Positions 1 to 64,000 of a stretch of DNA of 64,000 bases are shown piece by piece. The position numbers and the translations under genes were made by a program. Positions within the stretch are counted from its first letter, which is position 1. Every line of letters begins with the position of its first letter. This DNA is from Lachnospiraceae bacterium. GTDB taxonomy: Bacteria; Bacillota; Clostridia; Lachnospirales; Lachnospiraceae. The DNA lies in assembly GCA_014804365.1 (NCBI GenBank), contig JAAUZX010000051.1, positions 1 through 64,000 of the forward strand, in the 5' to 3' direction. The notes below the pieces were generated by a model. The model saw only the letters and a program-made list of their open reading frames with translations. It had not been told where the DNA came from and made no database searches.

Positions 1-47
1 AGTGAAGCGTAAGCGGAAGTCACAGAAAACCCGAGACAGACATGCGC

Positions 48-72
48 GAAATTATGCAGAATGCATAATTTC
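48..72 (+). repeat. Perfect hairpin upstream of first gene
   Basis: A 10-bp perfect inverted repeat, GAAATTATGC at 48-57 and GCATAATTTC at 63-72, encloses a five-base loop. It sits just before a second hairpin at 81-119. No T tract follows, so it is not a standard terminator. The left edge of the window prevents me from seeing the gene it may follow. Confidence 0.6.
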
Positions 73-80
73 TGTGCATC

Positions 81-119
81 TACGTAACTGTGAAGAACAG
101 GGTTCTGAACAGTTACGTA
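81..119 (+). repeat. Repeat family C hairpin, copy 1
   Basis: An almost complete palindrome: CGTAACTGT pairs with ACAGTTACG, and inside it AGAAC pairs with GTTCT around a short loop. A second copy, with the same outer arms and the same GTGAAGAACAGGG centre, lies at 41687-41721. Both copies are about 40 bp upstream of a gene's start region. It may be a dispersed structured repeat or a leader-RNA hairpin; with two copies I cannot decide. Confidence 0.7.
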
Positions 120-150
120 ATGATAATAACAAATGTGGAGGTTACAAAAG

Positions 151-1035
151 GTGAATCTAAAAAAATGGCTGACAACAAACTCTACAGAAATACATACTGA
201 AAAGCTGGCGAAAATTTTGCTGGCAATATTTATTGCCGTGTTTTCCGTATTTGTATTGGCATATAAAATCCCCGAGCGCAGGTTTGTACAGGAGACCCTT
301 GAAAGCCTGGAAGAAAGCAAAACGACTGTTATGGAATTCTCCGGCGCAACAATAGCTGTTTCTCTGGCAATTACGGCACTTCCGGATGATTTTGGCAGTC
401 CGTTAGCTAACACTTTAGCGGATATGAACAAATATTTTATATTCATTTTTGCAGTTTTATATGTGGAAAAATTGATTGTTGTGGAAGGAATGAAACTTTC
501 ATTTGTCTATATCATACCGTTTGCATGCGGTCTTTATATACTATCGGTGTTGTCCGGAAAAGATATATTTAAGGTCTTTGCGTCAAAGCTGATGATTCTT
601 GGTTTGGCAGTTGTACTTGTAATACCGCTAAGTACACATTTTACGGAAAAAGTATGTGAAGATTATCTGGTTTATGTGGATGAGACAATATCGGAGGCTA
701 ATGCTGGAGCCGAAAAGGTTAATGGGGTCATGGCTTCAGGTGATGAGGGAACAACCGTTTTTGAAAAACTTACCGATGCATTTAAAACTGCTGTTCAGGG
801 AATATCAGATTTGATGACATATTTTGAAAATGTCTTAAAAAAATGTGTGAATTCCATTGCAATTATGATCGTGACGACATTTGTTCTGCCCATGATTGTT
901 TTGCTGCTTTTTCGGTGGCTGCTTAAGGAATTATTCAGTTTGAGCCTGCCGGCGGTGAACATCGTGCTGCCAAAAGAAAAGAATGACAAAAAGGCAATAG
1001 GAACAGATCAGGAGAAAGAGGAGGAAAAGCGATGA
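151..1035 (+). CDS. Multi-pass membrane protein of unknown function
   Basis: I do not recognise this protein family. I chose the GTG at 151 because a GGAGG at 137-141 lies 9 bases before it; the ATG at 133 overlaps that site. The product is about 294 residues. Hydrophobic stretches suggest a membrane segment near residues 20-37, several in the region of residues 90-175, and one near 238-258 (IAIMIVTTFVLPMIVLLLF). Between the last two lies a charged, probably extracytoplasmic or cytoplasmic loop. The tail is highly charged (many Lys and Glu). The stop overlaps the next start by four bases, so the two genes are probably translated together and may act together. Confidence 0.6.
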   Translation: MNLKKWLTTNSTEIHTEKLAKILLAIFIAVFSVFVLAYKIPERRFVQETLESLEESKTTVMEFSGATIAVSLAITALPDDFGSPLANTLADMNKYFIFIFAVLYVEKLIVVEGMKLSFVYIIPFACGLYILSVLSGKDIFKVFASKLMILGLAVVLVIPLSTHFTEKVCEDYLVYVDETISEANAGAEKVNGVMASGDEGTTVFEKLTDAFKTAVQGISDLMTYFENVLKKCVNSIAIMIVTTFVLPMIVLLLFRWLLKELFSLSLPAVNIVLPKEKNDKKAIGTDQEKEEEKR

Positions 1036-1721
1036 AGAGAGTACTCTTAAACAGTTCCTGTGTTGTCCTGTTCGTTTTGATTGTCGGCGTTCTGGTCTGG
1101 GGCAGGAACAATGCGATTCCGGTATTTCGTGAAACTTATGACGATGGGGTAGAACAGATTGATTTGGATACCATCTATCTGGAAGATAGCGGCGTGGAAG
1201 TCAATTTTTCAGAGATTCTTTTGGGAAAACAGGAAGAGACAAGGAAGCTTATTGTCAGTACGCAGGAGGCAACGGTATCGACCGAGCTTTCGGACAGATT
1301 GATTCAAAAACTTGATTTTGATTTTTTAAAGAAGACGCAGAAAGTCAGCTATACGGGGAAGGGTTATTTTGTTGTGGATCTCGACGATCTGACAGGGGAA
1401 GATATCATTGAGGATAAAGAAAAAAGGATAATTACCATTAAAATCGGACACGCGTATCTTCAGACCATCGAGATCGACCCTGACAAAGTAATTGTGGATG
1501 AAGTTAGAGAGGGATTATTGGCGCGCGGAGATATTGAGCTGACTGTGAAAGACTATAGCATAATTGAAAAGGAATTGAGAAGCCGGCTGGAGACGAAATT
1601 CAATACTGCCGAAAACGGACAGGTAGCCGATCATCTTGCGCTGAGGACGGTCAGAGAAGTTTATGAACCTATTATTAAGGCTATAGACCAAAGATACAGC
1701 GTTGTGGTGGAATTTAGGTGA
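1032..1721 (+). CDS. DUF4230-like membrane-anchored protein
   Basis: A 229-residue protein with one N-terminal membrane anchor (about residues 6-24, VLLNSSCVVLFVLIVGVLVW) and an exported soluble domain rich in beta strands. The segment around KVSYTGKGYFVVDLDDL, followed by alternating strands ending in a C-terminal helix and VVVEFR, resembles the DUF4230 family. That match is from memory of the family and is tentative. The start is ATG 1032, preceded by GAGGAGG. It overlaps the upstream membrane protein gene by four bases, so the two form a translationally coupled pair. No enzymatic motif is visible. Confidence 0.6.
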   Translation: MKRVLLNSSCVVLFVLIVGVLVWGRNNAIPVFRETYDDGVEQIDLDTIYLEDSGVEVNFSEILLGKQEETRKLIVSTQEATVSTELSDRLIQKLDFDFLKKTQKVSYTGKGYFVVDLDDLTGEDIIEDKEKRIITIKIGHAYLQTIEIDPDKVIVDEVREGLLARGDIELTVKDYSIIEKELRSRLETKFNTAENGQVADHLALRTVREVYEPIIKAIDQRYSVVVEFR

Positions 1722-1756
1722 TGTTTAAAGAAGAATGTTTAATCAGTTTGATTTCA

Positions 1757-1783
1757 TTGACTGCGGTATGTCGATTGTATAAT
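1757..1783 (+). promoter_or_regulatory. Possible promoter upstream of secreted protein gene
   Basis: TTGACT at 1757-1762 and TATAAT at 1778-1783 are separated by 15 bases, shorter than the ideal 17. The -10 box is perfect. It lies about 100 bases upstream of the gene starting at 1881. Confidence 0.4.
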
Positions 1784-1880
1784 GGCCAAAAACTGTCCAA
1801 AACTGCGGCTTCATAGAACAGGCGAAAATGATTTTATCTTTGTATGTTTTGTGGTAAAATTTTGAGAGAGGAGAAGTTCT

Positions 1881-2600
1881 ATGAGGAAAACCATAAAAAA
1901 TGCAGTATTTATCCTATTGTTTCTAACCTTAAGCGTTTCAACTGCGCTCTTGGCGTATCTGCACTTTTTCGCCTCAGATGACAAGGATCTTTCAGGGGAG
2001 TGGACTGCCAATATTGATATGACTGAGCAGGCTGCGGTCGCAGCTTTTAGCTGGCTTCAGGACATAGAAGGGGTTTCCGTCTCTTATGAGGAGATAGAGT
2101 CTTATATGCAAGGGTTGACTACAGAAGTCAATTTAACTTTTGAACAGACAGAACGCTCTGCGGGAATCTTCCAATGTAATATTTCACCGGAAAGCTATGA
2201 GGCATGCAATCAGGCTGCCTATGCGGCTTTTGCCACGGTATTTCAGGAACTTTTATCAGAGAGGCTTCGTATGACAGATTATGCGGGCAGTACGGACAAG
2301 GAAGCGACAGAGGCTCTTGTAACCGAAACTTTCGGGATGTCTACGGTTTCTTATTTGATGTCCTACGGTCCGACGTTGCTGCCTTCCCTGGAAGAGTTAC
2401 AGGCCGGGTATGACGGCAGCGGCACCTATGAAATAACAGACGATATTTTGACCAGACAGTTTGAGAACGGCGGGGCTGTCACCACAAAGGCGGAATACTA
2501 TATTCGGAAGGAGTCCAATCTGATCCTGTCCGAAGAAATCGATTCTGTCTCCGATGGTCCTTTGTCGGATTATTATCCTATAGTATATACTTTACAATAA
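1881..2600 (+). CDS. Membrane-anchored secreted protein, unknown
   Basis: A 239-residue protein starting at ATG 1881, with GAGGAG a few bases upstream. Residues 6-27 form one hydrophobic segment with no lipobox, so it is an uncleaved anchor or signal peptide. The remainder is hydrophilic and acidic and begins with the phrase DLSGEWTANIDMT. That phrase recalls small extracellular proteins built to measure or bind something on the surface, but I know no defined family for it. It stands alone: about 160 bases separate it from the previous gene and about 125 from the carboxypeptidase gene that follows. No catalytic motif is evident. Confidence 0.55.
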   Translation: MRKTIKNAVFILLFLTLSVSTALLAYLHFFASDDKDLSGEWTANIDMTEQAAVAAFSWLQDIEGVSVSYEEIESYMQGLTTEVNLTFEQTERSAGIFQCNISPESYEACNQAAYAAFATVFQELLSERLRMTDYAGSTDKEATEALVTETFGMSTVSYLMSYGPTLLPSLEELQAGYDGSGTYEITDDILTRQFENGGAVTTKAEYYIRKESNLILSEEIDSVSDGPLSDYYPIVYTLQ

Positions 2601-2726
2601 CCCTCAAATCAATAACCACCGGAGAAGATAACATGATCCGTAACAGTTCGGTAAATGTGCAGACCTGTCTGACCTGTTAGCATTATCCCTCATTTCTCTT
2701 GAAACTTGAGCGGGAAGGGAGATTCC

Positions 2727-4181
2727 ATGAAACTAATATTACAGAAAATAAGCGCCCTTATATTGTCCGTGATTTTGATCTGCTCCGTCCTTCCGATCAG
2801 GGCAGCCGCGAGCTTTGAAATTCCCGGTACCTGTCAGGTACAGGCGGATACCGGCGCTGCATACACGGTTAAAACCTTGGACTATAGCTATGATTACAAC
2901 ACGTATCTTTCGCTGCGAGACATGGCCATGCTTCTTAAGGATACGGACAAATCTTTCTCGCTGGAAATTACGGGTAGTACCGTCTCCTTGAATATAGGAA
3001 ATGTTTATATGCCGATAGGGGTGGAAAATACCCCTTGGGAAGATGATGAGAATCCGGATATTTCCCTGAGACGATACGAATTTAAAGTGAATGAACAAAC
3101 TGTATTTTACTATACAATGATTATGAAACTGCCATCCGGCGATTATGACTGCTTCATGATGGCAGCGGATCTGGCTATGATTCTGGATGTGAACATCACA
3201 GTGCCCGATGCAGGTTCCATGCAGATTCATACACAGGAGCCTTTCGACATCTCCCCGGTTTCTTTGGAAGAAGCAGGTTATTTCTACGGAGTCAACAGCG
3301 TGTTGGTAGGAGATGCCACGAACGGGGCAGTCTATTATCAGTATCAATCAGATATATCTTATCCCATAGCCAGCACTTCCAAGCTTATGACCTGCCTTTT
3401 GGCTATGGATGCGATCTCGGCAGTGCAGATCAGTCCTGAGGAGACAGTCACGATCTCCGAGGCAGTGCAGATGCTGTCCGAGTCAGGAGATGGGTTGATT
3501 CCCTTGGAGGCCGGAGAACAGATTACGGTGCAGGAGCTTTTGCTGGGAGCGCTTCTGCCTTCCAGTAACGAATGCGCCTTGTGTCTGGCGGAGGCGATTG
3601 CCGGTTCGGAGGAAGCTTTCGTCGGGATGATGAATCAGAAAGCGCGGGAGCTGGGACTGTCCCAGACAATCTTTTACAACAGTAACGGTCTGCCTACTTA
3701 CACGGAAGATGTCGTTCCGGCAAAGCGCCAGAACAGCATGAGTGCGGAGGATATGTTCCGGCTGGTATCTTACCTATTGAAGGTCTATCCTCAGATTACG
3801 GACATCACTTCGCTGGAAAAAGCTACTTTAGAGTCTCTCGACCTTGAGGTGAGCAATACAAACCCGCTTCTGCGCAATCTGCCTGAGGTCACCGGCTTGA
3901 AAACCGGAACCACCAACAAGGCCGGAGCCTGTCTGGTTACATCCCTGACCGCGGACGACGGAACCGGGGAGCATGATCTGGTAGTGATTGTGCTGGGCAC
4001 CGAGGATTCCATAGAGAGAGGGCGTGTTTCGGGTTTGCTGGCAAGATATGCGCTGAATGCCTTTTATACGGGCGTAGAAGAAGCGGAAAGCGGTACGGCA
4101 GGACAGACTTTCGGAGATTTACCCACCCATGCCGAAGCGGCAGTAGAACGGATTCTTCGGACTGCAAAGAGAAAGGGATGA
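2727..4181 (+). CDS. D-alanyl-D-alanine carboxypeptidase (peptidase S11)
   Basis: Penicillin-binding protein that trims the terminal D-alanine from peptidoglycan stem peptides outside the membrane. All three family motifs are present: SxxK at residues 216-219 (STSK), SxN at 279-281 (SSN) and KTG at 392-394. The ATG at 2727 is preceded by GGGAAGGGAG and followed by a signal peptide (about residues 1-29, ending in a run of Ala). Residues about 30-165 form an added N-terminal domain with the pattern SLRDMAMLLKDTDKSFSLEI, similar to copper-amine-oxidase N-terminal-like stalk domains common in Clostridia. The protein is therefore 484 residues, longer than a minimal DacF. It is the first of a run of envelope genes, separated by about 70 bases from the next. 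Confidence 0.88.
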   Translation: MKLILQKISALILSVILICSVLPIRAAASFEIPGTCQVQADTGAAYTVKTLDYSYDYNTYLSLRDMAMLLKDTDKSFSLEITGSTVSLNIGNVYMPIGVENTPWEDDENPDISLRRYEFKVNEQTVFYYTMIMKLPSGDYDCFMMAADLAMILDVNITVPDAGSMQIHTQEPFDISPVSLEEAGYFYGVNSVLVGDATNGAVYYQYQSDISYPIASTSKLMTCLLAMDAISAVQISPEETVTISEAVQMLSESGDGLIPLEAGEQITVQELLLGALLPSSNECALCLAEAIAGSEEAFVGMMNQKARELGLSQTIFYNSNGLPTYTEDVVPAKRQNSMSAEDMFRLVSYLLKVYPQITDITSLEKATLESLDLEVSNTNPLLRNLPEVTGLKTGTTNKAGACLVTSLTADDGTGEHDLVVIVLGTEDSIERGRVSGLLARYALNAFYTGVEEAESGTAGQTFGDLPTHAEAAVERILRTAKRKG

Positions 4182-4251
4182 AGATTTTTAAGGCATCATA
4201 GGTGCAAGTATAAAGAAATTACATTAGAAGAAAAACGGAAAGGGAACAGAC

Positions 4252-6237
4252 ATGGGAAATAAAATCAGAATAAACCAAAGGCTTTTCAGGCTTTTTATCT
4301 TTGGAATTATTTTATGCGGTGTATACATGGGAAGAGCAGGTCTGACGGTTAGGGCCGCAGAGCAGGCATTTGTCATAGAGGCCAAGATGCTGCCCTCAGA
4401 TCAGAATGCCTATGAGATCCAGCTGAAAGTTGAAAATCAGGGGCAGGACTGGGAAGGAACCGTGCGGCTGATGATGAGACAAGACTACTATGGGAGGCTC
4501 AATGACTGTGCTTATGATACGGAATTGTCTCTTCCGCAGGGCAGTACGAAACAGTTTGTGGTGAAGGTGCCCAAGGACAGCATAGATCGTACAGATGCGA
4601 TTGTGCAGGTAATTCTTTTGGATAAAAAGGCTGACAAGGTAGCGGATAAGGAGTTTGGGCGGCTGTTACAGACGGAAGCTGCTGTCCTGACCATGGGGAT
4701 TCTGAGTGATGAATATACGTCGTTGACCTATCTGGATATGGGAGGAAAAGAATTTAGCTATTATGGGAAGAATTACCCGATCAGGCTGGAGGAACTGGAT
4801 CAGGACAAGCTGGCAGATTCACTGGCTGCCATAGATTTTCTGGTTATTGACAGTTATAACACCGGTGTTCTGTCGGACAGGGTTTTAGAAGATATCAGGC
4901 AGTGGCGGGATAACGGAGGCATGCTGATCATCGGTACGGGAAGCAGCGCACAGGAAGTACTGGCGGGTTTTGATGATCTGGGAATCCAATGTTCCAAAGT
5001 CTATGACCCGGGAGCAGGCACATATGATTCCAGAGATTATGTGGATGTATCGCAGCTTCACATGGCGGAACTTACGGATGTGAACAGTAAATACAAAACC
5101 ACCTATGACATGTCGATCCTAATGTGCTCTGAGGGGGACGGCGCTGTGGGGATACTGCCGTATTCGCTGTCGGAAGCGGCGAAGCTTAACGCCGCCGGGA
5201 CCTATGAGCTGCAGAAAGAATTCGTGGAGAGCATGTTACGGCAGGTCAGTAATTGTGCAAGTGCCCGTCACGGATCGGGTCAATATATTTCCATTTATGA
5301 CAATATGTATTTTCTCACAGAAATCAGCGGCTATCTGGGGAACGGTAACAACCGCCTGCAGTTCGGATGGTTGAAAGTGATTGTGATCCTGTATGTGATT
5401 TTTGTAGGTCCCGTTCTGTACCTGATCTTACGTTTTGTAGGGAAACGGGATCTCTACTGGATCGCGGTGCCGGTGACGACGCTCGTGGGAATCTTTCTGG
5501 TATACTTTGCAGGAAGAGGGTTTGAGGTGGTGAGCACCAATGTATACTCTGTGACGGTAGAAAATCTTACCGGAGGAGGACATGCCCAGACTTATCTGCG
5601 CTGCTATGATGCCGGTCACAAAGAGTGGGAACTGCGTCTGGCGGAAGGGTGTGAATATGCGGGACCTTTGTCGGACAGTAATTATAAAAGCAGTGATGAA
5701 AGCTATTTCTACCGTATCCGGAAGGAAGGAGACAGACTTTTCATCGGTCTCAATCCGTCCGTCGGCTTTGAGGATGGTTATTTTCAGGCAGGTATTGCGG
5801 GGGAGAGGGAACAAGGCAGTATTTACAGCGATCTGTACAAGGATAGAAGGAAGCGCATCAGAGGAACAGTTACCAATAAAACCATGCAGGATTTTAAATA
5901 TTTTGCAGTGACCATAGGGGACGAACTGTTTGTCTATAAGAATCTTCCGGCAGGAGCGGAGGTTAAGCTGGAGGATACGGAGGTGGTATATAAGAATGAC
6001 GGCTTGTACAGCAATAGCATGTCGGGCTACTATTACGGTTTTATACGGGAAGTCCTAAGCGGCGAAATGGCGAATGACGTGGATATCTTAACCGCTTTGG
6101 GTATGGGAGTCTATGCTGCGTATTCCGCGGGAGATCCGGATAGGACGGTGATCATCGGGGTGACCGAGGACTGGCATAAGGTGGTAGACGACCAGTGCAA
6201 TGAGGTGTCTTACGGATGTCTCTATGCGGTTCAATAG
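4252..6237 (+). CDS. Exported membrane protein linked to ABC-2 exporter
   Basis: A 661-residue protein with a signal peptide (about 1-36) and two adjacent membrane segments near residues 374-393 and 402-421. There is a large domain on each side of that pair. Residues about 195-245 (FLVIDSYNTGVLSDRV, then GGMLIIGTGSS) look like a glutamine-amidotransferase-like fold without an obvious nucleophile; the same fold type recurs in the giant VWA protein downstream. The gene is followed directly by an ABC ATPase whose start lies 21 bases after this stop, then by an ABC-2 permease. I infer it is a surface partner of that exporter in an envelope operon. No specific substrate can be read from the sequence. 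Confidence 0.6.
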   Translation: MGNKIRINQRLFRLFIFGIILCGVYMGRAGLTVRAAEQAFVIEAKMLPSDQNAYEIQLKVENQGQDWEGTVRLMMRQDYYGRLNDCAYDTELSLPQGSTKQFVVKVPKDSIDRTDAIVQVILLDKKADKVADKEFGRLLQTEAAVLTMGILSDEYTSLTYLDMGGKEFSYYGKNYPIRLEELDQDKLADSLAAIDFLVIDSYNTGVLSDRVLEDIRQWRDNGGMLIIGTGSSAQEVLAGFDDLGIQCSKVYDPGAGTYDSRDYVDVSQLHMAELTDVNSKYKTTYDMSILMCSEGDGAVGILPYSLSEAAKLNAAGTYELQKEFVESMLRQVSNCASARHGSGQYISIYDNMYFLTEISGYLGNGNNRLQFGWLKVIVILYVIFVGPVLYLILRFVGKRDLYWIAVPVTTLVGIFLVYFAGRGFEVVSTNVYSVTVENLTGGGHAQTYLRCYDAGHKEWELRLAEGCEYAGPLSDSNYKSSDESYFYRIRKEGDRLFIGLNPSVGFEDGYFQAGIAGEREQGSIYSDLYKDRRKRIRGTVTNKTMQDFKYFAVTIGDELFVYKNLPAGAEVKLEDTEVVYKNDGLYSNSMSGYYYGFIREVLSGEMANDVDILTALGMGVYAAYSAGDPDRTVIIGVTEDWHKVVDDQCNEVSYGCLYAVQ

Positions 6238-6257
6238 AGAAAGGCAAGGGTATCGGT

Positions 6258-7184
6258 ATGCTGTATATTAATGATCTGACGAAAAATTATGGTTCTTTTA
6301 CGGCGGTAAATCACTTGTCGCTGCATATCCCCGAGGGGGATCTGTTTGGCTTTGTAGGCCCTAACGGCGCGGGGAAGACGACTACGATACGGATCGTCTG
6401 CGGGCTGCTTCGGGCAAGCGGCGGTTCGGTAAGGATCGGCGGAACTGCAGCGGCGGTGGGAAGTAAGGCGATGAAAAGGATGATCGGCTATGTACCCGAT
6501 TTTTTCGGTGTATATGACAATTTGAAGGTGCGGGAGTATATGGATATGTATGGCTCCATGTACGGAATGGATTCCCGGGATATTGCCAAACTGACCGATG
6601 ATCTGCTGGAGCTTGTCAATCTTTCGGATAAAAAGGAAGAGTATGTGGACACGCTCTCCCGCGGAATGAAACAGCGTCTCTGTGTGGCGAGGGCTTTGCT
6701 GCACAATCCGAAGCTGCTGATCTTGGATGAACCGAGTTCAGGGCTTGACCCCAGAGCCAGGGTGGAAATGAAAGAATTACTGAAAAATCTTCACTCCATG
6801 GGCAAGACCATTGTGATCAGTTCCCATATTCTCTCGGAGCTTTCGGAGATGTGTAACAGCATCGGTATCATGAACCGCGGACAACTGATTACGGCCGGCA
6901 GGATCGAAGATATCATGCAGCAGCTATCAGGCGGTAAGAGGATGCACATACAGGTTGCTTCAGGTATGGAGAGTGCCGTAAGGATTTTGAAGGAGCAGGT
7001 GAGCACCCGGATAGAGTCTGTCAGAGAAAATGAGATTATTATGGTATTTAACGGTGCGGATGAGGAAATCAGTGCTCTGATTGGGCTGATGATTCAGAAT
7101 CAGGTTGTTCTTACGGGTTTTTACAGAGAGGAAGGCAGTCTGGAATCCTTATTCATGCAATTGACGGGAGGTGGCGCACAGTGA
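6258..7184 (+). CDS. ABC-2 type transporter ATP-binding protein
   Basis: ATPase subunit of an ABC exporter. It shows Walker A (GPNGAGKTT), the signature sequence LSRGMKQRL, Walker B (LLILDEPSSGLDP) and a switch histidine in SSHIL. The ATG at 6258 starts the canonical MLYINDLTKNYG, giving 308 residues; in-frame codons further upstream lie inside the preceding gene. A regulatory C-terminal domain of about 90 residues follows the ATPase core, as is usual in this drug/antibiotic- or envelope-type subfamily. Its end overlaps the permease gene start by four bases, so the two subunits are translationally coupled. Substrate is unknown; the neighbours point to an envelope function. Confidence 0.85.
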   Translation: MLYINDLTKNYGSFTAVNHLSLHIPEGDLFGFVGPNGAGKTTTIRIVCGLLRASGGSVRIGGTAAAVGSKAMKRMIGYVPDFFGVYDNLKVREYMDMYGSMYGMDSRDIAKLTDDLLELVNLSDKKEEYVDTLSRGMKQRLCVARALLHNPKLLILDEPSSGLDPRARVEMKELLKNLHSMGKTIVISSHILSELSEMCNSIGIMNRGQLITAGRIEDIMQQLSGGKRMHIQVASGMESAVRILKEQVSTRIESVRENEIIMVFNGADEEISALIGLMIQNQVVLTGFYREEGSLESLFMQLTGGGAQ

Positions 7185-8083
7185 AACTGAGGTGGAATCC
7201 TATTGTGAAAAAAGATCTTCAGGTAACAGCCCGCAGTATGCGTATAAGCTGGGGACTGTTTGCCTATGAAGCGGTGCTGACGATGACCTTTATTATGGCA
7301 TTGTCGATCATACAGCGGTCGAGCGGAGTTTTTTACGGCAACGGTAATGTCTATGGCAAACTGATCTATCTGTTTCCGGCGCTCGCCGTTGCACAGGTAT
7401 GTATTATCGCAATGATCGTACCTGTCATTACAGCATCGTCAATCTCAGGCGAGAAGGAACGGCAGACTTTTGATATTATGTTGACCACGTGCATGTCACC
7501 TTTTTCCATCGTGTTAGGAAAGGTGATGTCTGCAGTGCTGCGGATCTTGTTTTTTGTGGTAGCCGGAATGCCGATTATGGCGTTAGCCTTCGTGGTGGGT
7601 GGTCTGAGTTGGAGCTATTTGTTTTACTTTGTGCTTACCATTATCCTTCTGTCGGTACTTTCGGGCAGTATCGGAATCCTTTGTTCCGCTATCTGCCGTC
7701 GGTCTATAACGGCTGTTATATTATCCTATGCATTTTATTTTGTTATTTATGGATTGACGTTCCTTCCTATGTTACTGAAATTGTTTATGACGCATGCGGA
7801 AAACGTGGGTGAATCTATGCTGCTGTTGCTGTTTAATCCCATCATATTTTATGAGGAATTTTTTATGCAGCTTATGACAGGCAATTCGGTTTTCGGACAA
7901 AGCGGTTCCATGTTTTCAAGGGATGAAGTGGGATTTATAACCTATCATTTATCACAGGGCAAGGCATGGGTGTTTGTGTCGGCCGCATGTATTTTCCTGT
8001 TATCGCTTCTGCTTTTAATGGCAGCCGCATGGAAGGTGAATCCTATGCATTCCTCATCAGGTAGGAGACGTAAAAAGAAATAG
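7181..8083 (+). CDS. ABC-2 type transporter permease
   Basis: A 300-residue integral membrane protein with about six hydrophobic segments. The GEKERQTFDIMLTTCMSP motif (residues about 90-107) is typical of ABC-2 permeases, marking the coupling region next to the ATPase. It starts with a four-base overlap to the ATPase gene and ends in a basic tail (RRRKKK). It is the membrane half of the exporter encoded by 6258-7184. The next gene begins within 20 bases, so the operon continues. Confidence 0.8.
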   Translation: MKLRWNPIVKKDLQVTARSMRISWGLFAYEAVLTMTFIMALSIIQRSSGVFYGNGNVYGKLIYLFPALAVAQVCIIAMIVPVITASSISGEKERQTFDIMLTTCMSPFSIVLGKVMSAVLRILFFVVAGMPIMALAFVVGGLSWSYLFYFVLTIILLSVLSGSIGILCSAICRRSITAVILSYAFYFVIYGLTFLPMLLKLFMTHAENVGESMLLLLFNPIIFYEEFFMQLMTGNSVFGQSGSMFSRDEVGFITYHLSQGKAWVFVSAACIFLLSLLLLMAAAWKVNPMHSSSGRRRKKK

Positions 8084-8101
8084 AAAGTTGTGGGTATTAG
8101 T

Positions 8102-9445
8102 ATGGAGCAGAGAGAGTTTCTGAGGATAATACGAGCCTGCCGGCGCAGGATGAATATTGCAGATTTTGTGAAAAAATCAGTTTTTGCGCTGAGTATCGGT
8201 GCAGGGGCGGGGATCATTCTGCAGGCGGTGGCGTTTTTTGTGCCGCTTTATTATGCCGATCTTTATATGGTACTGGCGTTTTTGTTGGCTGAGTTGTCGG
8301 CGTTCACGGTGATGCTTGTAAAGCAGACGACCATGGAGCAGGCGGCTCTTCGGATGGACGGCTTCGGCTTTGAGGAACGGATCGTTACGGCGTATGAGCA
8401 GCTTGATAAAGAAGGGACACTGGTCGGACTTCAGCGGGAGGATGCCATGAAACAGTTGAGGGAGCATGGGGATAGGATTCATATTCCTCTTATGCCTTCC
8501 CTGAAAAGGACGGCCCTGCTTCTTATGCTGGTTATGATTTCAGTGGGACTCTCCATGCTTCCTTCCGCAGCAAAAGACCGTGCAGGAGAACTTCACAACA
8601 TAAGGGAAGAGGCGCGGGAGAAAGAGGATGAAATAGAAGAGTTCATAGAAGCACTGGAACAGCTGGAACAGGAGGAATTGACCAAGGAGCAGCAGGAGGT
8701 GCTGCGGGAGATGGCGGAGAGCCTTGAATCCTCACTTTCAGAGTATCAGCAGGCGGTTTCAGAGGAGATGTTGTCGGCGGCATCCCGGAAGCTGGATTAT
8801 AAATACGAAAATATGAGCAGTCAATTATCTGATCTCATACAGGAACTGCAAAACGGCGCGGGAGTTTCGATCGCTTCAGCGGACGCTATGGAGGAATTGG
8901 CGGATCAGCTTAAGAAGATGCGTGACGAGAGGCTTGCACGGGGCGATGGGTCCAAGACATGGCAGGGAGGTTCAAGCGGTGATGACCAGGCTGGTCAAGA
9001 GGACGGTACCGGTGACGGAAACAGTCAGAGCGGACAAGGCGGCGATGGTGACGGGAACGGTCAGAGCGGACAAGGCGGAGTCGGTGACGGGAACGGTCAA
9101 GACGGACAAAGCGGCGATGGTAACGGAAGCGGTCAGAACGGGCAGGGCGAAGGCGGCAGTTCCGGAAATGGCAGAGGAGATGGCAGCAGCAGTACGCCCC
9201 ACGATTATGTCAGTGTTCCCAATGCTGTTGCAGACAGCGGGAATCTCACGGGGAATGTGGGAAGTCATGAGACATCAGAGTTTTTCCGTGCCCAGAACGG
9301 GTTGAACTGGGAAGGGGAGCATACATCTTATGAGGCGGTGATCGGAAGTTATGAGCAGAATGCTTATGAGGGGATTGCGGCGGAGCGGTATCCGAGCGGG
9401 ATGGAGGATATTATAAAGGAGTATTTTGCGAGTTTTAATAATTAG
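8102..9445 (+). CDS. Membrane coiled-coil protein with GQ-rich repeat
   Basis: I do not recognise the family. The ATG at 8102 gives 447 residues; a GTG four codons earlier is an alternative, and neither has a strong ribosome binding site. Two hydrophobic segments lie near residues 30-75 and a third near 140-157. Then comes a long acidic coiled coil (about 160-260, many Glu, Gln and Leu) and a low-complexity Gly/Asp/Asn/Gln stretch. The low-complexity stretch is made of four 36-bp tandem repeats at 9011-9154. The C-terminal 80 residues are ordinary. Proteins of this layout often accompany MoxR/DUF58/VWA genes in Clostridia, and the MoxR gene follows after 230 bases. A structural or scaffolding role at the membrane is my inference. 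Confidence 0.55.
   Translation: MEQREFLRIIRACRRRMNIADFVKKSVFALSIGAGAGIILQAVAFFVPLYYADLYMVLAFLLAELSAFTVMLVKQTTMEQAALRMDGFGFEERIVTAYEQLDKEGTLVGLQREDAMKQLREHGDRIHIPLMPSLKRTALLLMLVMISVGLSMLPSAAKDRAGELHNIREEAREKEDEIEEFIEALEQLEQEELTKEQQEVLREMAESLESSLSEYQQAVSEEMLSAASRKLDYKYENMSSQLSDLIQELQNGAGVSIASADAMEELADQLKKMRDERLARGDGSKTWQGGSSGDDQAGQEDGTGDGNSQSGQGGDGDGNGQSGQGGVGDGNGQDGQSGDGNGSGQNGQGEGGSSGNGRGDGSSSTPHDYVSVPNAVADSGNLTGNVGSHETSEFFRAQNGLNWEGEHTSYEAVIGSYEQNAYEGIAAERYPSGMEDIIKEYFASFNN
9011..9154 (+). repeat. Four 36-bp in-frame tandem repeats
   Basis: Four consecutive 36-bp units at 9011-9046, 9047-9082, 9083-9118 and 9119-9154 encode the 12-residue pattern GDGNGQSGQGGD with small variations. Because 36 is divisible by three, gain or loss of units would change linker length without a frameshift. 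Confidence 0.85.
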
Positions 9446-9466
9446 AGTAATGCATTAAGTCAAACC

Positions 9467-9614
9467 GGACGCGCCTGACATTATGTATTAGTCCTAAGAA
9501 CGCGCTTTCGCTCGGTTCCAAACGCAACGGTACTAAGCTCGTGAAAAACCTCGCTAAGTGCCGGCGTTTTCCAACGGTCCTTAGGACTAACACATAATAT
9601 CAGACGCTGTGCGC
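9467..9614 (+). repeat. Repeat family A palindrome, copy A1
   Basis: A roughly 148-bp imperfect palindrome filling most of the gap before moxR. CTGACATTATG at 9475-9485 and TATTAGTCCTAAG at 9486-9498 pair with 9580-9603 (22 of 24 positions by my count). The interior holds smaller pairings and a core (CTAAGCTCG, then CCTCGCTAAGTGCCG) shared with copies at 36324, 36591 (inverted) and 53231. Family function is unknown. Confidence 0.85.
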
Positions 9615-9627
9615 TGGCATAATTGTA

Positions 9628-9656
9628 TTCACTTAATGAATTTGATTATTTAGAAT
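9628..9656 (+). promoter_or_regulatory. Possible moxR promoter
   Basis: TTCACT at 9628-9633 and TAGAAT at 9651-9656 with a 17-base spacer, 20 bases before the moxR start. The -35 box matches consensus at four of six positions. It lies just outside palindrome A1. Confidence 0.45.
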
Positions 9657-9675
9657 CTATGGATATGGAGGCAAT

Positions 9676-10650
9676 ATGGATATGGCTGAGTTAGACAGGA
9701 GCAGGTTTCAGGATCCGGTATATATGGCGCAGCGGATTGGGGCATGTGAGAGAGAGATACGGAAGGGAATTATCGGGCAGGGCGAGGTTATCAGGCAGGT
9801 GATACTGGCGATGCTTACAGGAGGAAATGTGCTTTTAGAGGGTATGCCGGGATTGGGAAAGACCAGACTGGTCAGTACCATTGGTAAGGTTTTTGATCTG
9901 TCTTTTAAGAGAATTCAGTTTACGCCGGATCTGATGCCCAGCGATGTGACCGGTACGAACATTATTATTAAGAACGAGCAGGGAAGTTCTTTCTCTTTTG
10001 AGCGGGGACCGATTTTTGCGAATCTGATTCTGGCGGATGAGATCAACCGTGCCACACCCAAAACGCAGTCGGCGCTGTTGGAGGCAATGCAGGAGCATAC
10101 GGTGACTGTGGGCAATGTCAGCCATGTGCTTCATGAACCCTTCTTTGTGCTGGCGACCCAGAATCCCATAGAAAGTGAGGGAACCTATCCGTTGCCGGAG
10201 GCGCAGCTGGACCGCTTCATGTTCAAGGTGCTTGTACGGTTTCCTAGCAGGGAGGAGCTTAAGGGAATCGTCGCGCTCACAGAGGGAAGCAGGGAGCCTG
10301 TTATTGAAAAGCAGATGGACGGCGAAGGGCTTCTGGCGGCAAGAGCCCTGGTCAATCAGATTCCGATTGCGGATGCGGTGATGGATTATCTGCTGGAGAT
10401 CGTTATGGAGACGCATGCTCCTAATCCTCATATCAGAGAGGGAGCAAGTCCCAGAGCGGCACAGGCGCTGATTCGCGCCGCAAGGGCGAAGGCGTTTCTG
10501 GAAGGGCGCTTTAATGTTTCTTTTCAGGATGTGCAGGTGGCCGCATATCCTGTTCTCAGACATCGGATCATTCCGGGGTTTGAGGCCATCAGTGCGGGGA
10601 TTACAGAGGATGATATTATCACAAGGATTCTAAATAGAAAAGTAACTTAA
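9676..10650 (+). CDS. MoxR-family AAA+ ATPase
   Basis: A 324-residue AAA+ ATPase of the MoxR class. Walker A is in GMPGLGKTRLVSTI, Walker B is in LILADEINRATPKTQSALLE, and the family's sensor 1 phrase LATQNPIESEGTYPLPEAQ is present. MoxR proteins act as chaperone-like remodelers for partner proteins carrying VWA or DUF58 domains. Both partner types are encoded next (10855 and 11726), so a remodelling unit at the membrane is a well-founded expectation. The start is ATG 9676 with GGAGG a few bases upstream. The gene is separated from its neighbours on both sides by structured repeats (A1 before, B1 after), which is unusual for an operon. A second MoxR is at 37002. Confidence 0.9.
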   Translation: MDMAELDRSRFQDPVYMAQRIGACEREIRKGIIGQGEVIRQVILAMLTGGNVLLEGMPGLGKTRLVSTIGKVFDLSFKRIQFTPDLMPSDVTGTNIIIKNEQGSSFSFERGPIFANLILADEINRATPKTQSALLEAMQEHTVTVGNVSHVLHEPFFVLATQNPIESEGTYPLPEAQLDRFMFKVLVRFPSREELKGIVALTEGSREPVIEKQMDGEGLLAARALVNQIPIADAVMDYLLEIVMETHAPNPHIREGASPRAAQALIRAARAKAFLEGRFNVSFQDVQVAAYPVLRHRIIPGFEAISAGITEDDIITRILNRKVT

Positions 10651-10777
10651 AATCAGGTCTGCGCACTTGCTGCGCTGACCGTGGACGCGCCATGCAGTTT
10701 ACTGCATGTGTGCATAATATCGAAACGCCCATTTTAATTTATGATGGTGTCAAAAATGTGACAAGGGTGTTTCGATA
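10651..10777 (+). repeat. Repeat family B three-hairpin element, copy B1
   Basis: It begins right after the moxR stop and forms three hairpins. Hairpin 1: GGTC (10656-10659) with GACC (10677-10680) around GCGCA/TGCGC. Hairpin 2: CATGCAG (10691-10697) with CTGCATG (10702-10708). Hairpin 3: TATCGAAACGCCC (10718-10730) with GGGTGTTTCGATA (10765-10777), enclosing TGTCA/TGACA. Copy B2 lies at 49504-49631, with different arm bases that still pair. Confidence 0.8.
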
Positions 10778-10854
10778 CAAAACGGTCTCGACAGGCAGAT
10801 AGGAGGAAGGAGCTGTCGTGAAAAAAATGACATGACAGAACCTAATGGGGAATT

Positions 10855-11736
10855 ATGATGTTGGATGCTGTATTTTTTGACAGGTTGTCAAGACTCCGGC
10901 TGGCTATGGGACACAGAACTTCCATGAATCTGACTGGGAACCGCAAATCCATACAGAAAGGCTCTTCAATGGAATTTTCGGATTTCAGGGAGTATATGCC
11001 GGGAGATGATATACGCCACATTGACTGGAATGCCTATGGGCGTCTGGACAGGCTTTATGTGAAGGAATACATGGAGGAAAAGGAGGCGGTTGTCTCGATT
11101 CTGATTGATACCAGTGCCTCCATGAATTACGGAGCGAAGACAAAGAAAGAGCTTGCCTGTATGCTGGCAGCGGCTTTTTCTTATATGGGACTGAATAACA
11201 TGGACCGTGTCATGCTCTATGATATGCACAGAATGTATCTGCCTTTCGTGGCGGAGGGCGGGAAGAGAGCCTTACCCCGGATGGCGGACTGGCTGGAGAA
11301 GTGTTCTTTCGAGGGAACGGTAGATATTGCAAAAGCTGTCTGGGAGATTCCGGTGAAAGGACCGGGTGTGACCATTCTGATCAGCGACTTTCTGCAGGAG
11401 GCTTTTCTGGATCAGGAGCAGGAGGCTCTGACAAAGCTGCTGCGTTTTCTGGATTACAGAAAGCAAAGAACCGTATTATTGCATGTACTGGCGAAAGAGG
11501 AGCTTTCCGTGGAACTGACGGGCACACGGAATCTGATTGATATGGAGGATCAAAGTACCCTGCGTGTTACTTTGGATGCGGCCAGCATCCGGGCATACGA
11601 GAAGTCCCTGCGGGAGTTTACGGACCGGATGAGAGGGGAATGCGCAAGAGCAGGGGCATTCTATGAGGTATGCAGTACCGGGGCGGATATTTATCAACTG
11701 ATCTTTCAGGATTTAAGGATGCTATATGATATTTGA
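10855..11736 (+). CDS. DUF58 domain protein
   Basis: A 293-residue soluble protein with the DUF58 signature: MEFSDFREYMPGDDIRHIDW at residues 40-59, followed by WNAYGRLDRLYVKEYMEEKE. The C-terminal part has a von-Willebrand-A-like fold with ILIDTSASMN as a MIDAS-type DxSxS motif. DUF58 proteins are typical partners of MoxR ATPases. The start is ATG 10855 (or the adjacent ATG 10858, MLDAV); only a weak GGGG precedes them. It overlaps the giant VWA gene by 11 bases, so the two are translationally coupled. A second, longer DUF58 protein with membrane segments is at 37951. Confidence 0.85.
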   Translation: MMLDAVFFDRLSRLRLAMGHRTSMNLTGNRKSIQKGSSMEFSDFREYMPGDDIRHIDWNAYGRLDRLYVKEYMEEKEAVVSILIDTSASMNYGAKTKKELACMLAAAFSYMGLNNMDRVMLYDMHRMYLPFVAEGGKRALPRMADWLEKCSFEGTVDIAKAVWEIPVKGPGVTILISDFLQEAFLDQEQEALTKLLRFLDYRKQRTVLLHVLAKEELSVELTGTRNLIDMEDQSTLRVTLDAASIRAYEKSLREFTDRMRGECARAGAFYEVCSTGADIYQLIFQDLRMLYDI

Positions 11737-14700
11737 GAGTTTCTGGCCGCTGGTTTTTCTGGCCGCGGTTCCTATTATTATAATTTTATATCTGCTAAAG
11801 CCCAAGGGAGAGGAGCATCTGATTTCTTCCAATCTTCTCTGGCAGAAACTGCTGAAAAACGAGCAGGCTAAAACCTTCTTTGAGAAATTTGTGCACAATA
11901 TTCTCATGTATCTGCAGATTTTGATCACCGTGCTTTTGGTAGTAGCGCTGATGTCGCCATTTATCAGCACCAGGGGGCAAAGCGGCGGAAGGAAGATACT
12001 GCTTTTCGATACAAGCGGAAGTATGCAGCATATGACAGATTCAGGCAAGACCCGTCTGGAGGAGGCTGTGGCGCAGGCGTGCGATTATGTGAGGACAGCG
12101 GATAACACCCGTTTTTCTATTGTGACAGAGGATGCTCTGGGGACTAAACTCCTGGCAGTGGACATGACGGACGCAGACAGTCTGATCCGGACGTTTAACG
12201 AGATAGGGTGCAGTGACGGCGGAGGAGATCTCGCACTGGCGCAGGGGACTCTGGATACGCTTATGGGAGAGGATGCGGACAATGCGGCAGATCTGATCGT
12301 CTATACGGATGGTTCCGGCGCGGCGGGATTTGAAGAGCTGCGTGCCAGCGCGGAGAAGGAGCTTCGCGTGTTCGGTGAGGCGGCTTCCAATGTGGCGAAT
12401 GAATATACGGTATTCACCGCACGGGAGGATGGCTCTTATGATGTGATGGTGAGCCTGGTCAATTACAGTGACCGAAACGTTACCTTTGATGTCAGTCTGT
12501 ATGACGAGGGAGAGAGGCTCATTGCGCTTAGGCAGATGCAGCTAGCACCTTCGGAGAGCACATTCTGTCTGTTCGAGCAGGCGGACTGGCAGGGACAGAC
12601 CTTACAATCCTGTATTGACGGCATTACTTTTGATGGAGGCGTAAGAGAGAGCCTTGGTGCGGATAATGTTTCGGAAGCGGTGAAGAGTCCGAAAAGTCAG
12701 GTGAACGGACTGCTCGTCGGAGAGGGAAATATTTTCATTGAGAAGGCGTATCTTGCCATTACAGGAGAGAGCATTGCCAGAGCCGGCACGGATGCCTTGG
12801 ATAATTATAATGTGGTGATTTATGATGCCGGACAGGTTTCGGGTACGGAAGGAAAGAATCGGCTGATTTTCGGCGATGCCGGGAGAGAAACCGTCCGGAT
12901 ACTGGAAAATGTCGTATTGGAAATGAAGGACTGTGACCTGACCGCCGGTCTGTCCGGATTTACCATAGGAGTAAATACTGCTTATTGCTTTGCGCTTCCG
13001 GAAGGAGCGGAGAGCTTTTTGGAGTACGATGGGAAATGTGTGGGTTATTACCGGGAACTGGATGGCTGTAAAGAGGTGGTGATAGGATTCGACCCCCGGG
13101 AGTCGGATTTCCCGCTGCGGGCGGAATTCCCGGTTTTTCTGGCCAATGCCATGGTCTATCTCACAGACACCTCTTTACTTGCGGAAAATGTTTATTATGC
13201 CGGTGAGGAGATTACCCTGCAGCCCTGGGTAGCGCCGGATGAGCTTGTGTTTGACGCATGGCCGGGAAAGGCCGGTCTGTATCAGGTAGGAAACGGGGAG
13301 CAGCAGGAGACTTATGTGGTGCGCTTCCAGACCGCTACGGAGTCGGATGGCAGAGTAACCGCTGAATCTGTCGGTGACGCAGCAAATATGAAGCAGCAGA
13401 AGGTAAAGCAGGCAGTGAGAAATCTTTTTTTGCTGCTGGCACTGGCTCTTTTGGTCGTAGAATGGATCATTTATGTGCGACAGATGCGTTATCGGGGCAA
13501 GTTCTATCTGGTTGTGAGAGGTGTGGTGGCTGCGTGTGTGGTTCTGGCGCTTATCGGGATACAGGTGCATCTGGGCAGCAGCCGGACTGCCACTGTTTTT
13601 GTAGTGGATCTCTCCGACAGTAATGAGGAGCATCTTAAAGAAGCGGATAAGTACCTGCAGTCTGCGGTTGCGAAAATGCCCGCCGGCAATGCCTATGGTA
13701 TTGTGACCTTTGGAAAAAATGCGCTGGTAGAGCAGTTCCTGACAGAGGAAGGTTATTATGGAGGATTGCTGACGCTGCCGGAGAAAACGGCAACAAATTT
13801 TGAGGATGCCATATCCAAAGCGCTTACGCTTATTCCGGGAGATTACAGCGGAAGACTGGTAGTGCTCACGGACGGGAAACAGACTAGGGGCGATGTACGA
13901 CATATGGGCCAGGCGCTCTCGACAAGCAGGGCGGAGTTTCTGACTCTCTTATATGAGGATGAGGAGACGACTGATGCCTATATTGATAATGTGAGCCTTC
14001 CCACTTATCTGCATCCCGGTGATCAATATGCCATCACCGTTCTGGTGGAGAGCAATTATGATACGGATGCAGTCATTGAGCTATACAATGGAAGTTTACT
14101 TACGGCGTCAAACAGCGTTCATCTAAATAAGGGGAGCAACCGGTTTGTGTTCAGTGCGCAGGTTGACGCGAATGCGGACAGCGGCGCCATGGAGAATATC
14201 AGGGTTCGGGTGCTGGCACCGGGAGATACCTGTCAGGAGAATGATTCCTTCAGCGCCTATTCCGTGGTAGAGTCTGCGCCTAAGATTCTGCTGATTGCCG
14301 GACCGGGTGTTGATGTTTCGGCATTTGACTCAGTACTGCGTGCGGCAGGCTGCGACTATCATGTGGTCTCCGCTCTGAATGCACCGGGCGATATTAACGC
14401 CATGTTAGCCTATAAGTCGATTATTCTGGCGGACACTTATATTGATGATCTGCCCGCCGGTTTTCTGGAGAATCTGGAGACTTATGTGAAGGATTACGGG
14501 TGCGGGTTTATCTGCTGCGGCGGTGAGGACAGCTTCGCACTGGGAGGATACCGGAATACGGTGCTTGAGACAGTGCTTCCGGTAGATATGCAGCCGAGGA
14601 GTATCAATGAGATCCCTTCCATGGCTATGGTTATGGTCATCGATCATTCCGGCAGTATGATCAGTGAGGTCAAAGATTCCGGCGGCAGCAATCTGGATAT

Positions 14701-16186
14701 CGCCATCAAGGCTGCCGCTGTGGCAGTGGATAACCTGAGAGATTCGGACTATGTGGGTGTTCTGACCTTTGATGATCAGTATGAGTGGCAGGTGGAGCTT
14801 ACCACGGCGGATGATAAAGCCGCCATCAAGGATAAGATCATGCACATCAGCGAGGGCGGAGGAACTACCATTAAGCCGGCCCTTCTGGAAGCGTGTGAGG
14901 CAGTTTCGGAAAGTGAGGCAGCCATTAAGCATGTAGTGCTTTTGACGGATGGTATGGGAGAGACAACCGATTTTCAGGATGCGATAGATGCTTACAAGGC
15001 GGAGGGAATCACCCTCTCTACTGTGGCAGTTGGAAGTTTTTCCGATACGCAGCTCCTTGAAACGTTAGCCGACAGATGCGGCGGCAGATATTATTATTCG
15101 GATCTGGCCAGTGATATACCCAAAATCTTTGCCAGAGAGGTATTTCTGGGAAGTGACAGTTACATTCAAAACGGTGTATTTTCGCTTAAGGTGCAAGAGA
15201 ACCATGAGCTGACCAACAATCTTTTTGCCGATGGCTGGCCGGTGCTCTACGGGTATATTGCAGCAACCCCTAAGACGGCCTCAGTCCCTGTTATCGTATC
15301 TGATAACAAAGAAAATCCGATCCTTACGGTATGGCAGTACGGACTGGGAAGGACGGTTGCATGGAACAGCGACGTTACCGGTGAGTGGAGCGGCGCTTTT
15401 GCGGGAGAAGAGGACTATGTCCGGATGTGGAAGCGGATCGTGGATTATGCCACCGGAAATGTTGACATGGGTGAGGACAGAGTGGATGTGGTGACGGTGG
15501 GAGAACGGACAGAAGTCACTTATCAGACGGATGATTATGCAGGCGGCACGGAGATTCTGGTGACGGTTATTGATCCGGAGGGAAAGTCCACAGAGGAGAA
15601 ACTTCATGCCACAGCGCCGGGAAAATATACGGCACAGATTTCCACGCCTCAGACCGGATTATATCACTTCAATATACGCCGCAGTGTGGATGGGGAGATG
15701 CAAAGTTATCTGACAACAGCCGCCGCGGTACAGTTTTCGGATGAGTATAAATTTGATGTAAGTACGGATTCCTATTTGAAGTTTGTGGAACAATACGGCC
15801 GGATCATTACGGAGCAGGACACAGTCTTTAACCGGCTCTCTACGGGAGCAAGAGAGAGCTACGACCTGACAAACAGGCTGCTTTTCCTTGCTATCGGCCT
15901 GTTTGTCTCAGATGTGGCAATGCGGCGGTTCCAGTTTGTGCCGAAAATTGTGCAGGGAGGGCTTCACGGAAGGAGCGCAAAGCGGGAGAGGACGGTAGAA
16001 AACGCGGTAGAAAGTACGTCACAGGATATGTCAAACGCGGTAAATGATAATTTAGCAGAAAAAGATTCTTCTAAAGATTCGATGAAAAAGAGAAGAGAGG
16101 CAAAGAAATCAAAAAAGAAAGAGAAATCAGAACAGACATTGGATACTTCGCAGTTGCTAAAGAAAAAGGATGACCGGAGGATTTGA
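11726..16186 (+). CDS. Giant membrane protein with three VWA domains (BatA-like)
   Basis: A 1486-residue protein that appears to fuse two BatA/BatB-like units. The first 75 residues are a BatA-type N-terminal region (FWPLVFLAAVPIIIILYLL). VWA domain 1 has DTSGS near residue 95. Two membrane segments follow near 563-583 and 593-612. VWA domain 2 has the MIDAS motif DLSDS near 627. A glutamine-amidotransferase-like domain lies near 850-957. VWA domain 3 has DHSGS near 972. A final membrane segment lies near 1384-1402, followed by a Lys-rich cytoplasmic tail. All three VWA domains keep a DxSxS-type metal site. Known Bat proteins work with MoxR; the ligand here is unknown. The gene overlaps both the DUF58 gene before it and the upstream in-frame region of the channel gene after it. 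Confidence 0.8.
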   Translation: MIFESFWPLVFLAAVPIIIILYLLKPKGEEHLISSNLLWQKLLKNEQAKTFFEKFVHNILMYLQILITVLLVVALMSPFISTRGQSGGRKILLFDTSGSMQHMTDSGKTRLEEAVAQACDYVRTADNTRFSIVTEDALGTKLLAVDMTDADSLIRTFNEIGCSDGGGDLALAQGTLDTLMGEDADNAADLIVYTDGSGAAGFEELRASAEKELRVFGEAASNVANEYTVFTAREDGSYDVMVSLVNYSDRNVTFDVSLYDEGERLIALRQMQLAPSESTFCLFEQADWQGQTLQSCIDGITFDGGVRESLGADNVSEAVKSPKSQVNGLLVGEGNIFIEKAYLAITGESIARAGTDALDNYNVVIYDAGQVSGTEGKNRLIFGDAGRETVRILENVVLEMKDCDLTAGLSGFTIGVNTAYCFALPEGAESFLEYDGKCVGYYRELDGCKEVVIGFDPRESDFPLRAEFPVFLANAMVYLTDTSLLAENVYYAGEEITLQPWVAPDELVFDAWPGKAGLYQVGNGEQQETYVVRFQTATESDGRVTAESVGDAANMKQQKVKQAVRNLFLLLALALLVVEWIIYVRQMRYRGKFYLVVRGVVAACVVLALIGIQVHLGSSRTATVFVVDLSDSNEEHLKEADKYLQSAVAKMPAGNAYGIVTFGKNALVEQFLTEEGYYGGLLTLPEKTATNFEDAISKALTLIPGDYSGRLVVLTDGKQTRGDVRHMGQALSTSRAEFLTLLYEDEETTDAYIDNVSLPTYLHPGDQYAITVLVESNYDTDAVIELYNGSLLTASNSVHLNKGSNRFVFSAQVDANADSGAMENIRVRVLAPGDTCQENDSFSAYSVVESAPKILLIAGPGVDVSAFDSVLRAAGCDYHVVSALNAPGDINAMLAYKSIILADTYIDDLPAGFLENLETYVKDYGCGFICCGGEDSFALGGYRNTVLETVLPVDMQPRSINEIPSMAMVMVIDHSGSMISEVKDSGGSNLDIAIKAAAVAVDNLRDSDYVGVLTFDDQYEWQVELTTADDKAAIKDKIMHISEGGGTTIKPALLEACEAVSESEAAIKHVVLLTDGMGETTDFQDAIDAYKAEGITLSTVAVGSFSDTQLLETLADRCGGRYYYSDLASDIPKIFAREVFLGSDSYIQNGVFSLKVQENHELTNNLFADGWPVLYGYIAATPKTASVPVIVSDNKENPILTVWQYGLGRTVAWNSDVTGEWSGAFAGEEDYVRMWKRIVDYATGNVDMGEDRVDVVTVGERTEVTYQTDDYAGGTEILVTVIDPEGKSTEEKLHATAPGKYTAQISTPQTGLYHFNIRRSVDGEMQSYLTTAAAVQFSDEYKFDVSTDSYLKFVEQYGRIITEQDTVFNRLSTGARESYDLTNRLLFLAIGLFVSDVAMRRFQFVPKIVQGGLHGRSAKRERTVENAVESTSQDMSNAVNDNLAEKDSSKDSMKKRREAKKSKKKEKSEQTLDTSQLLKKKDDRRI

Positions 16187-16193
16187 TAGATCT

Positions 16194-17771
16194 ATGAAAG
16201 TAAGAAAGAATATCTATCTGTACTTAGTTGTAATCATAGCGTTGATTTATATTATTCTGCTAACCATACTCTACTGTTCGGAATCTGCGAACAGTGATGC
16301 AACGATTCGGACATTAGGAGATGCTTTCTGGTATTCGTTAGTGACTCTGACTACGGTAGGATATGGTGACCTGATACCGGTGACACCGCTGGGACATGCG
16401 GTAGGAATGGTTTTTTTGCTTTTGTCAGCAGGTATTATGGTGACATTGCTCGGGGCTGTAGTATCCTTTATTACCAGCGAAGGGCTGCCGTTTCTTATGC
16501 TTGGTCTGCAGCGGCACAAAAACTGGTATTATTTTGCAGACTGTGAAGTGGAGTCAAATACACTTGCTGCCAATATCTATAAGGAAGATTCAAATGCACT
16601 GATTATCTACGGAGAGAAAAGAAGCAGCCAGAGAGAGCTCCCCGATTATCCCTGTATCTATGTCAGTGCTTCGCCGGACAGGATTGTGGCGAAAAAAGAG
16701 AATACAGGTACGAAGTGTAAGGTTTTTTTGATGAAGGAAAATGACATCGGCGTAAACAGCCGGGCGGTCAACCTGCATAAATTACCGGTAGAGGTCTATG
16801 CGAGAACATCAAACGGGCAGGATAAACTCTCAGGTAATATTAATTTCTTTCACAGTGATGAATGCTGTGCCAGACAATATTGGCGGTCTAAACCACTATG
16901 CGGGCATGAAAATACCATTGTGCTCATCGGATTCGGAAACTATGGGCAAAGTATTCTGGAGAGAGCTATATTAACCAATATTATTTCTATAGAACAGCAT
17001 GTTGCATATCACATTTTCGGCAATGCGGGAGAATTTCTTGCTATACATTATCGTCTGGGCGAGCTGTTTTCACTGAACGAAGTATCCCTGACGAGAGATT
17101 CTTTAATTTTTCATGACGAAGCATGGGTAGAGAATCGGTCCCTTCTGGAACAGGCTGATCGCATTATTATCTGTGAGGATGATGAGCAGGCGGGGTGGAG
17201 CATTTTCTGGTCATTGAACAAATACTATAGAGTACCTGGCCGTATCGACCTACGCAGCAGCCGGAAGGCTCCGGGAATATCTTATTTTGGGGCAAATGAG
17301 GATATTTATACGCCGCGACAGATCATCCGTACGGATCTGAATAAAGCGGCTGTTATGATAAATGAGCTTTTTCGCAGATCTGTCTCTTACCCCACTCTCA
17401 GCTGGAATGAACTGGATGATTTTCACAGGCAGTCCAAGATTGCGGCGGCAGATCATCTTTTGATGAAGACAAGGGTTCTTCTGAATGATGAAACGATTAC
17501 AGAACTTACTGCATCTGCGGTAAAGAAGGCATATGATACATATCGTAAGACGGGGTATCTGGAGACTGCAAGAGAAAAGTACCGTAAGCTGGATCATATA
17601 CGGTGGCTCCGGTTCTATATCTTTTATAATTGGAGCTATGGTCCGGACCGTGATGATGAGGCAAAACAACACCCGATGCTATGCCCATATGAGGAGCTGA
17701 CACCTGAGCAAAGGAAGGAAAGAGATGCGGCTTGGGAACTGATGGGCAATATTTCTGTTGAACTTGAGTAA
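16194..17771 (+). CDS. Two-TM potassium-type channel with RCK-like domain
   Basis: A 525-residue protein. It has a first membrane helix (about residues 8-25), a pore loop carrying the potassium selectivity filter TVGYGD (about residues 52-57) and a second helix (about 65-90). A long cytoplasmic part follows. It contains a Rossmann-like dinucleotide motif in TIVLIGFGNYGQSILERAI near residues 240-258, as in RCK/TrkA-N ligand-sensing domains. I chose the ATG at 16194 because GGAGG lies 13 bases upstream; an ATG at 16170, inside the end of the VWA gene, is possible. The gene follows the envelope operon without a gap, so co-expression is likely. Ion selectivity is inferred from the filter only. 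Confidence 0.82.
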   Translation: MKVRKNIYLYLVVIIALIYIILLTILYCSESANSDATIRTLGDAFWYSLVTLTTVGYGDLIPVTPLGHAVGMVFLLLSAGIMVTLLGAVVSFITSEGLPFLMLGLQRHKNWYYFADCEVESNTLAANIYKEDSNALIIYGEKRSSQRELPDYPCIYVSASPDRIVAKKENTGTKCKVFLMKENDIGVNSRAVNLHKLPVEVYARTSNGQDKLSGNINFFHSDECCARQYWRSKPLCGHENTIVLIGFGNYGQSILERAILTNIISIEQHVAYHIFGNAGEFLAIHYRLGELFSLNEVSLTRDSLIFHDEAWVENRSLLEQADRIIICEDDEQAGWSIFWSLNKYYRVPGRIDLRSSRKAPGISYFGANEDIYTPRQIIRTDLNKAAVMINELFRRSVSYPTLSWNELDDFHRQSKIAAADHLLMKTRVLLNDETITELTASAVKKAYDTYRKTGYLETAREKYRKLDHIRWLRFYIFYNWSYGPDRDDEAKQHPMLCPYEELTPEQRKERDAAWELMGNISVELE

Positions 17772-17830
17772 GGGAGATCCTTTCTATTAAATTATGCGAA
17801 TATATGCGGTAATAGAGGAGAAAACAAAAG

Positions 17831-17859
17831 TTGTCTTTTATTTGTCGTGCTGATATACT
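17831..17859 (+). promoter_or_regulatory. Promoter of signalling island
   Basis: TTGTCT at 17831-17836 and TATACT at 17854-17859 are separated by exactly 17 bases, and a TG one base before the -10 box makes it an extended -10. It precedes the first hybrid kinase start (17944) by 85 bases and is the best promoter candidate for the kinase genes. Confidence 0.65.
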
Positions 17860-17943
17860 TTAAGAGGAAACGCCGGTCGGTGTCAGCAGCGCGAAATGCA
17901 GAGTCATGCGTTTAAAATTGAAAGATATGCGAGGTGCCGAAGT

Positions 17944-20900
17944 ATGAAAAAGAAAAAGTCACTGCAGGAGATTATTTATGCTGTTTTTCTTTTAGCAGCC
18001 ATCATCCTCTTGTTTTTCTGGTTTACGGCACAGAACAGCAGCCGGACAGAGAAGCAGAACAGAGATTACGCGGCGGACTCCGCGCGGATGAAGTCCGAAC
18101 AGATCGATGACGAACTGAATAATGCTTTGGGCTGGATCAGAACCTATGCGTACTTTGTGGGAGAAGGTCTGGATGAACCTGTGGTCACTGCGCAGATGCT
18201 TGCAAGAATGGAGGAAAATTCCCAATTCGACGCCATTTTATTCACGGATATTAACGGTGTGGATTATACCTCCGACGGACAGACCTCCGATGTGACAGGG
18301 CGGCGCTTTTATACTGACGGCATAGATGGAAACAGCGGCATTCAGGTTATATTTGATCCCTACTTTTTTGACGAGACAATGGCATGTTTTTATGCGCCTG
18401 TCAGATTCGACGGCGAGATCATCGGAGTGCTGCGGGGCGTCTTTCTGGCTGAAGAATATTTGAAAAGCATGCTCAGTACCACGTATTTCGGAGAGGAAGC
18501 ACACGTATTCCTGTGTACGCCGGACGGCAGAGTCATTGCCAGCTCTGACGGTGAGATTTATGAAGGTTATCTTCTCGATGTGCTGACAGAGGCAGAGGTG
18601 ATTGATCAGTCTGTTGCCGATCAGGTCGGGCAGGTTTTTGAAAACGGCGGAGAAGGAGCTTTTGTATGTGATTCCTCCGGCAAGACGGACAATATCTGTG
18701 TCACGTATCTGCCGCACAATCAATATGTTTTTGTACAGACATTTCCTCAGAATGTTACACGGCGCATGATCGCGGAAGAAAATCTTGTGGGCATCCAACT
18801 GGAGGTCATGCTGATCGTTCTGTTTGTTGTCTACATTATTCTCATTCTCATTCGCGGCGGACGTAAACGGAAAGAGCTGGAGAAGGAAAACCGGGAGATG
18901 GGGTACATTATTGGCGGTGTCACCACACTGTTTTCCCGGTTTGCGATGGTTGATATGGAAGAGGGAACCTATCAGTATCTGGCAGGCACGAAGCCTGAGG
19001 ACGCGGGAATTGCAGAAAGCGGAGAGTATCAGGCTCTCATAAGCTATCTGGCCGGCGATCTGGAAGAGAGCGTCCGGCAGGAGTTTTTCGATTTTATAAA
19101 TAAAGATGCCATTATCACGGCTATGTCCGGGCAGAACGATCTGCGGTATGAACGCCATGTAATAAAAGACGGACGAACAGATTGGGAACACATGAATCTC
19201 ATTTGTCTGGAAAGAAATGGCAATAAGGTTTCCAAAATTTTATTTATCCGTCAGAATGTAACGGAATTAAAAGAAAAAGAGCTGCGTATCCAGGCGGAAA
19301 GGGCACTTGCAAACCGTAAGGAGAGACAGTATCAGATAGCGATTATGTCTAATTCTTTCTGCAATTTTGAGTTTAATCTGACGCAGGATCTTATTGAGCA
19401 GGATATTATCGGCAACATCGACGGGCGTAGGCTTGCGTTTCTTGAACAGGCGGGTCTGACAGCGCCGTGTAAGGCTTCGGAGTATTTTGAAAAATGGAAA
19501 CAGTTTGTTTTGGCGGAATCCATGGAAGATTATACTGCCATCGTAAATACAGAGAATCTGATCGGAAGTTATGAACAGGGCGAAAGAGAAGTAGTCGCTG
19601 AGTATTGGATAGGAGATTCCGAACAGAATCAGATCTGTGTGCGGCAGTCCTTTGTCATGACCAGAGATGAGGATACGGGCGACATTATGGTTATGGTGCT
19701 GTCTAAGGATATCACGGAACAAGTCAGGAAACAGAGAGAACAGACGCAGGCGCTTCAGGATGCGCTGATGCAGGCACAGCATGCAAACAAGGCTAAGACT
19801 ACCTTTTTGTCCAATATGTCCCACGATATTCGCACGCCCATGAATGCCATCATAGGATTCTCTACCATTGCCGTCAGCCATATTGACAACAAAGATCAGG
19901 TTATGGATTGTCTGCAGAAGGTTCTGTCCTCCAGTAACCATCTCTTAAGCCTGATCAACGACGTTCTCGACATGAGTAGGATCGAGAGCGGCAAGGTTCA
20001 GATCAAAGAGCAGGAGTGCAATATTTCCGAGCTGATACATAATCTGGTAAATATTATCCAGCCGCAGGTTAAGGCAAAGCAGCTTGAGTTATTTATCGAT
20101 ACCTTTGAGGTTACTAACGAGGATGTTATTGCTGATCCCTTGAAGTTAAATCAGGTATTTATCAATCTGTTAAGCAATGCGGTGAAGTATACGCCTGCCG
20201 GTGGCACGGTCTCCTTCCGAATCATGCAGAAGGGCACATTCCGGCACGGATACGGCGATTATACATTTATCGTCAAGGATAACGGCATCGGAATGTCGCC
20301 GAGCTTTGTGGAACATATCTTTGAACCTTTTGAGCGGGAGTCCACCGTGACACAGAGCGGTATTCAGGGAACCGGACTGGGCATGGCCATTACCAAGAAC
20401 ATCGTTGAGATGATGAACGGCACCATCAGCGTCGAGAGCGAGATGGGCAAGGGCAGCACATTTACGGTAGAATTCGGATTAAAACTGCAGGATGTGGAAA
20501 AAACCGCGAAACAGATCAAAGAACTGGAAGGTCTGCGGGCACTGGTTGTGGATGACGATCTCAATGTCTGCGACAGCGTCAGCAGGATGTTAAAGCAGAT
20601 CGGACTGCGCCCCGAGTGGACGACCTCCGGCAGAGAGGCTGTATATCGTGCAAAGACCGCACGTGAGGAGGGCGATCCTTACCATACCTTCATTATTGAC
20701 TGGCAGATGCCGGGATTCAGCGGTCTGGAAACTGCCAGAAAGATCCGGGATACGGTCGGTAAGGAGGCGCCTATTATCATTCTGACGGCCTACGACTGGA
20801 CAGATATTGAGGAAGAAGCGAAGTCGGCGGGAGTTACCGCTTTCTGTGCGAAACCTATGTTTATGTCCGATCTGAAAACAGTACTACTTGCCGCGAACAA

Positions 20901-21333
20901 TATGTTGGAAAAACAAGAGGAAGTTCCGGAATGGACGCTGGCTGATTTTGGCGGAAAACGTATTCTTCTGGTAGAGGATATCGAGATGAACCGCGAGATC
21001 GCACAGATGATTCTGGAAGAGTCCGGTTTCCTTGTGGATACGGCACCGGATGGGACAGATGCGGTGGCGATCATGGAGAAGGCGGAAGAAAACTATTATG
21101 ACGCGATCTTAATGGATGTGCAGATGCCTATTATGGATGGCTATGAAGCAACCAGAACCATCCGCAGACTTCCCAGAAAAGACGTACAGAATCTGCCCAT
21201 TATTGCCATGACGGCCAATGCGTTGGAGGAGGATAAAGAGGCGGCATTGATGAACGGAATGAATGCCCATATCGCGAAACCTCTTGATATGGATGTCTTC
21301 ATATCCGTACTGAAAAAATTTCTGGGAACTTGA
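17944..21333 (+). CDS. Hybrid histidine kinase 1 (sensor, HisKA, two REC)
   Basis: An 1129-residue membrane sensor kinase. A first membrane helix (about 10-30), a Cache-like extracytoplasmic sensor (about 40-280) and a second helix (about 285-307) lead into cytoplasmic PAS-like regions. The HisKA motif NMSHDIRTPMN carries the phospho-accepting His627. The ATPase domain shows the N box (NQVFINLLSNAVKYT), DNGIGMS and GTGLGMAI. Two receivers follow, with phosphorylatable Asp919 (FIIDWQMPG) and Asp1058 (ILMDVQMPI). The ATG at 17944, before MKKKK, is preceded by GAGGTG. No Hpt domain is fused, so onward transfer probably uses the free Hpt protein at 24344. It is the first of five adjacent signalling genes. 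Confidence 0.9.
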   Translation: MKKKKSLQEIIYAVFLLAAIILLFFWFTAQNSSRTEKQNRDYAADSARMKSEQIDDELNNALGWIRTYAYFVGEGLDEPVVTAQMLARMEENSQFDAILFTDINGVDYTSDGQTSDVTGRRFYTDGIDGNSGIQVIFDPYFFDETMACFYAPVRFDGEIIGVLRGVFLAEEYLKSMLSTTYFGEEAHVFLCTPDGRVIASSDGEIYEGYLLDVLTEAEVIDQSVADQVGQVFENGGEGAFVCDSSGKTDNICVTYLPHNQYVFVQTFPQNVTRRMIAEENLVGIQLEVMLIVLFVVYIILILIRGGRKRKELEKENREMGYIIGGVTTLFSRFAMVDMEEGTYQYLAGTKPEDAGIAESGEYQALISYLAGDLEESVRQEFFDFINKDAIITAMSGQNDLRYERHVIKDGRTDWEHMNLICLERNGNKVSKILFIRQNVTELKEKELRIQAERALANRKERQYQIAIMSNSFCNFEFNLTQDLIEQDIIGNIDGRRLAFLEQAGLTAPCKASEYFEKWKQFVLAESMEDYTAIVNTENLIGSYEQGEREVVAEYWIGDSEQNQICVRQSFVMTRDEDTGDIMVMVLSKDITEQVRKQREQTQALQDALMQAQHANKAKTTFLSNMSHDIRTPMNAIIGFSTIAVSHIDNKDQVMDCLQKVLSSSNHLLSLINDVLDMSRIESGKVQIKEQECNISELIHNLVNIIQPQVKAKQLELFIDTFEVTNEDVIADPLKLNQVFINLLSNAVKYTPAGGTVSFRIMQKGTFRHGYGDYTFIVKDNGIGMSPSFVEHIFEPFERESTVTQSGIQGTGLGMAITKNIVEMMNGTISVESEMGKGSTFTVEFGLKLQDVEKTAKQIKELEGLRALVVDDDLNVCDSVSRMLKQIGLRPEWTTSGREAVYRAKTAREEGDPYHTFIIDWQMPGFSGLETARKIRDTVGKEAPIIILTAYDWTDIEEEAKSAGVTAFCAKPMFMSDLKTVLLAANNMLEKQEEVPEWTLADFGGKRILLVEDIEMNREIAQMILEESGFLVDTAPDGTDAVAIMEKAEENYYDAILMDVQMPIMDGYEATRTIRRLPRKDVQNLPIIAMTANALEEDKEAALMNGMNAHIAKPLDMDVFISVLKKFLGT

Positions 21334-21365
21334 ATCATGTCCACTGACTGAAAAAGGTGAGAGAA

Positions 21366-24347
21366 ATGTTTAAGAAAATGCAACAAAACCTGAGAACGTG
21401 GTGTAGTTTTCTGTGTGTGATCTGTATGGGAGCCATTCTGTGGGGAGGGATTCACTATATCTCAACCTTGCGGACGAGCTTGATGGAACAGGCCGTCCAC
21501 AATGTCTTAACCGTAACGATGCAGCAACAGCAGGCGTTCGATAATTTTCTTGCGCAGGATCTGGAGCGTATTCATAGCTATGCGGAGTATCTTGCGCAGG
21601 GAGATTCCGATGATACCGAAAGCATCCGGCGGTGGCTGCATATATTCGATGAGGTGAATGCCCTTTATCTGGTTTTCAATCTGGAGACGGGAAGCTTCTA
21701 TAGCAATGGGTCATATGAAGTCAATCAGCTGGAAAATGAGGAACTGAAGCTCTATCGGGGGCTTTCCGGAAGAGGCGTACGGGAGCCGGGTACAGGACTA
21801 TATGCTGACGATATGAGACTGGGCTACTATGAATGTTTTACTTTTGCCGACGGCGCCCGCGGGGTGATTCAGAAAAGTTATGACTGCAGTAAGATTTCAG
21901 AGGATTTTTCCCTTTCTTTTTATAATGATCAGGGGCTTGCCTATGTGGTAAATCGTGAGGGAGATATTCTCATAAGATCTGTCGGAATGCTGGGAGATCA
22001 TCTCTATGCCAATATTCTTGAAATATTGGCAGGACATAATGACGATCAAGAGAAGATCGACGATTTTATCAGGGCACTGGATAACGGAGAAACGGACAGT
22101 ATTATATTTGTCGGGGACGGAGAGTCGTTTGTCTATACCTATGTTCCGATAGAAAATACTGAGGGGTGGTATCTGGTTTCAGTTGTGCGGGAGAACGCGA
22201 TCACGGCGGAGGCGGATGCGATCCTGCTGGACTCCAAGATAGCGGTCGGAATCCTTTTTACCGTATTGGTCATCTGTGCCGTGTTTGTCCTTTTGATCTG
22301 GCGCACCGGCATGGATATCAGGGAAAAAGACTTGGAGATTGCGTATCAGGAGCAGCTTTTTGATATTTTCGCGACATATCTGGCTAATAATACGGATGAT
22401 ATATACATGATGGTCGATGCGGAGGACAAACAGGTCGAGTACATAAGCCCCAATGCGGAGAGAATTCTGGGTATTTCCGTACAAAATATTACCGTTGGGT
22501 CGCAGTTTCTGTCCGGAGCTGTGGACGCATTCGGGAAGACGCTTGATTTTGATGAAATGTATCGGATGAAACCGGACACGTCACTGAGGACAATGTCGGA
22601 AGAATGGAATAATCCGGAAACCGATGAACATAGATATTTCCAGATCAGTGTGTACTGTACGCTTGTACAGGATGAACGTAAGATCATTATCTACATCTCC
22701 GACCGAACCGAGGATCGGGCCGTTCAGGATGCTCTGGCGGAGGCGCTGCGGATCGCGCAGGTGGCAAATGACGCCAAGAGTGCTTTCCTCAGCAACGTCA
22801 GTCATGACATCCGAACTCCTATGAACGCAATTACAGGGTTTGTTGCGCTGTTACAAGATGAAGCGGATAATCCCGATCATGTGCGGGAATATGTGCAGCA
22901 GATCGATGCCGCCAGTCAGCATCTGCTGGGACTTATCAATGACGTGCTGGATATGAATAAGATTGAGACAGGTAGTGCGACGTTGAATCTCTCGGAGGTG
23001 AATCTTGCCGATATCATCGACGAGATCAACACAATTATCCGTCCGCAGACGAAGGCGAAGGACCAGACCTTTGAAATTTTCTCGTCCTCCGTCATTCATG
23101 AACATCTGCAGGCGGATAAGCTGCGGATCAATCAGATCCTTATTAATCTATTATCCAATTCCGTAAAGTATACACCGGAGAGCGGCACCATTCAGATGCG
23201 TCTGGATGAATTGCCGCAGGTGGATGATAAGTACAGCCGTATCCGGTTTACGATCAGCGATAACGGCATGGGAATGAGCGAAGAATATTTGAAGGTTATT
23301 TTTGATCCCTTTACAAGAGAGAATACGGAGATCATTAGCCGGATTCAGGGCACGGGTCTGGGTATGGCGATCACTAAGAGTCTGGTTGATCTGATGGGCG
23401 GAACGATCACGGTGCAGAGTGAACTCGGTAAGGGCAGTGTGTTTACCGTAGAATTGGAGCTGTACATAAGTGAGAAGGACGATGATCCCAAATTCTGGAT
23501 CCGTCATAACATCAACAAAATGATAGTGGCGGATGATGACGAGACGATTTGTCTTAACGTGGTCAAAGCCATGGAGCAAACCGGTGTTATCGTAGAGTAT
23601 GCTACCGACGGCGAGAAAGCAGTGCAGATGATGCGCGATGCCCGTGAAAAGGGAGCCCCCTATAATTTGATTCTTCTGGATTGGAAGATGCCGAATCTGG
23701 ATGGGTTGGGAACAGCGCGGCTGATCCGCAGTGGCTATTCGGAGAAAATACCGATCCTGATTTTCACAGCCTATGACTGGGGAGAGATCGAGAAGGAAGC
23801 CGAGGAGATCGGTGTGGATCATTTCATGCCCAAACCCTTCTTTATTACGACTTTCAAGGAAGTGATCCGCAGGGCTATGGGCAGTCAGAAAAAGGTCAAG
23901 CCGGGAAATGACAGCGCGGTAGTAAAGGGAAAACATGTTCTTGTGGTGGATGATATTGAGCCGAACCGGCTTGTTCTGGTTAAAATCTTAAGTTCGTTGG
24001 GGGCAGTCTGTGACACAGCCTGTAACGGACAGGAGGCGCTGGAGCTGTTTACGGGTTCTGCGCCCGGCACCTTTGATTTGATTCTTATGGATGTACAAAT
24101 GCCTGTCTTAGACGGTTATGCGGCCACCAAGGCTATCCGTGGCAGCGGTCACCCTTCGGCAAAAACGCTGCCGATCATCGCCATGACCGCCAACGCGTTT
24201 GTCGATGACATCCGGGAGGCCATTGAGTCAGGGATGGATGCGCATATTGCCAAGCCGATCCAGCTGGATAAGCTGAAGGATACCATAGAACAGGTATTTG
24301 ATAAGCGAAAACAACAGGAAACGAGTGAAAGGGAGGAAGAATCGTGA
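21366..24347 (+). CDS. Hybrid histidine kinase 2
   Basis: A 993-residue hybrid kinase built like its neighbours. A membrane helix lies near residues 13-35, then an extracytoplasmic sensor, a second helix near 290-312, a PAS domain (about 330-455), HisKA with His480 in NVSHDIRTPMN, an ATPase domain, and two receivers with Asp772 (LLDWKMPNLDG) and Asp909 (LMDVQMPVLDG). The ATG at 21366 is preceded by AGGTGAGA. It ends with a four-base overlap to the Hpt gene, which strongly suggests the Hpt is its phosphorelay partner. Its PAS-to-receiver half is very similar to that of kinase 3 at 25932, pointing to duplication within the cluster. Confidence 0.9.
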   Translation: MFKKMQQNLRTWCSFLCVICMGAILWGGIHYISTLRTSLMEQAVHNVLTVTMQQQQAFDNFLAQDLERIHSYAEYLAQGDSDDTESIRRWLHIFDEVNALYLVFNLETGSFYSNGSYEVNQLENEELKLYRGLSGRGVREPGTGLYADDMRLGYYECFTFADGARGVIQKSYDCSKISEDFSLSFYNDQGLAYVVNREGDILIRSVGMLGDHLYANILEILAGHNDDQEKIDDFIRALDNGETDSIIFVGDGESFVYTYVPIENTEGWYLVSVVRENAITAEADAILLDSKIAVGILFTVLVICAVFVLLIWRTGMDIREKDLEIAYQEQLFDIFATYLANNTDDIYMMVDAEDKQVEYISPNAERILGISVQNITVGSQFLSGAVDAFGKTLDFDEMYRMKPDTSLRTMSEEWNNPETDEHRYFQISVYCTLVQDERKIIIYISDRTEDRAVQDALAEALRIAQVANDAKSAFLSNVSHDIRTPMNAITGFVALLQDEADNPDHVREYVQQIDAASQHLLGLINDVLDMNKIETGSATLNLSEVNLADIIDEINTIIRPQTKAKDQTFEIFSSSVIHEHLQADKLRINQILINLLSNSVKYTPESGTIQMRLDELPQVDDKYSRIRFTISDNGMGMSEEYLKVIFDPFTRENTEIISRIQGTGLGMAITKSLVDLMGGTITVQSELGKGSVFTVELELYISEKDDDPKFWIRHNINKMIVADDDETICLNVVKAMEQTGVIVEYATDGEKAVQMMRDAREKGAPYNLILLDWKMPNLDGLGTARLIRSGYSEKIPILIFTAYDWGEIEKEAEEIGVDHFMPKPFFITTFKEVIRRAMGSQKKVKPGNDSAVVKGKHVLVVDDIEPNRLVLVKILSSLGAVCDTACNGQEALELFTGSAPGTFDLILMDVQMPVLDGYAATKAIRGSGHPSAKTLPIIAMTANAFVDDIREAIESGMDAHIAKPIQLDKLKDTIEQVFDKRKQQETSEREEES

Positions 24348-24703
24348 GTTTGTTTGAAGAATTAAAAGATCTGGGAGTGAATGTGGACGAGGGTCTTGAG
24401 CGCGTGATGGACGACGCGCCGTTGTATGAAATGATGCTGGGTATGTTTATTGACTCGGTAAACGGTAATCCGATTGAAATGGCAGATTTTGATGTGGACA
24501 ACGTTGACACGCTGATTGAGCGGGTACATGCGTTAAAGGGTCTTACCGGCAATTTGGCAATGACTCCGCTGTTTACGGGATATGTGCAGATGCTGGAGCT
24601 TCTGCGCGGCGGCCGCCCGAAGGAGGCCGGGAAGGAATATGAGCGGGTTCTGCCCGCCCAGAATGCGATTATGGATTGCATTAAGCGGCACATGAGTACG
24701 TAA
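24344..24703 (+). CDS. Histidine phosphotransfer (Hpt) domain protein
   Basis: A 119-residue four-helix Hpt protein. The phospho-accepting residue is His62 in RVHALKGLTGNLAM, which matches the Hpt pattern HxLKG. The GTG at 24344 overlaps the stop of kinase 2 by four bases, so the two are translationally coupled. It is the only free Hpt in a cluster of three hybrid kinases lacking their own Hpt domains. By established phosphorelay logic it would carry phosphate from a hybrid kinase receiver to another receiver, such as that of the HD-GYP protein immediately downstream. Which kinases feed it cannot be told from sequence. Confidence 0.85.
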   Translation: MSLFEELKDLGVNVDEGLERVMDDAPLYEMMLGMFIDSVNGNPIEMADFDVDNVDTLIERVHALKGLTGNLAMTPLFTGYVQMLELLRGGRPKEAGKEYERVLPAQNAIMDCIKRHMST

Positions 24704-24748
24704 ATATAGGAATAAAAAGATTACTCTAGGAGAAAGGATATTACTTGC

Positions 24749-25858
24749 ATGGAAACAAAATATAACAACCGGATAACTGATATAGGGGCAGACAAGATTC
24801 TGATCGTGGATGACGATCCTGTCAACCGCAAGATATTAGGAAAGTTGTTCTCAACATATTATACGGTCATAGAGGCGGAAAACGGAAATGATGGGATGTC
24901 GCAGATTTTGATGGAAGAAAACAAATTATGTGCGATTCTTCTGGATGTGATGATGCCCGGAATGAACGGTATCGAAGTACTAAGGCACCTCAAGAGAATG
25001 GGAGTAATAGAAAAGATCCCCGTGTTTATTATTACGGCTGACACCAGTGCGGCTGTGATGAAGGAGGCATACGAGCTGGGTGTCATGGATTTCATCAGCA
25101 AGCCTGTGGTGTCCTACATGGTAGTCAGACGCGTGCTGTCCATTGTCGAGCTGTTCGAGGCGCGTAAGCATTTAAAAACAGTGGTGGTCAATCAGGGTCT
25201 TGAGCTGTTGGAACAGGCGCAAAGGATTATAGATCTTAATCAGGGAATGATCGAGGCGCTGGCTACCGTTATTGAGTTTCGGAATGAGGAGTCCGGCGGC
25301 CATGTACAGCGCATCAGCCAGATTACAAGGCTGCTGCTGGAGAACACCGTTTTCGGGGAAAATCTGGATGACAAAGAAATTGACAGCATCGCGCTTGCTG
25401 CCGTGATGCATGATGTGGGAAAGATTACGATTCCGGATGCCGTGTTGACAAAGCCGGGGAAGCTGACTGCAGAGGAGTATGCGGTTATGAAGGAGCATAC
25501 CGTAAACGGCGTGGCTCTTCTGGAGAGTATCCCGCAGATGCGTGGCAGTAATATCTATGAGTATGCCTGTGATATCGCCAGACACCATCACGAGCGCTGG
25601 GACGGTGGAGGTTATCCGGACGGGCTTAAAGGAGACGAAATTTCGCCATGGGCACAGGTGGTCTCTCTGGCGGATGTTTACGATGCCTTGAATTGCAAAC
25701 GGGTCTACAAACCGTCGTATCCCAGAGAGCAGGTATTAGAGATGATTCGTAACGGAGAATGCGGAGTTTTTAATCCGCAGTTACTGGAAAGCTTTTTCTC
25801 TGTGGAGGACATGATTTATGAGATGTATCGGGAGCTTCCGGAGGCGCAGGAGACTTAA
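24749..25858 (+). CDS. Response regulator with HD-GYP domain
   Basis: A 369-residue protein with an N-terminal receiver (phospho-acceptor Asp66 in LLDVMMPGMNG) and a C-terminal HD-GYP domain. The HD motif is in MHDVGKITIPD (near residue 220) and the GYP motif is in HHERWDGGGYPDGLKG (near 280-295). HD-GYP domains hydrolyse cyclic di-GMP or related dinucleotides, and all visible metal-ligand motifs are intact, so it is probably an active phosphodiesterase. A helical linker joins the two domains. It lies 45 bases after the Hpt gene, and is the likely output of the phosphorelay. Confidence 0.88.
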   Translation: METKYNNRITDIGADKILIVDDDPVNRKILGKLFSTYYTVIEAENGNDGMSQILMEENKLCAILLDVMMPGMNGIEVLRHLKRMGVIEKIPVFIITADTSAAVMKEAYELGVMDFISKPVVSYMVVRRVLSIVELFEARKHLKTVVVNQGLELLEQAQRIIDLNQGMIEALATVIEFRNEESGGHVQRISQITRLLLENTVFGENLDDKEIDSIALAAVMHDVGKITIPDAVLTKPGKLTAEEYAVMKEHTVNGVALLESIPQMRGSNIYEYACDIARHHHERWDGGGYPDGLKGDEISPWAQVVSLADVYDALNCKRVYKPSYPREQVLEMIRNGECGVFNPQLLESFFSVEDMIYEMYRELPEAQET

Positions 25859-25892
25859 AAATTTACCAAAGTTACTCTGATCATGCAGTACG

Positions 25893-25916
25893 CTCTGCCG
25901 GACTTGCCCGGCGGAG
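25893..25916 (+). repeat. GC-rich hairpin before kinase 3
   Basis: CTCTGCCGG at 25893-25901 pairs with CCGGCGGAG at 25908-25916 (one G-U pair), loop ACTTGC. It ends just before the GGAGGG ribosome binding site of the kinase gene at 25932. There is no T tract, so it is not a classic terminator; it may set the mRNA 5' structure or separate expression from the upstream genes. Confidence 0.55.
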
Positions 25917-25931
25917 TATGGAGGGAACGTC

Positions 25932-28900
25932 ATGTATCATTGCAATATTCAATTTTACCTTATCGGCGGTCATAATGTCATATTTGAATCTATCAGGGAA
26001 ATGGAGCCATTTGCCCGTTTTACGCACTCGTTTTGGGAAAGCGATGTGCCGGAAACAGAGATGGCCACACAGGCGGATGTGCTGTTTGTCGATCTGCAGG
26101 GAGCGGATGTATCGAAAACGCTGCCAATCCTTACTGCGCATAAGAAAAAAGAGGCTGAGCTGATTCTGCTTGCCGACGGGGAACAGGTCATGGCGTTGCC
26201 GGAGGATCTGTCTGAGATTGAGGATATATGGCTGTATCCCTTACCGGAGAGGGAACTTAGATTCCGCCTCCGGAAATGGCAGAATGACTATAAGCTGAAA
26301 AAGGATCTGTGGCAGTCCGATCAGTTTAGGGAGCTTAGCATGAACAGTTCTCCGAATCTGATCTGGTTCAAGGACAAAGAAGGCGTTCATGAAATCGTAA
26401 ACGAGAGCTTCTGCAAGGTGGTCAATAAAACAAGAGAGCAGGTGCAGGGACAAAGGCATGCTTACATCTGGGATGTGGAGCAGGACGATCCGGCCTGTAT
26501 CGAGTCAGAACTGGAAGTTATGCGAAAGAGGCAGACTTGTGTCTCCGAAGAGCATATCCGGACAGGTGAAGGCGACAGGACGCTGACCACCTATAAATCC
26601 CCGCTGTATGACCTTGACGGGAGCGTCATGGGAACTGTGGGCATTGCGGTTGATGTGACGAAGGAGCAGGCATACGAGCAGGAGATTATTGAGAAGAAGC
26701 GGGTTTTGGAAATGCTTTTTGCCACGATGGACTGCGGCGTGATGTGCCATAGTATTGACGGAACGCGGGTGACCAGCATTAATCAGGCAGCATTAAGACT
26801 TCTGGATTATGAGTCACTGGAGGAGCTGGTGGCGGATGACTTTGACTTGATTGCCGGAACGGTTGTAGACGAGGATAAGGAAACACTCAGGAAATGTATC
26901 AACTCCCTGAAAATAGCAGGGGACAGTGTCAATGCAGAGTACCGCGTACGGCATAAGGATGGGAAGGAACTGCATATTCTGGGAAATATTAAACTCGTTG
27001 AGGAAGGCGGCGAACTGTATTATCAGCGTTTTCTGATTGATTATACCGCACAGAAATTGAAGGATGAGCAGAAGCTGGCGGAGAAAAATCAGGAGATACG
27101 GTATCAGGAACAGATATTTGAGATCTTTTCCACCTTCCTGTCGGACAATATTGACGATGTCTATATGATGCTCGATGCGAAAGGGAAAAGGGCTGAATTT
27201 GTCAGTTCCAATATTGAACGAGTGCTGGGTATTCCGTGGAAGGTCATAGTGGATGATGTAAATCAGATCGGTCATGCCGAATATATTACAGGGGGCGAGA
27301 TCGGCTGGGAGGGTCTGTCCGCACTGGAGCCCGGAATGGCGCTGGAGCCTATGGAGACCGAGCGGATTCATCGGAAAACAGGCGAGCGTAAATGGTTCCG
27401 CGAAAGTGTATATTGCGTGCTGGTACAGGGAATCAAGAAAGTCGTTATCTATATTTCGGACCGGACCAAAGAGAAACAGATTGAGAATACGCTTTCAGAA
27501 GCATTGAATATGGCGCAGACGGCAAATAAGGCAAAGAGTGCTTTTCTGGGTAATGTCAGCCATGACATACGCACGCCCATGAATGCGATCATGGGTTTTA
27601 TTCCTCTGTTACAGGAGGAGGCGGACAACCCGGAACATGTGCGGGAGTACACACAGAAGATATCGGCCGCCAGCAATCATCTGCTGGGACTGATCAACGA
27701 TGTGCTTGACATGAATAAGATCGAAAGCGGCGGTGCGGTACTGAATATCACGGAATTAAATCTGGCGGAGATTATTGATGAGATCAACACGATCATCCGG
27801 CCGCAGGCTAACGCAAAGGAGCAGAAGTTTGAGATATCCACCATATCTTTACACAACGAGCATGTGTTGGGCGATAAGCTGCGGATCAACCAGATTCTAA
27901 TCAATATTTTGTCTAATTCGGTAAAGTATACGCAGTCCGGCGGGAATATCAAGATGACGGTAGATGAACTGCCACAGGTAGATGAAAGCTATAGCCGTAT
28001 CCGGTTTACCGTCAGCGATAACGGTCAGGGAATGAGCGAAGAATATCAGAAGGTGATATTTGAGCCTTTCAGCCGTGAACAGAATACGGCGTGGAATCAG
28101 GCTCAGGGCACCGGACTTGGTATGACGATCACGAAGAGTCTGGTCGAGTTGATGCACGGTTCCATTGAAGTGAAGAGCAGATTGGGTGAGGGGACTACCT
28201 TCATAGTGGAGCTGGAGCTGCGAAGGCAGAACAAGGAGGACGATCCCAAATTCTGGAATAAGCACAGCATAACGCATATGATCGTTGCGGACGATGATGA
28301 GGACGTCTGCCGCGATATTGTTAAAAAGATGGCGGGGACGGGTGTGGAAGTACAATATGCGACCGGCGGTTCCAAAGTGATTGAAATGATTCGGAGCGCG
28401 CAGGAGGCAGGAAAACCTTATGATTTGATTCTACTGGATTGGAAGATGCCGGATCTTGACGGGATGTCGACGGCGCGGCTGATTCGGGAGAATTATTCGA
28501 ATAAAATACCGATACTTCTGTTTACGGCCTATGACTGGGCGGAGATTGAGCAGGAGGCTTTGGAGATCGGAGTGGAGCATTTCCTGCAGAAGCCGTTCTT
28601 TATGAGTAATTTCAAAGATGCGATCCAGAGAATGCCGGGTTCAGAACATAAGAAGATTTTGACCGATAGTGACAAGAGCCTGCTGGCAGACAAACATGTC
28701 CTTGTGGTTGAGGATATTGATATTAACCAGCTGGTATTGAAGAAGCTTCTGGGCACGCTGGGGGCAGAGTGCGATATCGCGGAGAATGGGCGCGTAGCGG
28801 TGGATAAGTTTGTAAATGCTCCCGTGGATAAGTATGATCTTATTCTGATGGATATACAGATGCCTGTCATGAACGGTTATGAAGCAACCAGAGCGATTCG

Positions 28901-29075
28901 TGCAAGCGCACATCCTTCGGCGAGGACGATTCCGATTATCGCCATGTCCGCAAACGCTTTTGTAGACGATGTCAGGGCGGCTATGGATTCCGGAATGGAT
29001 GCGCATGTCGCCAAACCCATCGTATTTGAACAGTTTAAGAAAACGCTTCGGGAAGTGCTGGGGCAAAAGCGGTAA
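25932..29075 (+). CDS. Hybrid histidine kinase 3, soluble, with N-terminal receiver-like domain
   Basis: A 1047-residue hybrid kinase with no membrane segment. Residues 1-115 look like a degenerate receiver: strands around IQFYLIGG, DVLFVDLQGAD and AELILLADG, and a last strand-helix DIWLYPLPERELRFRLRKW, but the usual acidic pocket and Lys are not clear. Three PAS-like regions follow (about 130-245, 250-375, 395-510), then HisKA with His544, an ATPase domain (GTGLGMTI), and receivers with Asp836 (LLDWKMPDLDG) and Asp974 (LMDIQMPVMNG). ATG 25932 follows GGAGGG. Kinases 2 and 3 are close paralogues from their last PAS domain onward, so this gene looks like a duplicate whose sensor was replaced by a cytosolic one. 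Confidence 0.88.
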   Translation: MYHCNIQFYLIGGHNVIFESIREMEPFARFTHSFWESDVPETEMATQADVLFVDLQGADVSKTLPILTAHKKKEAELILLADGEQVMALPEDLSEIEDIWLYPLPERELRFRLRKWQNDYKLKKDLWQSDQFRELSMNSSPNLIWFKDKEGVHEIVNESFCKVVNKTREQVQGQRHAYIWDVEQDDPACIESELEVMRKRQTCVSEEHIRTGEGDRTLTTYKSPLYDLDGSVMGTVGIAVDVTKEQAYEQEIIEKKRVLEMLFATMDCGVMCHSIDGTRVTSINQAALRLLDYESLEELVADDFDLIAGTVVDEDKETLRKCINSLKIAGDSVNAEYRVRHKDGKELHILGNIKLVEEGGELYYQRFLIDYTAQKLKDEQKLAEKNQEIRYQEQIFEIFSTFLSDNIDDVYMMLDAKGKRAEFVSSNIERVLGIPWKVIVDDVNQIGHAEYITGGEIGWEGLSALEPGMALEPMETERIHRKTGERKWFRESVYCVLVQGIKKVVIYISDRTKEKQIENTLSEALNMAQTANKAKSAFLGNVSHDIRTPMNAIMGFIPLLQEEADNPEHVREYTQKISAASNHLLGLINDVLDMNKIESGGAVLNITELNLAEIIDEINTIIRPQANAKEQKFEISTISLHNEHVLGDKLRINQILINILSNSVKYTQSGGNIKMTVDELPQVDESYSRIRFTVSDNGQGMSEEYQKVIFEPFSREQNTAWNQAQGTGLGMTITKSLVELMHGSIEVKSRLGEGTTFIVELELRRQNKEDDPKFWNKHSITHMIVADDDEDVCRDIVKKMAGTGVEVQYATGGSKVIEMIRSAQEAGKPYDLILLDWKMPDLDGMSTARLIRENYSNKIPILLFTAYDWAEIEQEALEIGVEHFLQKPFFMSNFKDAIQRMPGSEHKKILTDSDKSLLADKHVLVVEDIDINQLVLKKLLGTLGAECDIAENGRVAVDKFVNAPVDKYDLILMDIQMPVMNGYEATRAIRASAHPSARTIPIIAMSANAFVDDVRAAMDSGMDAHVAKPIVFEQFKKTLREVLGQKR

Positions 29076-29205
29076 AGAGGTTATCTATGTTTGTCCGGTC
29101 TGCAAAGGGACATGTCTGTCAGGAGCAGATCGGGCTTCTTTTGTCTATTTTCAACAAAATATCCTGTGGTAATCTATCTAAAACAGCAAAAATGAAAAAG
29201 ACCTA

Positions 29206-29234
29206 TTGCCAAAATGTCAGATAGGTTATATACT
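29206..29234 (+). promoter_or_regulatory. Promoter of sugar ABC operon
   Basis: TTGCCA at 29206-29211 and TATACT at 29229-29234 with a 17-base spacer. The predicted start of transcription is near 29241, immediately before the operator-like array at 29254-29313. This is the main content of the 335-base gap between kinase 3 and the binding protein gene. Confidence 0.65.
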
Positions 29235-29253
29235 TAACCCAAGTTAATGGAAA

Positions 29254-29313
29254 CGTTACCGATAACGATACCGACATCGTTGCCGAAACCGTTACCGAGA
29301 TCGTTTCCACAAA
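29254..29313 (+). promoter_or_regulatory. Array of overlapping LacI-type operator-like sites (12-bp period)
   Basis: Five consecutive 12-bp units start at 29254, 29266, 29278, 29290 and 29302 (CGTTACCGATAA, CGATACCGACAT, CGTTGCCGAAAC, CGTTACCGAGAT, CGTTTCCACAAA). Each junction makes a 14-bp near-palindrome with a central CG, best seen in CGTTACCGATAACG at 29254-29267. Central-CG palindromes are typical of LacI-family operators, and a LacI-family gene is at 34623. The array sits just downstream of the predicted transcription start, a good place for repression. Confidence 0.6.
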
Positions 29314-29410
29314 CATTGTTTTCCGAACCGTTCATTGACAATATGGTCGATAAGGCGGTGGAAGACGGCAAACAAACCAATTTACTCATTTTGAAAGGGA
29401 GAGGAAAATC

Positions 29411-30865
29411 ATGAAAAAGAAACTTGTAAGCGCATTACTTTGTGTAGCAATGATGTCCACACTGTTAGCCGGCTGTGGTTCCGATAATGGAAGTTCTGCA
29501 TCCACCGGCAGCAGTTCTTCAGGAACATCTGATGCGGCAGCGTCTGCTGATGACGGTGCAGGTGCCGATGAGGCAGCTCCGGCGGCAAGCAGCGGAGACG
29601 GTTCCGTATATTTATTAAACTTCAAGCCTGAGACAGACGGCGCATGGCAGGATCTGGCTGCAGCTTATACGAGCCAGACAGGCACAGAGGTTATGGTCGT
29701 AACGGCAGCAGACGGACAGTATAAGACAACATTACAGTCTGAGTTAGCTAAGTCCGAGGCACCTACGATCTTCAATATTGGTAGTGCATCTGATTGTGCA
29801 GAGTACGCTAACTATATTTATGATTTAAAAGACAGCTCATTGTACAGCCATCTGACAGATAAGTCTCTTGCACTTGAGTACGACGGTAAAGTTGCAGCAG
29901 TTGCAAACTGCTACGAGTGCTATGGTATCATCTACAACAAGACTATTTTGGAAGGTTACTGTGGCATGGACGGTGCGGTAGTTTCCTCCGTAGACGAGAT
30001 CAACAACTTTGACACATTAAATGCTGTAGCAACAGACATCAACAACCGTGTAGACGAGATCAATGACGCGCTCGGCACAGAGCTGACAGGCGCTTTCGCC
30101 TCCGCAGGTCTGGACAGCGGTTCGAACTGGAGATTCTCCGGTCACCTTGCCGGTATCGCACTGTACTATGATTTCAAGGATGCAGGCTGCGATCTGACAG
30201 CAGGACAGGGAACCGTAACAGGCAAGTATCTGGATAACTTCAAGAACGTATGGGATATGTATGTTAATACATCTTCCGCTGACAAGGCAACTCTGGATTC
30301 CGGTTCTTACAACGCTGAGCAGGAACTTGGCTTAGGCGAGGCAGTATTCTATCAGAACGGTGACTGGGAGTACGCAGCATTTGCACCTGATAACGAGAAC
30401 GGTTACACAGTTACAACAGACGACCTGTCCATGATGCCGATCTACTTCGGTGTAGACGACGCTAACGAAGGTCTTGCAGTTGGTACGGAGAACCATTGGG
30501 CAGTAAACGCACAGGCTTCTCAGGCAAACATCGACGCAACTTTAGCATTCTTAGAGTGGGTTATCACTTCCGACGAAGGCCGTGACGCAATCACCAACAA
30601 GATGGGTCTGACAGCACCTTTTGATACTTTCACAGACGAGTACACTTCCAACAACGGTTTCGCTGCAATGGCTAACGAGTATGCCGCTCAGGGTAAGACA
30701 TCCGTAGCATGGAGCTTCAATGCAACTCCTTCCGTAGACGACTGGAGAGCAGACTTCGTAGCACCTCTTACAGAGTACACGGAGAGAGGCGGTTCATGGG
30801 ATGATGTGAAGACAGCGTTCGTAGATCAGTGGACATATTACTGGGATTTGTCTCATGAAGAATAA
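29411..30865 (+). CDS. Carbohydrate ABC transporter substrate-binding lipoprotein
   Basis: A 484-residue extracellular sugar-binding protein. The signal peptide ends in the lipobox LLAGC, so Cys22 is lipidated and anchors it to the outer face of the membrane. A Ser/Ala/Gly-rich linker (about 25-65) precedes a family-1 binding fold with VYLLNFKPETDGAWQDLA at its start. Two permease genes and malQ follow, so maltose or maltodextrins are the likely ligand (inference from context). GAGAGG lies before ATG 29411. A possible attenuator hairpin at 30953-30985 separates it from the permeases, which would allow more binding protein than permease to be made. Confidence 0.88.
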   Translation: MKKKLVSALLCVAMMSTLLAGCGSDNGSSASTGSSSSGTSDAAASADDGAGADEAAPAASSGDGSVYLLNFKPETDGAWQDLAAAYTSQTGTEVMVVTAADGQYKTTLQSELAKSEAPTIFNIGSASDCAEYANYIYDLKDSSLYSHLTDKSLALEYDGKVAAVANCYECYGIIYNKTILEGYCGMDGAVVSSVDEINNFDTLNAVATDINNRVDEINDALGTELTGAFASAGLDSGSNWRFSGHLAGIALYYDFKDAGCDLTAGQGTVTGKYLDNFKNVWDMYVNTSSADKATLDSGSYNAEQELGLGEAVFYQNGDWEYAAFAPDNENGYTVTTDDLSMMPIYFGVDDANEGLAVGTENHWAVNAQASQANIDATLAFLEWVITSDEGRDAITNKMGLTAPFDTFTDEYTSNNGFAAMANEYAAQGKTSVAWSFNATPSVDDWRADFVAPLTEYTERGGSWDDVKTAFVDQWTYYWDLSHEE

Positions 30866-30952
30866 AGCCTAATATACAGGCGGAGAACTGTTGCATAGCA
30901 GATGATATGCAATAAGCTCTATACAAAATGTAATATACAGCAAATATTATAG

Positions 30953-30984
30953 AGGGGTGAGTGAAATAGAGCTTGCCCCTTTTT
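30953..30984 (+). terminator. Possible partial terminator between binding protein and permease
   Basis: AGGGG at 30953-30957 pairs with CCCCT at 30976-30980, followed by four more T. The stem is short, so read-through is expected. An upstream segment, AAGCTCTAT at 30914-30922, is perfectly complementary to ATAGAGCTT at 30966-30974 in the loop, which could compete with the hairpin. Confidence 0.45.
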
Positions 30985-31008
30985 CTAAGAGAAAGGTTGA
31001 TATATATT

Positions 31009-31866
31009 ATGGAGAAAGCAATTAAACGATATTTCCCTCTGTTTGCGCTTCCGACCCTCCTTGCATTTATCATCGGGTTCATTGTTCCGTTTGCGTACGG
31101 AATTTTCCTATCCTTCTGTAAATTCACGACGGTTGTGGACTGGTCGTGGGTCGGATTGCAGAATTATACAAGAATCTTTGTGGTCAACGGCAAGCTGGAC
31201 ACATCTTTCTTACATTCCATATGGTATACGGCGCTGTTTACGGTTGTGTCGGTGCTCGTCATCAATGTAGTGGCGTTTGGAATCGGTATGGCGCTCACCA
31301 AGGGCATCAAGGGAACAAATCTGTTCCGTACGGCATTTTTCCTGCCGAACCTGATCGGCGGTATCGTGCTCAGTTATATCTGGCTGATGATTTTCAATGC
31401 AGTATTGCAGAATTTTTCTAAGACGATCGTGTACTCCCAGTGGTACGCATTCTGGGGACTGATCATCGTCGTGTGCTGGCAGCAGATCGGTTATATGATG
31501 ATTATATACATAGCCGGCATTCAGAATATTCCGGGGGAATTGATTGAGGCGGCGAAGATCGACGGAGCGAACGCATGGCAGATGCTTTGCAACGTGACGC
31601 TTCCGATGTTAATGCCTACGATCACGATCTGCAGCTTCCTGACGCTGACAAACGGTTTCAAGCTGTTTGACCAGAACCTGGCGCTCACCGGTGGTAATCC
31701 GGGTAAGTCATCACAGCTTCTGGCGCTCAATATATACGATACAATGTACGGTACGACAGGCTGGCAGGGAGTAGGACAGGCGAAAGCGGTTATCTTCTTT
31801 ATTCTGGTAGCGATCATCGCACTTATACAGAATAAACTGACGACGAGTAAGGAGGTTGTGGACTAA
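31009..31866 (+). CDS. Sugar ABC transporter permease (MalF-like)
   Basis: A 285-residue permease with six membrane segments. The EAA-loop motif, which docks the ATPase, is seen as ELIEAAKIDGANAWQMLCNV (about residues 177-196). I chose ATG 31009 (MEKAIKRYF) because GAAAGG is suitably spaced upstream; an earlier in-frame start at 30973 has no such site and overlaps the possible terminator. It is the first of two permeases, and the next gene starts on the last base of its stop. No ATPase gene is present in this cluster, so a shared MsmK/MalK-type ATPase encoded elsewhere probably drives it, as is common in Firmicutes. Confidence 0.87.
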   Translation: MEKAIKRYFPLFALPTLLAFIIGFIVPFAYGIFLSFCKFTTVVDWSWVGLQNYTRIFVVNGKLDTSFLHSIWYTALFTVVSVLVINVVAFGIGMALTKGIKGTNLFRTAFFLPNLIGGIVLSYIWLMIFNAVLQNFSKTIVYSQWYAFWGLIIVVCWQQIGYMMIIYIAGIQNIPGELIEAAKIDGANAWQMLCNVTLPMLMPTITICSFLTLTNGFKLFDQNLALTGGNPGKSSQLLALNIYDTMYGTTGWQGVGQAKAVIFFILVAIIALIQNKLTTSKEVVD

Positions 31867-32771
31867 TGGCAAAGAATAAAGAACAGGTCAGTGCAGTAAG
31901 ACGAGCAAGGCACGGCGGTATTCTTTCGGTTTTATTTGCCGTGATCAGTATTTTGTGGATCTCTCCGATGCTGGTCGTGCTGCTGAACTCTTTTAAGAGA
32001 AAAGCATTTATTTTCCGTTATCCCTTCGGCTTCAGTTCCAAGCCTCTCTCCGACGGATGGGATAAATTTATGGCGGGTGCGAAGCAGATTTTCTGCGGAA
32101 CGCTTAACTATAAGAACGGCCTAAAGACGACAAACTTCTTCTCATGTTTTGGTAATTCGCTGTTTATCACGGTATTTTCGGTAATAGCGATCGTCCTGTG
32201 CTGTTCCATGTGCGCATGGTATATTGTCAGGGTACACTCTGTATTTTCTAAATTTATGTACACGATGTGTCTGTTTTCCATGATAGTACCGTTCCAGATG
32301 GTCATGTTTACGCTGTCAAAGTTCGCAAACATGCTGCATCTGTCTAATCCTGTAGGCATCATTATTGTCTATTTGGGATTCGGTGCAGGATTGGCAGTGT
32401 TCATGTTTACAGGATTTGTCAAGGGAATTGCGCTGGAAATCGAAGAGGCGGCAATGATTGACGGGTGCACTCCGATCCAGACATTTTTCCTGGTGGTATT
32501 TCCGATTCTGAAACCGACCGTGGTTACGGTGGCGATCTTACAGGCTATGTGGATCTGGAATGACTATCTGCTGCCCAGTCTGGTGTTGAATATCAACAGA
32601 TATAAGACGATTCCGATCGCAGTACAATATCTGAAACAGAGTCACGGACAGATCGATTGGGGTGCCATGATGGCGGTGCTCGTGCTTGCGATCCTGCCCA
32701 TCGTGATCTTCTATATCGTCTGCCAGAAGTATATCATCGAAGGTGTATTGGCGGGAGCGGTGAAAGGATAA
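31866..32771 (+). CDS. Sugar ABC transporter permease (MalG-like)
   Basis: A 301-residue partner permease with six membrane segments and the EAA motif EIEEAAMIDGCTPIQTFFLV (about residues 192-211). The start shares a base with the stop of the first permease gene, indicating tight coupling. It forms the membrane channel with the product of 31009-31866. After its stop there is a promoter of its own for malQ (32787-32815). Confidence 0.87.
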   Translation: MAKNKEQVSAVRRARHGGILSVLFAVISILWISPMLVVLLNSFKRKAFIFRYPFGFSSKPLSDGWDKFMAGAKQIFCGTLNYKNGLKTTNFFSCFGNSLFITVFSVIAIVLCCSMCAWYIVRVHSVFSKFMYTMCLFSMIVPFQMVMFTLSKFANMLHLSNPVGIIIVYLGFGAGLAVFMFTGFVKGIALEIEEAAMIDGCTPIQTFFLVVFPILKPTVVTVAILQAMWIWNDYLLPSLVLNINRYKTIPIAVQYLKQSHGQIDWGAMMAVLVLAILPIVIFYIVCQKYIIEGVLAGAVKG

Positions 32772-32786
32772 AAAAATAATATTTCC

Positions 32787-32815
32787 TTGATAGATTGCAC
32801 GGGAAAGTGTAAAAT
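32787..32815 (+). promoter_or_regulatory. malQ promoter
   Basis: TTGATA at 32787-32792 and TAAAAT at 32810-32815 with a 17-base spacer, 75 bases before the malQ start. It would let malQ be expressed apart from the transporter. No copy of the 12-bp operator unit is seen nearby. Confidence 0.65.
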
Positions 32816-32889
32816 AAAAAGGTAGTTTCCATATATTAGGACAGAAATTATACGTTATGTAAACTAAATGCACGAAAGGATTTTATAAC

Positions 32890-34371
32890 ATGAGAAAAAG
32901 CGGGATATTACTGCCTGTATCTTCCATTCCGTCGAAGTACGGGATCGGTACTTTTTCTAAACAGGCATATACTTTTATCGATTCATTAGAGAAAGCAGGG
33001 CAGTCTTACTGGCAGATCCTGCCGCTTGGACCGACAGGATACGGGGATTCACCTTACCAGTCTTTTTCGACTTTTGCGGGAAATCCTTACTATATTGATC
33101 TGGAGACGTTGATCGAGGACGGATATCTGACCGAAGCGGACTGCGATCAATGTGATTTCGGCGATAATGACGAGTATATTGACTATGAGAAAATATATCT
33201 TTCCAGATTTAAGGTGCTTAAGACCGCTTTTCACAACAGTCATATTGAGAAAGAGACGGATTTTCAGAAATATGTGCAGGATAACAGTTACTGGCTGGAC
33301 GATTATGCCCTCTATATGGCTGTAAAAAATTCCTTTGACGGGAGAAGCTGGAGCGAGTGGGACGAGGATATCAAGCTGCGGAAGAGTGCGGCGATGAAGT
33401 CTTATCGCGAGAAATATGCCGAGGAAGTGGTATTCTACCAGTTCCAGCAGTATTTGTTTGCAAAGCAGTGGTTTGCGCTAAAAGAATATGCGAACAGCAA
33501 GAACATACAGATTATCGGCGACATTCCGATCTATGTGGCTTTCGACAGCGCGGATACATGGGCGAATCCGGAGTTATTCCAGCTGGATGATACGCTGACT
33601 CCGATTGCTGTGGCGGGATGTCCGCCGGATTCCTTCTCGGCTACGGGGCAGTTATGGGGAAATCCGCTGTACCGTTGGGATTATCATAATGAGACAGGTT
33701 ATGCGTGGTGGATGAAGCGCATCGCTTATTGTTATGAGCTCTATGACGTGGTGCGTATCGATCATTTCCGCGGGTTTGACGAGTATTACTCGATTCCTTT
33801 CGGTGACGAAACGGCGGAGTTCGGACATTGGGAGAAGGGGCCGGGTTATGAGATCTTTAAGACGATGAAAGCCAAGCTGGGCGAAAAGGCCGTGATTGCG
33901 GAGGATCTTGGATTTTTGACCAAATCAGTCATTAAACTGGTGAAAAGGACCGGATATCCTGGTATGAAGATTTTGCAGTTTGCTTTTGATTCAAGGGAAG
34001 AGAGTGACTATCTGCCCCAAAATTATACGGCGAACAGCATTGTTTATACGGGAACTCATGACAACGACACGACGCTTGGCTGGTACGGACAGCTGAATCG
34101 CAGGGATAAGGCTTTTGCGAAAAAATATTTGAATATACGTTCCAATAAAGATATTCAATGGGAGTTCATCAGAGCGGCAATGGCGAGTGTATCCGAGACC
34201 TGTATCATTCCGATGCAGGACTATCTGGGGTTGGGCGCCGAGGCGAGAATCAATATTCCGTCCACGCTGGGCATCAACTGGAAGTGGAGAATGCTGCCGG
34301 GGCAGTTTACAGATGAGCTGGCGGAGCGCATTCTGGATATGACGAAGCTGTACGGCAGAACGCGCAGGTAA
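32890..34371 (+). CDS. malQ: 4-alpha-glucanotransferase (amylomaltase)
   Basis: A 493-residue family GH77 enzyme that transfers alpha-1,4-glucan segments between maltodextrins, releasing glucose. Typical segments are present: GILLPVSSIPSKYGIGTF at the N-terminus, IGDIPIYVAFDSADTWANP, the nucleophile region DVVRIDHFRGFDEYYSIP (Asp in RIDHFRG), the acid/base Glu in VIAEDLGF, and TGTHDNDTT. Length matches bacterial MalQ. ATG 32890 follows an AAAGGA-type site. It processes the maltodextrins that the transporter upstream is expected to import. Confidence 0.95.
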   Translation: MRKSGILLPVSSIPSKYGIGTFSKQAYTFIDSLEKAGQSYWQILPLGPTGYGDSPYQSFSTFAGNPYYIDLETLIEDGYLTEADCDQCDFGDNDEYIDYEKIYLSRFKVLKTAFHNSHIEKETDFQKYVQDNSYWLDDYALYMAVKNSFDGRSWSEWDEDIKLRKSAAMKSYREKYAEEVVFYQFQQYLFAKQWFALKEYANSKNIQIIGDIPIYVAFDSADTWANPELFQLDDTLTPIAVAGCPPDSFSATGQLWGNPLYRWDYHNETGYAWWMKRIAYCYELYDVVRIDHFRGFDEYYSIPFGDETAEFGHWEKGPGYEIFKTMKAKLGEKAVIAEDLGFLTKSVIKLVKRTGYPGMKILQFAFDSREESDYLPQNYTANSIVYTGTHDNDTTLGWYGQLNRRDKAFAKKYLNIRSNKDIQWEFIRAAMASVSETCIIPMQDYLGLGAEARINIPSTLGINWKWRMLPGQFTDELAERILDMTKLYGRTRR

Positions 34372-34481
34372 GAGTGGAGATGTCACGGCAAATGTGCTGC
34401 AATAGGGCTTAATGCTTCAGCTTTCATGGGCGGTTAACGGAGCGATTCATAGAACATTTAAGAAACGTACGAGAGATTGGA

Positions 34482-34495
34482 TGAAAGCGCTGGCA
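34482..34495 (+). promoter_or_regulatory. Possible CcpA cre site before lacI-family gene
   Basis: TGAAAGCGCTGGCA differs from the cre consensus TGWAANCGNTNWCA at one position. It overlaps the left arm of the hairpin at 34488-34519 and lies about 130 bases upstream of the regulator gene. This fits carbon catabolite repression of a sugar-use regulator, but single matches of this kind also occur by chance. Confidence 0.4.
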
Positions 34496-34519
34496 GTCTT
34501 CTTAGTGGGACTGTCAGCG
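34488..34519 (+). repeat. 11-bp hairpin upstream of lacI-family gene
   Basis: CGCTGGCAGTC at 34488-34498 pairs with GACTGTCAGCG at 34509-34519 (one G-U pair), loop of ten bases. There is no T tract. It may end the malQ message or structure the regulator's leader. Confidence 0.5.
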
Positions 34520-34622
34520 TCCGTATGTGGGAACACTGATACACAGGTGGAGTTATGGCTGCGGGATAAGCGGAAAACGAAACAGAAAAAGTCCATTCGG
34601 CTGTAGTTTGAAGGGGATGAAT

Positions 34623-35663
34623 ATGGCAGAAACGACGATCAAGGATATAGCGAAACAGTGTGGGGTGGGGATCAGCACGGTGTCACGGGCAATCAATAAT
34701 CACCCGGACATCAATCCGGAAACCCGTAAGATGATTATGAAAGTGATTGAGGAGACCGGATTTATTCCCAACAACAGTGCGCGGAATCTGAAACGAACAG
34801 ATGCAAAGTGTATCGCAGTACTCGTCAAGGGTATCACGAACCCTTTTTTCAGCAATATGATCCAGATCATAGAGGAAGAGACGCAGCGGAACCGGTATGC
34901 GCTGGTGCTTAGGCACGTGGAGGCGTATGAGGACGAGGTGGACGTGGCGCTGGAACTGGAGAAGGAGAAGCGACTCCGCGGTATCGTCTTTCTGGGCGGT
35001 CGGTTTACCCATTCGGAAGAGAAAATAGGCAAACTTAACGTTCCGTTTATATTCAGTACGATCGGAGTGGATATCTCGGATCAGATCGGCAGGGTAGAGT
35101 TTTCCAATATCGCGGTTGATGATAAGCTGGAGAGTAAGAGAATGACCGAATATCTGCTTGAGCTGGGACACAGGAGGATCGCATTCGTCACGGAACGACA
35201 GGAAGAGTCAATCGGCCGCCGGCGTATCGAGGGCTATCGGGCAGCTTTCGCCGACCGCGGACTGGAAGTCCGGGAAGAACTGGTCTGCTATGTGCAGGAT
35301 GAATTGGATCATTTCTCCATGGAGAACGGTTATATCACGACCCGCAAACTTCTGGAATCCGGTGAAAAGGTGACGGCGATCTATGCGGCCTCCGATTCAC
35401 TGGCAATCGGGGCATGCAGAGCGGTACTGGAAGCGGGCATGCGTATTCCCGAGGATATCTCCGTGGCGGGGTACGACGGCATAGAGCTGGGAGAATATTA
35501 TAATCCCAAGCTGACTACGATCAAACAGCCGGTGGAGGAGATGGCGAAGAACACCATCCGTCTCCTGCTAGATGTGATCGCAGGCAGACAAGAGCACCAG
35601 CAGATCATATTTCCGGCCGAGCTGGTGGTGAGAGAGTCTACGGCCGCCGTAAAGGAGTCATAA
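34623..35663 (+). CDS. LacI-family transcriptional regulator
   Basis: A 346-residue repressor. The N-terminal helix-turn-helix and hinge helix read TIKDIAKQCGVGISTVSRAI and then NNHPDINPETRKM, followed by a periplasmic-binding-protein-like sugar sensor domain. I chose ATG 34623 because AAGGGG is properly spaced; the ATG at 34617 touches that site. Because it follows the maltodextrin genes and a LacI-type operator array precedes the transporter, it is the obvious candidate repressor of that operon. Its effector is unknown. The 3' end overlaps the convergent CYTH gene by six bases. Confidence 0.9.
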   Translation: MAETTIKDIAKQCGVGISTVSRAINNHPDINPETRKMIMKVIEETGFIPNNSARNLKRTDAKCIAVLVKGITNPFFSNMIQIIEEETQRNRYALVLRHVEAYEDEVDVALELEKEKRLRGIVFLGGRFTHSEEKIGKLNVPFIFSTIGVDISDQIGRVEFSNIAVDDKLESKRMTEYLLELGHRRIAFVTERQEESIGRRRIEGYRAAFADRGLEVREELVCYVQDELDHFSMENGYITTRKLLESGEKVTAIYAASDSLAIGACRAVLEAGMRIPEDISVAGYDGIELGEYYNPKLTTIKQPVEEMAKNTIRLLLDVIAGRQEHQQIIFPAELVVRESTAAVKES

Positions 35664-36149
35664 CATTCGCCGGCTTAAGTTGGAATTATGGTAGGACGGA
35701 TCGTTCGTTACGTCTTGATCAAACCAGTCAAGAGGAATAAATGTATTCGCTGTTTCTTCCGAGGGGAATTCTACTTCGGCAATCACCAGAGGAGCAAAGG
35801 GTGCCTCAAAAATGTCCAATTCTACATATAGACTAATCTGGTCAATTTTTTTCATGTAGTCTGACACAAATGTCGGATTGTCAATCGGTATGACATACCG
35901 TTTCTTAGAAATCACATTTCCGTCGGCTTTATCACGCAGATGATAATAGGAAGGCTCATTGAGCGGGAGATTGTACTCTTCCCGTGCCATCAGGCCTTTG
36001 CCTTTATAAGTCAAATAGTAGTTATCGTCCTGTCTGCGGATTCTGACAACAGGGTCAGTGTTTAAATAGGCCTGCTCGATGATGTGGCAGGGATATTGAC
36101 TTAGATTCTCAGGGAGTTTTTTGACTGTGAATTTGCGTTCGATTTCCAT
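35658..36149 (-). CDS. CYTH domain protein (triphosphate-binding family)
   Basis: A 163-residue protein of the CYTH family. The N-terminal EIERKF motif (residues 2-7) supplies the acidic tunnel residues, and further family features follow: YLTYKGKGLMAREEYNLPL, the Lys/Arg pair in KKRYVIPI, and VELDIFEAPFAPLVIAEVEF. CYTH enzymes act on triphosphate compounds (for example inorganic triphosphate or thiamine triphosphate) with a divalent metal; the actual substrate here is unknown. ATG at 36149 is preceded on the minus strand by AAAGGAACC, with a strong promoter about 60 bases further upstream. It is convergent to the LacI-family gene. Confidence 0.85.
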   Translation of the reverse strand: MEIERKFTVKKLPENLSQYPCHIIEQAYLNTDPVVRIRRQDDNYYLTYKGKGLMAREEYNLPLNEPSYYHLRDKADGNVISKKRYVIPIDNPTFVSDYMKKIDQISLYVELDIFEAPFAPLVIAEVEFPSEETANTFIPLDWFDQDVTNDPSYHNSNLSRRML

Positions 36150-36207
36150 GGTGGTTCCTTTCAGCCTCCTTCATAGATACAAAGTTGTTTCTGTATTATA
36201 TATCTAT

Positions 36208-36236
36208 ATTATAAAGAGGATATGTGCTGATGTAAA
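36208..36236 (-). promoter_or_regulatory. Promoter of CYTH gene
   Basis: On the minus strand, TTTACA (plus 36231-36236) and TATAAT (plus 36208-36213) are separated by 17 bases. It lies about 60 bases before the CYTH start codon. Confidence 0.7.
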
Positions 36237-36323
36237 GTCTTGTTTATTTGGTATGATAAAGAAAAATATATGGTAAATCGTAACAGCGGATTTTGCGACG
36301 AAACAATGTGGGTTAGATAAGAC

Positions 36324-36485
36324 GGACGCGCCGGACAGTATGTAGTTGTCCTAAGGACGCGCTTCCGCTCGGTTCCAAACGCAACGGTACTAAGCTCGAA
36401 AGTTGCTTCGCAACTTTAAACCTCGCTAAGTGCCGGCGTTTTCCAACGGTCCTTATGACAACTACATACTATCCGGTGCTGTGCA
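36324..36485 (+). repeat. Repeat family A palindrome, copy A2
   Basis: A roughly 162-bp relative of A1. The left arm at 36331-36355 pairs with 36452-36476 at 23 of 25 positions. Compared with A1, paired bases change together on both arms. The central part holds an extra small hairpin (AAAGTTGC...GCAACTTT) where A1 has only GTGAAAAA. It is in the same orientation as A1. Confidence 0.85.
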
Positions 36486-36538
36486 TTGAACTTATTTTCA
36501 ACTTGAGAACCTTTTATAGATATAGCCACTACCCGGTA

Positions 36539-36582
36539 GATACAGTATATATAGTTATAGTAAGTGCACAGTATATATAGTC
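36539..36582 (+). repeat. Two direct copies of ACAGTATATATAGT
   Basis: The 14-mer ACAGTATATATAGT occurs twice between palindromes A2 and A4, at about 36542 and 36569, 27 bases apart. Each copy contains a TATATA core. Their role is unknown; they may be regulator sites or remnants of a repeat insertion. Confidence 0.5.
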
Positions 36583-36590
36583 ATTACCTA

Positions 36591-36742
36591 GCGCAGAGGG
36601 AAGTTAATATCTTAAGAAGCCCCTTAAAAAGCGTCAGTGCTTAACGAGGTCTTGAGTTGCGAAGCAACTCACGAGTTTAGCAGCTGCTACGCTTTTTACG
36701 GAGCGGGAGCGCGGCTTCGTAGATATTAACTTCCCTCTGCGC
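36591..36742 (-). repeat. Repeat family A palindrome, copy A4 (inverted)
   Basis: A 152-bp palindrome with perfect 22-bp outer arms, GCGCAGAGGGAAGTTAATAT plus CT, at 36591-36612 and 36721-36742. Read on the minus strand it matches the A3 layout: the core with CTCGT...ACCTCGTTAAG, and inner arms AAAAAGCGT/ACGCTTTTT in place of AAAAACCGT/ACGGTTTTT. It carries an extra small hairpin around TTGCTTCGCAA, as A2 does. It points opposite to A2, 105 bases away. Confidence 0.85.
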
Positions 36743-36790
36743 GTTCGTCTTAATCAATGTATGAAAAGTGACATCAATTTACCCGTTGCA

Positions 36791-36876
36791 AAGAATAGAT
36801 TTTAAAGAATCAATTTCAAAAAATAGATTTCAAAGAATTGGTTGCGCAGAATAGGTTGCGCAAAACAAATCAGCGC
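36791..36876 (+). repeat. Degenerate 14-bp tandem repeats before second moxR
   Basis: Six units of 14-15 bp run from 36791 to 36876: AAGAATAGATTTTA, AAGAATCAATTTCA, AAAAATAGATTTCA, AAGAATTGGTTGCGC, AGAATAGGTTGCGC, and a weak sixth. They end five bases before the -35 box of the moxR promoter, so they could be activator or repressor sites, or an AT-rich upstream element. The rest of the gap from 36150 to 37001 is taken up by A2, A4, the ACAGTATATATAGT pair and promoters. Confidence 0.55.
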
Positions 36877-36881
36877 TATCC

Positions 36882-36910
36882 TTGTTGAAACAAACCCAGT
36901 GTGGTAAACT
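36882..36910 (+). promoter_or_regulatory. Promoter of second moxR operon
   Basis: TTGTTG at 36882-36887 and TAAACT at 36905-36910 with a 17-base spacer, 91 bases before the moxR start. Confidence 0.6.
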
Positions 36911-37001
36911 AACATAAAGTATTGCAAAATCAATGCCAGCCCAATCTGGCTACCCTAATAACATTGTTCCCTAAATCTTGTCTTGAAAGTGGAGCCCAAA
37001 C

Positions 37002-37934
37002 ATGAACGACTATGAAACCATAACAAAACTAAAAAATAACATCAACACATTCTTCATCGGCAAAGAAGAAGTCGTCGAGAACCTGTTAGTCTGTCTGCTT
37101 ACAGGCGGACACGTATTGCTGGAAGATGTTCCGGGTGTGGGGAAGACAACGCTTGCGGCCCTGCTCGCGAGAAGCATTGCCTGCAGCTTCGGCAGAATCC
37201 AATTTACACCGGATACGCTGCCGGGAGATATTTGCGGCGTATCGGTATATAATATGAAAACAGGTGAATTCGAATACCGGGAAGGCGCGGTAATGAATCA
37301 GATTCTGCTGGCGGACGAAATCAACAGAACTTCGCCCAAAACGCAGGCAAGCCTTCTGGAGGCTATGGCGGAGGAACAGGTGACGGTGGACGGGATCGTC
37401 CATATGCTGCCGAGGCCGTTCATGGTAATCGCCACACAGAACCCGGTGGAGTTTCTGGGAACATATCCCTTGCCGGAAGCGCAGATGGATCGTTTTATGA
37501 TGCGGCTTTCCATCGGATATCCGGAGAGAGAGCAGGAGATCGAGCTGGCGGCGCAGGTTCTTAATGGGAAGGCACCGGAGAATGCCGAAGCGGTATGTAC
37601 AGCAGAAGACATCCTGCATATGAAAGAAGCGATTAAGAATATTACAGTCGGCAAACCGATTCTCGATTATATAGAAGATATGATTGAACTGACCAGAAAG
37701 GAAGAGCGCTTTGTCCTCGGGGCAAGTACGCGTGCCATGCTGACGCTTATGCGTGCCTCGCAGGGGAAGGCATTCATGAAGGGCAGGGATTTTGTAAAGC
37801 CGGATGATGTCAAAGATGTGGCAATGCATGTGCTTATGCACAGATTGGTGCTTTCTTCGGACGCAAGAATACGCAAGGAAGATGCGGCCTCTATTTTAAA
37901 GAGCATTATACTGAAGGTGAAGATTCCGGTTTAG
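37002..37934 (+). CDS. MoxR-family AAA+ ATPase (second copy)
   Basis: A 310-residue MoxR ATPase. Walker A is in DVPGVGKTTLAALLA, Walker B is in ILLADEINRTSPKTQASLLE, and the sensor region is ATQNPVEFLGTYPLPEAQ. It is distinct in sequence from the first MoxR at 9676, so the two are separate paralogues rather than a recent copy. It is followed after 16 bases by a DUF58 gene and then by a transglutaminase gene. The MoxR-DUF58-transglutaminase trio is a frequent conserved arrangement in Firmicutes and other bacteria. ATG 37002 has only a weak purine-rich site upstream. Confidence 0.9.
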   Translation: MNDYETITKLKNNINTFFIGKEEVVENLLVCLLTGGHVLLEDVPGVGKTTLAALLARSIACSFGRIQFTPDTLPGDICGVSVYNMKTGEFEYREGAVMNQILLADEINRTSPKTQASLLEAMAEEQVTVDGIVHMLPRPFMVIATQNPVEFLGTYPLPEAQMDRFMMRLSIGYPEREQEIELAAQVLNGKAPENAEAVCTAEDILHMKEAIKNITVGKPILDYIEDMIELTRKEERFVLGASTRAMLTLMRASQGKAFMKGRDFVKPDDVKDVAMHVLMHRLVLSSDARIRKEDAASILKSIILKVKIPV

Positions 37935-37950
37935 GGGGAAGTGTGGCAGG

Positions 37951-39117
37951 ATGAAAATTCGCAGGTGGATGCTGTTTGGGGTGTGGGTTCTTTCGTTGGC
38001 GGCGATCAGTTTCTACGGCGGTGCTGTCAGTTACGGTTTCTTTTTCGGGGTGACGATGCTGCCGGTTATATCATGGGTCTATTTGTTTTTAGTCTATTAC
38101 AGGTTCAGAATCTATCAGGAAGTGGAGAGCAGAAGTATGGTATGCGGCAATGCCGTTCCATATTATTTTGTATTGCAGAATGATGATTTCTTTGCTTTTT
38201 CCAGTGTCAGCGTCAGATTGTTTTCTTCCTTTTCCTATGTGGAACAGATACCGGACGGTATTGAGTACGAGCTGCTTCCGGGAGATAAACTCACCTATAG
38301 AACCAAGCTAATCTGTAAATATCGTGGAGAGTATGAAGTGGGGATTAAGAAAATTGTCATTACCGATTTTTTACGCCTTTTTCAGCTCTCTTACACGCCG
38401 GCGTCCCCGATCAAGGCTTTAGTCAGACCCAGAATTGTGCATGTGGAAGAACTGCGCAGCATTACGGACATGACAGCGCTTTTACAAAATGATGCGCAGA
38501 ACTTACAGACGGAGCCGGATGTTACGGTCAGGGAATACGTGCAGGGCGATGCTTTGCGTTTTATTCACTGGAAAGCAACGGCACAGGAGCAGAGGCTGAA
38601 GGTCAGAACTCGTATCGGAGAGCAGAAACAGGGTATTTCAGTTATATGCGATACGAAGCGTTACAGTGAGGAGGAAAGGGCATATCTGCCGCTGGAGAAC
38701 AGAATGCTGGAGATTTTGATTGCGTTGGGGCTTTACTTTGCCGGGAGAAATATTACTTTTACGGCATATTATGGGCAGAGTGGTGTGCGGAATAGCCATG
38801 TGGACAGTCTCGGGGATTTTGAAGAATTCTATCAAAAGAGTTCGGAAATGATCTTTGACAAGGATGAAGAAGTCGGGGTAACTTTAGCCGAAGCCATGAC
38901 AAGAGGAGGAATCCGGAACAGTAAGGTTGTTTTTGTAATCTTGCACAGGTGGGATGAGAGCGTTGCCCGGATGACGGAGGAACTGTCCGCCGGAGGTGTG
39001 ATCGTGGTGGCTTATCTTGTTACGGAAGAAGACGCGCAGGAGTATATGAAGCTAAGCAGCCTGCGCCGAAGGATCGTTGCCATTCCCATAGAAGGAGAGC
39101 TGGAGGGAGTCTTATGA
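37951..39117 (+). CDS. DUF58 membrane protein
   Basis: A 388-residue protein with two N-terminal membrane helices (about 5-22 and 26-47), a beta-rich extracytoplasmic or linker part, and a DUF58 domain marked by DVTVREYVQGDALRFIHWKA (about residues 190-209) followed by a VWA-like segment. It differs from the first DUF58 protein (10855), which lacks membrane helices. The gene overlaps the transglutaminase gene by four bases, so the pair is coupled. It is presumably a client or partner of the MoxR ATPase just upstream. Function in this triad is not established. Confidence 0.85.
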   Translation: MKIRRWMLFGVWVLSLAAISFYGGAVSYGFFFGVTMLPVISWVYLFLVYYRFRIYQEVESRSMVCGNAVPYYFVLQNDDFFAFSSVSVRLFSSFSYVEQIPDGIEYELLPGDKLTYRTKLICKYRGEYEVGIKKIVITDFLRLFQLSYTPASPIKALVRPRIVHVEELRSITDMTALLQNDAQNLQTEPDVTVREYVQGDALRFIHWKATAQEQRLKVRTRIGEQKQGISVICDTKRYSEEERAYLPLENRMLEILIALGLYFAGRNITFTAYYGQSGVRNSHVDSLGDFEEFYQKSSEMIFDKDEEVGVTLAEAMTRGGIRNSKVVFVILHRWDESVARMTEELSAGGVIVVAYLVTEEDAQEYMKLSSLRRRIVAIPIEGELEGVL

Positions 39118-41474
39118 GGGAGCGTATACTGCGGATCAGGACACAGGATATCTATCGATTCGTGCAGGCGGCCTTTCTGGTATGCATTCTTCTTATGGGC
39201 ACGGGGGAATCGATAGGAATTAGGGATACTAAAGCGGTGGTACAGGTTCCGATTGCTTTTGGGGTGCTTGCCGCTATGATGGGAATGCAGAGATTGACGA
39301 AAAAAGGGCGTGCTTTTGGCATTCTGACACCGGTTGTTATTTTAGGTATGACTTTCGGTATCAGAAATTGTTTTCTCTTTATCCGGTCTTATGCCGGGTG
39401 GCTGGTCGGCGCGGATATGTGGGAGCCTGAGTGGGTGGCGGGTTACGAAGTGATGCAGGTAATTGTTGCCGCGGTCTGCTGTTATATCCTGCAATGGATT
39501 CTGGAGAAGTACTTTCTGCTGAAAACCGCAGTGCTGTGTATGCTTGTGTGTGCTCTGGTCTACTGCCTATTGACCGAAAAGCCCATATCTCATGCCGGCG
39601 TGGTCTGTGCTCTGGCATATATCATGGTGATCGGCGGGGAATGGATAGAGTGGTGCTGGGATAAGGAGCAAAAGAAGGACAGGAAGACGTATATGTTCTG
39701 GCTTATGCCGTTTATGGCGGTCTATGTGCTTGTTATGCTGTGGCTGCCTTCTCCCGAGAAACCTTTTAAGTGGCAGTTTGCCAGAAACGCCTTTTCGCAG
39801 GTGAAGGAATCTTTTACGGTGCTGACACAGAATATCGTGCGTGGCAGAACGGAAAACTTTGATACGGTACTCAGCGGTTTTCCTGATGACGGGAAGATTC
39901 GGGATAATCTGGAGGATGATCACCGCGCTGTTATGGTCATACAAGGGGAAAAGAATCTGGCGGGGAATGTATATCTGGCGGGGAGAGCCTATGATGCTTT
40001 CGATGGCAGGCAGTGGTACCGGCGAGACGGCAATACGGAATATGAAGTTTTTTTAGATACGATACAGACGCGTTATGCCGCTGAATTATTCGAAGGAAGA
40101 TATCTGCACGATTGCATGTCCTTAACGACGCTGCATGTCAGATATCAGTATTTTAACTCCGCTTATGTATTTGTGCCTCTAAAGACGCAAAGAATCATGG
40201 AGGGAAATAGAGACCTTAATTTTATTCCGGCAGGGGGAAGTCTCTTTTTTACGGATTCCCGCCATCGGAATACGGATCAGAGAGGGTACGGAACGGAGTA
40301 TGACGCGGTATTTTATCAATTAAATGCCGGCTCTGAAGCGTTCGAGGATTTTCTGGTATCGATGCAGGATCAGGATATTCAGGAGGATGCCGTTATGAAA
40401 TCAATCCTGCAGTCGCGCGCCGACAAGACCGGAATAGACATAACGGTGGAAGATGTCAGTTCCTACATCCGGCAGGTGAATGATGTTTATGCGGAGGATG
40501 TGGTCTTGTCTGATGAGGCAAGAGCATATATAGATGAAATAACAGAGTCTGCACATAACGATATAGAAAAGCTGCGAATGATAGAGGCGGAGCTGACCGC
40601 GTATACTTATGCGGAATCTCCCGGGAAACTGCCGGATACCGTGAAAGATGCAGGCAGTTTTCTGGATTATTTCTTATTGGAGAACAGGAAAGGATATTGC
40701 ACTCATTTTGCAACGGCGTTTGCGCTTCTTGCGAGAGCTGAGGGGCTGCCATCCAGATATGTGCAGGGGTTCTGTGTTCCGATAGAACAGGACAGCGAAA
40801 CGGTAGTCTACAGCGATATGGCGCATGCTTGGCCGGAAGTTTATATAAACGGCGTAGGCTGGATTCCGTTTGAACCGACACCGGGATATGCCGGTCTGCG
40901 ATATACTTCATGGGAGACAGGGTGGAAGTATGAACCTTCGTTTTCCATGGGAGGAGACCGTGAACCGGAATACGGCGCTGTGGCGGATGGTGCGCTTGTC
41001 TTTTCCGGTGGGGCGGAAGGGATAGAGGAAGAGAATGCGCTGCAGGGAGAGGATATCGTCGCTAATTATTTGAAAATAGCGGTATATGCCGTATTGACGT
41101 TTGCGGCAGCAGGTCTGTTATTTGTCATGTTTGAGAGGGTGATCAGAAAGAAACGCTATCAAAAAATGAATCCGGAAAGAAGATTTGACATGGTAGTCCG
41201 GAATAATCTGCGGATTCTGGCATGGCTTGGTCTGCGCAGACAAGATTCGGAAACTTTACAGGAATTCGGGGGACGTGCCGCAGTACAGTTAGGTCTTTCA
41301 AAGAAGCAGCCGGCATTCATAGAAAAGTATGAGGCTATTATATATGGAGGAAAGCGCGCGGACGAGGCGGATGTTGAGGAGGCCGGATATGAGGGGAAGC
41401 AGCTGCTCGGTATTTTGAAAGCAAAGAAAAAGAGAACATATTTTTATTATCGTGTAAGGGTGTATTTGGATTGA
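39114..41474 (+). CDS. Membrane transglutaminase-like protein (TgpA type)
   Basis: A 786-residue protein with about seven membrane helices in its first 215 residues, a large extracytoplasmic region, one more helix near 650-670, and a cytoplasmic tail. The transglutaminase-core cysteine is Cys529 in RKGYCTHFATAFALLARA, with His571 in AHAWPEVYINGVGW. The third position reads PFEPTPG, with Glu where the classical core has Asp; this variant occurs in related Firmicute proteins from memory. It could cross-link or cleave amide bonds at the cell surface; the substrate is unknown. It closes the MoxR-DUF58-transglutaminase operon. About 285 bases with a promoter and a family C hairpin follow. Confidence 0.85.
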   Translation: MRERILRIRTQDIYRFVQAAFLVCILLMGTGESIGIRDTKAVVQVPIAFGVLAAMMGMQRLTKKGRAFGILTPVVILGMTFGIRNCFLFIRSYAGWLVGADMWEPEWVAGYEVMQVIVAAVCCYILQWILEKYFLLKTAVLCMLVCALVYCLLTEKPISHAGVVCALAYIMVIGGEWIEWCWDKEQKKDRKTYMFWLMPFMAVYVLVMLWLPSPEKPFKWQFARNAFSQVKESFTVLTQNIVRGRTENFDTVLSGFPDDGKIRDNLEDDHRAVMVIQGEKNLAGNVYLAGRAYDAFDGRQWYRRDGNTEYEVFLDTIQTRYAAELFEGRYLHDCMSLTTLHVRYQYFNSAYVFVPLKTQRIMEGNRDLNFIPAGGSLFFTDSRHRNTDQRGYGTEYDAVFYQLNAGSEAFEDFLVSMQDQDIQEDAVMKSILQSRADKTGIDITVEDVSSYIRQVNDVYAEDVVLSDEARAYIDEITESAHNDIEKLRMIEAELTAYTYAESPGKLPDTVKDAGSFLDYFLLENRKGYCTHFATAFALLARAEGLPSRYVQGFCVPIEQDSETVVYSDMAHAWPEVYINGVGWIPFEPTPGYAGLRYTSWETGWKYEPSFSMGGDREPEYGAVADGALVFSGGAEGIEEENALQGEDIVANYLKIAVYAVLTFAAAGLLFVMFERVIRKKRYQKMNPERRFDMVVRNNLRILAWLGLRRQDSETLQEFGGRAAVQLGLSKKQPAFIEKYEAIIYGGKRADEADVEEAGYEGKQLLGILKAKKKRTYFYYRVRVYLD

Positions 41475-41593
41475 TAAAATAATGAGGAATGTGGTATATG
41501 CTATGAAACAGAATAGTCTGGGAAAGTCTACGATCAGAGTAAAAATCAAGGTAAAAGCTGTCAGTGAGTCAGGGTAAAAGTCATAATAAATGA

Positions 41594-41622
41594 TTGATTT
41601 GCATTTTTGCGTATGATAGAAT
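41594..41622 (+). promoter_or_regulatory. Promoter of DJ-1/PfpI-like gene
   Basis: TTGATT at 41594-41599 and TAGAAT at 41617-41622 with a 17-base spacer. The resulting transcript would start near 41629 and include the family C hairpin before the gene. A perfect TATAAT at 41645-41650 lacks a good -35 box. Confidence 0.5.
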
Positions 41623-41671
41623 TTAGTATATCATTTTAATCGGATATAATATAAGATAAAAAGTAACTGTT

Positions 41672-41721
41672 CAGAAGGTGCTTTCGCGTAACTGTGAAGA
41701 ACAGGGATCTGAGCAGTTACG
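41672..41721 (+). repeat. Repeat family C hairpin, copy 2
   Basis: The core hairpin 41687-41721 (CGTAACTGTG...CAGTTACG) shares the GAAGAACAGGG centre with copy 1 at 81-119. Here an extra upstream arm (GTAACTGTTCAGA at 41672-41684) can also pair with the same 3' arm (TCTGAGCAGTTAC), so two alternative hairpins are possible. It is about 40 bases upstream of the gene at 41762. Confidence 0.65.
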
Positions 41722-41761
41722 GTACAGATTGAATGGATGACGTTCAGGAACGGAGGCGGTT

Positions 41762-42313
41762 ATGAGTAAAGGGGCAGTTTTTTTCGGAACAGGGTTTGAA
41801 GAGATCGAGGCGCTGACAGTAGTGGATATTCTGCGCAGAGCAGGGATTGAGACTTTGATGGTGTCTGTCATGGATCAGCGGCATGTGGAAGGTTCGCATG
41901 GCATCATGGTAGAGATGGAGATGCTGGCGAGGGAAGTGGATTATGAAGAACTTGACGTGATCGTGCTGCCGGGCGGTATGCCGGGAACGAAGAATCTGGA
42001 GGCATGCGAGGTGTTGATGGATCAGGTGGATGCGTTTGCAGCACAGGGTAAACTGGTGGCGGCGATCTGCGCGGCGCCGAGTATCTTAGGCCACAGAGGA
42101 ATCCTTAAGGGAAAGACAGCCTGTTCCTATCCCACTTTTGAAAGTCATCTGGAAGGCGCGCAGGTATTGCAGCAGCCTGCGGTAACTGACGGCAATATTA
42201 TCACAGGACGCGGCATGGGCGCGGCGATTCCGTTCGGGCTGGCGATTTTAGAGAAGCTGCAGGGCAAGGAAGCGGCACAGAAGATGGCGGAGACGATCGT
42301 ATACGATTTATAG
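41762..42313 (+). CDS. DJ-1/PfpI family protein
   Basis: A 183-residue protein of the DJ-1/ThiJ/PfpI superfamily. The nucleophile-elbow cysteine is in LVAAICAAPSILGHRG (about residues 97-112). Other family phrases are AVFFGTGFEEIEALTVVDIL at the N-terminus, VIVLPGGMPGTKNLEA and the ending NIITGRGMGAAIPFGLAIL. Closest in style to bacterial YajL/DJ-1 proteins, which are linked to oxidative-stress response and proposed glyoxalase or deglycase activity. The exact reaction is not decided by sequence. GGAGG precedes ATG 41762. It stands alone, with a promoter and structured leader of its own. Confidence 0.9.
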   Translation: MSKGAVFFGTGFEEIEALTVVDILRRAGIETLMVSVMDQRHVEGSHGIMVEMEMLAREVDYEELDVIVLPGGMPGTKNLEACEVLMDQVDAFAAQGKLVAAICAAPSILGHRGILKGKTACSYPTFESHLEGAQVLQQPAVTDGNIITGRGMGAAIPFGLAILEKLQGKEAAQKMAETIVYDL

Positions 42314-42406
42314 GGATTTACGCTTAAATATATTTAATAACAGTGGCAAAACTTACCATAATATTTTCATTTTATCCGAACATACTAACATCAAGATAAG
42401 CGATAA

Positions 42407-42420
42407 AGTGAGCGCTTTCA
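42407..42420 (+). promoter_or_regulatory. cre-like site
   Basis: AGTGAGCGCTTTCA matches the CcpA cre consensus with one mismatch. It lies in the gap between the DJ-1-like gene and the spore protein gene. The nearest plausible target would be whichever promoter drives the spore protein; I could not find a clear sporulation promoter, so this is a weak call. Confidence 0.3.
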
Positions 42421-42487
42421 CAGACGATAGGATCCGATTACGGATTGCCGGAATGCAGAAATAAGTTTCTGTAACAGGCACCTCCTC

Positions 42488-42520
42488 TGAGATAAGCGCA
42501 AAACGACAGCGCTTATCTCA
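42488..42520 (+). repeat. 12-bp perfect hairpin before spore protein gene
   Basis: TGAGATAAGCGC (42488-42499) pairs with GCGCTTATCTCA (42509-42520), loop of nine. No T tract follows. Just before it, CACCTCC at 42479-42485 is complementary to the GGAGGTG ribosome binding site of the spore gene (42575-42581), so the leader could fold over it. Confidence 0.55.
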
Positions 42521-42587
42521 ATAATATAGATAGCAGAATGAAATCATGCAAATGAAATCATTCAAATGTATTTCGGAGGTGAAAGAA

Positions 42588-42788
42588 ATGGCAAGCAACA
42601 AGACGAATAGAGTAGAAGTTCCTGAAGCTAAGGCAGCAATGGATCGTTTCAAGACTGAGGTTGCATCTGAGTTAGGTGTAAACCTGAAAGAGGGTTACAA
42701 CGGTGACCTGACATCTAAAGAGGCCGGTTCTATCGGCGGTGAGATGGTTCGTAGAATGATCAAGAGCCAGGAAGAGCAGATGAAATAA
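42588..42788 (+). CDS. Alpha/beta-type small acid-soluble spore protein
   Basis: A 66-residue SASP. It binds and protects DNA in the dormant spore and is degraded at germination. Family marks are EVPEAKAAMDRFKTEVASEL, then GVNLKEGYNGDLTSKEAGSI with the conserved Gly/Asn/Leu-rich segment, and GGEMVRRMIKSQEEQ. The ATG at 42588 follows the strong GGAGGTG; upstream in-frame ATGs lack a site. The segment KFTE/TEVA is where germination protease usually cuts in this family; here it reads FKTEVASE. Expression would be expected late in the forespore. A strong terminator follows at 42812-42843. Confidence 0.95.
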   Translation: MASNKTNRVEVPEAKAAMDRFKTEVASELGVNLKEGYNGDLTSKEAGSIGGEMVRRMIKSQEEQMK

Positions 42789-42811
42789 GCTAAGAACAGC
42801 TAAAAAGAATG

Positions 42812-42843
42812 ACCCGTCTGAAAATTCAGGCGGGTTGTTTTTT
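42812..42843 (+). terminator. Rho-independent terminator after spore protein gene
   Basis: ACCCGTCTGA (42812-42821) pairs with TCAGGCGGGT (42826-42835), followed by TGTTTTTT. A classic terminator. Its T tract also overlaps the -35 box of the tig promoter. Confidence 0.9.
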
Positions 42844-42863
42844 GTGCGAGTATGTGATATAAT
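42835..42863 (+). promoter_or_regulatory. tig promoter
   Basis: TTGTTT at 42835-42840 and TATAAT at 42858-42863 with a 17-base spacer, and TG one base before the -10 box (extended -10). It lies about 100 bases before the tig start. Confidence 0.65.
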
Positions 42864-42963
42864 GCTTAGATGACTGTGACTGGAAACGGAATCAGGGCTT
42901 TGGTACGAGAAAATAAGCGTGATTATACATGTTACAGATGTAGTTGAAGGAGGAACCCATACA

Positions 42964-44250
42964 ATGAGTTTACAGGTGGAAAAATTAGAAAAGAACATGG
43001 CGAAGCTTACCATTGAAGTCGGCGCGGACGAACTGGAGAAGGCGATTGAGAAAGCATATCAGAAGCAGAAGAAGCAGATCAGCATCCCCGGTTTCAGAAA
43101 AGGTAAAGTGCCCCGCCAGATGGTAGAGAAGATGTACGGTAAGGAAGTGTTCTATGAAGACGCGGCAAATGAGCTGATTCCGGATGCATACGATAAGGCG
43201 CTGTCAGAGTGCGAGGAGGACATTGTGTCTTCCCCGAAGATTGAAGTGACACAGATCGAGGCGGGCAAGCCTTTCGTGTTTACTGCCACAGTTGCGCTGA
43301 AGCCGGAAGTTAAGCTCGGCAAGTATAAAGGACTTAAGATTGATAAGATCGATACGGAAGTCACCGAGGAAGAGGTGGACGCAGAGATAAACAGAGAACG
43401 CGAGAATAACGCGAGAAATATCACCGTTGAGGACAGACCCGTGAAGGACGGCGATATGACGACGTTAGACTTTGAAGGTTTCGTGGACGGTGTGCCTTTC
43501 GAGGGCGGCAAGGGCGAGAACTATCCGCTGACGATCGGTTCCGGCGCGTTTATTCCCGGATTCGAGGAGCAGCTTGTCGGCGCAGAGATCGGCAAGGAAG
43601 TGGAAGTGAATGTTACCTTCCCTGAAGATTATCAGGCGGAAGAGTTAAAGGGCAAAGCAGCGGTATTCAAATGTACGGTCAAGGAGATCAAGGAGAAAGA
43701 GCTGCCTGAACTGGACGATGAGTTTGCAAGCGAGGTATCCGAGTTCGAGACGCTTGCGGAGTATCGTGAGGATGTGAAGAAGAATCTGACCGAGAAGAAG
43801 GAAAAGGACGCTAAGAATGCCAGAGAGGATGCAGCGATCAAAGCGGCGGTGGAAGTTGCCGAGATGGAGATCCCCGATGCTATGTTAGAAACACAGCAGA
43901 GGCAGATGGTGGACGAGTTCGCACAGAGGATCACTATGCAGGGCCTTTCCATGGAACAGTATTTCCAGTTTACGGGCACTAACTATCAGAAGATGGTAGA
44001 GCAGGTGAAACCTCAGGCGTTAGAGCGCATCAAATCCCGTCTGGTACTGGAGGCAATTGCGGCGGCTGAGAAGATCGAAGCAACAGAAGAAGACTACGAG
44101 AAGGAACTCGAAACCATGGCTGAGGTGTATCAGATGGAAGTATCCAAGGTAAAAGAGCTTATGGGAGAGAGAGAAAAGAAGAACATCATGCAGGATCTGG
44201 CAGTCAGAAAGGCAGCCGAGTTCGTAGCGGAGAATGCGAAGGAGAAATAA
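42964..44250 (+). CDS. tig: Trigger factor (ribosome-associated chaperone)
   Basis: A 428-residue peptidyl-prolyl isomerase and chaperone that binds at the ribosomal exit tunnel. The N-terminal ribosome-binding domain carries the signature ISIPGFRKGKVPRQMVEKMY. The FKBP-type isomerase domain follows (about 150-240: GDMTTLDFEGFVDGVPFEGG), then the helical C-terminal chaperone domain. ATG 42964 (MSLQVEKLEKN) is preceded by AAGGAGG. It heads the protein quality-control run tig-clpP-clpX-lon-ysxC. Confidence 0.96.
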   Translation: MSLQVEKLEKNMAKLTIEVGADELEKAIEKAYQKQKKQISIPGFRKGKVPRQMVEKMYGKEVFYEDAANELIPDAYDKALSECEEDIVSSPKIEVTQIEAGKPFVFTATVALKPEVKLGKYKGLKIDKIDTEVTEEEVDAEINRERENNARNITVEDRPVKDGDMTTLDFEGFVDGVPFEGGKGENYPLTIGSGAFIPGFEEQLVGAEIGKEVEVNVTFPEDYQAEELKGKAAVFKCTVKEIKEKELPELDDEFASEVSEFETLAEYREDVKKNLTEKKEKDAKNAREDAAIKAAVEVAEMEIPDAMLETQQRQMVDEFAQRITMQGLSMEQYFQFTGTNYQKMVEQVKPQALERIKSRLVLEAIAAAEKIEATEEDYEKELETMAEVYQMEVSKVKELMGEREKKNIMQDLAVRKAAEFVAENAKEK

Positions 44251-44308
44251 CAGGTTTTATTATGAGGGGCAATCAGGGTATACTTGAAATAGAAACGGAG
44301 GAATTAGC

Positions 44309-44902
44309 ATGGCATTAATACCTTATGTCATTGAGCAGACTTCCAAGGGAGAACGCTCCTACGACATTTATTCAAGATTGTTAAAAGAGAGAATTATTTT
44401 TCTTGGTGAGGAAGTAAACGATGCTTCCGCCAGTGTGATTGTGGCGCAGATGTTGTTTCTGGAGTCCGAGGATCCGGAGAAAGACATTCATCTGTATATC
44501 AATAGTCCGGGCGGTGTAATTACCGCTGGAATGGCGATTTATGACACCATGAACTTCATTAAATGTGATGTGTCTACCGTGTGTATCGGTATGGCGGCCA
44601 GCATGGGCGCGTTCCTGTTGGCGGGCGGTGCGAAGGGTAAGAGAATGGCGCTTCCCAATGCGGAGATCATGATCCATCAGCCAGCAGGCGGGGCACAGGG
44701 ACAGGCAACCGAGATTGAGATCACGGCGAAGCATATTCTTGCAACGAAAGAGAAGATGGCAAGGATTATGGCGGAGAATACCGGACAGGACTTTGAAGTG
44801 ATCATGGCGGACACGGAGAGAGATAACTGGAAGTCTGCCGAGGAAGCACTCGCATATGGTCTGATTGACCGGATTATTACCAATCATGCCAGTGCCATGT
44901 AG
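44309..44902 (+). CDS. clpP: ATP-dependent Clp protease proteolytic subunit
   Basis: A 197-residue serine peptidase that assembles into the tetradecameric ClpP barrel. The catalytic serine is in [14 protein letters not shown] (about residue 98), histidine in IMIHQPAGG (about 123), and the aspartate follows near residue 172. Its N-terminal [20 protein letters not shown] is typical of Firmicute ClpP. It lies between tig and clpX, its unfoldase. ATG 44309 follows GGAGG. Confidence 0.97.
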
Positions 44903-44905
44903 ATG

Positions 44906-44983
44906 AAGATATTCTAAGGCGTCAAAAGACTCCGCTTAAGAATATCTATGTCATCTACTGAAGAATCGCTAAGGCGATTCTTC
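44906..44983 (+). repeat. Two hairpins between clpP and clpX
   Basis: AGATATTCT (from 44907) pairs with AGAATATCT (ending about 44950), with further pairing of AAGGCG/CGCTT inside. After it, GAAGAATCGC and GCGATTCTTC (about 44960-44983) form a perfect 10-bp hairpin. Neither has a strong T tract. They could reduce read-through or protect the clpP message. Confidence 0.55.
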
Positions 44984-45028
44984 GAGTGAGAGGTTATTAT
45001 ATAGAAAAGAAAGGCATGGAACATTAAA

Positions 45029-46288
45029 ATGGCGGGAAAGAATTCTGATGACAGGGTGAGGTGTTCTTTTTGCAACAAAACGCAGGATCAGGTGCGGAAA
45101 CTGATTGCCGGTCCCGCGGGCGTCTATATCTGTGATGAATGTGTAGATATCTGTGCAGATATTATTGAGGAAGAATACGAAGAAGAGCCGGATGTGGAGG
45201 AGATGGAGATCAATCTCTTAAAACCGGTGGAGATCAAGAAATTCCTTGATGATTATGTGATCGGGCAGGAGGAAGCCAAGAAAGTTCTGGCGGTCTCCGT
45301 ATACAATCATTACAAACGTGTTATGGCTCCGCAGGAGGATGAGGACGGCGTGGAACTGCAGAAGAGCAACATTATTATGGTTGGTCCTACGGGTTCCGGT
45401 AAAACTTATCTGGCGCAGACATTGGCAAAGATTATTAATGTACCGTTTGCGATCGCCGACGCTACCACGCTGACTGAGGCGGGTTATGTGGGCGAAGATG
45501 TGGAGAATATCCTGCTTAAACTGATACAGGCGGCAGACTACGATATCGAGAGGGCACAATACGGTATCATCTATATTGACGAAATTGACAAGATTACGAA
45601 GAAGAGCGAGAACGTATCGATCACCAGAGATGTATCTGGGGAAGGTGTACAGCAGGCGCTCCTTAAGATCATAGAGGGTACGGTGGCAAGCGTTCCTCCG
45701 CAGGGTGGCAGGAAACATCCGCATCAGGAACTGATTCAGATCGATACCTCCAATATTCTTTTTATCTGCGGCGGCGCCTTCGATGGGCTGGAGAAGATCG
45801 TAGAAGAGCGTTTGGATCGCAATTCCATCGGTTTTAACGCGCAGATCATGGAGAAGAGCAGCAAAGATATCGGGGCGGTACTGAAGGAAGTGGCACCGCA
45901 GGATCTGATGAAATTCGGTCTGATTCCTGAATTTATCGGGCGTGTGCCGATTACCATCACTTTGGAGGGCTTGGATCAGGAGGCATTGATACGCATATTA
46001 CGGGAGCCGAAGAACGCATTGATCAAGCAGTACCAGAAGCTGTTTGAATTCGATGAGGTTAAGCTGAGTGTGGAAGAGGAGGCGATTGAGGAAATTGCCA
46101 AGCTTGCATACGAGCGTAAGACCGGCGCCAGAGGACTTCGTTCCATTATGGAGAGTGTGATGATGGATGTCATGTATGAGATTCCGTCAGATGATAATAT
46201 AGCGGAGTGCGTGCTGACGAAGGAAGCGGTGGACGGCAAAGAGAAACCGCGCATTACCTATCGCAACAGACTGTTGCAGGCAGAATAG
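45029..46288 (+). CDS. clpX: ATP-dependent Clp protease ATP-binding subunit
   Basis: A 419-residue AAA+ unfoldase that feeds substrates to ClpP. The N-terminal zinc-binding domain has CSFC and CDEC pairs (about residues 12-15 and 36-39). Walker A is GPTGSGKT, Walker B is in [10 protein letters not shown], and the IGF loop that docks to ClpP is present as RNSIGFNAQ. Length is as expected. ATG 45029 lies 127 bases after clpP. A stable hairpin follows the gene. Confidence 0.97.
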
Positions 46289-46302
46289 TAATATGAATTT
46301 AT

Positions 46303-46344
46303 AACGGGACAGCCGGGAGTTTGCTCATGTATGGCTGTCCCGTT
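46303..46344 (+). terminator. Stable hairpin after clpX
   Basis: AACGGGACAGCC (46303-46314) pairs perfectly with GGCTGTCCCGTT (46333-46344). There is no run of T after it, so it is either a weak terminator or a processing or stabilising element between clpX and lon. Confidence 0.5.
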
Positions 46345-46417
46345 CTAGACTCATAGGACAAGGACTGCAGTTGGCAACCATACTGCGTGACAGCAGGAAA
46401 AATATAGGGATAAAGAG

Positions 46418-48850
46418 ATGAGTTTTTTAAATAGGAAAATACAAATTAATAAGGAACAAAATAATCCGGAAGCAGCCGGGTATGCGGATATACCTGTGCA
46501 GAATACGCTTCCGGCCGTGGCGCTGCGCGGGTTGACGATTCTTCCGGGCATGGTGATACACTTTGACTTAAACAGAGACAAGTCGATCGCCGCGGTAGAA
46601 CAGGCGATGCTCTCAGACCAGAAGCTGTTAGTAGTGACACAGAAGAATGCGGGCGAGGAAGAGCCGGCATTCGAGGATGTCTATGATGTGGGGACTGTCG
46701 TGGTCATCAGGCAGGTGACTAAACTGCCGGAGCATACGCTGCGTGTGCTGGTGGAGGGAAAATCGAGAGCGGTATTATACCGGTTTACGAGGGGTTATGA
46801 CTATATTATGGCGGAAATGTCATACGAAAACGATGATATGACAGAAGTGTCTGCCGTTGAGGAAGAGGCAATGACCAGAACGGTCAAGGAAACTTTTTCA
46901 GCATATTACACGTGTTTTCCCAAAGTGGGCAAGGCAGTGGCGGATCAGATCGAGGAGAAGATGACGCTGGGCAGACTGCTCGACAGCATTACGATCAACA
47001 TGCCTCTTACGGTAGCGGATAAACAGAAGATTCTGGAGGCGCTGTCGGTCAAGGAGCGTTTTGAGGTACTGACAGGGATATTGATGCGGGAAGTGGAGAT
47101 CGTTCATATCAGGAATGATCTGTCTAAGAAGATCAGAGGCCGGATCGATAAGAATCAGAGGGATTATATTCTGCGGGAACAGTTACAATATATTAAAGAA
47201 GAACTGGGCGAGAACACCGTGGACTCCGATTTGGAGCAGTTTGAGAAAAACGTGGAGGAACTGGAGGCTTCGGAGGAGATCAAGGAGAAGATCCGTAAGG
47301 AGATCGCGCGTTATAAGAATGTGGCGGGAAGCCATTCGGAGGCCGCGGTGGAACGGGCTTATATCGAGACGCTGTTAGAGCTGCCGTGGGATAAGGCGTC
47401 GAAGGACAGTGAAGATCTCGTGCGCGCCGAGGAAATTCTGAATGCGCAGCACTATGGGCTTAACAAGGTGAAGGAGCGTATTCTGGAATATCTGGCGGTG
47501 CGGGTTCTGACTGGCAAAGGGCAAAGTCCGATCATCTGTCTGGTGGGACCGCCGGGAACAGGTAAGACATCTGTGGCAAAAAGTGTGGCGGAAGCGCTTC
47601 AGAAGAAATATGTGCGGATCTGCCTGGGCGGTATCCGTGATGAGGCAGAGATCAGAGGACACCGCAAAACCTATGTGGGAGCCATGCCGGGCAGGATCAC
47701 CAACGCCGTCAGGCAGGCCGGAGTCAAGAATCCGCTACTGTTGTTAGATGAGATAGATAAGGTGAGCAATGATTATAAGGGCGATCCGGCCTCGGCACTG
47801 CTGGAGGTGCTGGACGGAGAGCAGAACAGCGCGTTTCGCGATCATTATGTGGAGATACCGATGGATTTGTCGGAAGTATTGTTTATTGCTACGGCCAATG
47901 CCGTGGACTCGATTCCGAAACCGCTTCTGGACCGTATGGAGATTATCGAGGTAAACAGTTATACGGCAAATGAGAAATTCCATATTGCCAGAGAGCATCT
48001 GGTGGAGAAGCAGCTTAAGAAGAACGGCATCGAGGCGGAAAAACTTAAGTTTACGGATGACGCTTTGCGTGATATGATACGTTTATACACGCGAGAGGCG
48101 GGCGTGCGTGGACTGGAGCGTCAGATTGGCAAGGTATGCCGTAAAGTGGCAAAGCATATACTGGAAGAAATGCAGGCTGCGGAGTCGCAGACTGACAGTG
48201 GGTCGGAAGTCAATATTACCTCTGATGATCTGGAGCAGTATCTCGGTAAACCGAAATACATGCAGGACAAGGTTAACGACAAGGATGAGGTCGGTATTGT
48301 GCGCGGACTTGCATGGACCAGCGTGGGCGGTGATACGTTGCAGATAGAAGTCAATATTATGCCGGGTGACGGAGAGATTGACCTAACTGGTCAAATGGGT
48401 GACGTGATGAAAGAATCCGCAAGGATTGCCATGAGTTATGTGCGATCCGTCAGTGAACGGTATCAGATTTCGGAGGAAATGTATACCGAGAAGGACTTTC
48501 ATATCCATATTCCGGAAGGCGCCGTGCCCAAGGACGGACCGTCTGCCGGGATCACTTTAGCCACGGCGATACTGTCGGCGGTGACAGGGATTCCTGTGCA
48601 CGCGGACATAGCGATGACTGGTGAAGTCACTCTGAGGGGCAGGGTGCTTCCGATCGGCGGATTGAAAGAAAAGATCCTTGCAGCCAAGACAGCGGGGGTT
48701 AAAACAGTTCTGGTACCGGAGGAAAACGCCAAGGATATCGCGGAACTGGATCAGGAGATTACGGATGGGCTTACGATACATATGGTGAGTCATATGGAAC
48801 AGGTAGCGGAATATGCGTTGGCAGCGTGTGACGAGAATACTGTAAAGTAA
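46418..48850 (+). CDS. lon: ATP-dependent protease Lon
   Basis: An 810-residue LonA protease. It has an N-terminal substrate-binding domain (LPAVALRGLTILPGMVIHFD), an AAA+ domain with Walker A GPPGTGKT, and a C-terminal protease domain with the catalytic serine in PKDGPSAGITLA and the catalytic lysine in GLKEKILAAKTAGV. Length is as expected for LonA. It degrades misfolded and short-lived regulatory proteins in the cytoplasm. It lies 130 bases after clpX and is followed 44 bases later by ysxC. Confidence 0.97.
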   Translation: MSFLNRKIQINKEQNNPEAAGYADIPVQNTLPAVALRGLTILPGMVIHFDLNRDKSIAAVEQAMLSDQKLLVVTQKNAGEEEPAFEDVYDVGTVVVIRQVTKLPEHTLRVLVEGKSRAVLYRFTRGYDYIMAEMSYENDDMTEVSAVEEEAMTRTVKETFSAYYTCFPKVGKAVADQIEEKMTLGRLLDSITINMPLTVADKQKILEALSVKERFEVLTGILMREVEIVHIRNDLSKKIRGRIDKNQRDYILREQLQYIKEELGENTVDSDLEQFEKNVEELEASEEIKEKIRKEIARYKNVAGSHSEAAVERAYIETLLELPWDKASKDSEDLVRAEEILNAQHYGLNKVKERILEYLAVRVLTGKGQSPIICLVGPPGTGKTSVAKSVAEALQKKYVRICLGGIRDEAEIRGHRKTYVGAMPGRITNAVRQAGVKNPLLLLDEIDKVSNDYKGDPASALLEVLDGEQNSAFRDHYVEIPMDLSEVLFIATANAVDSIPKPLLDRMEIIEVNSYTANEKFHIAREHLVEKQLKKNGIEAEKLKFTDDALRDMIRLYTREAGVRGLERQIGKVCRKVAKHILEEMQAAESQTDSGSEVNITSDDLEQYLGKPKYMQDKVNDKDEVGIVRGLAWTSVGGDTLQIEVNIMPGDGEIDLTGQMGDVMKESARIAMSYVRSVSERYQISEEMYTEKDFHIHIPEGAVPKDGPSAGITLATAILSAVTGIPVHADIAMTGEVTLRGRVLPIGGLKEKILAAKTAGVKTVLVPEENAKDIAELDQEITDGLTIHMVSHMEQVAEYALAACDENTVK

Positions 48851-48894
48851 GCATTCTCCATATAGAGTAAGCGCCTGTGGAAATGAGGAGTGTT

Positions 48895-49491
48895 ATGGTT
48901 ATCAAGAATGTGAATTTGGAGACGGTGTGCGGCATTACGAGTAAACTGCCGGAGAATAAACTGCCGGAGATCGCCTTTGCAGGTAAGAGCAATGTGGGTA
49001 AATCCTCACTGATCAACGGACTTATGAATCGTAAGTCTCTGGCGCGCACCAGTTCCCAGCCGGGCAAGACCCAGACCATCAACTATTATAATATCAATGA
49101 GCAGCTGTATTTCGTGGATCTGCCGGGATACGGTTATGCCACTGCGAATGAGCAGGTGAAAGCACAGTGGGGCAAGATGATCGAGGATTATCTGCATCAG
49201 TCAAGGCAGATCCGGGCCGTATTTCTGCTGATTGATATCAGACATGTACCGTCGGAGAATGACCGGATCATGTATAACTGGATACTGGACAGAGGCTATA
49301 AGCCGATCATTATCGCGACGAAACTGGATAAGATCAAGAGGAGCCAGATCGCAAAACAGGTTAAACTGATAACTGACACACTTGACGTAGTAGATGACAC
49401 AACTGTCATACCATATTCGTCCCTGTCAAAACAAGGCAGGGAGGAAATCTATGAATTGCTGGACGGGATATTGTGCGAGGAAGGAGTATGA
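48895..49491 (+). CDS. ysxC: Ribosome biogenesis GTP-binding protein YsxC/EngB
   Basis: A 198-residue GTPase needed for assembly of the large ribosomal subunit. G motifs are present: G1 GKSNVGKSS, G3 DLPGYG, G4 TKLDK. The start at ATG 48895 (MVIKNVNLETV) follows GAGGAG; other in-frame ATGs a few codons upstream are less well placed. The lon-ysxC order is conserved in Firmicutes. The gene is followed after about a dozen bases by repeat element B2. Confidence 0.95.
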   Translation: MVIKNVNLETVCGITSKLPENKLPEIAFAGKSNVGKSSLINGLMNRKSLARTSSQPGKTQTINYYNINEQLYFVDLPGYGYATANEQVKAQWGKMIEDYLHQSRQIRAVFLLIDIRHVPSENDRIMYNWILDRGYKPIIIATKLDKIKRSQIAKQVKLITDTLDVVDDTTVIPYSSLSKQGREEIYELLDGILCEEGV

Positions 49492-49503
49492 AAAGAAAGT
49501 CTA

Positions 49504-49631
49504 AAAATCAGCTCTGCGCACTTGCTGCGCTGAGCGTGCCGCGCCATGCTGCTTGCAGCGTGTGTGCATCATGTACTTGCACCGTACTTTTCATGGGAAT
49601 TTGTGTCAGGAATGACATGGAGGTGCAAGTA
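49504..49631 (+). repeat. Repeat family B three-hairpin element, copy B2, covering a ribosome binding site
   Basis: It has the same three-hairpin layout as B1. Hairpin 1: GCTC (49511-49514) with GAGC (49532-49535) around GCGCA/TGCGC. Hairpin 2: CATGCTG (49545-49551) with CAGCGTG (49556-49562). Hairpin 3: TACTTGCACC (49574-49583) with GGTGCAAGTA (49622-49631), enclosing TGTCA/TGACA. The 3' arm of hairpin 3 includes part of the GGAGG at 49619-49623 and the first base of the start codon at 49631. Confidence 0.8.
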
Positions 49632-50923
49632 TGAAGCCATCATTCAAGACATATGTTAAAGTCATATTGAATTTGTTGACTGCATTGGTCGCTTTACTTT
49701 TGTGTATTTTTCTGCTGCCGAGGTGCCTTATTTTCTTCATGCCGTTTATCATCGGCTGGATCATTGCGTTGATTGCTTCTCCCGTGGTCAGATTTTTTGA
49801 GGAGAGGCTGAAAGTAAGGCGTAAGGGAGCTTCGGTGATCGTAATCGTTGCGGTGCTTGCAGGGGTGATCCTGCTAGTCTACGGGATCGGTTCAACGCTG
49901 GTGCGTGAGGGCATTAATTTTGTCAATGAACTGCCTGCGATGTGGGAGAGCATCGTGGCAGAGCTTAATGAGGTAGGCAGAAATCTGGAAGGTGTGTATA
50001 ACAGATTGCCTGCAGACATGCAGAATACGTTGGATAATATAGGCGCCGAGATGGGAGAATATTTCGGAAGTTTTATGGAAGGGGCCGGAACGCCGACCTT
50101 TCAGGCGGTAGGAAACGTAGCGAAGCAGCTGCCGGATATATTCTTGGGTGTGGTAATGTGTATCCTGTCGGCGTACTTTTTCGTAGCGGATAAGAGTTAT
50201 ATGTCGGATATGGTGAAGAAATATGTTCCGGATTCCGTCAGATATCGCTGTAATCTGGTCCGCAGAAGTCTGCGCAATGCGGTGGGCGGTTATTTCAAGG
50301 CGCAGTTTAAGATCGAGTGCTGGGTGTATGTGCTGCTGGTGATCGGGCTTCTGACACTACATGTGCGCTATGCACTTCTGGTAGCGCTGGGAATTGCATT
50401 TCTGGATTTCCTGCCGGTGTTCGGGACGGGCACGGTCATGATTCCGTGGGCGGTTATCGAGATATTGAATAAAAATTATAAGATGGCGGTGGGACTGCTC
50501 ATTATATGGTGTGTGGGACAGCTTGTCCGTCAGATGATCCAACCTAAGATCGTGGGAGATTCCATGGGCATGGAGGCGATTCCGACCTTGTTTCTTCTTT
50601 TCATAGGATACAAGGTGGCGGGAGTGGTCGGCATGATTTTTGCGGTGCCGATCGGAATTATCGTTGTCAATCTGTATGAAGAGGGTGTGTTTGACACTAC
50701 GAAGCAGAGCATAGAGATTCTGGTGGCGGGATTCAATAAATTTCGTAGGATTCGCCCGGAGGACACGGCGATTGTCGAAGAATATGAGAGAGAAGTGGAG
50801 ACGACTTACCAGGAGGAAATGCAGTCTGCCGAGGAGCAGGAGCGTGAACTGGCAGATGCCGCACGGATCAAGCTGGAGGAGCCGGCGATCATTAAGAAGA
50901 TTATAAAAAGGAAGAACGAATAA
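49631..50923 (+). CDS. AI-2E family transporter (YtvI-like permease)
   Basis: A 430-residue membrane protein of the AI-2E/PerM family with about eight hydrophobic segments. Family features include RCLIFFMPFIIGWIIALIAS near the N-terminus, a central extracytoplasmic region, and the C-terminal pattern QPKIVGDSMGMEAIPTLFLL, as in YtvI. The tail is charged and coiled. Family members have been proposed as transporters or antiporters; the substrate here is unknown. ATG 49631 uses GGAGG at 49619-49623, which lies in the 3' arm of the last hairpin of element B2. This predicts translation that depends on the hairpin opening. Confidence 0.85.
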   Translation: MKPSFKTYVKVILNLLTALVALLLCIFLLPRCLIFFMPFIIGWIIALIASPVVRFFEERLKVRRKGASVIVIVAVLAGVILLVYGIGSTLVREGINFVNELPAMWESIVAELNEVGRNLEGVYNRLPADMQNTLDNIGAEMGEYFGSFMEGAGTPTFQAVGNVAKQLPDIFLGVVMCILSAYFFVADKSYMSDMVKKYVPDSVRYRCNLVRRSLRNAVGGYFKAQFKIECWVYVLLVIGLLTLHVRYALLVALGIAFLDFLPVFGTGTVMIPWAVIEILNKNYKMAVGLLIIWCVGQLVRQMIQPKIVGDSMGMEAIPTLFLLFIGYKVAGVVGMIFAVPIGIIVVNLYEEGVFDTTKQSIEILVAGFNKFRRIRPEDTAIVEEYEREVETTYQEEMQSAEEQERELADAARIKLEEPAIIKKIIKRKNE

Positions 50924-50960
50924 CATAAATCTAAGATGACATAGGAAAGAAGGAACAGAG

Positions 50961-51962
50961 ATGCAGGTTACGGTTTATAATTGCAGGGCTTTTGATGAGA
51001 AGGAGCTTTTTACCGAATATGCTAAGGAATTGGGAATAGAGCTCGTGTTGTGTACGGATGCGCCGACGATGGATAATGTGTCGTTATGTCGGGGCAGTCG
51101 TTGTGTGGATGTGATTACGTCTAAGATCGACGCGGAATTGATGCGTGCTTTTCAGGAGAACGGCGTGGAGTACATTACGACCAGAACCATCGGTTATGAC
51201 CATATTGATCTGGAAGCGGCGAAAGCGTGCGGGATTAAAGTGGGCAATGCGCCTTACGGACCTCACGGCGTGGCGGATTATACGGTTATGCTGATCCTCA
51301 TGTCCATCCGTAAGATGGGCGCGATTCTGGGGAGAACCGCGCTGCAGGATTATACGCTGGCGGGGTTAAACGGAAGAGAATTAAAAGATTTGACCGTAGG
51401 AGTCATCGGTACGGGAAGGATCGGCGCAACGGTGGTACAGAGCCTGTCCGGTTTCGGCTGTCGTATTCTGGCGTATGATCTTTATGAAAAAGAAGAAATC
51501 AGGCAGTATGCCGAGTATGTGCCGCTTGAGCGGATCTGGAAAGAAGCGGATGTGATCACGCTGCATACGCCGCTTACCGAGGAGAATCATCATCTGATCT
51601 GTGCAGATACGATAGCGCAGATGAAGGACGGCGTGGTGATCGTCAACACGGCGAGAGGAGCGCTGATCGATTCCGATGCTTTTATTGAGGCGATCGAGAA
51701 CGGCAAAATCGGTGCGGCGGGATTAGATGTTGTAGAAAATGAGTTTGGTTTATACTATTATGACCACAAGTCGGATATATTAAAGAATAGGGAACTTGCT
51801 CTTTTAAGAAGTTTTCCGAATGTGACGGTTTCCCATCATATGGCCTTCTATACGAAAAATTATGTAGAGACCGTAGTTAAGGACTCTCTTATGAGCTGTA
51901 AGCGATATATGGAAGGGCAGGAGAATCCGTGGGAGATTAAATTTGATAAGGAGAATGCGTGA
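50961..51962 (+). CDS. D-isomer-specific 2-hydroxyacid dehydrogenase (D-lactate dehydrogenase type)
   Basis: A 333-residue NAD-dependent oxidoreductase. The Rossmann motif GVIGTGRIGATVV lies near residues 148-160. The substrate-binding Arg is in NTARGALIDSDAF, and the catalytic His is in VSHHMAFYT, a form typical of D-lactate and related aryl-lactate dehydrogenases. It would reduce a 2-keto acid such as pyruvate to a D-2-hydroxy acid in fermentation; the exact keto acid is not decided by sequence. It starts at ATG 50961 after AAAGAAGGAA and overlaps the next gene by one base. Confidence 0.88.
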   Translation: MQVTVYNCRAFDEKELFTEYAKELGIELVLCTDAPTMDNVSLCRGSRCVDVITSKIDAELMRAFQENGVEYITTRTIGYDHIDLEAAKACGIKVGNAPYGPHGVADYTVMLILMSIRKMGAILGRTALQDYTLAGLNGRELKDLTVGVIGTGRIGATVVQSLSGFGCRILAYDLYEKEEIRQYAEYVPLERIWKEADVITLHTPLTEENHHLICADTIAQMKDGVVIVNTARGALIDSDAFIEAIENGKIGAAGLDVVENEFGLYYYDHKSDILKNRELALLRSFPNVTVSHHMAFYTKNYVETVVKDSLMSCKRYMEGQENPWEIKFDKENA

Positions 51963-52513
51963 TGCAAAAAGGAAACCCGTGGAAGGTTTGGATGAAATTC
52001 TTTTTTGCTGTCTACATTTTGTTTGTGATCAAGGTCATTATTTTCAAGTACCCGATAGAGCAGCTTCGAGCGATTGCTGATACATGGCAGAGAAGCGTTA
52101 TATTGGAAGGACTGGGAACGGCTAACTTTACGCCGTTTAAAACAATTAAAATGTATATCGTATATGCCCATAAGCTGAACAGCGTAGAAAATCTGGCAGG
52201 CAATATACTGGTTTTTATGCCGTTTGGCTTTCTGATTCCGTTTGTGTCCGAGGAGGTGCGAAGCTTTCCGGCAGTTATGCTGAATGCTTTCGTGTTTGTG
52301 CTGGGTATTGAGATGTTCCAGTTATTCAGCGCTTTCGGGGCTTTTGACGTGGACGATATCATGCTGAACTGTCTGGGAGCTGCATTGGGATACGGCTGCT
52401 ATAAGGCGGTGTATCTGCTGTGGTATCGACAGCGCGCAGGGGCATTGGCAGGAGAGATAGAATGCATAGTGGAAAGAGGCGCCAAGGTCAGCGGTGTCAA
52501 TGAGGTAAGATGA
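51962..52513 (+). CDS. VanZ-like family membrane protein
   Basis: A 183-residue membrane protein with four hydrophobic segments. The VanZ pattern is visible in NLAGNILVFMPFGFLIPF, FVFVLGIEMFQLFSAFGAFD and the following DVDDIMLNCLGAALGYG. VanZ-like proteins are linked in some species to teicoplanin tolerance, but most have no known role. ATG 51962 overlaps the dehydrogenase stop and uses AAGGAG eight bases upstream; a GTG one codon earlier is less likely. Confidence 0.87.
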   Translation: MQKGNPWKVWMKFFFAVYILFVIKVIIFKYPIEQLRAIADTWQRSVILEGLGTANFTPFKTIKMYIVYAHKLNSVENLAGNILVFMPFGFLIPFVSEEVRSFPAVMLNAFVFVLGIEMFQLFSAFGAFDVDDIMLNCLGAALGYGCYKAVYLLWYRQRAGALAGEIECIVERGAKVSGVNEVR

Positions 52514-52592
52514 TGATCATTTAGGAATCTTGATGATTTCTTAGTGCAGATAGCAAAAAGTAAGAGTATCCTAAAGACGGGAGGGGATAGGT

Positions 52593-53183
52593 ATGGGTAA
52601 CTTATTGAAGAGACTAAAGACAAATATCGTGATTTCCGCCATACTGTGTGTCGTGCTGGGCATTGTGCTGGTAGTATGGCCGGATCTGTCCATGCAGATC
52701 GTATGTATCGCGATCGGGGCAGTACTGCTGATCGGCGGCGGCGTGCGGCTGGCGGTGTACTTCACGAACAAAGACGGCAGTATGTATGCGCAGATGAGTC
52801 TGATTACGGGCATCGTACTGGCAGTGGTAGGTATCTGGATTCTGATTAAGCCGGATAAGGTGTTGGCAATTATTCCGATCATTGTCGGCATCGTGATCGT
52901 ACTGCACGGAATCAATGATCTGCAGCAGGCGGTCTCACTGTACAAGGATAAGTATGACAAATGGTGGGTAGCGCTGATCTTAGGTGTGCTTACGATAGGA
53001 TTCGGCGTGCTGTTGATCTGCAGGCCTTTTGAGGCGCTGGATACGGTAGTTATGCTGATCGGACTGTTCCTGATCTATGACGGGCTGTCGGATATCTGGA
53101 TCGTGTCGAGGATCTACCGGACGGCTAAGGCGTTGAAGCAGGAGGCGGAGGCGCTGGATGTGGTGGCGAAGGAGGTTAAGTGA
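52593..53183 (+). CDS. DUF308/HdeD-like membrane protein
   Basis: A 196-residue protein with six hydrophobic segments in three similar hairpin pairs, matching the DUF308 (HdeD) repeat architecture: LGIVLVVWPDLSMQIVCIAI, GIWILIKPDKVLAIIPIIVG and GVLLICRPFEALDTVVMLIG. Each unit shows the same W/KPD/RPF turn. Family members are membrane proteins of unknown biochemical role. ATG 52593 follows GGGAGGGG. It stands 79 bases after the VanZ-like gene and before palindrome A3. Confidence 0.85.
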   Translation: MGNLLKRLKTNIVISAILCVVLGIVLVVWPDLSMQIVCIAIGAVLLIGGGVRLAVYFTNKDGSMYAQMSLITGIVLAVVGIWILIKPDKVLAIIPIIVGIVIVLHGINDLQQAVSLYKDKYDKWWVALILGVLTIGFGVLLICRPFEALDTVVMLIGLFLIYDGLSDIWIVSRIYRTAKALKQEAEALDVVAKEVK

Positions 53184-53230
53184 AGGGGAGCGGAAGGGCT
53201 GTTACCGTTTAGTGTTTGACTAAGATGTCC

Positions 53231-53367
53231 GCACAGATGGAAGTTAATATCTACGGAGCCGCGCTTTCGCTCCGTAAAAACCGTAGCGGACACTAAGCTC
53301 GTGAAATACCTCGCTAAGTGCCGACGGTTTTTAAGGGGCTCCTTAAGAAATTAACTTCCATCTGTGC
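53231..53367 (+). repeat. Repeat family A palindrome, copy A3
   Basis: Perfect 18-bp outer arms, GCACAGATGGAAGTTAAT at 53231-53248 and its complement at 53350-53367. Inner pairs are GGAGCC/GGCTCC and AAAAACCGT/ACGGTTTTT, with a local ACGGAG/CTCCGT hairpin. The core CTAAGCTCGTGAAA...CCTCGCTAAGTGCCG is shared with A1. It fills much of the 336-base gap before the gene at 53520; a promoter accounts for the rest. Confidence 0.88.
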
Positions 53368-53439
53368 TGGGTATTTTATGCACGAACGGTAACAGCGGCT
53401 TTACGGATTTGGGAGGTTTATAGATTATAAAAATTAGGG

Positions 53440-53468
53440 TTGTATATTTTGGAGAGAAGTAATAAAAT
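53440..53468 (+). promoter_or_regulatory. Promoter of unknown gene at 53520
   Basis: TTGTAT at 53440-53445 and TAAAAT at 53463-53468 with a 17-base spacer, about 50 bases before the start codon. Confidence 0.6.
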
Positions 53469-53519
53469 AGTGGCAGAAAGAATTGGTTTGTTTCAGATGT
53501 CAGAAAGAGGGAATATGAT

Positions 53520-53987
53520 ATGACGATCGGAGCATTAAGCGCGTACGGTGCGCAGACTTATGTGTATAATGCGAATATGTTGAGTTCAGCCAGCATGAAT
53601 AAATTGTCTAAGATATCTGACAATGTGCTGGATAAGAAGATTGATTACAATGAGCTTACCGATGAAAGCAAGAATGTCAATCCGCTTAAGAAGGGACAGA
53701 CACTTGATTTTCAGAGCATGCTTGCGATGCAGATGCAGCGTGGACAGAATAATGCGGCACGGGTTATGAAGCCAGTGCAGGAGACGCAGGCGGCAGCGGA
53801 TGAGACCGAGCAGGTTCAGTCTTCCGGGGCAGTGGTAGCTCAGTTTGATCAGGCGGCAGCACAGTCAGTAAAGACGGCCGAGGCGGCAGCGGGGCAAGGT
53901 GCAGCCGATATGACGGATACCGGCAGTAACGTTAGTTACCAGATGCAGCAGGCATTGAATGCTTACGGGATGTTTATGACGGCGTAG
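53520..53987 (+). CDS. Hypothetical protein, unknown family
   Basis: A 155-residue soluble protein with no signal peptide or membrane segment. The N-terminal half has conserved-looking phrases (TIGALSAYGAQTYVYNANML, then SKISDNVLDKKIDYNELTDE, and NPLKKGQTLDFQSMLAMQMQ). The C-terminal half is Ala/Gln-rich and of low complexity, ending with QMQQALNAYGMFM. I have the impression of similar short proteins in other Lachnospiraceae but cannot name a family or role. It has its own promoter and is followed by a strong terminator-like structure, so it is a single-gene unit. ATG 53520 is preceded by GAGGG. Confidence 0.6.
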   Translation: MTIGALSAYGAQTYVYNANMLSSASMNKLSKISDNVLDKKIDYNELTDESKNVNPLKKGQTLDFQSMLAMQMQRGQNNAARVMKPVQETQAAADETEQVQSSGAVVAQFDQAAAQSVKTAEAAAGQGAADMTDTGSNVSYQMQQALNAYGMFMTA

Positions 53988-54016
53988 GCGGGATTAGGCA
54001 GCAGAAAACAGATCGG

Positions 54017-54107
54017 AAATAAAGCGGTGCAGGTACATGATAATCTGTGTACGGTGTACCGCTTTTTTATTTCATAGGCAATTGTGCTACATGAAATAAA
54101 AAAGCGG
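54017..54107 (+). terminator. Three-segment terminator structure
   Basis: Segment 1 AAATAAAGCGGT (54017-54028) can pair with segment 2 ACCGCTTTTTTATTT (54058 onward), forming a terminator with a run of six T. Segment 3 ATGAAATAAAAAAGC (54091 onward) can pair with segment 2 over a longer stretch, loop of 15 bases. The two hairpins exclude each other. Either one would end transcription from a different strand. Confidence 0.7.
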
Positions 54108-54261
54108 CTATGCGCGAAGCGAAAGGTGTATGTGCAAATTATCGTATTGTATGTTTTGAAATTATGCATTTGTAATGATGTTAGATGAGATATTAGAATT
54201 ATAAGCGGTTGCCGGCACTGATTAGTAATTGTTTCATCGTGGAAAGGGAGGATCAAAATAC

Positions 54262-55011
54262 ATGACAAAACCGGAAATGGTCATTTTTGATTATGGACAT
54301 ACGCTGCTCTATGAGCCGGGATTTAACGCGCTGCGATGTGAGGAAGCGGCCTATCCGTATATTGTGGAAAATCCGCAGAATCTTACGGCAGAGCAGATTT
54401 ACGAAGAAGTGCAGAAACTGTTTAGCCGGTTTAACGAGCAGAGAAACAGCGGCATAGAGATTCATGAATGGCAGTTTATGCGGCTGATCTATGAGTATCT
54501 GGGGATATCGTTTGGCGTTTCCTATGAGGAACTTGAAGAAATCGAGTGGAATGCCGCATCCGTGGGCGCGGTGATGCCCTATGCAGAGCAGATGTTGGAT
54601 TATCTGAATGAAAACGGCATACGCACGGCGGTTATCAGCAATATCGGATGGTCGGGACGTGCACTGACTAATAGAGTCAATAGACTTCTCCCGAATAACA
54701 GATTTGAATTTATCATGGCATCCAGTGAATATGTCATCAGAAAGCCGGACAAGATGTTGTTCGACATTGCGCTCAGAAAAGCGGGACTCCCGGCAGAGCA
54801 GGTTTGGTACTGCGGCGACAGCATAGCAAATGATGTGATGGGAGCCCATGGAGCCGGTATGTATCCGGTATTGTATGAGGGCGATACGCCGGGTGATTCT
54901 AATTCCTTTGCGCATCAAAATGACGGAATCAAGATTGATTTTGACTATCTGCATATTCATGACTGGCGCGAGATGGTGGAGGTTTTGAGAAAGGAAAACA
55001 AAAATGTATAA
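54262..55011 (+). CDS. HAD-family hydrolase
   Basis: A 249-residue haloacid dehalogenase-type phosphatase. Motif I is FDYGHTLLYE (the nucleophile Asp is in DYGHT), motif II SNIGWSG, motif III Lys in IRKPDKMLFDIAL, motif IV YCGDSIANDV. The cap domain is helical (about residues 20-100). It acts on a phosphorylated small molecule; the substrate is unknown. ATG 54262 follows GGGAGG; a start further upstream lies before this site. It overlaps the next HAD gene by eight bases, so two phosphatases are made together. Confidence 0.88.
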   Translation: MTKPEMVIFDYGHTLLYEPGFNALRCEEAAYPYIVENPQNLTAEQIYEEVQKLFSRFNEQRNSGIEIHEWQFMRLIYEYLGISFGVSYEELEEIEWNAASVGAVMPYAEQMLDYLNENGIRTAVISNIGWSGRALTNRVNRLLPNNRFEFIMASSEYVIRKPDKMLFDIALRKAGLPAEQVWYCGDSIANDVMGAHGAGMYPVLYEGDTPGDSNSFAHQNDGIKIDFDYLHIHDWREMVEVLRKENKNV

Positions 55012-55657
55012 GTACATACTATTTGATTTAGACGGAACTTTGACAGACCCGAAACTGGGTATTACAAGCTGTGTGCAGCATGCACTCAGGAAATTTGGGA
55101 TCGAGGAGCCTGACAGAGACAGGCTGGAACCGTTTATCGGACCGCCGCTGTCGGACAGCTTCCGGGAGTTTTACGGATTTGATGAGGAAAAAATACAGCA
55201 GGCGATTGCGTACTACAGAGAGCGGTTTTCTACGATCGGTTTATTCGAGAATGAAATCTATCCGGGGATACCGCAGATGTTAAAGGAACTGCAAGAGTCG
55301 GGACGACATCTGGCGGTGGCATCCAGCAAGCCCACCGTATTTGTGACGCAGATTTTGGAGCATTTCGGGATTCATGCATACTTCGAGGTGATTGTGGGGA
55401 GTGAACTGGACGGAACGCGGGGGAAGAAGGAGGAAGTTGTGGAGGAAGCTCTGCGGCAGCTTCTGCACGGCGCGGAACAGAGACAGGATGTTGTCATGGT
55501 GGGTGACAGGAAGTTTGATATCGAGGGTGCCAAAGCGTATCATATAGATTCTGTCGGCGTAGCATACGGCTATGCCGCGCAGGGAGAATTGGAAGCGGCG
55601 GGAGCCGATGTGGTCGTGGAGACGGTGGAAGAACTCGGGAAGGTTCTTATGCGGTAG
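55004..55657 (+). CDS. HAD-family phosphatase (phosphoglycolate phosphatase-like)
   Basis: A 217-residue phosphatase. Motif I is FDLDGTLTDPKLGITSCVQH, motif II ASSKPTVF, with the later Lys in GKKEEVVEEAL, and motif IV VGDRKFDIEGAKA. The four-helix cap lies between motifs I and II, as in Gph/PgmB-type enzymes. The pattern TDPKLGITSCVQHAL is typical of the phosphoglycolate phosphatase-like branch. The true substrate is not determined. It overlaps the preceding HAD gene by eight bases. Confidence 0.88.
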   Translation: MYKYILFDLDGTLTDPKLGITSCVQHALRKFGIEEPDRDRLEPFIGPPLSDSFREFYGFDEEKIQQAIAYYRERFSTIGLFENEIYPGIPQMLKELQESGRHLAVASSKPTVFVTQILEHFGIHAYFEVIVGSELDGTRGKKEEVVEEALRQLLHGAEQRQDVVMVGDRKFDIEGAKAYHIDSVGVAYGYAAQGELEAAGADVVVETVEELGKVLMR

Positions 55658-55765
55658 ATGGGCACGGATATGAGAACGGAATACTTTTCAAAGAAAAAGA
55701 CATATGGTAGGATTGTGATAGAAGTAAGGAAATGCAGGGAATATTTTAGATAAAGAGGTGATTAT

Positions 55766-56065
55766 TTGAGCGATAAAATATATACGCAGGAACAAATAAA
55801 GAGCATTTTATATCCGGTCTTTAAAGAATATGGGGTTCATAAAGCATTTCTTTTTGGCTCATATGTGAAAGGATCAGCGAAGGCAGAGAGCGATGTTGAT
55901 ATTGTTGTTGACAGTGGTCTGAGAGGGCTTTCTTTCTACGGGCTGTTGGAAGATGTGGTTACATCTCTTGATAAGAAAGTAGATTTATTGGATGTTACAC
56001 AGATTATTCCCGAATCAGAGATTGATCGGGAAATCAAAAAAACAGGAGTGATCATTTATGGATGA
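55766..56065 (+). CDS. MntA-like nucleotidyltransferase antitoxin
   Basis: A 99-residue minimal nucleotidyltransferase. The defining motif GSx10DxD is exact: GSYVKGSAKAESDVD (about residues 31-45). The start is probably a TTG at 55766, with AGAGGTG five bases upstream; no ATG fits. In the MntA-HepT (type VII) toxin-antitoxin system the antitoxin AMPylates a tyrosine of the HepT toxin. The neighbour at 56058 is HepT-like and overlaps by eight bases, which supports the assignment. Base composition and spacing are ordinary for the region. Confidence 0.87.
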   Translation: MSDKIYTQEQIKSILYPVFKEYGVHKAFLFGSYVKGSAKAESDVDIVVDSGLRGLSFYGLLEDVVTSLDKKVDLLDVTQIIPESEIDREIKKTGVIIYG

Positions 56066-56393
56066 TAAGGACAGGTATATACTGAAAAAGATATATCAGC
56101 ATATTGTGGCTGTATTGGAATACTGTGAAGAAGCTACTTGTTTGGAAGAATTTAGGGAAAATAAAATGCGAGTAGAGGCATGTGTTTTTAACTTAATGCA
56201 GATTGGAGAACTGGCAAAAACATCTTTGAGTGAAGAGTTGAAAGGCCAAATCACATCGATTCCGTGGAAGCAGATCTATGGAATGAGAAATAGAATTGTT
56301 CATGGATATGAAGGTGTTGAGATGCGGATTGTGTGGGATACAATTAAGGAAGATCTACCGATTTTAAGGGACGAATTAGAAAAGTATATATAA
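56058..56393 (+). CDS. HepT-like HEPN ribonuclease toxin
   Basis: A 111-residue all-helical HEPN (DUF86) protein. The catalytic and regulatory motif RX4HXY is exact in RNRIVHGY (about residues 76-83): Arg and His belong to the ribonuclease site and Tyr is the AMPylation target in characterised HepT proteins. It overlaps the antitoxin gene by eight bases, typical of a toxin-antitoxin operon. The toxin would cut RNA and arrest growth if not modified. Confidence 0.88.
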   Translation: MDDKDRYILKKIYQHIVAVLEYCEEATCLEEFRENKMRVEACVFNLMQIGELAKTSLSEELKGQITSIPWKQIYGMRNRIVHGYEGVEMRIVWDTIKEDLPILRDELEKYI

Positions 56394-56429
56394 TTTTTCT
56401 TTTTTGAAAAAATGTTTCAGAATATAGTA

Positions 56430-56487
56430 TTGACATCATGATAAGACTGTAGTAGTCTGTAATCAACAAACAGACTACTACAGTCTT
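56430..56487 (+). promoter_or_regulatory. BlaI-type promoter and operator
   Basis: TTGACA at 56430-56435 with a -10-like TAGTCT at 56453-56458 (17-base spacer). Overlapping the -10 box is a perfect 18-bp inverted repeat: AAGACTGTAGTAGTCTGT (56443-56460) and ACAGACTACTACAGTCTT (56470-56487). Each half is itself a dyad with GACT/AGTC ends and contains TGTAGTA-type sequence like that of BlaI/MecI operators. It probably lets the repressor at 56585 control its own operon. Confidence 0.7.
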
Positions 56488-56584
56488 ACATATTTTAATC
56501 TTATGTATTTTAAAAAGAAATATTACGAGTCATGCTGACTACAAGTCGGTCTAACACAGAATATGAGAAAGGCAGGAATGCAAG

Positions 56585-56953
56585 ATGGATCAGGAAATCA
56601 CCAAATTATTTGATTCTGAATTAAAAGTCATGGGAGTTCTATGGAATGAGGGATATGTTCCGGCGAAACACATCGCAGAGCAGTTGACCGGGGAGTTGGG
56701 CTGGAATAAGAATACGACATATACACTGATTAAACGCTGCATCAAAAAAGGCGCGATCGAGCGTTCGGAACCGAATTTCATGTGTCATGCGCTCGTAGCG
56801 AAAGAGGAGGTGCAGGAGGCGGAGACCAACGAGCTGATCAATAAAGTATATGACGGCTCCGCTGACAGGCTGTTTGCGGCTCTGCTTGGCAGAAAGAAAT
56901 TGTCCGCCGAGCAGATTGAGAAACTTCGGCAGATTGTCGGAGAACTGGAATAA
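56585..56953 (+). CDS. BlaI/MecI-family transcriptional repressor
   Basis: A 122-residue winged-helix repressor of the BlaI/MecI/CopY (Penicillinase_R) family. The DNA-binding part reads SELKVMGVLWNEGYVPAKHI and WNKNTTYTLIKRCIKKGAIE, which is the family's recognition-helix pattern. The C-terminal helices mediate dimerisation and carry the site cut on induction in known homologues. It lies downstream of a long dyad at 56443-56487, and upstream of a BlaR1-like M56 peptidase, so it is a sensor-protease/repressor pair. No beta-lactamase gene is present nearby. Confidence 0.9.
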   Translation: MDQEITKLFDSELKVMGVLWNEGYVPAKHIAEQLTGELGWNKNTTYTLIKRCIKKGAIERSEPNFMCHALVAKEEVQEAETNELINKVYDGSADRLFAALLGRKKLSAEQIEKLRQIVGELE

Positions 56954-57037
56954 AAAGTGTGGATTTGCCGCATACATTATCGGTGACGAAAGGTAACCTG
57001 ATGGAAAGCGCGAAGATGATAGAAATGGGGATAAACT

Positions 57038-60000
57038 ATGGGATTACTGCAAATGAGCTTATATGGGGCAATTATGATCTTGGCCGCAGTGTTGATACGG
57101 ATCGCGGCGGTCAACAGGCTGCCTAAGAGGACGTTTATCGTATTGTGGTGTGTTGTACTGACCAGACTGCTCATTCCGTTTGAGATTACGTCTGATTACA
57201 GCGTATATTCTTTTCTTGGGGTTGATGTGAAAATTGATTCCGTGGTTCGGGAAGATTCGGAGACGGGGCGGACGACAGGCAGAAGGTATGGAGAAGCACT
57301 GCCGCAGTCAGTGGCAAGAAATCGGGACGCATCAACAGGGCAGTCAAAGAAAGTAGAACAGGAAACAATAATATTACAGTCAGAGGCAGCGGGACAAGGG
57401 GCGTCAGAACAGCAGTCAAAGACAGCAGGACAAGGTACATCGGCACAGCAGTCAGCGACCACAGGCGATGATTTGCATACACAGGCTTTAAAGACACAGA
57501 ATGACGCCGGAGAAGCAAACCCGGCAGCCGCTGCGTATACTAATGTAGGTATCAATGCAGATGTCAATAAAGACGCAGCACCATCCGGAATGACCGGCAG
57601 TGTTATATCAGCGATAATGACTAAAATAGTCAATACAACAAGCAGCATGACCGCAATGATTATCTGGGCTGTGGGTGTAGTATTATGTGCCGTATTCTTC
57701 ATCGTCACCTACGTGCGCTGCCGGATCGAGTTCGCTATGTCTCTGCCCGTACAAAATGCATTTGTGGAAGCGTGGGTGGAGCAAAGGCGGATGGCGCAGG
57801 GGAAGAAGATCTTTTCGGCGTGGCAGAGAGACAAGGCCTCACGGGGAATCTGCCCTTCCGTGACTGTGAGAGTGTCTGACAGAATCGACACGCCATTGAC
57901 TTATGGAGTCGTTTACCCTGTTATCCTGCTGCCTAAGGGGACAGAGTGGGAGAAAACAGAGCAGTTGGAATATGTACTCTGGCATGAGTATATGCATATC
58001 TGTTACGGAGACAATGTGTTGAAACTGGTTATGGTCACTGCACTCTGCCTCCATTGGTTTAATCCTCTTGTGTGGGTGATGTATATACTGCTCAACCGGG
58101 ATATTGAACTCGCCTGTGATGAGAGTGTCGTGCACAGGTGCGGTGTCGATGACAAATCAGCTTATGCGAATATGCTGATCAGTATGGAAGCTAAGAGAAG
58201 CGGGCTTATGCCGCTTTGCAATAATTTCAGTCAGAATGCGATAGAAGAAAGGGTGCGTGCAATTATGAAGATTAAGAAGATTTCACTGGGCGCAGTTATT
58301 TTTGCGGCAGGTCTTGTAGTGGGTGTAACCACTGCGTTTGCCACATCATCAGCGGGGAATGCTGAGCGGACAGCCGCGTTAACTGATTCGGTCAATGACG
58401 ATATGGCACTGCAAAATGATACCGAATCAGAAACGGATCAGACAACCGGAACGAAGGTTGCCGATGCCGGTTTTACACAGGAAGAATACGATAAACTCAT
58501 AGCTCTTAGGTTCGACGGATACGAGGATATGACCGTGTCGGAATTTCAGGATAAAGTATGGGCGCTGACTGACACGCCGGAATACAGAGATTTATTAGAA
58601 CGCTTTTCGCAAAGCGAAGAATTTTATGAGAAGTGTGATACTGACGACAGGGCAGCGTTCCTGGTCAATGTACTGGACCCGTTGACCGGTGATAAATGGC
58701 AGGAACGGGATTTTAGCGGAGCCGTTTCGGTAAGCGGGATCGATTTGCCGCGACAGCAAAATGTACCATACGACATGGCAATTCTGGAATATGTGATGAC
58801 TGTGACGATCTTAGACGCTGACAGCCTGACTGTGGGAGACTATGTTGATACTCGTTTGGAACTGGCGGATCGGATAGCGAACTTTCTGTCAGGTTGTATG
58901 ACAGAGGAATTGGCGGACGAGGAACTGATGCTGGGAGTAATAGACAGCATGATCAGCGAATTGACAGCGGCCCTCAGTACAGAGGATATTCGGGTCGATA
59001 TGGAGTGGGTATACCGGCCGCTTGCGTCTTATCGCACGGATGGCAGCGATACGCCGGAAGAAGGCTGGGACTGGGAAACAGAATATCAGAGGCAGCAGGA
59101 AGAAGTACGGGCTTTGGAAGCGGAATATCAGAGGCAGCAGGAAGAAGAGCGGGATTTGGAGGCGGAGTATCAGAATGATCGGGCAGAACAGTGGGAGGAG
59201 GTACTTAAGCCATATATACCCTTCGGGCTTACCTGTGCATATGACATACAGGCGGATGAAGGTAAGATGTACTTTCAGGGTAAGGAAGTGCGGGGACTCA
59301 TGGATGAGAAGCGCGGCATATGGATCACGGAACATTCCGGAATCGGTGAGAATATATACGCAGAGGACAGTATAGAGCTGTACGCGGTCTATGATGAAGA
59401 TGGAAGTCTTACCGGACTGCGGGCAGCTACCGGGAAAGAGCAGGATGAGTGGAACCTAAGGCGCAGGCAGTCAACGGACGGGTGGCATGATGTCAGTGAG
59501 GAAGTCAGGGAATTTCTGCCCGGTACGAATGAGGACTACGACCATATGCTTTCCTTGAAAAAGTCTGAATACGGGAAGATGTCGCTGGCAGATTTCAACA
59601 GAGAGCTGCTTGCGTGGGGCAATGAGCACTCCGACAGTTACGACAGAATCGAATGTGACAGAATCTGGGATGATTTCCGGGTGAACTTGTCGGAAGAGGA
59701 TAAGGAGTTTATTACCCGTACGGTGAGGCTGTCCGGAAGAGAAAACGCAATGGTGGTCAGAAGCCTTTATAGAGGAAAGACAGAAGAGGAAGCGGAGGAT
59801 GTCAGTATCGGAGACGCCCTGACGAAAAATCCGGGGGATGAGGTGCCGCGGCTTACCTGGTGCCAGATGTATTACTCGTTCAGTTATCATGTCAGTGACA
59901 AGGAGAAGGTGACGGTCGGTGAAAGAGACCGTGCGGTAGGCGGCATGTTAGACGGCATACAGGAATTTTGGGACGAGACGGATATTGAGGATATCCTTAA

Positions 60001-60136
60001 GAGGGATAAGAGCGATATTATAGCCAAGCTGAATGAACTCGCGAAGAAGTACAGTACAAGGAATATCAAGATTACGGTCGCCAAAGAGGATCAAATCGGA
60101 TTCGAGTGCATGGATGAGAGGGAGTTTAGAAATTAG
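57038..60136 (+). CDS. BlaR1-like M56 peptidase with duplicated extracytoplasmic domain
   Basis: A 1032-residue membrane metalloprotease-sensor. Membrane helices lie near residues 5-22, 30-48, 205-226, 330-350 and 408-428. A Ser/Gln/Ala-rich loop (about 75-190) separates the second and third. The zinc motif is HEYMH (His316-Glu317...His320), with the distal Glu in RDIELACDESVV. Instead of the usual penicillin-binding sensor, with its SxxK motif, residues about 480-660 and 832-1025 form two copies of a domain of unknown function, joined by a coiled coil of 42-bp repeats. In family members the protease cuts the repressor on ligand binding. The ligand here is unknown. Confidence 0.85.
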   Translation: MGLLQMSLYGAIMILAAVLIRIAAVNRLPKRTFIVLWCVVLTRLLIPFEITSDYSVYSFLGVDVKIDSVVREDSETGRTTGRRYGEALPQSVARNRDASTGQSKKVEQETIILQSEAAGQGASEQQSKTAGQGTSAQQSATTGDDLHTQALKTQNDAGEANPAAAAYTNVGINADVNKDAAPSGMTGSVISAIMTKIVNTTSSMTAMIIWAVGVVLCAVFFIVTYVRCRIEFAMSLPVQNAFVEAWVEQRRMAQGKKIFSAWQRDKASRGICPSVTVRVSDRIDTPLTYGVVYPVILLPKGTEWEKTEQLEYVLWHEYMHICYGDNVLKLVMVTALCLHWFNPLVWVMYILLNRDIELACDESVVHRCGVDDKSAYANMLISMEAKRSGLMPLCNNFSQNAIEERVRAIMKIKKISLGAVIFAAGLVVGVTTAFATSSAGNAERTAALTDSVNDDMALQNDTESETDQTTGTKVADAGFTQEEYDKLIALRFDGYEDMTVSEFQDKVWALTDTPEYRDLLERFSQSEEFYEKCDTDDRAAFLVNVLDPLTGDKWQERDFSGAVSVSGIDLPRQQNVPYDMAILEYVMTVTILDADSLTVGDYVDTRLELADRIANFLSGCMTEELADEELMLGVIDSMISELTAALSTEDIRVDMEWVYRPLASYRTDGSDTPEEGWDWETEYQRQQEEVRALEAEYQRQQEEERDLEAEYQNDRAEQWEEVLKPYIPFGLTCAYDIQADEGKMYFQGKEVRGLMDEKRGIWITEHSGIGENIYAEDSIELYAVYDEDGSLTGLRAATGKEQDEWNLRRRQSTDGWHDVSEEVREFLPGTNEDYDHMLSLKKSEYGKMSLADFNRELLAWGNEHSDSYDRIECDRIWDDFRVNLSEEDKEFITRTVRLSGRENAMVVRSLYRGKTEEEAEDVSIGDALTKNPGDEVPRLTWCQMYYSFSYHVSDKEKVTVGERDRAVGGMLDGIQEFWDETDIEDILKRDKSDIIAKLNELAKKYSTRNIKITVAKEDQIGFECMDEREFRN
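59081..59173 (+). repeat. 42-bp tandem repeat encoding coiled coil
   Basis: Two 42-bp units (59081-59122, 59123-59164) and a nine-base partial unit encode EYQRQQEEVRALEA and EYQRQQEEERDLEA. This heptad-spaced repeat lies between the two copies of the unknown domain in the BlaR1-like protein. Confidence 0.8.
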
Positions 60137-60165
60137 TTGCAAAATACGAATTTACATGCTAGTAT
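60137..60165 (+). promoter_or_regulatory. Promoter of MFS transporter leader
   Basis: TTGCAA at 60137-60142 and TAGTAT at 60160-60165 with a 17-base spacer, beginning right after the stop codon of the BlaR1-like gene. The transcript would include a leader of about 440 bases before the MFS start codon. Confidence 0.55.
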
Positions 60166-60286
60166 TGAGAACAGATAATAGTATGATCCGTTTTAATTGT
60201 CTTAATGCTTCACACAGAATACAGAATATAGACAAGTGAAACATAAGGTTAATTAAAGTGAATCATACTAGGTAAGAGGTTAAAAC

Positions 60287-60415
60287 ATGTTCTGGAAAAT
60301 GACAAATCTGCAATTGAAAAAAGGTTATATTTTTCTCCTTAACGGGGATAGTGCGCCTTTTTTTAGGAAGATTTGTATAGGAACAGAGCGACCGGCAATG
60401 CTGTCGGGCAGATAA
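60287..60415 (+). CDS. Leader ORF upstream of MFS gene
   Basis: A 42-codon ORF from ATG 60287 to TAA 60415. AGAGG lies seven bases before the ATG, a good ribosome binding site. It begins MFWKMTNLQLKKGYIFLLNG and ends near ERPAMLSGR. The codons CTC CTT AAC overlap the first copy of a segment complementary to the MFS ribosome binding site, and GGGGATAGTGCGCC with seven T lies just after. Short leader ORFs before efflux and resistance genes often sense drugs by ribosome stalling. Translation of this ORF is inferred, not proven. Confidence 0.5.
   Translation: MFWKMTNLQLKKGYIFLLNGDSAPFFRKICIGTERPAMLSGR
60334..60343 (+). promoter_or_regulatory. Anti-SD segment 1 in MFS leader
   Basis: CTCCTTAAC at 60335-60343 is complementary over nine bases to GTTAAGGAG at 60596-60604, the ribosome binding region of the MFS gene. 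It lies inside the leader ORF. Confidence 0.5.
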
Positions 60416-60480
60416 CTGGAATATCAGTAGGATACTGGTCGTGCCGCAGTAAATCTTACAAAATAAAATAGGTACATTAT

Positions 60481-60489
60481 CTCCTTAAC
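60481..60489 (+). promoter_or_regulatory. Anti-SD segment 2 in MFS leader
   Basis: A second CTCCTTAAC, also fully complementary to the MFS ribosome binding region at 60596-60604. It lies just upstream of the 17-bp repeats, so pairing would loop out the repeat array. Confidence 0.5.
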
Positions 60490-60502
60490 GATATGGAAGA
60501 CG

Positions 60503-60587
60503 CTCATAATTGAGTGCAGTTCATATTCGAGCGCGGCTCACAATTGAGAGAAGCTCGTAATTGAACGCAGCTCACAATTGAACGCAG
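60503..60587 (+). repeat. Five 17-bp tandem repeats in MFS leader
   Basis: Five exact-length 17-bp units start at 60503, 60520, 60537, 60554 and 60571, with consensus CTCACAATTGAACGCAG; most units carry AATTGA and the second is the most diverged. A partial sixth (TTCAATTT) leads straight into the ribosome binding site. They could be protein-binding sites or a repeated RNA segment. Confidence 0.8.
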
Positions 60588-60612
60588 TTCAATTTGTTAA
60601 GGAGGTTTTTTT

Positions 60613-61719
60613 ATGTTAAATATTAAAAAACAAATATCGAAATTATATGCATCATCCGTGTTGGGGAATCTGTCCCTGACAGGCGCATGGGTGGCAATTC
60701 TTGCGGCGAGAGGCTATAGCTTGGTGGAGATCGGTCTGGCGGAGACTGTTTTCCACATTATCAGCCTGCTCTTCGAGATTCCGTCAGGTGTTCTTGCCGA
60801 TGTATTCGGAAGAAAAAATATGCTGTTGGTCAGCAGTATCATGCGGATGATCGGGAATATCATTATGATATTTTCCTGCAATCTGTTTATGGTATGTACA
60901 TCGATCGCATTTCAGGCGCTCAGTTATAACTTTTCATCGGGATCGGGAGATGCGCTTGCATACGATTCTCTGAAAACGGTGGCGCATGAGGGGTATTACG
61001 AAAAGTATGCTTCCAATCAATTGATCATCTACCGCCTTTGCAGCGGAGTCTCGACCTTGTGTGCCGGTTTCGCACTTTTGATCGGGCATAAACTGGCGTA
61101 CAGCACGGACGTTTGCATGTGTATTGTGCAGATAGGTCTTCTCATGACATTGCAGGAAGTGCGCATAGGGGAGGAGCGGGGCAATTGTCAGGAAAACATG
61201 ATCGCTTCGATCAGAAGGGAACTTATCACGTGTTTTGCTGAAAGTATTTCCTTTCTGAAAAGCGCGAAGAAGGCAATCTTATTGATGTTTTGCAATTCGC
61301 TGGTCGGTGCGGTTGACATTTTACTGCTGTTTTTCCTGCAGGCGAAGCTGCCGGAGGCGGGGATGCCGAACTGGGCGCTTGGTTTTTCCCTGTTTTTCAT
61401 GGAGATGGGAGGCATACTCGGTGCTAAAGCGATACTTTGGTTTAAGAAAGTACGCTACCGGAGCGTGTTCATGGTGACGGTATTTCTGGTGTTTACTGGA
61501 GTCTTAATCGAGCATTCCGGGATGTATATCGTCATGACGATCGGCGGGTTTATCGCTGCACTCAGTGATGATGCCCTTCAGGTGAGAACGAATACGATTC
61601 TTCAGGATAGTTTTCCGTCCGAGCAGCGGGCGACGTTGATTTCCATAGAATCGTTCACATTTTCAGTGATTATGATCGTGTTGTCACCGCTTGCGGGGAT
61701 TATGTTTTCACATTGGTAA
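60613..61719 (+). CDS. MFS transporter, probably C-terminally shortened
   Basis: A 368-residue major facilitator protein with about eleven membrane segments. The loop after helix 2 shows the MFS motif A form EIPSGVLADVFGRKNMLLVS (about residues 54-73). The C-terminal helix reads SFTFSVIMIVLSPLAGIMFS and the protein stops right after it, so the final helix seen in ordinary 12-helix relatives seems to be missing. A hairpin-rich 70-bp stretch and a terminator follow directly. A role in drug efflux is suggested by the regulated leader upstream (promoter, leader ORF, anti-SD segments), but the substrate is unknown. ATG 60613 follows AAGGAGG. Confidence 0.8.
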   Translation: MLNIKKQISKLYASSVLGNLSLTGAWVAILAARGYSLVEIGLAETVFHIISLLFEIPSGVLADVFGRKNMLLVSSIMRMIGNIIMIFSCNLFMVCTSIAFQALSYNFSSGSGDALAYDSLKTVAHEGYYEKYASNQLIIYRLCSGVSTLCAGFALLIGHKLAYSTDVCMCIVQIGLLMTLQEVRIGEERGNCQENMIASIRRELITCFAESISFLKSAKKAILLMFCNSLVGAVDILLLFFLQAKLPEAGMPNWALGFSLFFMEMGGILGAKAILWFKKVRYRSVFMVTVFLVFTGVLIEHSGMYIVMTIGGFIAALSDDALQVRTNTILQDSFPSEQRATLISIESFTFSVIMIVLSPLAGIMFSHW

Positions 61720-61724
61720 AAAAA

Positions 61725-61785
61725 TCGAGCAGAGCTCGATTGCGAGATTTGCTTGCTTACGCTTCGCAAACTCGTGGCAATCCGG
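61725..61785 (+). repeat. Hairpin-rich stretch after MFS gene
   Basis: ATCGAG/CTCGAT forms a short hairpin just after the stop codon; then CGAG(A)TTTGC and GCAAACTCG pair around a loop containing GCTTACGCTTC. The same 11-mer appears reversed near the window start (about 7-17). It resembles the small nested hairpins in palindromes A2 and A4, so it may be part of a related repeat. Confidence 0.45.
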
Positions 61786-61810
61786 GTAATTTCCTATGGT
61801 GTAAAAATAC

Positions 61811-61839
61811 AAAAAGCCGGTTGAGTACAATCGGCTTTT
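61811..61839 (+). terminator. Terminator after MFS gene
   Basis: AAAAGCCG and CGGCTTTTT form a stem with an interrupted loop (GTTGAGTACAAT) followed by T residues at 61835-61839. A convincing Rho-independent terminator for the MFS transcript. Confidence 0.8.
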
Positions 61840-61952
61840 TCAGTATAATAAAGACGAAACAGTGGGGTAAAGGTTTAGGAAATAAGGTTTCCGAGAATGG
61901 TATGATACTGACGCAAATGCTGTACCTGTGCAGGCGATATAGGAAGGAAAGA

Positions 61953-62834
61953 ATGCCGATTATGAATAGCGACCATAACAATCATTGGTTAAATAGAATG
62001 TGGGAAATTTTCTGCCCTTTTCTCTTTTTTTTCGGTCTCTACATTGTGGTGTTTATTCTGCTCAGATCTTTATGCGAGGTGATCGTGGGAGGACTGGGGG
62101 AGGAATATCATGCAGGGAGTTTGGAGTACGAGGGGACGATGACTGAATTAGTCAGTGGACTGTCTATGCTGATCGGCGTTCTGCCGTTACTTCCGCTGCT
62201 GCGGCATGAGTTGAAGGAACATAAACAATCCGTTTATGGGAGCAGCATGACGACAGATAATACGAGCGGCGCAGAGAAACGTGCAGGAAGCGGAAAGTAC
62301 GGCATAACGGCAGTGCAGATAGTTCTCACGATCGTGCTTGCCGCGGCATCGTCTCTGGGACTCAATGTGTTACTTGCATTGACCGGAATAGTCGAATCCT
62401 CCGCAAGCTATCAGGATGTGGCCAGACAGCAGTATAGTGTCATGCTCGGTGCGGGTATGCTTCTGTTCGGATTAATTTCTCCGATTACGGAGGAGATCGT
62501 ATTCCGCGGGTTGATCTTTAACCGTATGAGGCGTTATTTCCCGCATGCGGCAGCAGTCGTCGCCTCCGGCGTATTGTTCGGAATCTATCATGGTAATCCG
62601 GTGCAGGCATTGTACGGCGGGTGCATGGGCATCCTGATGGCATACTTGTATGAGCGGATGCACAGCTTTGCCATCCCATGCCTGTTTCATGCCACAGCGA
62701 ATCTTATGGTGTACTCGATCGCCCAGAGTGCGGCTCTGCATGGGAGGCTTTTCACGGTGCCAGGCTGTGCTGTTCTGCTTGCCGGTTCTGCAATTTGCAT
62801 TGTTATTATCGAGAAGACAAGATTTCCTGAATGA
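61953..62834 (+). CDS. CPBP-family intramembrane metalloprotease-like protein
   Basis: A 293-residue membrane protein of the CPBP (Abi, Rce1-like) family. The active-site motifs are present: EExxxR in ITEEIVFRGLIF, FxxxH in FGIYHGNPVQ, and HxxxN in HATANLMVY. There are about seven membrane segments. Bacterial members are linked to processing or self-immunity of bacteriocin-like peptides in some species, though most have unknown targets. I chose ATG 61953 because AGGAAGG lies a few bases upstream; earlier in-frame codons lie before the terminator at 61811-61839. Its 3' end overlaps the convergent gene at 62806 by 29 bases. Confidence 0.85.
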   Translation: MPIMNSDHNNHWLNRMWEIFCPFLFFFGLYIVVFILLRSLCEVIVGGLGEEYHAGSLEYEGTMTELVSGLSMLIGVLPLLPLLRHELKEHKQSVYGSSMTTDNTSGAEKRAGSGKYGITAVQIVLTIVLAAASSLGLNVLLALTGIVESSASYQDVARQQYSVMLGAGMLLFGLISPITEEIVFRGLIFNRMRRYFPHAAAVVASGVLFGIYHGNPVQALYGGCMGILMAYLYERMHSFAIPCLFHATANLMVYSIAQSAALHGRLFTVPGCAVLLAGSAICIVIIEKTRFPE

Positions 62835-63180
62835 TCGTCAGGAACCAAAACTCTATCCCCAGCATGCTCACGCCTACTGTGAACAGATAATCTTCCGGCA
62901 GAGAGATCGTGTTCCTTCGGAGGAGGATATTGTTCCTGGTTGCTTTTCTTTTGGGAAAACGGTTTGCCAGTAGGAAGGCGCCGCTCACCACAAACCAAAA
63001 GATAAGTAAAAGTTTGCTGTTTTTTCTAAGTTCGGAGAACAGGACCAGACAGACATTCAGCGCAATGACGATGCCTATCAGCAAATATCTGACACGAACG
63101 TCAAGTTTAACTGCATAAATCTGCCACATGATGATAATAAAAAACACGAACATGATACCCAGTGAAAGTCCGCCCGTCAT
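62806..63180 (-). CDS. Small membrane protein of unknown function
   Basis: A 124-residue protein on the minus strand with about four hydrophobic segments and few charged residues apart from loops. It begins MTGGLSLGIMFVFFIIIMWQ. The start at plus-strand position 63180 is set by GGAGG five bases upstream on that strand (CGGAGGTACATT before ATG). No family is recognised. It converges with the CPBP gene, overlapping by 29 bases, and diverges from the gene at 63442. Confidence 0.7.
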   Translation of the reverse strand: MTGGLSLGIMFVFFIIIMWQIYAVKLDVRVRYLLIGIVIALNVCLVLFSELRKNSKLLLIFWFVVSGAFLLANRFPKRKATRNNILLRRNTISLPEDYLFTVGVSMLGIEFWFLTIIQEILSSR

Positions 63181-63235
63181 AATGTACCTCCGTAAATCTG
63201 AATGTAAAATTTTTTGTACGCTACTCCTGTCATTG

Positions 63236-63241
63236 ATTATA
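63236..63241 (-). promoter_or_regulatory. -10 box of small membrane protein gene
   Basis: On the minus strand this is TATAAT preceded by TGC, an extended -10 element; no clear -35 box is seen. It is about 60 bases before the start at 63180. Confidence 0.45.
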
Positions 63242-63280
63242 GCACTAATTCTACCGCCGCAGAGCAAAACATTTCGTGTA

Positions 63281-63309
63281 TTGACATGCAATTTCGGGCA
63301 TTTTATAAT
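63281..63309 (+). promoter_or_regulatory. Consensus promoter of MBL-fold gene
   Basis: TTGACA at 63281-63286 and TATAAT at 63304-63309 with exactly 17 bases between: a perfect match to the main sigma factor consensus. It lies about 135 bases before the start codon at 63442. Confidence 0.85.
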
Positions 63310-63385
63310 TTATGTATCATTGAGACGAACCGGATTATGCATTAAAAAGATGAAGACAGGAAAGCGGAAGACAGAATTGTTACAG

Positions 63386-63423
63386 CGGTCAATCCGAAAG
63401 AAGGGTTGACCGTTTGGCTTTTT
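63386..63423 (+). terminator. Hairpin with T tract before MBL-fold gene
   Basis: CGGTCAATCC (63386-63395) pairs with GGGTTGACCG (63403-63412), followed by TTTGGCTTTTT. It lies between a perfect promoter and the start codon, so it could be an attenuator that limits read-through. Confidence 0.65.
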
Positions 63424-63441
63424 CCCGGAAAAGAGGAGAAA

Positions 63442-64000
63442 ATGTATATCAAAGTATTGATGGAAGACACTTGCGGCAATCCGCAGTGTGAGTATGAGCA
63501 CGGTCTGAGTCTTTATATAGAAACTGAGAAGCACAGGATTCTCATGGACACGGGAGCGAGCGATAAGACATGGGAAAATGCCGGACGGTTAGGCGTGGAG
63601 TTATCGGATATAGACATCGTCGTGCTAAGCCACGGACATTACGACCATTCCGGAGGTCTGTTGTCTTTCCGGGATAGGAATCATGAGGCGGTCGTCTATA
63701 TGCAGAAAAGCGCGCTTTTCGACTATTATCATGATGAGCGTTATATCGGAATTGATAAAGCAATCGGCCGGATGCCGCGGGTGGAAAAGTTGTCCGGTGA
63801 CCTTGAGATTGACGGGGAGATATCCCTTTTTACAGGTATCACAGGCAGGAAGTTCTGGCCGCAGAGCAATATCGGGCTGTCGATGCGGGTAGACGGGAAG
63901 AACAGGCAGGATGAGTTCGGGCATGAGCAGTGCCTTGTGATACAAGGGATTCGGAAAGCATTGTTTTCCGGATGCGCACATAACGGCATTCTAAATGTTC
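63442..64000 (+). CDS. MBL-fold metallo-hydrolase, partial (runs off window)
   Basis: The gene starts at ATG 63442 after AAGAGGAG and stays open for 186 codons to the window end; it is truncated only by the window edge. The metal-binding motif HxHxDH is intact in VLSHGHYDHSGG (about residues 63-74), preceded by ILMDTGASD and followed by a region with SGCAHNGILN near the end. The arrangement (MDTGASD, HGHYDHSGG, GCAHNGI) is like that of MBL proteins related to the RFAP-synthase group; I only call it a metallo-hydrolase. A perfect promoter and a hairpin precede it. Confidence 0.85.
   Translation, partial: MYIKVLMEDTCGNPQCEYEHGLSLYIETEKHRILMDTGASDKTWENAGRLGVELSDIDIVVLSHGHYDHSGGLLSFRDRNHEAVVYMQKSALFDYYHDERYIGIDKAIGRMPRVEKLSGDLEIDGEISLFTGITGRKFWPQSNIGLSMRVDGKNRQDEFGHEQCLVIQGIRKALFSGCAHNGILNV

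Follow-up and report, generated by a model that had tools for sequence, protein, structure and literature searches.

A palindromic miniature transposable element of Lachnospiraceae with a covarying three-way-junction fold

The window, a stretch of 64,000 nucleotides from a Lachnospiraceae bacterium (contig JAAUZX010000051.1), contains four copies of a palindromic element, here termed family A, all of which fold far beyond shuffled sequences (z -5 to -12). The positions of the copies and the inversion of one of them, reported in a first-pass annotation, agree with the sequence. In the following list, the strand of a folded part is the one that carries the GNRA loop.

9467..9614, minus strand: copy A1, folded part (covariance-model match 9480-9598)
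9531..9560, minus strand: A1 apical core hairpin
36324..36485, minus strand: copy A2, folded part (model match 36337-36470)
36388..36432, minus strand: A2 apical core hairpin
36591..36742, plus strand: copy A3, folded part, inverted relative to the other three (model match 36599-36734)
36638..36682, plus strand: A3 apical core hairpin
36755..36772, minus strand: A3 outer terminal repeat (GTCACTTTTCATACATTG on the minus strand; two mismatches to the pattern)
53201..53209, plus strand: A4 left terminal inverted repeat GTTACCGTT, read from the sequence; its end type is that of copies elsewhere that bear target duplications
53231..53367, minus strand: copy A4, folded part (model match 53239-53359)
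53263..53270, minus strand: A4 hairpin P4 with its GNRA loop (GC-GAAA-GC on the minus strand), read from the sequence
53291..53320, minus strand: A4 apical core hairpin (CACTTAGCGAGGT..CGAGCTTAGTG on the minus strand)
53385..53393, minus strand: A4 right terminal inverted repeat AACGGTAAC, read from the sequence

Folded as single-stranded DNA, A1, A2, A3 and A4 reach -36.1, -48, -55.5 and -44.9 kcal/mol (z -5.1, -8.8, -12.4 and -10.7, respectively), and for no copy did any of 200 shuffles fold as well, which bears out the palindromic fold claimed for each. The outer arms of A1 and A2 are of a different type from those of A3 and A4, as had been observed, and between A1 and A2 four outer-arm pairs are changed on both sides (three T-A to G-C, one A-T to T-A), where at least three had been claimed. 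The paired change described between A3 and A4 is real, although its labels had been exchanged: AAAAACCGT/ACGGTTTTT belongs to the copy at 53231 and AAAAAGCGT/ACGCTTTTT to that at 36591. The apical loop of A2 contains an inserted stem-loop of 15 nt. The length of 140-160 bp given earlier falls short of the element, since A4, judged by its terminal repeats, occupies positions 53201-53393, with no recognisable target duplication. Clear terminal repeats are no longer recognisable in A1, and the repeat of A3 on the side opposite to 36755..36772 is not clear.

Further copies had been predicted for the host genome, and the covariance model finds 56 matches there. The element is also found in related bacteria of many genera, and nearly all matches lie in one bacterial family, apparently the Lachnospiraceae; copies are mostly intergenic. 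The conserved interior consists of a long palindrome that forms a three-way junction, comprising an outer arm (P1), P2, the hairpin P4 with a GNRA loop (203 of 217 sequences) and the long stem P3 with a U·U mismatch (209 of 217). The sequence of the outer arm is free, while the junction and the GNRA and U·U motifs are kept across genera. Tandem G·A pairs occur near the tip of P3 in most sequences seen; they are not a defining feature, because one genome (G061, genus g26; L292 and L313) has paired bases there. The tip of the fold, i.e., the core hairpin, also occurs alone, as hairpin doublets; in three genomes, stand-alone hairpins separate rpsH from rplF, and others adjoin rRNA and tRNA genes. 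Plasmid and phage collections gave no match to a 201-bp query, and two stretches of viral contigs with the short core pattern lack the fold by eye and gave no match to the fold model. Among the literature matches listed, no title or abstract opening describes the element.

Family A is mobile, and it is almost certainly a family of MITEs, namely non-autonomous elements of approximately 175-235 bp with terminal inverted repeats (TIRs) of 10-14 bp, mostly of the form GTWACWNTTC..., and 8-bp target-site duplications (TSDs), putatively moved by a transposase supplied in trans. This assignment is based on TIRs, perfect 8-bp TSDs and empty sites, which favour the transposase-mobilised palindrome among the options raised earlier. 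TIRs of the GTWACWNTTC type are present in copies from several species. Among 119 elements, five full copies (L050, L102, L120, L135 and L187) combine such ends with a perfect 8-bp TSD, as do L257 and L364 in addition, whereas mixing flanks between elements yielded 0 of 119 with both. With one mismatch allowed, eight elements have an 8-bp TSD compared with one in the control; two have TIRs with a 7-bp TSD (control 0), and loose TIR matches on both sides occur in 41 compared with 16 in a reversed control. The remaining majority (112 of 119) have no recognisable TIR combined with a perfect 8- or 9-bp TSD. The end-to-end length is 185-197 bp in L135, L187, L050 and L257, and TSD-bearing copies overall span about 174-236 bp, too short for a transposase. 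A separate terminal repeat for copies of the A1/A2 type was considered and dropped, as L244 ends in a GTTACTG-type repeat. A perfect 8-bp TSD also flanks L249, a copy that lacks P3; thus, unless it was lost after insertion, P3 may be dispensable for movement.

Of 12 loci fetched for the orthologous site of A4, five were inspected, and the site is empty in four relatives (G001, G012, G013 and G026) and filled in G027. The high copy number and mostly intergenic location could also suggest a site that serves the host at fixed positions, by organising the chromosome or by binding a protein; chromosome organisation was one of the options proposed earlier. No support for it was found here: the only site compared is empty in all four of these relatives, and the folds seem to decay after insertion, making such a role extremely improbable.

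The search for the partner transposase used exact matches to the TIR pattern. In 37 genomes (8 + 29), draft assemblies in which diverged ends escape this pattern, no autonomous element with the same ends was found, the hits being either single or paired at the distance expected of a MITE, apart from one pair 2.1 kb apart (G007); this pair, the only one of insertion-sequence size, proved to be two MITEs flanking ORFs that by eye resemble parts of an ABC transporter. Within 1.68 Mb of loci no transposase was found between paired TIRs, and two longer pairs enclose an apparent rhamnulokinase and DnaK/DnaJ (by eye), while ten translated ORFs beside lone TIR hits resemble, by eye, either spurious frames or proteins of the host such as ABC-F and transketolase. 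The earlier remark that no transposase is nearby holds for the 10 ORFs neighbouring the copies in the window, none of which matches a Pfam transposase family (two of the 10 have no match at all). A REP-associated transposase, which the annotation proposed to look for, is not indicated in the host genome, which lacks a Y1 match.

Short, conserved, imperfect and mostly intergenic hairpins that also occur as doublets are reminiscent of REP/BIME-like palindromes moved by a Y1 (RAYT) transposase, and four related genomes contain a Y1 match in a frame of ~260 aa, which we take to be RAYT-like. However, 11 of the 18 genomes tested, including that of the host, have no Y1 match, and the exact core pattern is present in none of 30 Y1 loci (stretches of up to ~1.5 kb on each side). 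GTAG and CGTC tags each accompany one of 41 doublet hairpins, against shuffled expectations of 3.0 and 3.5; for the MITEs, 33 and 30 of 200, respectively, have such a tag no more than 30 nt from the folded part, as raw counts without a control. Moreover, target duplications do not fit Y1 chemistry. Mobilisation of this kind is therefore very unlikely.

The base pairs of the fold covary above shuffled expectation, as had been anticipated. In 16 copies, 31 of 44 pairs are changed on both sides (shuffled mean 16.5), and in 90 copies 41 of 44 (shuffled 31.4), with 933 two-sided cells compared with 254 and a covariation score of 0.555 compared with 0.154, a value that none of 500 shuffles attained. 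The view that this pattern means that the fold is under selection is likely to be right, but it is not forced, because template switching between the arms can also yield paired changes. Among 40 distinct copies of the host genome, pairs that differ at 0-3 places show 14 one-sided changes and one two-sided change; with greater divergence, one-sided changes plateau at ~0.08-0.13 per base pair, and two-sided changes climb to 0.44. Since close copies differ on one side and distant copies mostly on both, selection would operate in moving lineages and not after insertion. Thus, it is probable that selection maintains the fold in copies that continue to transpose and that, after insertion, the fold decays through one-sided changes.

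Under template switching (quasipalindrome correction), one arm is copied onto the other and paired changes need no selection; PMC8794818 describes such a mechanism for RNA stems. It could account for some of the paired changes, and the orthologue of A4 in G027, which lacks P3 and whose right arm is the exact complement of the left, looks like the product of one such event. Slow conversion after insertion could also still shape P1 and produce a similar curve. On the other hand, the closest copies differ by one-sided changes (14:1), and the U·U mismatch, which arm conversion would be expected to remove, persists in 209 of 217 sequences. Template switching as the general explanation is improbable, and selection on the fold in mobile copies is preferred.

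Fold and ends do not always travel together. In L147 and L194, the two elements on which the claim of two end classes is based, the fold lies inside a different TIR, CACGGAAATC, with a 9-bp TSD (2 of 119, control 0; the two ends of L194 differ at 3 of 12 positions). Conversely, five elements (L188, at 2265-2411, L242, L245, L276 and L283) have ends of the GTWACWNTTC kind and 8-bp TSDs around other interiors, in which the fold model finds no match. The presence of the same fold in two TIR/TSD classes, and of its tip alone as hairpin doublets, argues for recognition by a factor other than the transposase. On balance, the fold appears somewhat more likely than otherwise to act as a GNRA-bearing single strand bound by a factor distinct from the end-binding transposase.

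Whether that strand could be RNA must also be considered. The MITE may carry a structured RNA, with its GNRA hairpin, tandem G·A and three-way junction, whose function would lie in transcripts, such as protecting, processing or insulating the mRNA into which the element has inserted. The loops are indeed RNA-like, P4 ending in GNRA in 203 of 217 sequences, and stand-alone hairpins adjoin rpsH/rplF and rRNA/tRNA genes. On the GNRA strand, G·U pairs are in mild excess over A·C of about 2:1 in P1 (99:50) and P2 (37:14) among 203 sequences, and likewise when the loci come solely from the core-pattern search (40:19 and 18:8). By contrast, the ratio in P3 is 59:74 (29:41 when only the pattern-found loci are counted), and that for states which a sequence has in common with its nearest neighbour is 27:26. 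The overall ratio is 196:140, compared with 20:0 in a control of 11 tRNAs, and G·U pairs make up 2.4% of standard pairs against 8.0% in those tRNAs, although ARAGORN may itself favour G·U. Orientation to flanking genes shows no preference in other genomes (22 same/same, 22 anti/anti), and in the host genome the GNRA strand is mostly antisense (4 same, 15 anti). Rfam gave no match anywhere in the window at gathering scores and none at the element copies of six other loci, and at a lax E-value only a 17-bit match of MIR847 to A3, far below its cut-off. The structured-RNA option is rather unlikely.

Taken as a whole, a MITE with a selected fold that acts as a single strand in mobilisation is the best explanation, and we consider it likely. 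During mobilisation, folding would draw the ends of this short and stiff DNA towards each other, and it would expose binding hairpins when the GNRA strand is single-stranded in replication. That the fold joins the ends and exposes such putative hairpins is more a guess than an expectation. It is also tempting to speculate, doubtful as this is, that the three-way junction serves as a portable signal in single-stranded form, belonging to no single transposon, adopted separately by MITEs with different ends and with a tip that spreads alone as doublets in ribosomal operons, and that a family-specific factor recognises the folded strand as RNA or ssDNA.

ERIC, Correia and RUP are bacterial MITEs, i.e., short, palindromic, non-autonomous and intergenic elements in high copy number. 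Family A has these general features in common with them, and it shares terminal repeats and target duplications with MITEs at large; it differs in conserving across genera a defined three-way junction that bears the GNRA and U·U motifs, in its free outer arm and in the occurrence of the fold in two TIR/TSD classes. It shares conserved imperfect hairpins, dispersal and doublets with REP/BIME elements and their RAYT transposases (PMC3733652), but shows no GTAG/CGTC enrichment at doublets and no neighbouring Y1 gene was found, and it has target duplications. With IStrons (PMC4227781), it shares a folded nucleic-acid module on a DNA transposon, whereas no Rfam group I intron was found at the copies searched and family A is not long enough to encode IS genes.

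The common view of bacterial MITEs is one of debris flanked by two recognised ends. Inside family A, an elaborate fold has persisted in many genera despite changes of sequence, a pattern suggesting that the fold itself contributes to the spread of the element. In addition, strong covariation in repeated palindromes need not signal a functional RNA. Approximately 56 copies in one genome, together with many natural variants, make the role of the fold directly testable, and a portable fold, if true, would constitute a novel class of mobile structured nucleic-acid motif.

The first-pass annotation had reported four copies of a long palindrome, family A, at positions that all proved to be correct:

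9467-9614, minus strand: copy A1
36324-36485, minus strand: copy A2
36591-36742, plus strand: copy A3
53231-53367, minus strand: copy A4

These copies fold far better than shuffled sequence, as tested on both strands of A1 and A4 and on one strand of A2 and A3. Further copies are present in the host genome, as the annotation had proposed to verify: BLAST returned 24 matching pieces with A2 as the query and 48 with A4, and a covariance model made from 16 copies, with which 150 of the 621 candidates were scored, gave 56 matches with E ≤ 0.001. These counts are approximate because the assembly is a draft of 3.83 Mb (91 contigs; completeness 84.9%, contamination 6.95%). Some of its contigs start or end within copies. 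No Rfam family matches the copies, and no description of family A was found among the titles and abstract openings of open-licence papers, taken from a part of the matches.

The proposal that paired bases change together was borne out across many genomes. In 90 model matches, an alignment fitted to the model and biased towards it, 93.5% of cells are paired, and two-sided changes occur at 41 of 44 pairs (31.4 in shuffles). The covariation score is 0.555; shuffling lowers it to 0.154, and sliding the arms to 0.104 or less. A smaller MAFFT alignment (n = 16) gave two-sided changes at 31 of 44 pairs versus 16.5 when shuffled.

Read on the strand carrying the GNRA loop (the minus strand in A1, A2, and A4), the fold comprises, from the outside inwards, an outer arm (P1), a 6-bp stem (P2), a tight three-way junction, a small hairpin (P4), and a long stem (P3). 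P1, of 22 bp in 29 own-genome copies and 14 in the model, is free in its letters but keeps its pairing. P4 is a hairpin of two pairs (GC-GNRA-GC) with a conserved A and a conserved G on its flanks; its loop is GNRA in 203 of 217 distinct sequences (GAGA 76, GAAA 69, GGAA 21, GGGA 17, GCAA 17, and GCGA 3). P3 contains bulges, a U·U mismatch (209/217) and usually a tandem G·A, which is replaced by paired bases in G061, a genome of genus g26; its loop starts with GU and may hold an extra 15-nt stem-loop.

Of 61 genomes covered by a DNA search, 30 contain the element, and every one of these belongs to the 37 that share the host's genus. A model search, which scored only 14 candidates in each genome, detected it in 21 of the order's 246 genomes, all of them within the 33 listed for the host's own family. 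At the phylum level, 5 of 398 genomes were positive, namely four of the same family and G638, a member of another family with four copies (L360-L363) of the same architecture. By eye, the G-C pair next to the tandem G·A is changed to A-T in three of these four copies. A short pattern of the core, the apical hairpin of P3, occurs in at least 120 stretches of named genomes; the matches listed are labeled Lachnospiraceae, carry genus names (Robinsoniella, Hungatella, Butyrivibrio, Faecalicatena, Dorea, and others) that we take to belong to Lachnospiraceae, or bear loose labels (Clostridia, Eubacteriales, bacterium, and one "Clostridiaceae bacterium"). These labels point to Lachnospiraceae as the family of the host genome.

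The core also occurs without the rest of the fold, with the same conserved letters, as doublets spaced 44-49 nt apart (23 pairs in 120 loci, L116-L235), for which no way of moving was found. The gap between rpsH, whose S8 product was recognized in translation, and rplF, whose L6 product was assigned with Pfam, is a recurrent place for core hairpins within the ribosomal protein operon, holding at least two by eye, in differing orientations, in three genomes (L143, L159, and L191). Others lie close to rRNA and tRNA genes (L158 and L185; L154, read from the sequence). The orientation of such hairpins to genes is variable.

Outer flanks beyond the hairpin are common to copies, and some copies are bounded by inverted repeats. 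Among 119 elements with readable flanks, 10-bp terminal inverted repeats (≤2 mismatches) accompany a perfect 8-bp target duplication in five, one of 9 bp in two, and one of 7 bp in two, as against none of any length when flanks were mixed between elements; with one mismatch tolerated in the duplication, the count is 8 versus 1. Full copies of the 8-bp type, whose ends are GTTACT- or GTAACA-like, occur in six genomes (L257 and L364 included); in the 9-bp type, represented by L147 and L194, the ends resemble CACGGAAATC. Both types seem to be present in one Robinsoniella genome, since a single assembly holds L187 (8 bp) and L194 (9 bp). Perfect 8-bp duplications also flank other MITEs with GTTACT-like ends (L188 at 2265-2411, L242, L245, L276, and L283), within which the fold model has no match; by eye, the last four contain different hairpins. 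A4 extends by its terminal repeats over 53201-53393, where no recognizable target duplication was seen. Inspection of 5 of 12 fetched loci showed the orthologous intergenic space without the element in G001, G012, G013, and G026; in G027 (L318) the element is present, P3 is lost, and the right arm has changed so as to complement the left one exactly, as a natural event of snap-back replication or template switching would seem to have left it. We class family A among the MITEs, its conserved fold being unusual.

Two other small repeats were noticed in the window: a 44-nt palindrome at 74-117 and 41678-41721 (CGTAACTG...CAGTTACG, 86% alike), whose ends are similar to the terminal repeats of the family A MITE, and a 38-nt repeat with a small hairpin at 10646-10683 and 49501-49538 (92% alike), close to ORF ends.

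Whether the fold acts as DNA or RNA was approached through the balance of G·U and A·C on the GNRA strand, which in 203 sequences is 99:50 in P1, 37:14 in P2, 59:74 in P3, and 1:2 in P4, G·U being possibly favored by model-based searching; it is 27:26 for states common to the nearest neighbor and 90:57 for private ones. Eleven tRNAs from the collected loci gave 20:0, and G·U makes up 8.0% of their standard pairs versus 2.4% in family A. A single-strand effect may be involved, because the excess in P1 and P2 persists in loci identified solely through the core pattern (40:19 and 18:8, with 29:41 in P3). With flanking genes called by a simple ORF caller, cores in other genomes are same/same in 22 cases, anti/anti in 22, convergent in 16, and divergent in 14 (103 cores, a few doublets included; 8 lie inside ORFs and the rest lack an ORF on one side); the host genome gave 4, 15, 0, and 8 (28 cores, 1 inside an ORF). 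The host copies are thus antisense-skewed, with none between convergent genes, a skew absent in the other genomes.

Among 40 distinct host copies, the paired columns of the 21 closest pairs (0-3 differences) contain 14 one-sided changes and a single two-sided one. As distance grows, one-sided changes plateau at about 0.08-0.13 per base pair, the two-sided ones rising to 0.44, a pattern rather than a test, as pairs of copies are non-independent. For P1, a similar picture would result if the arms of a copy slowly converted each other, but such conversion would be expected to erase the U·U mismatch and the junction, both of which persist. Because close copies differ one-sidedly and two-sided changes accumulate with distance, we read the fold as decaying after insertion and as selected in the copies that go on spreading. 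The mechanism that we favor is one in which the fold would aid mobilization of the element as a folded single strand.
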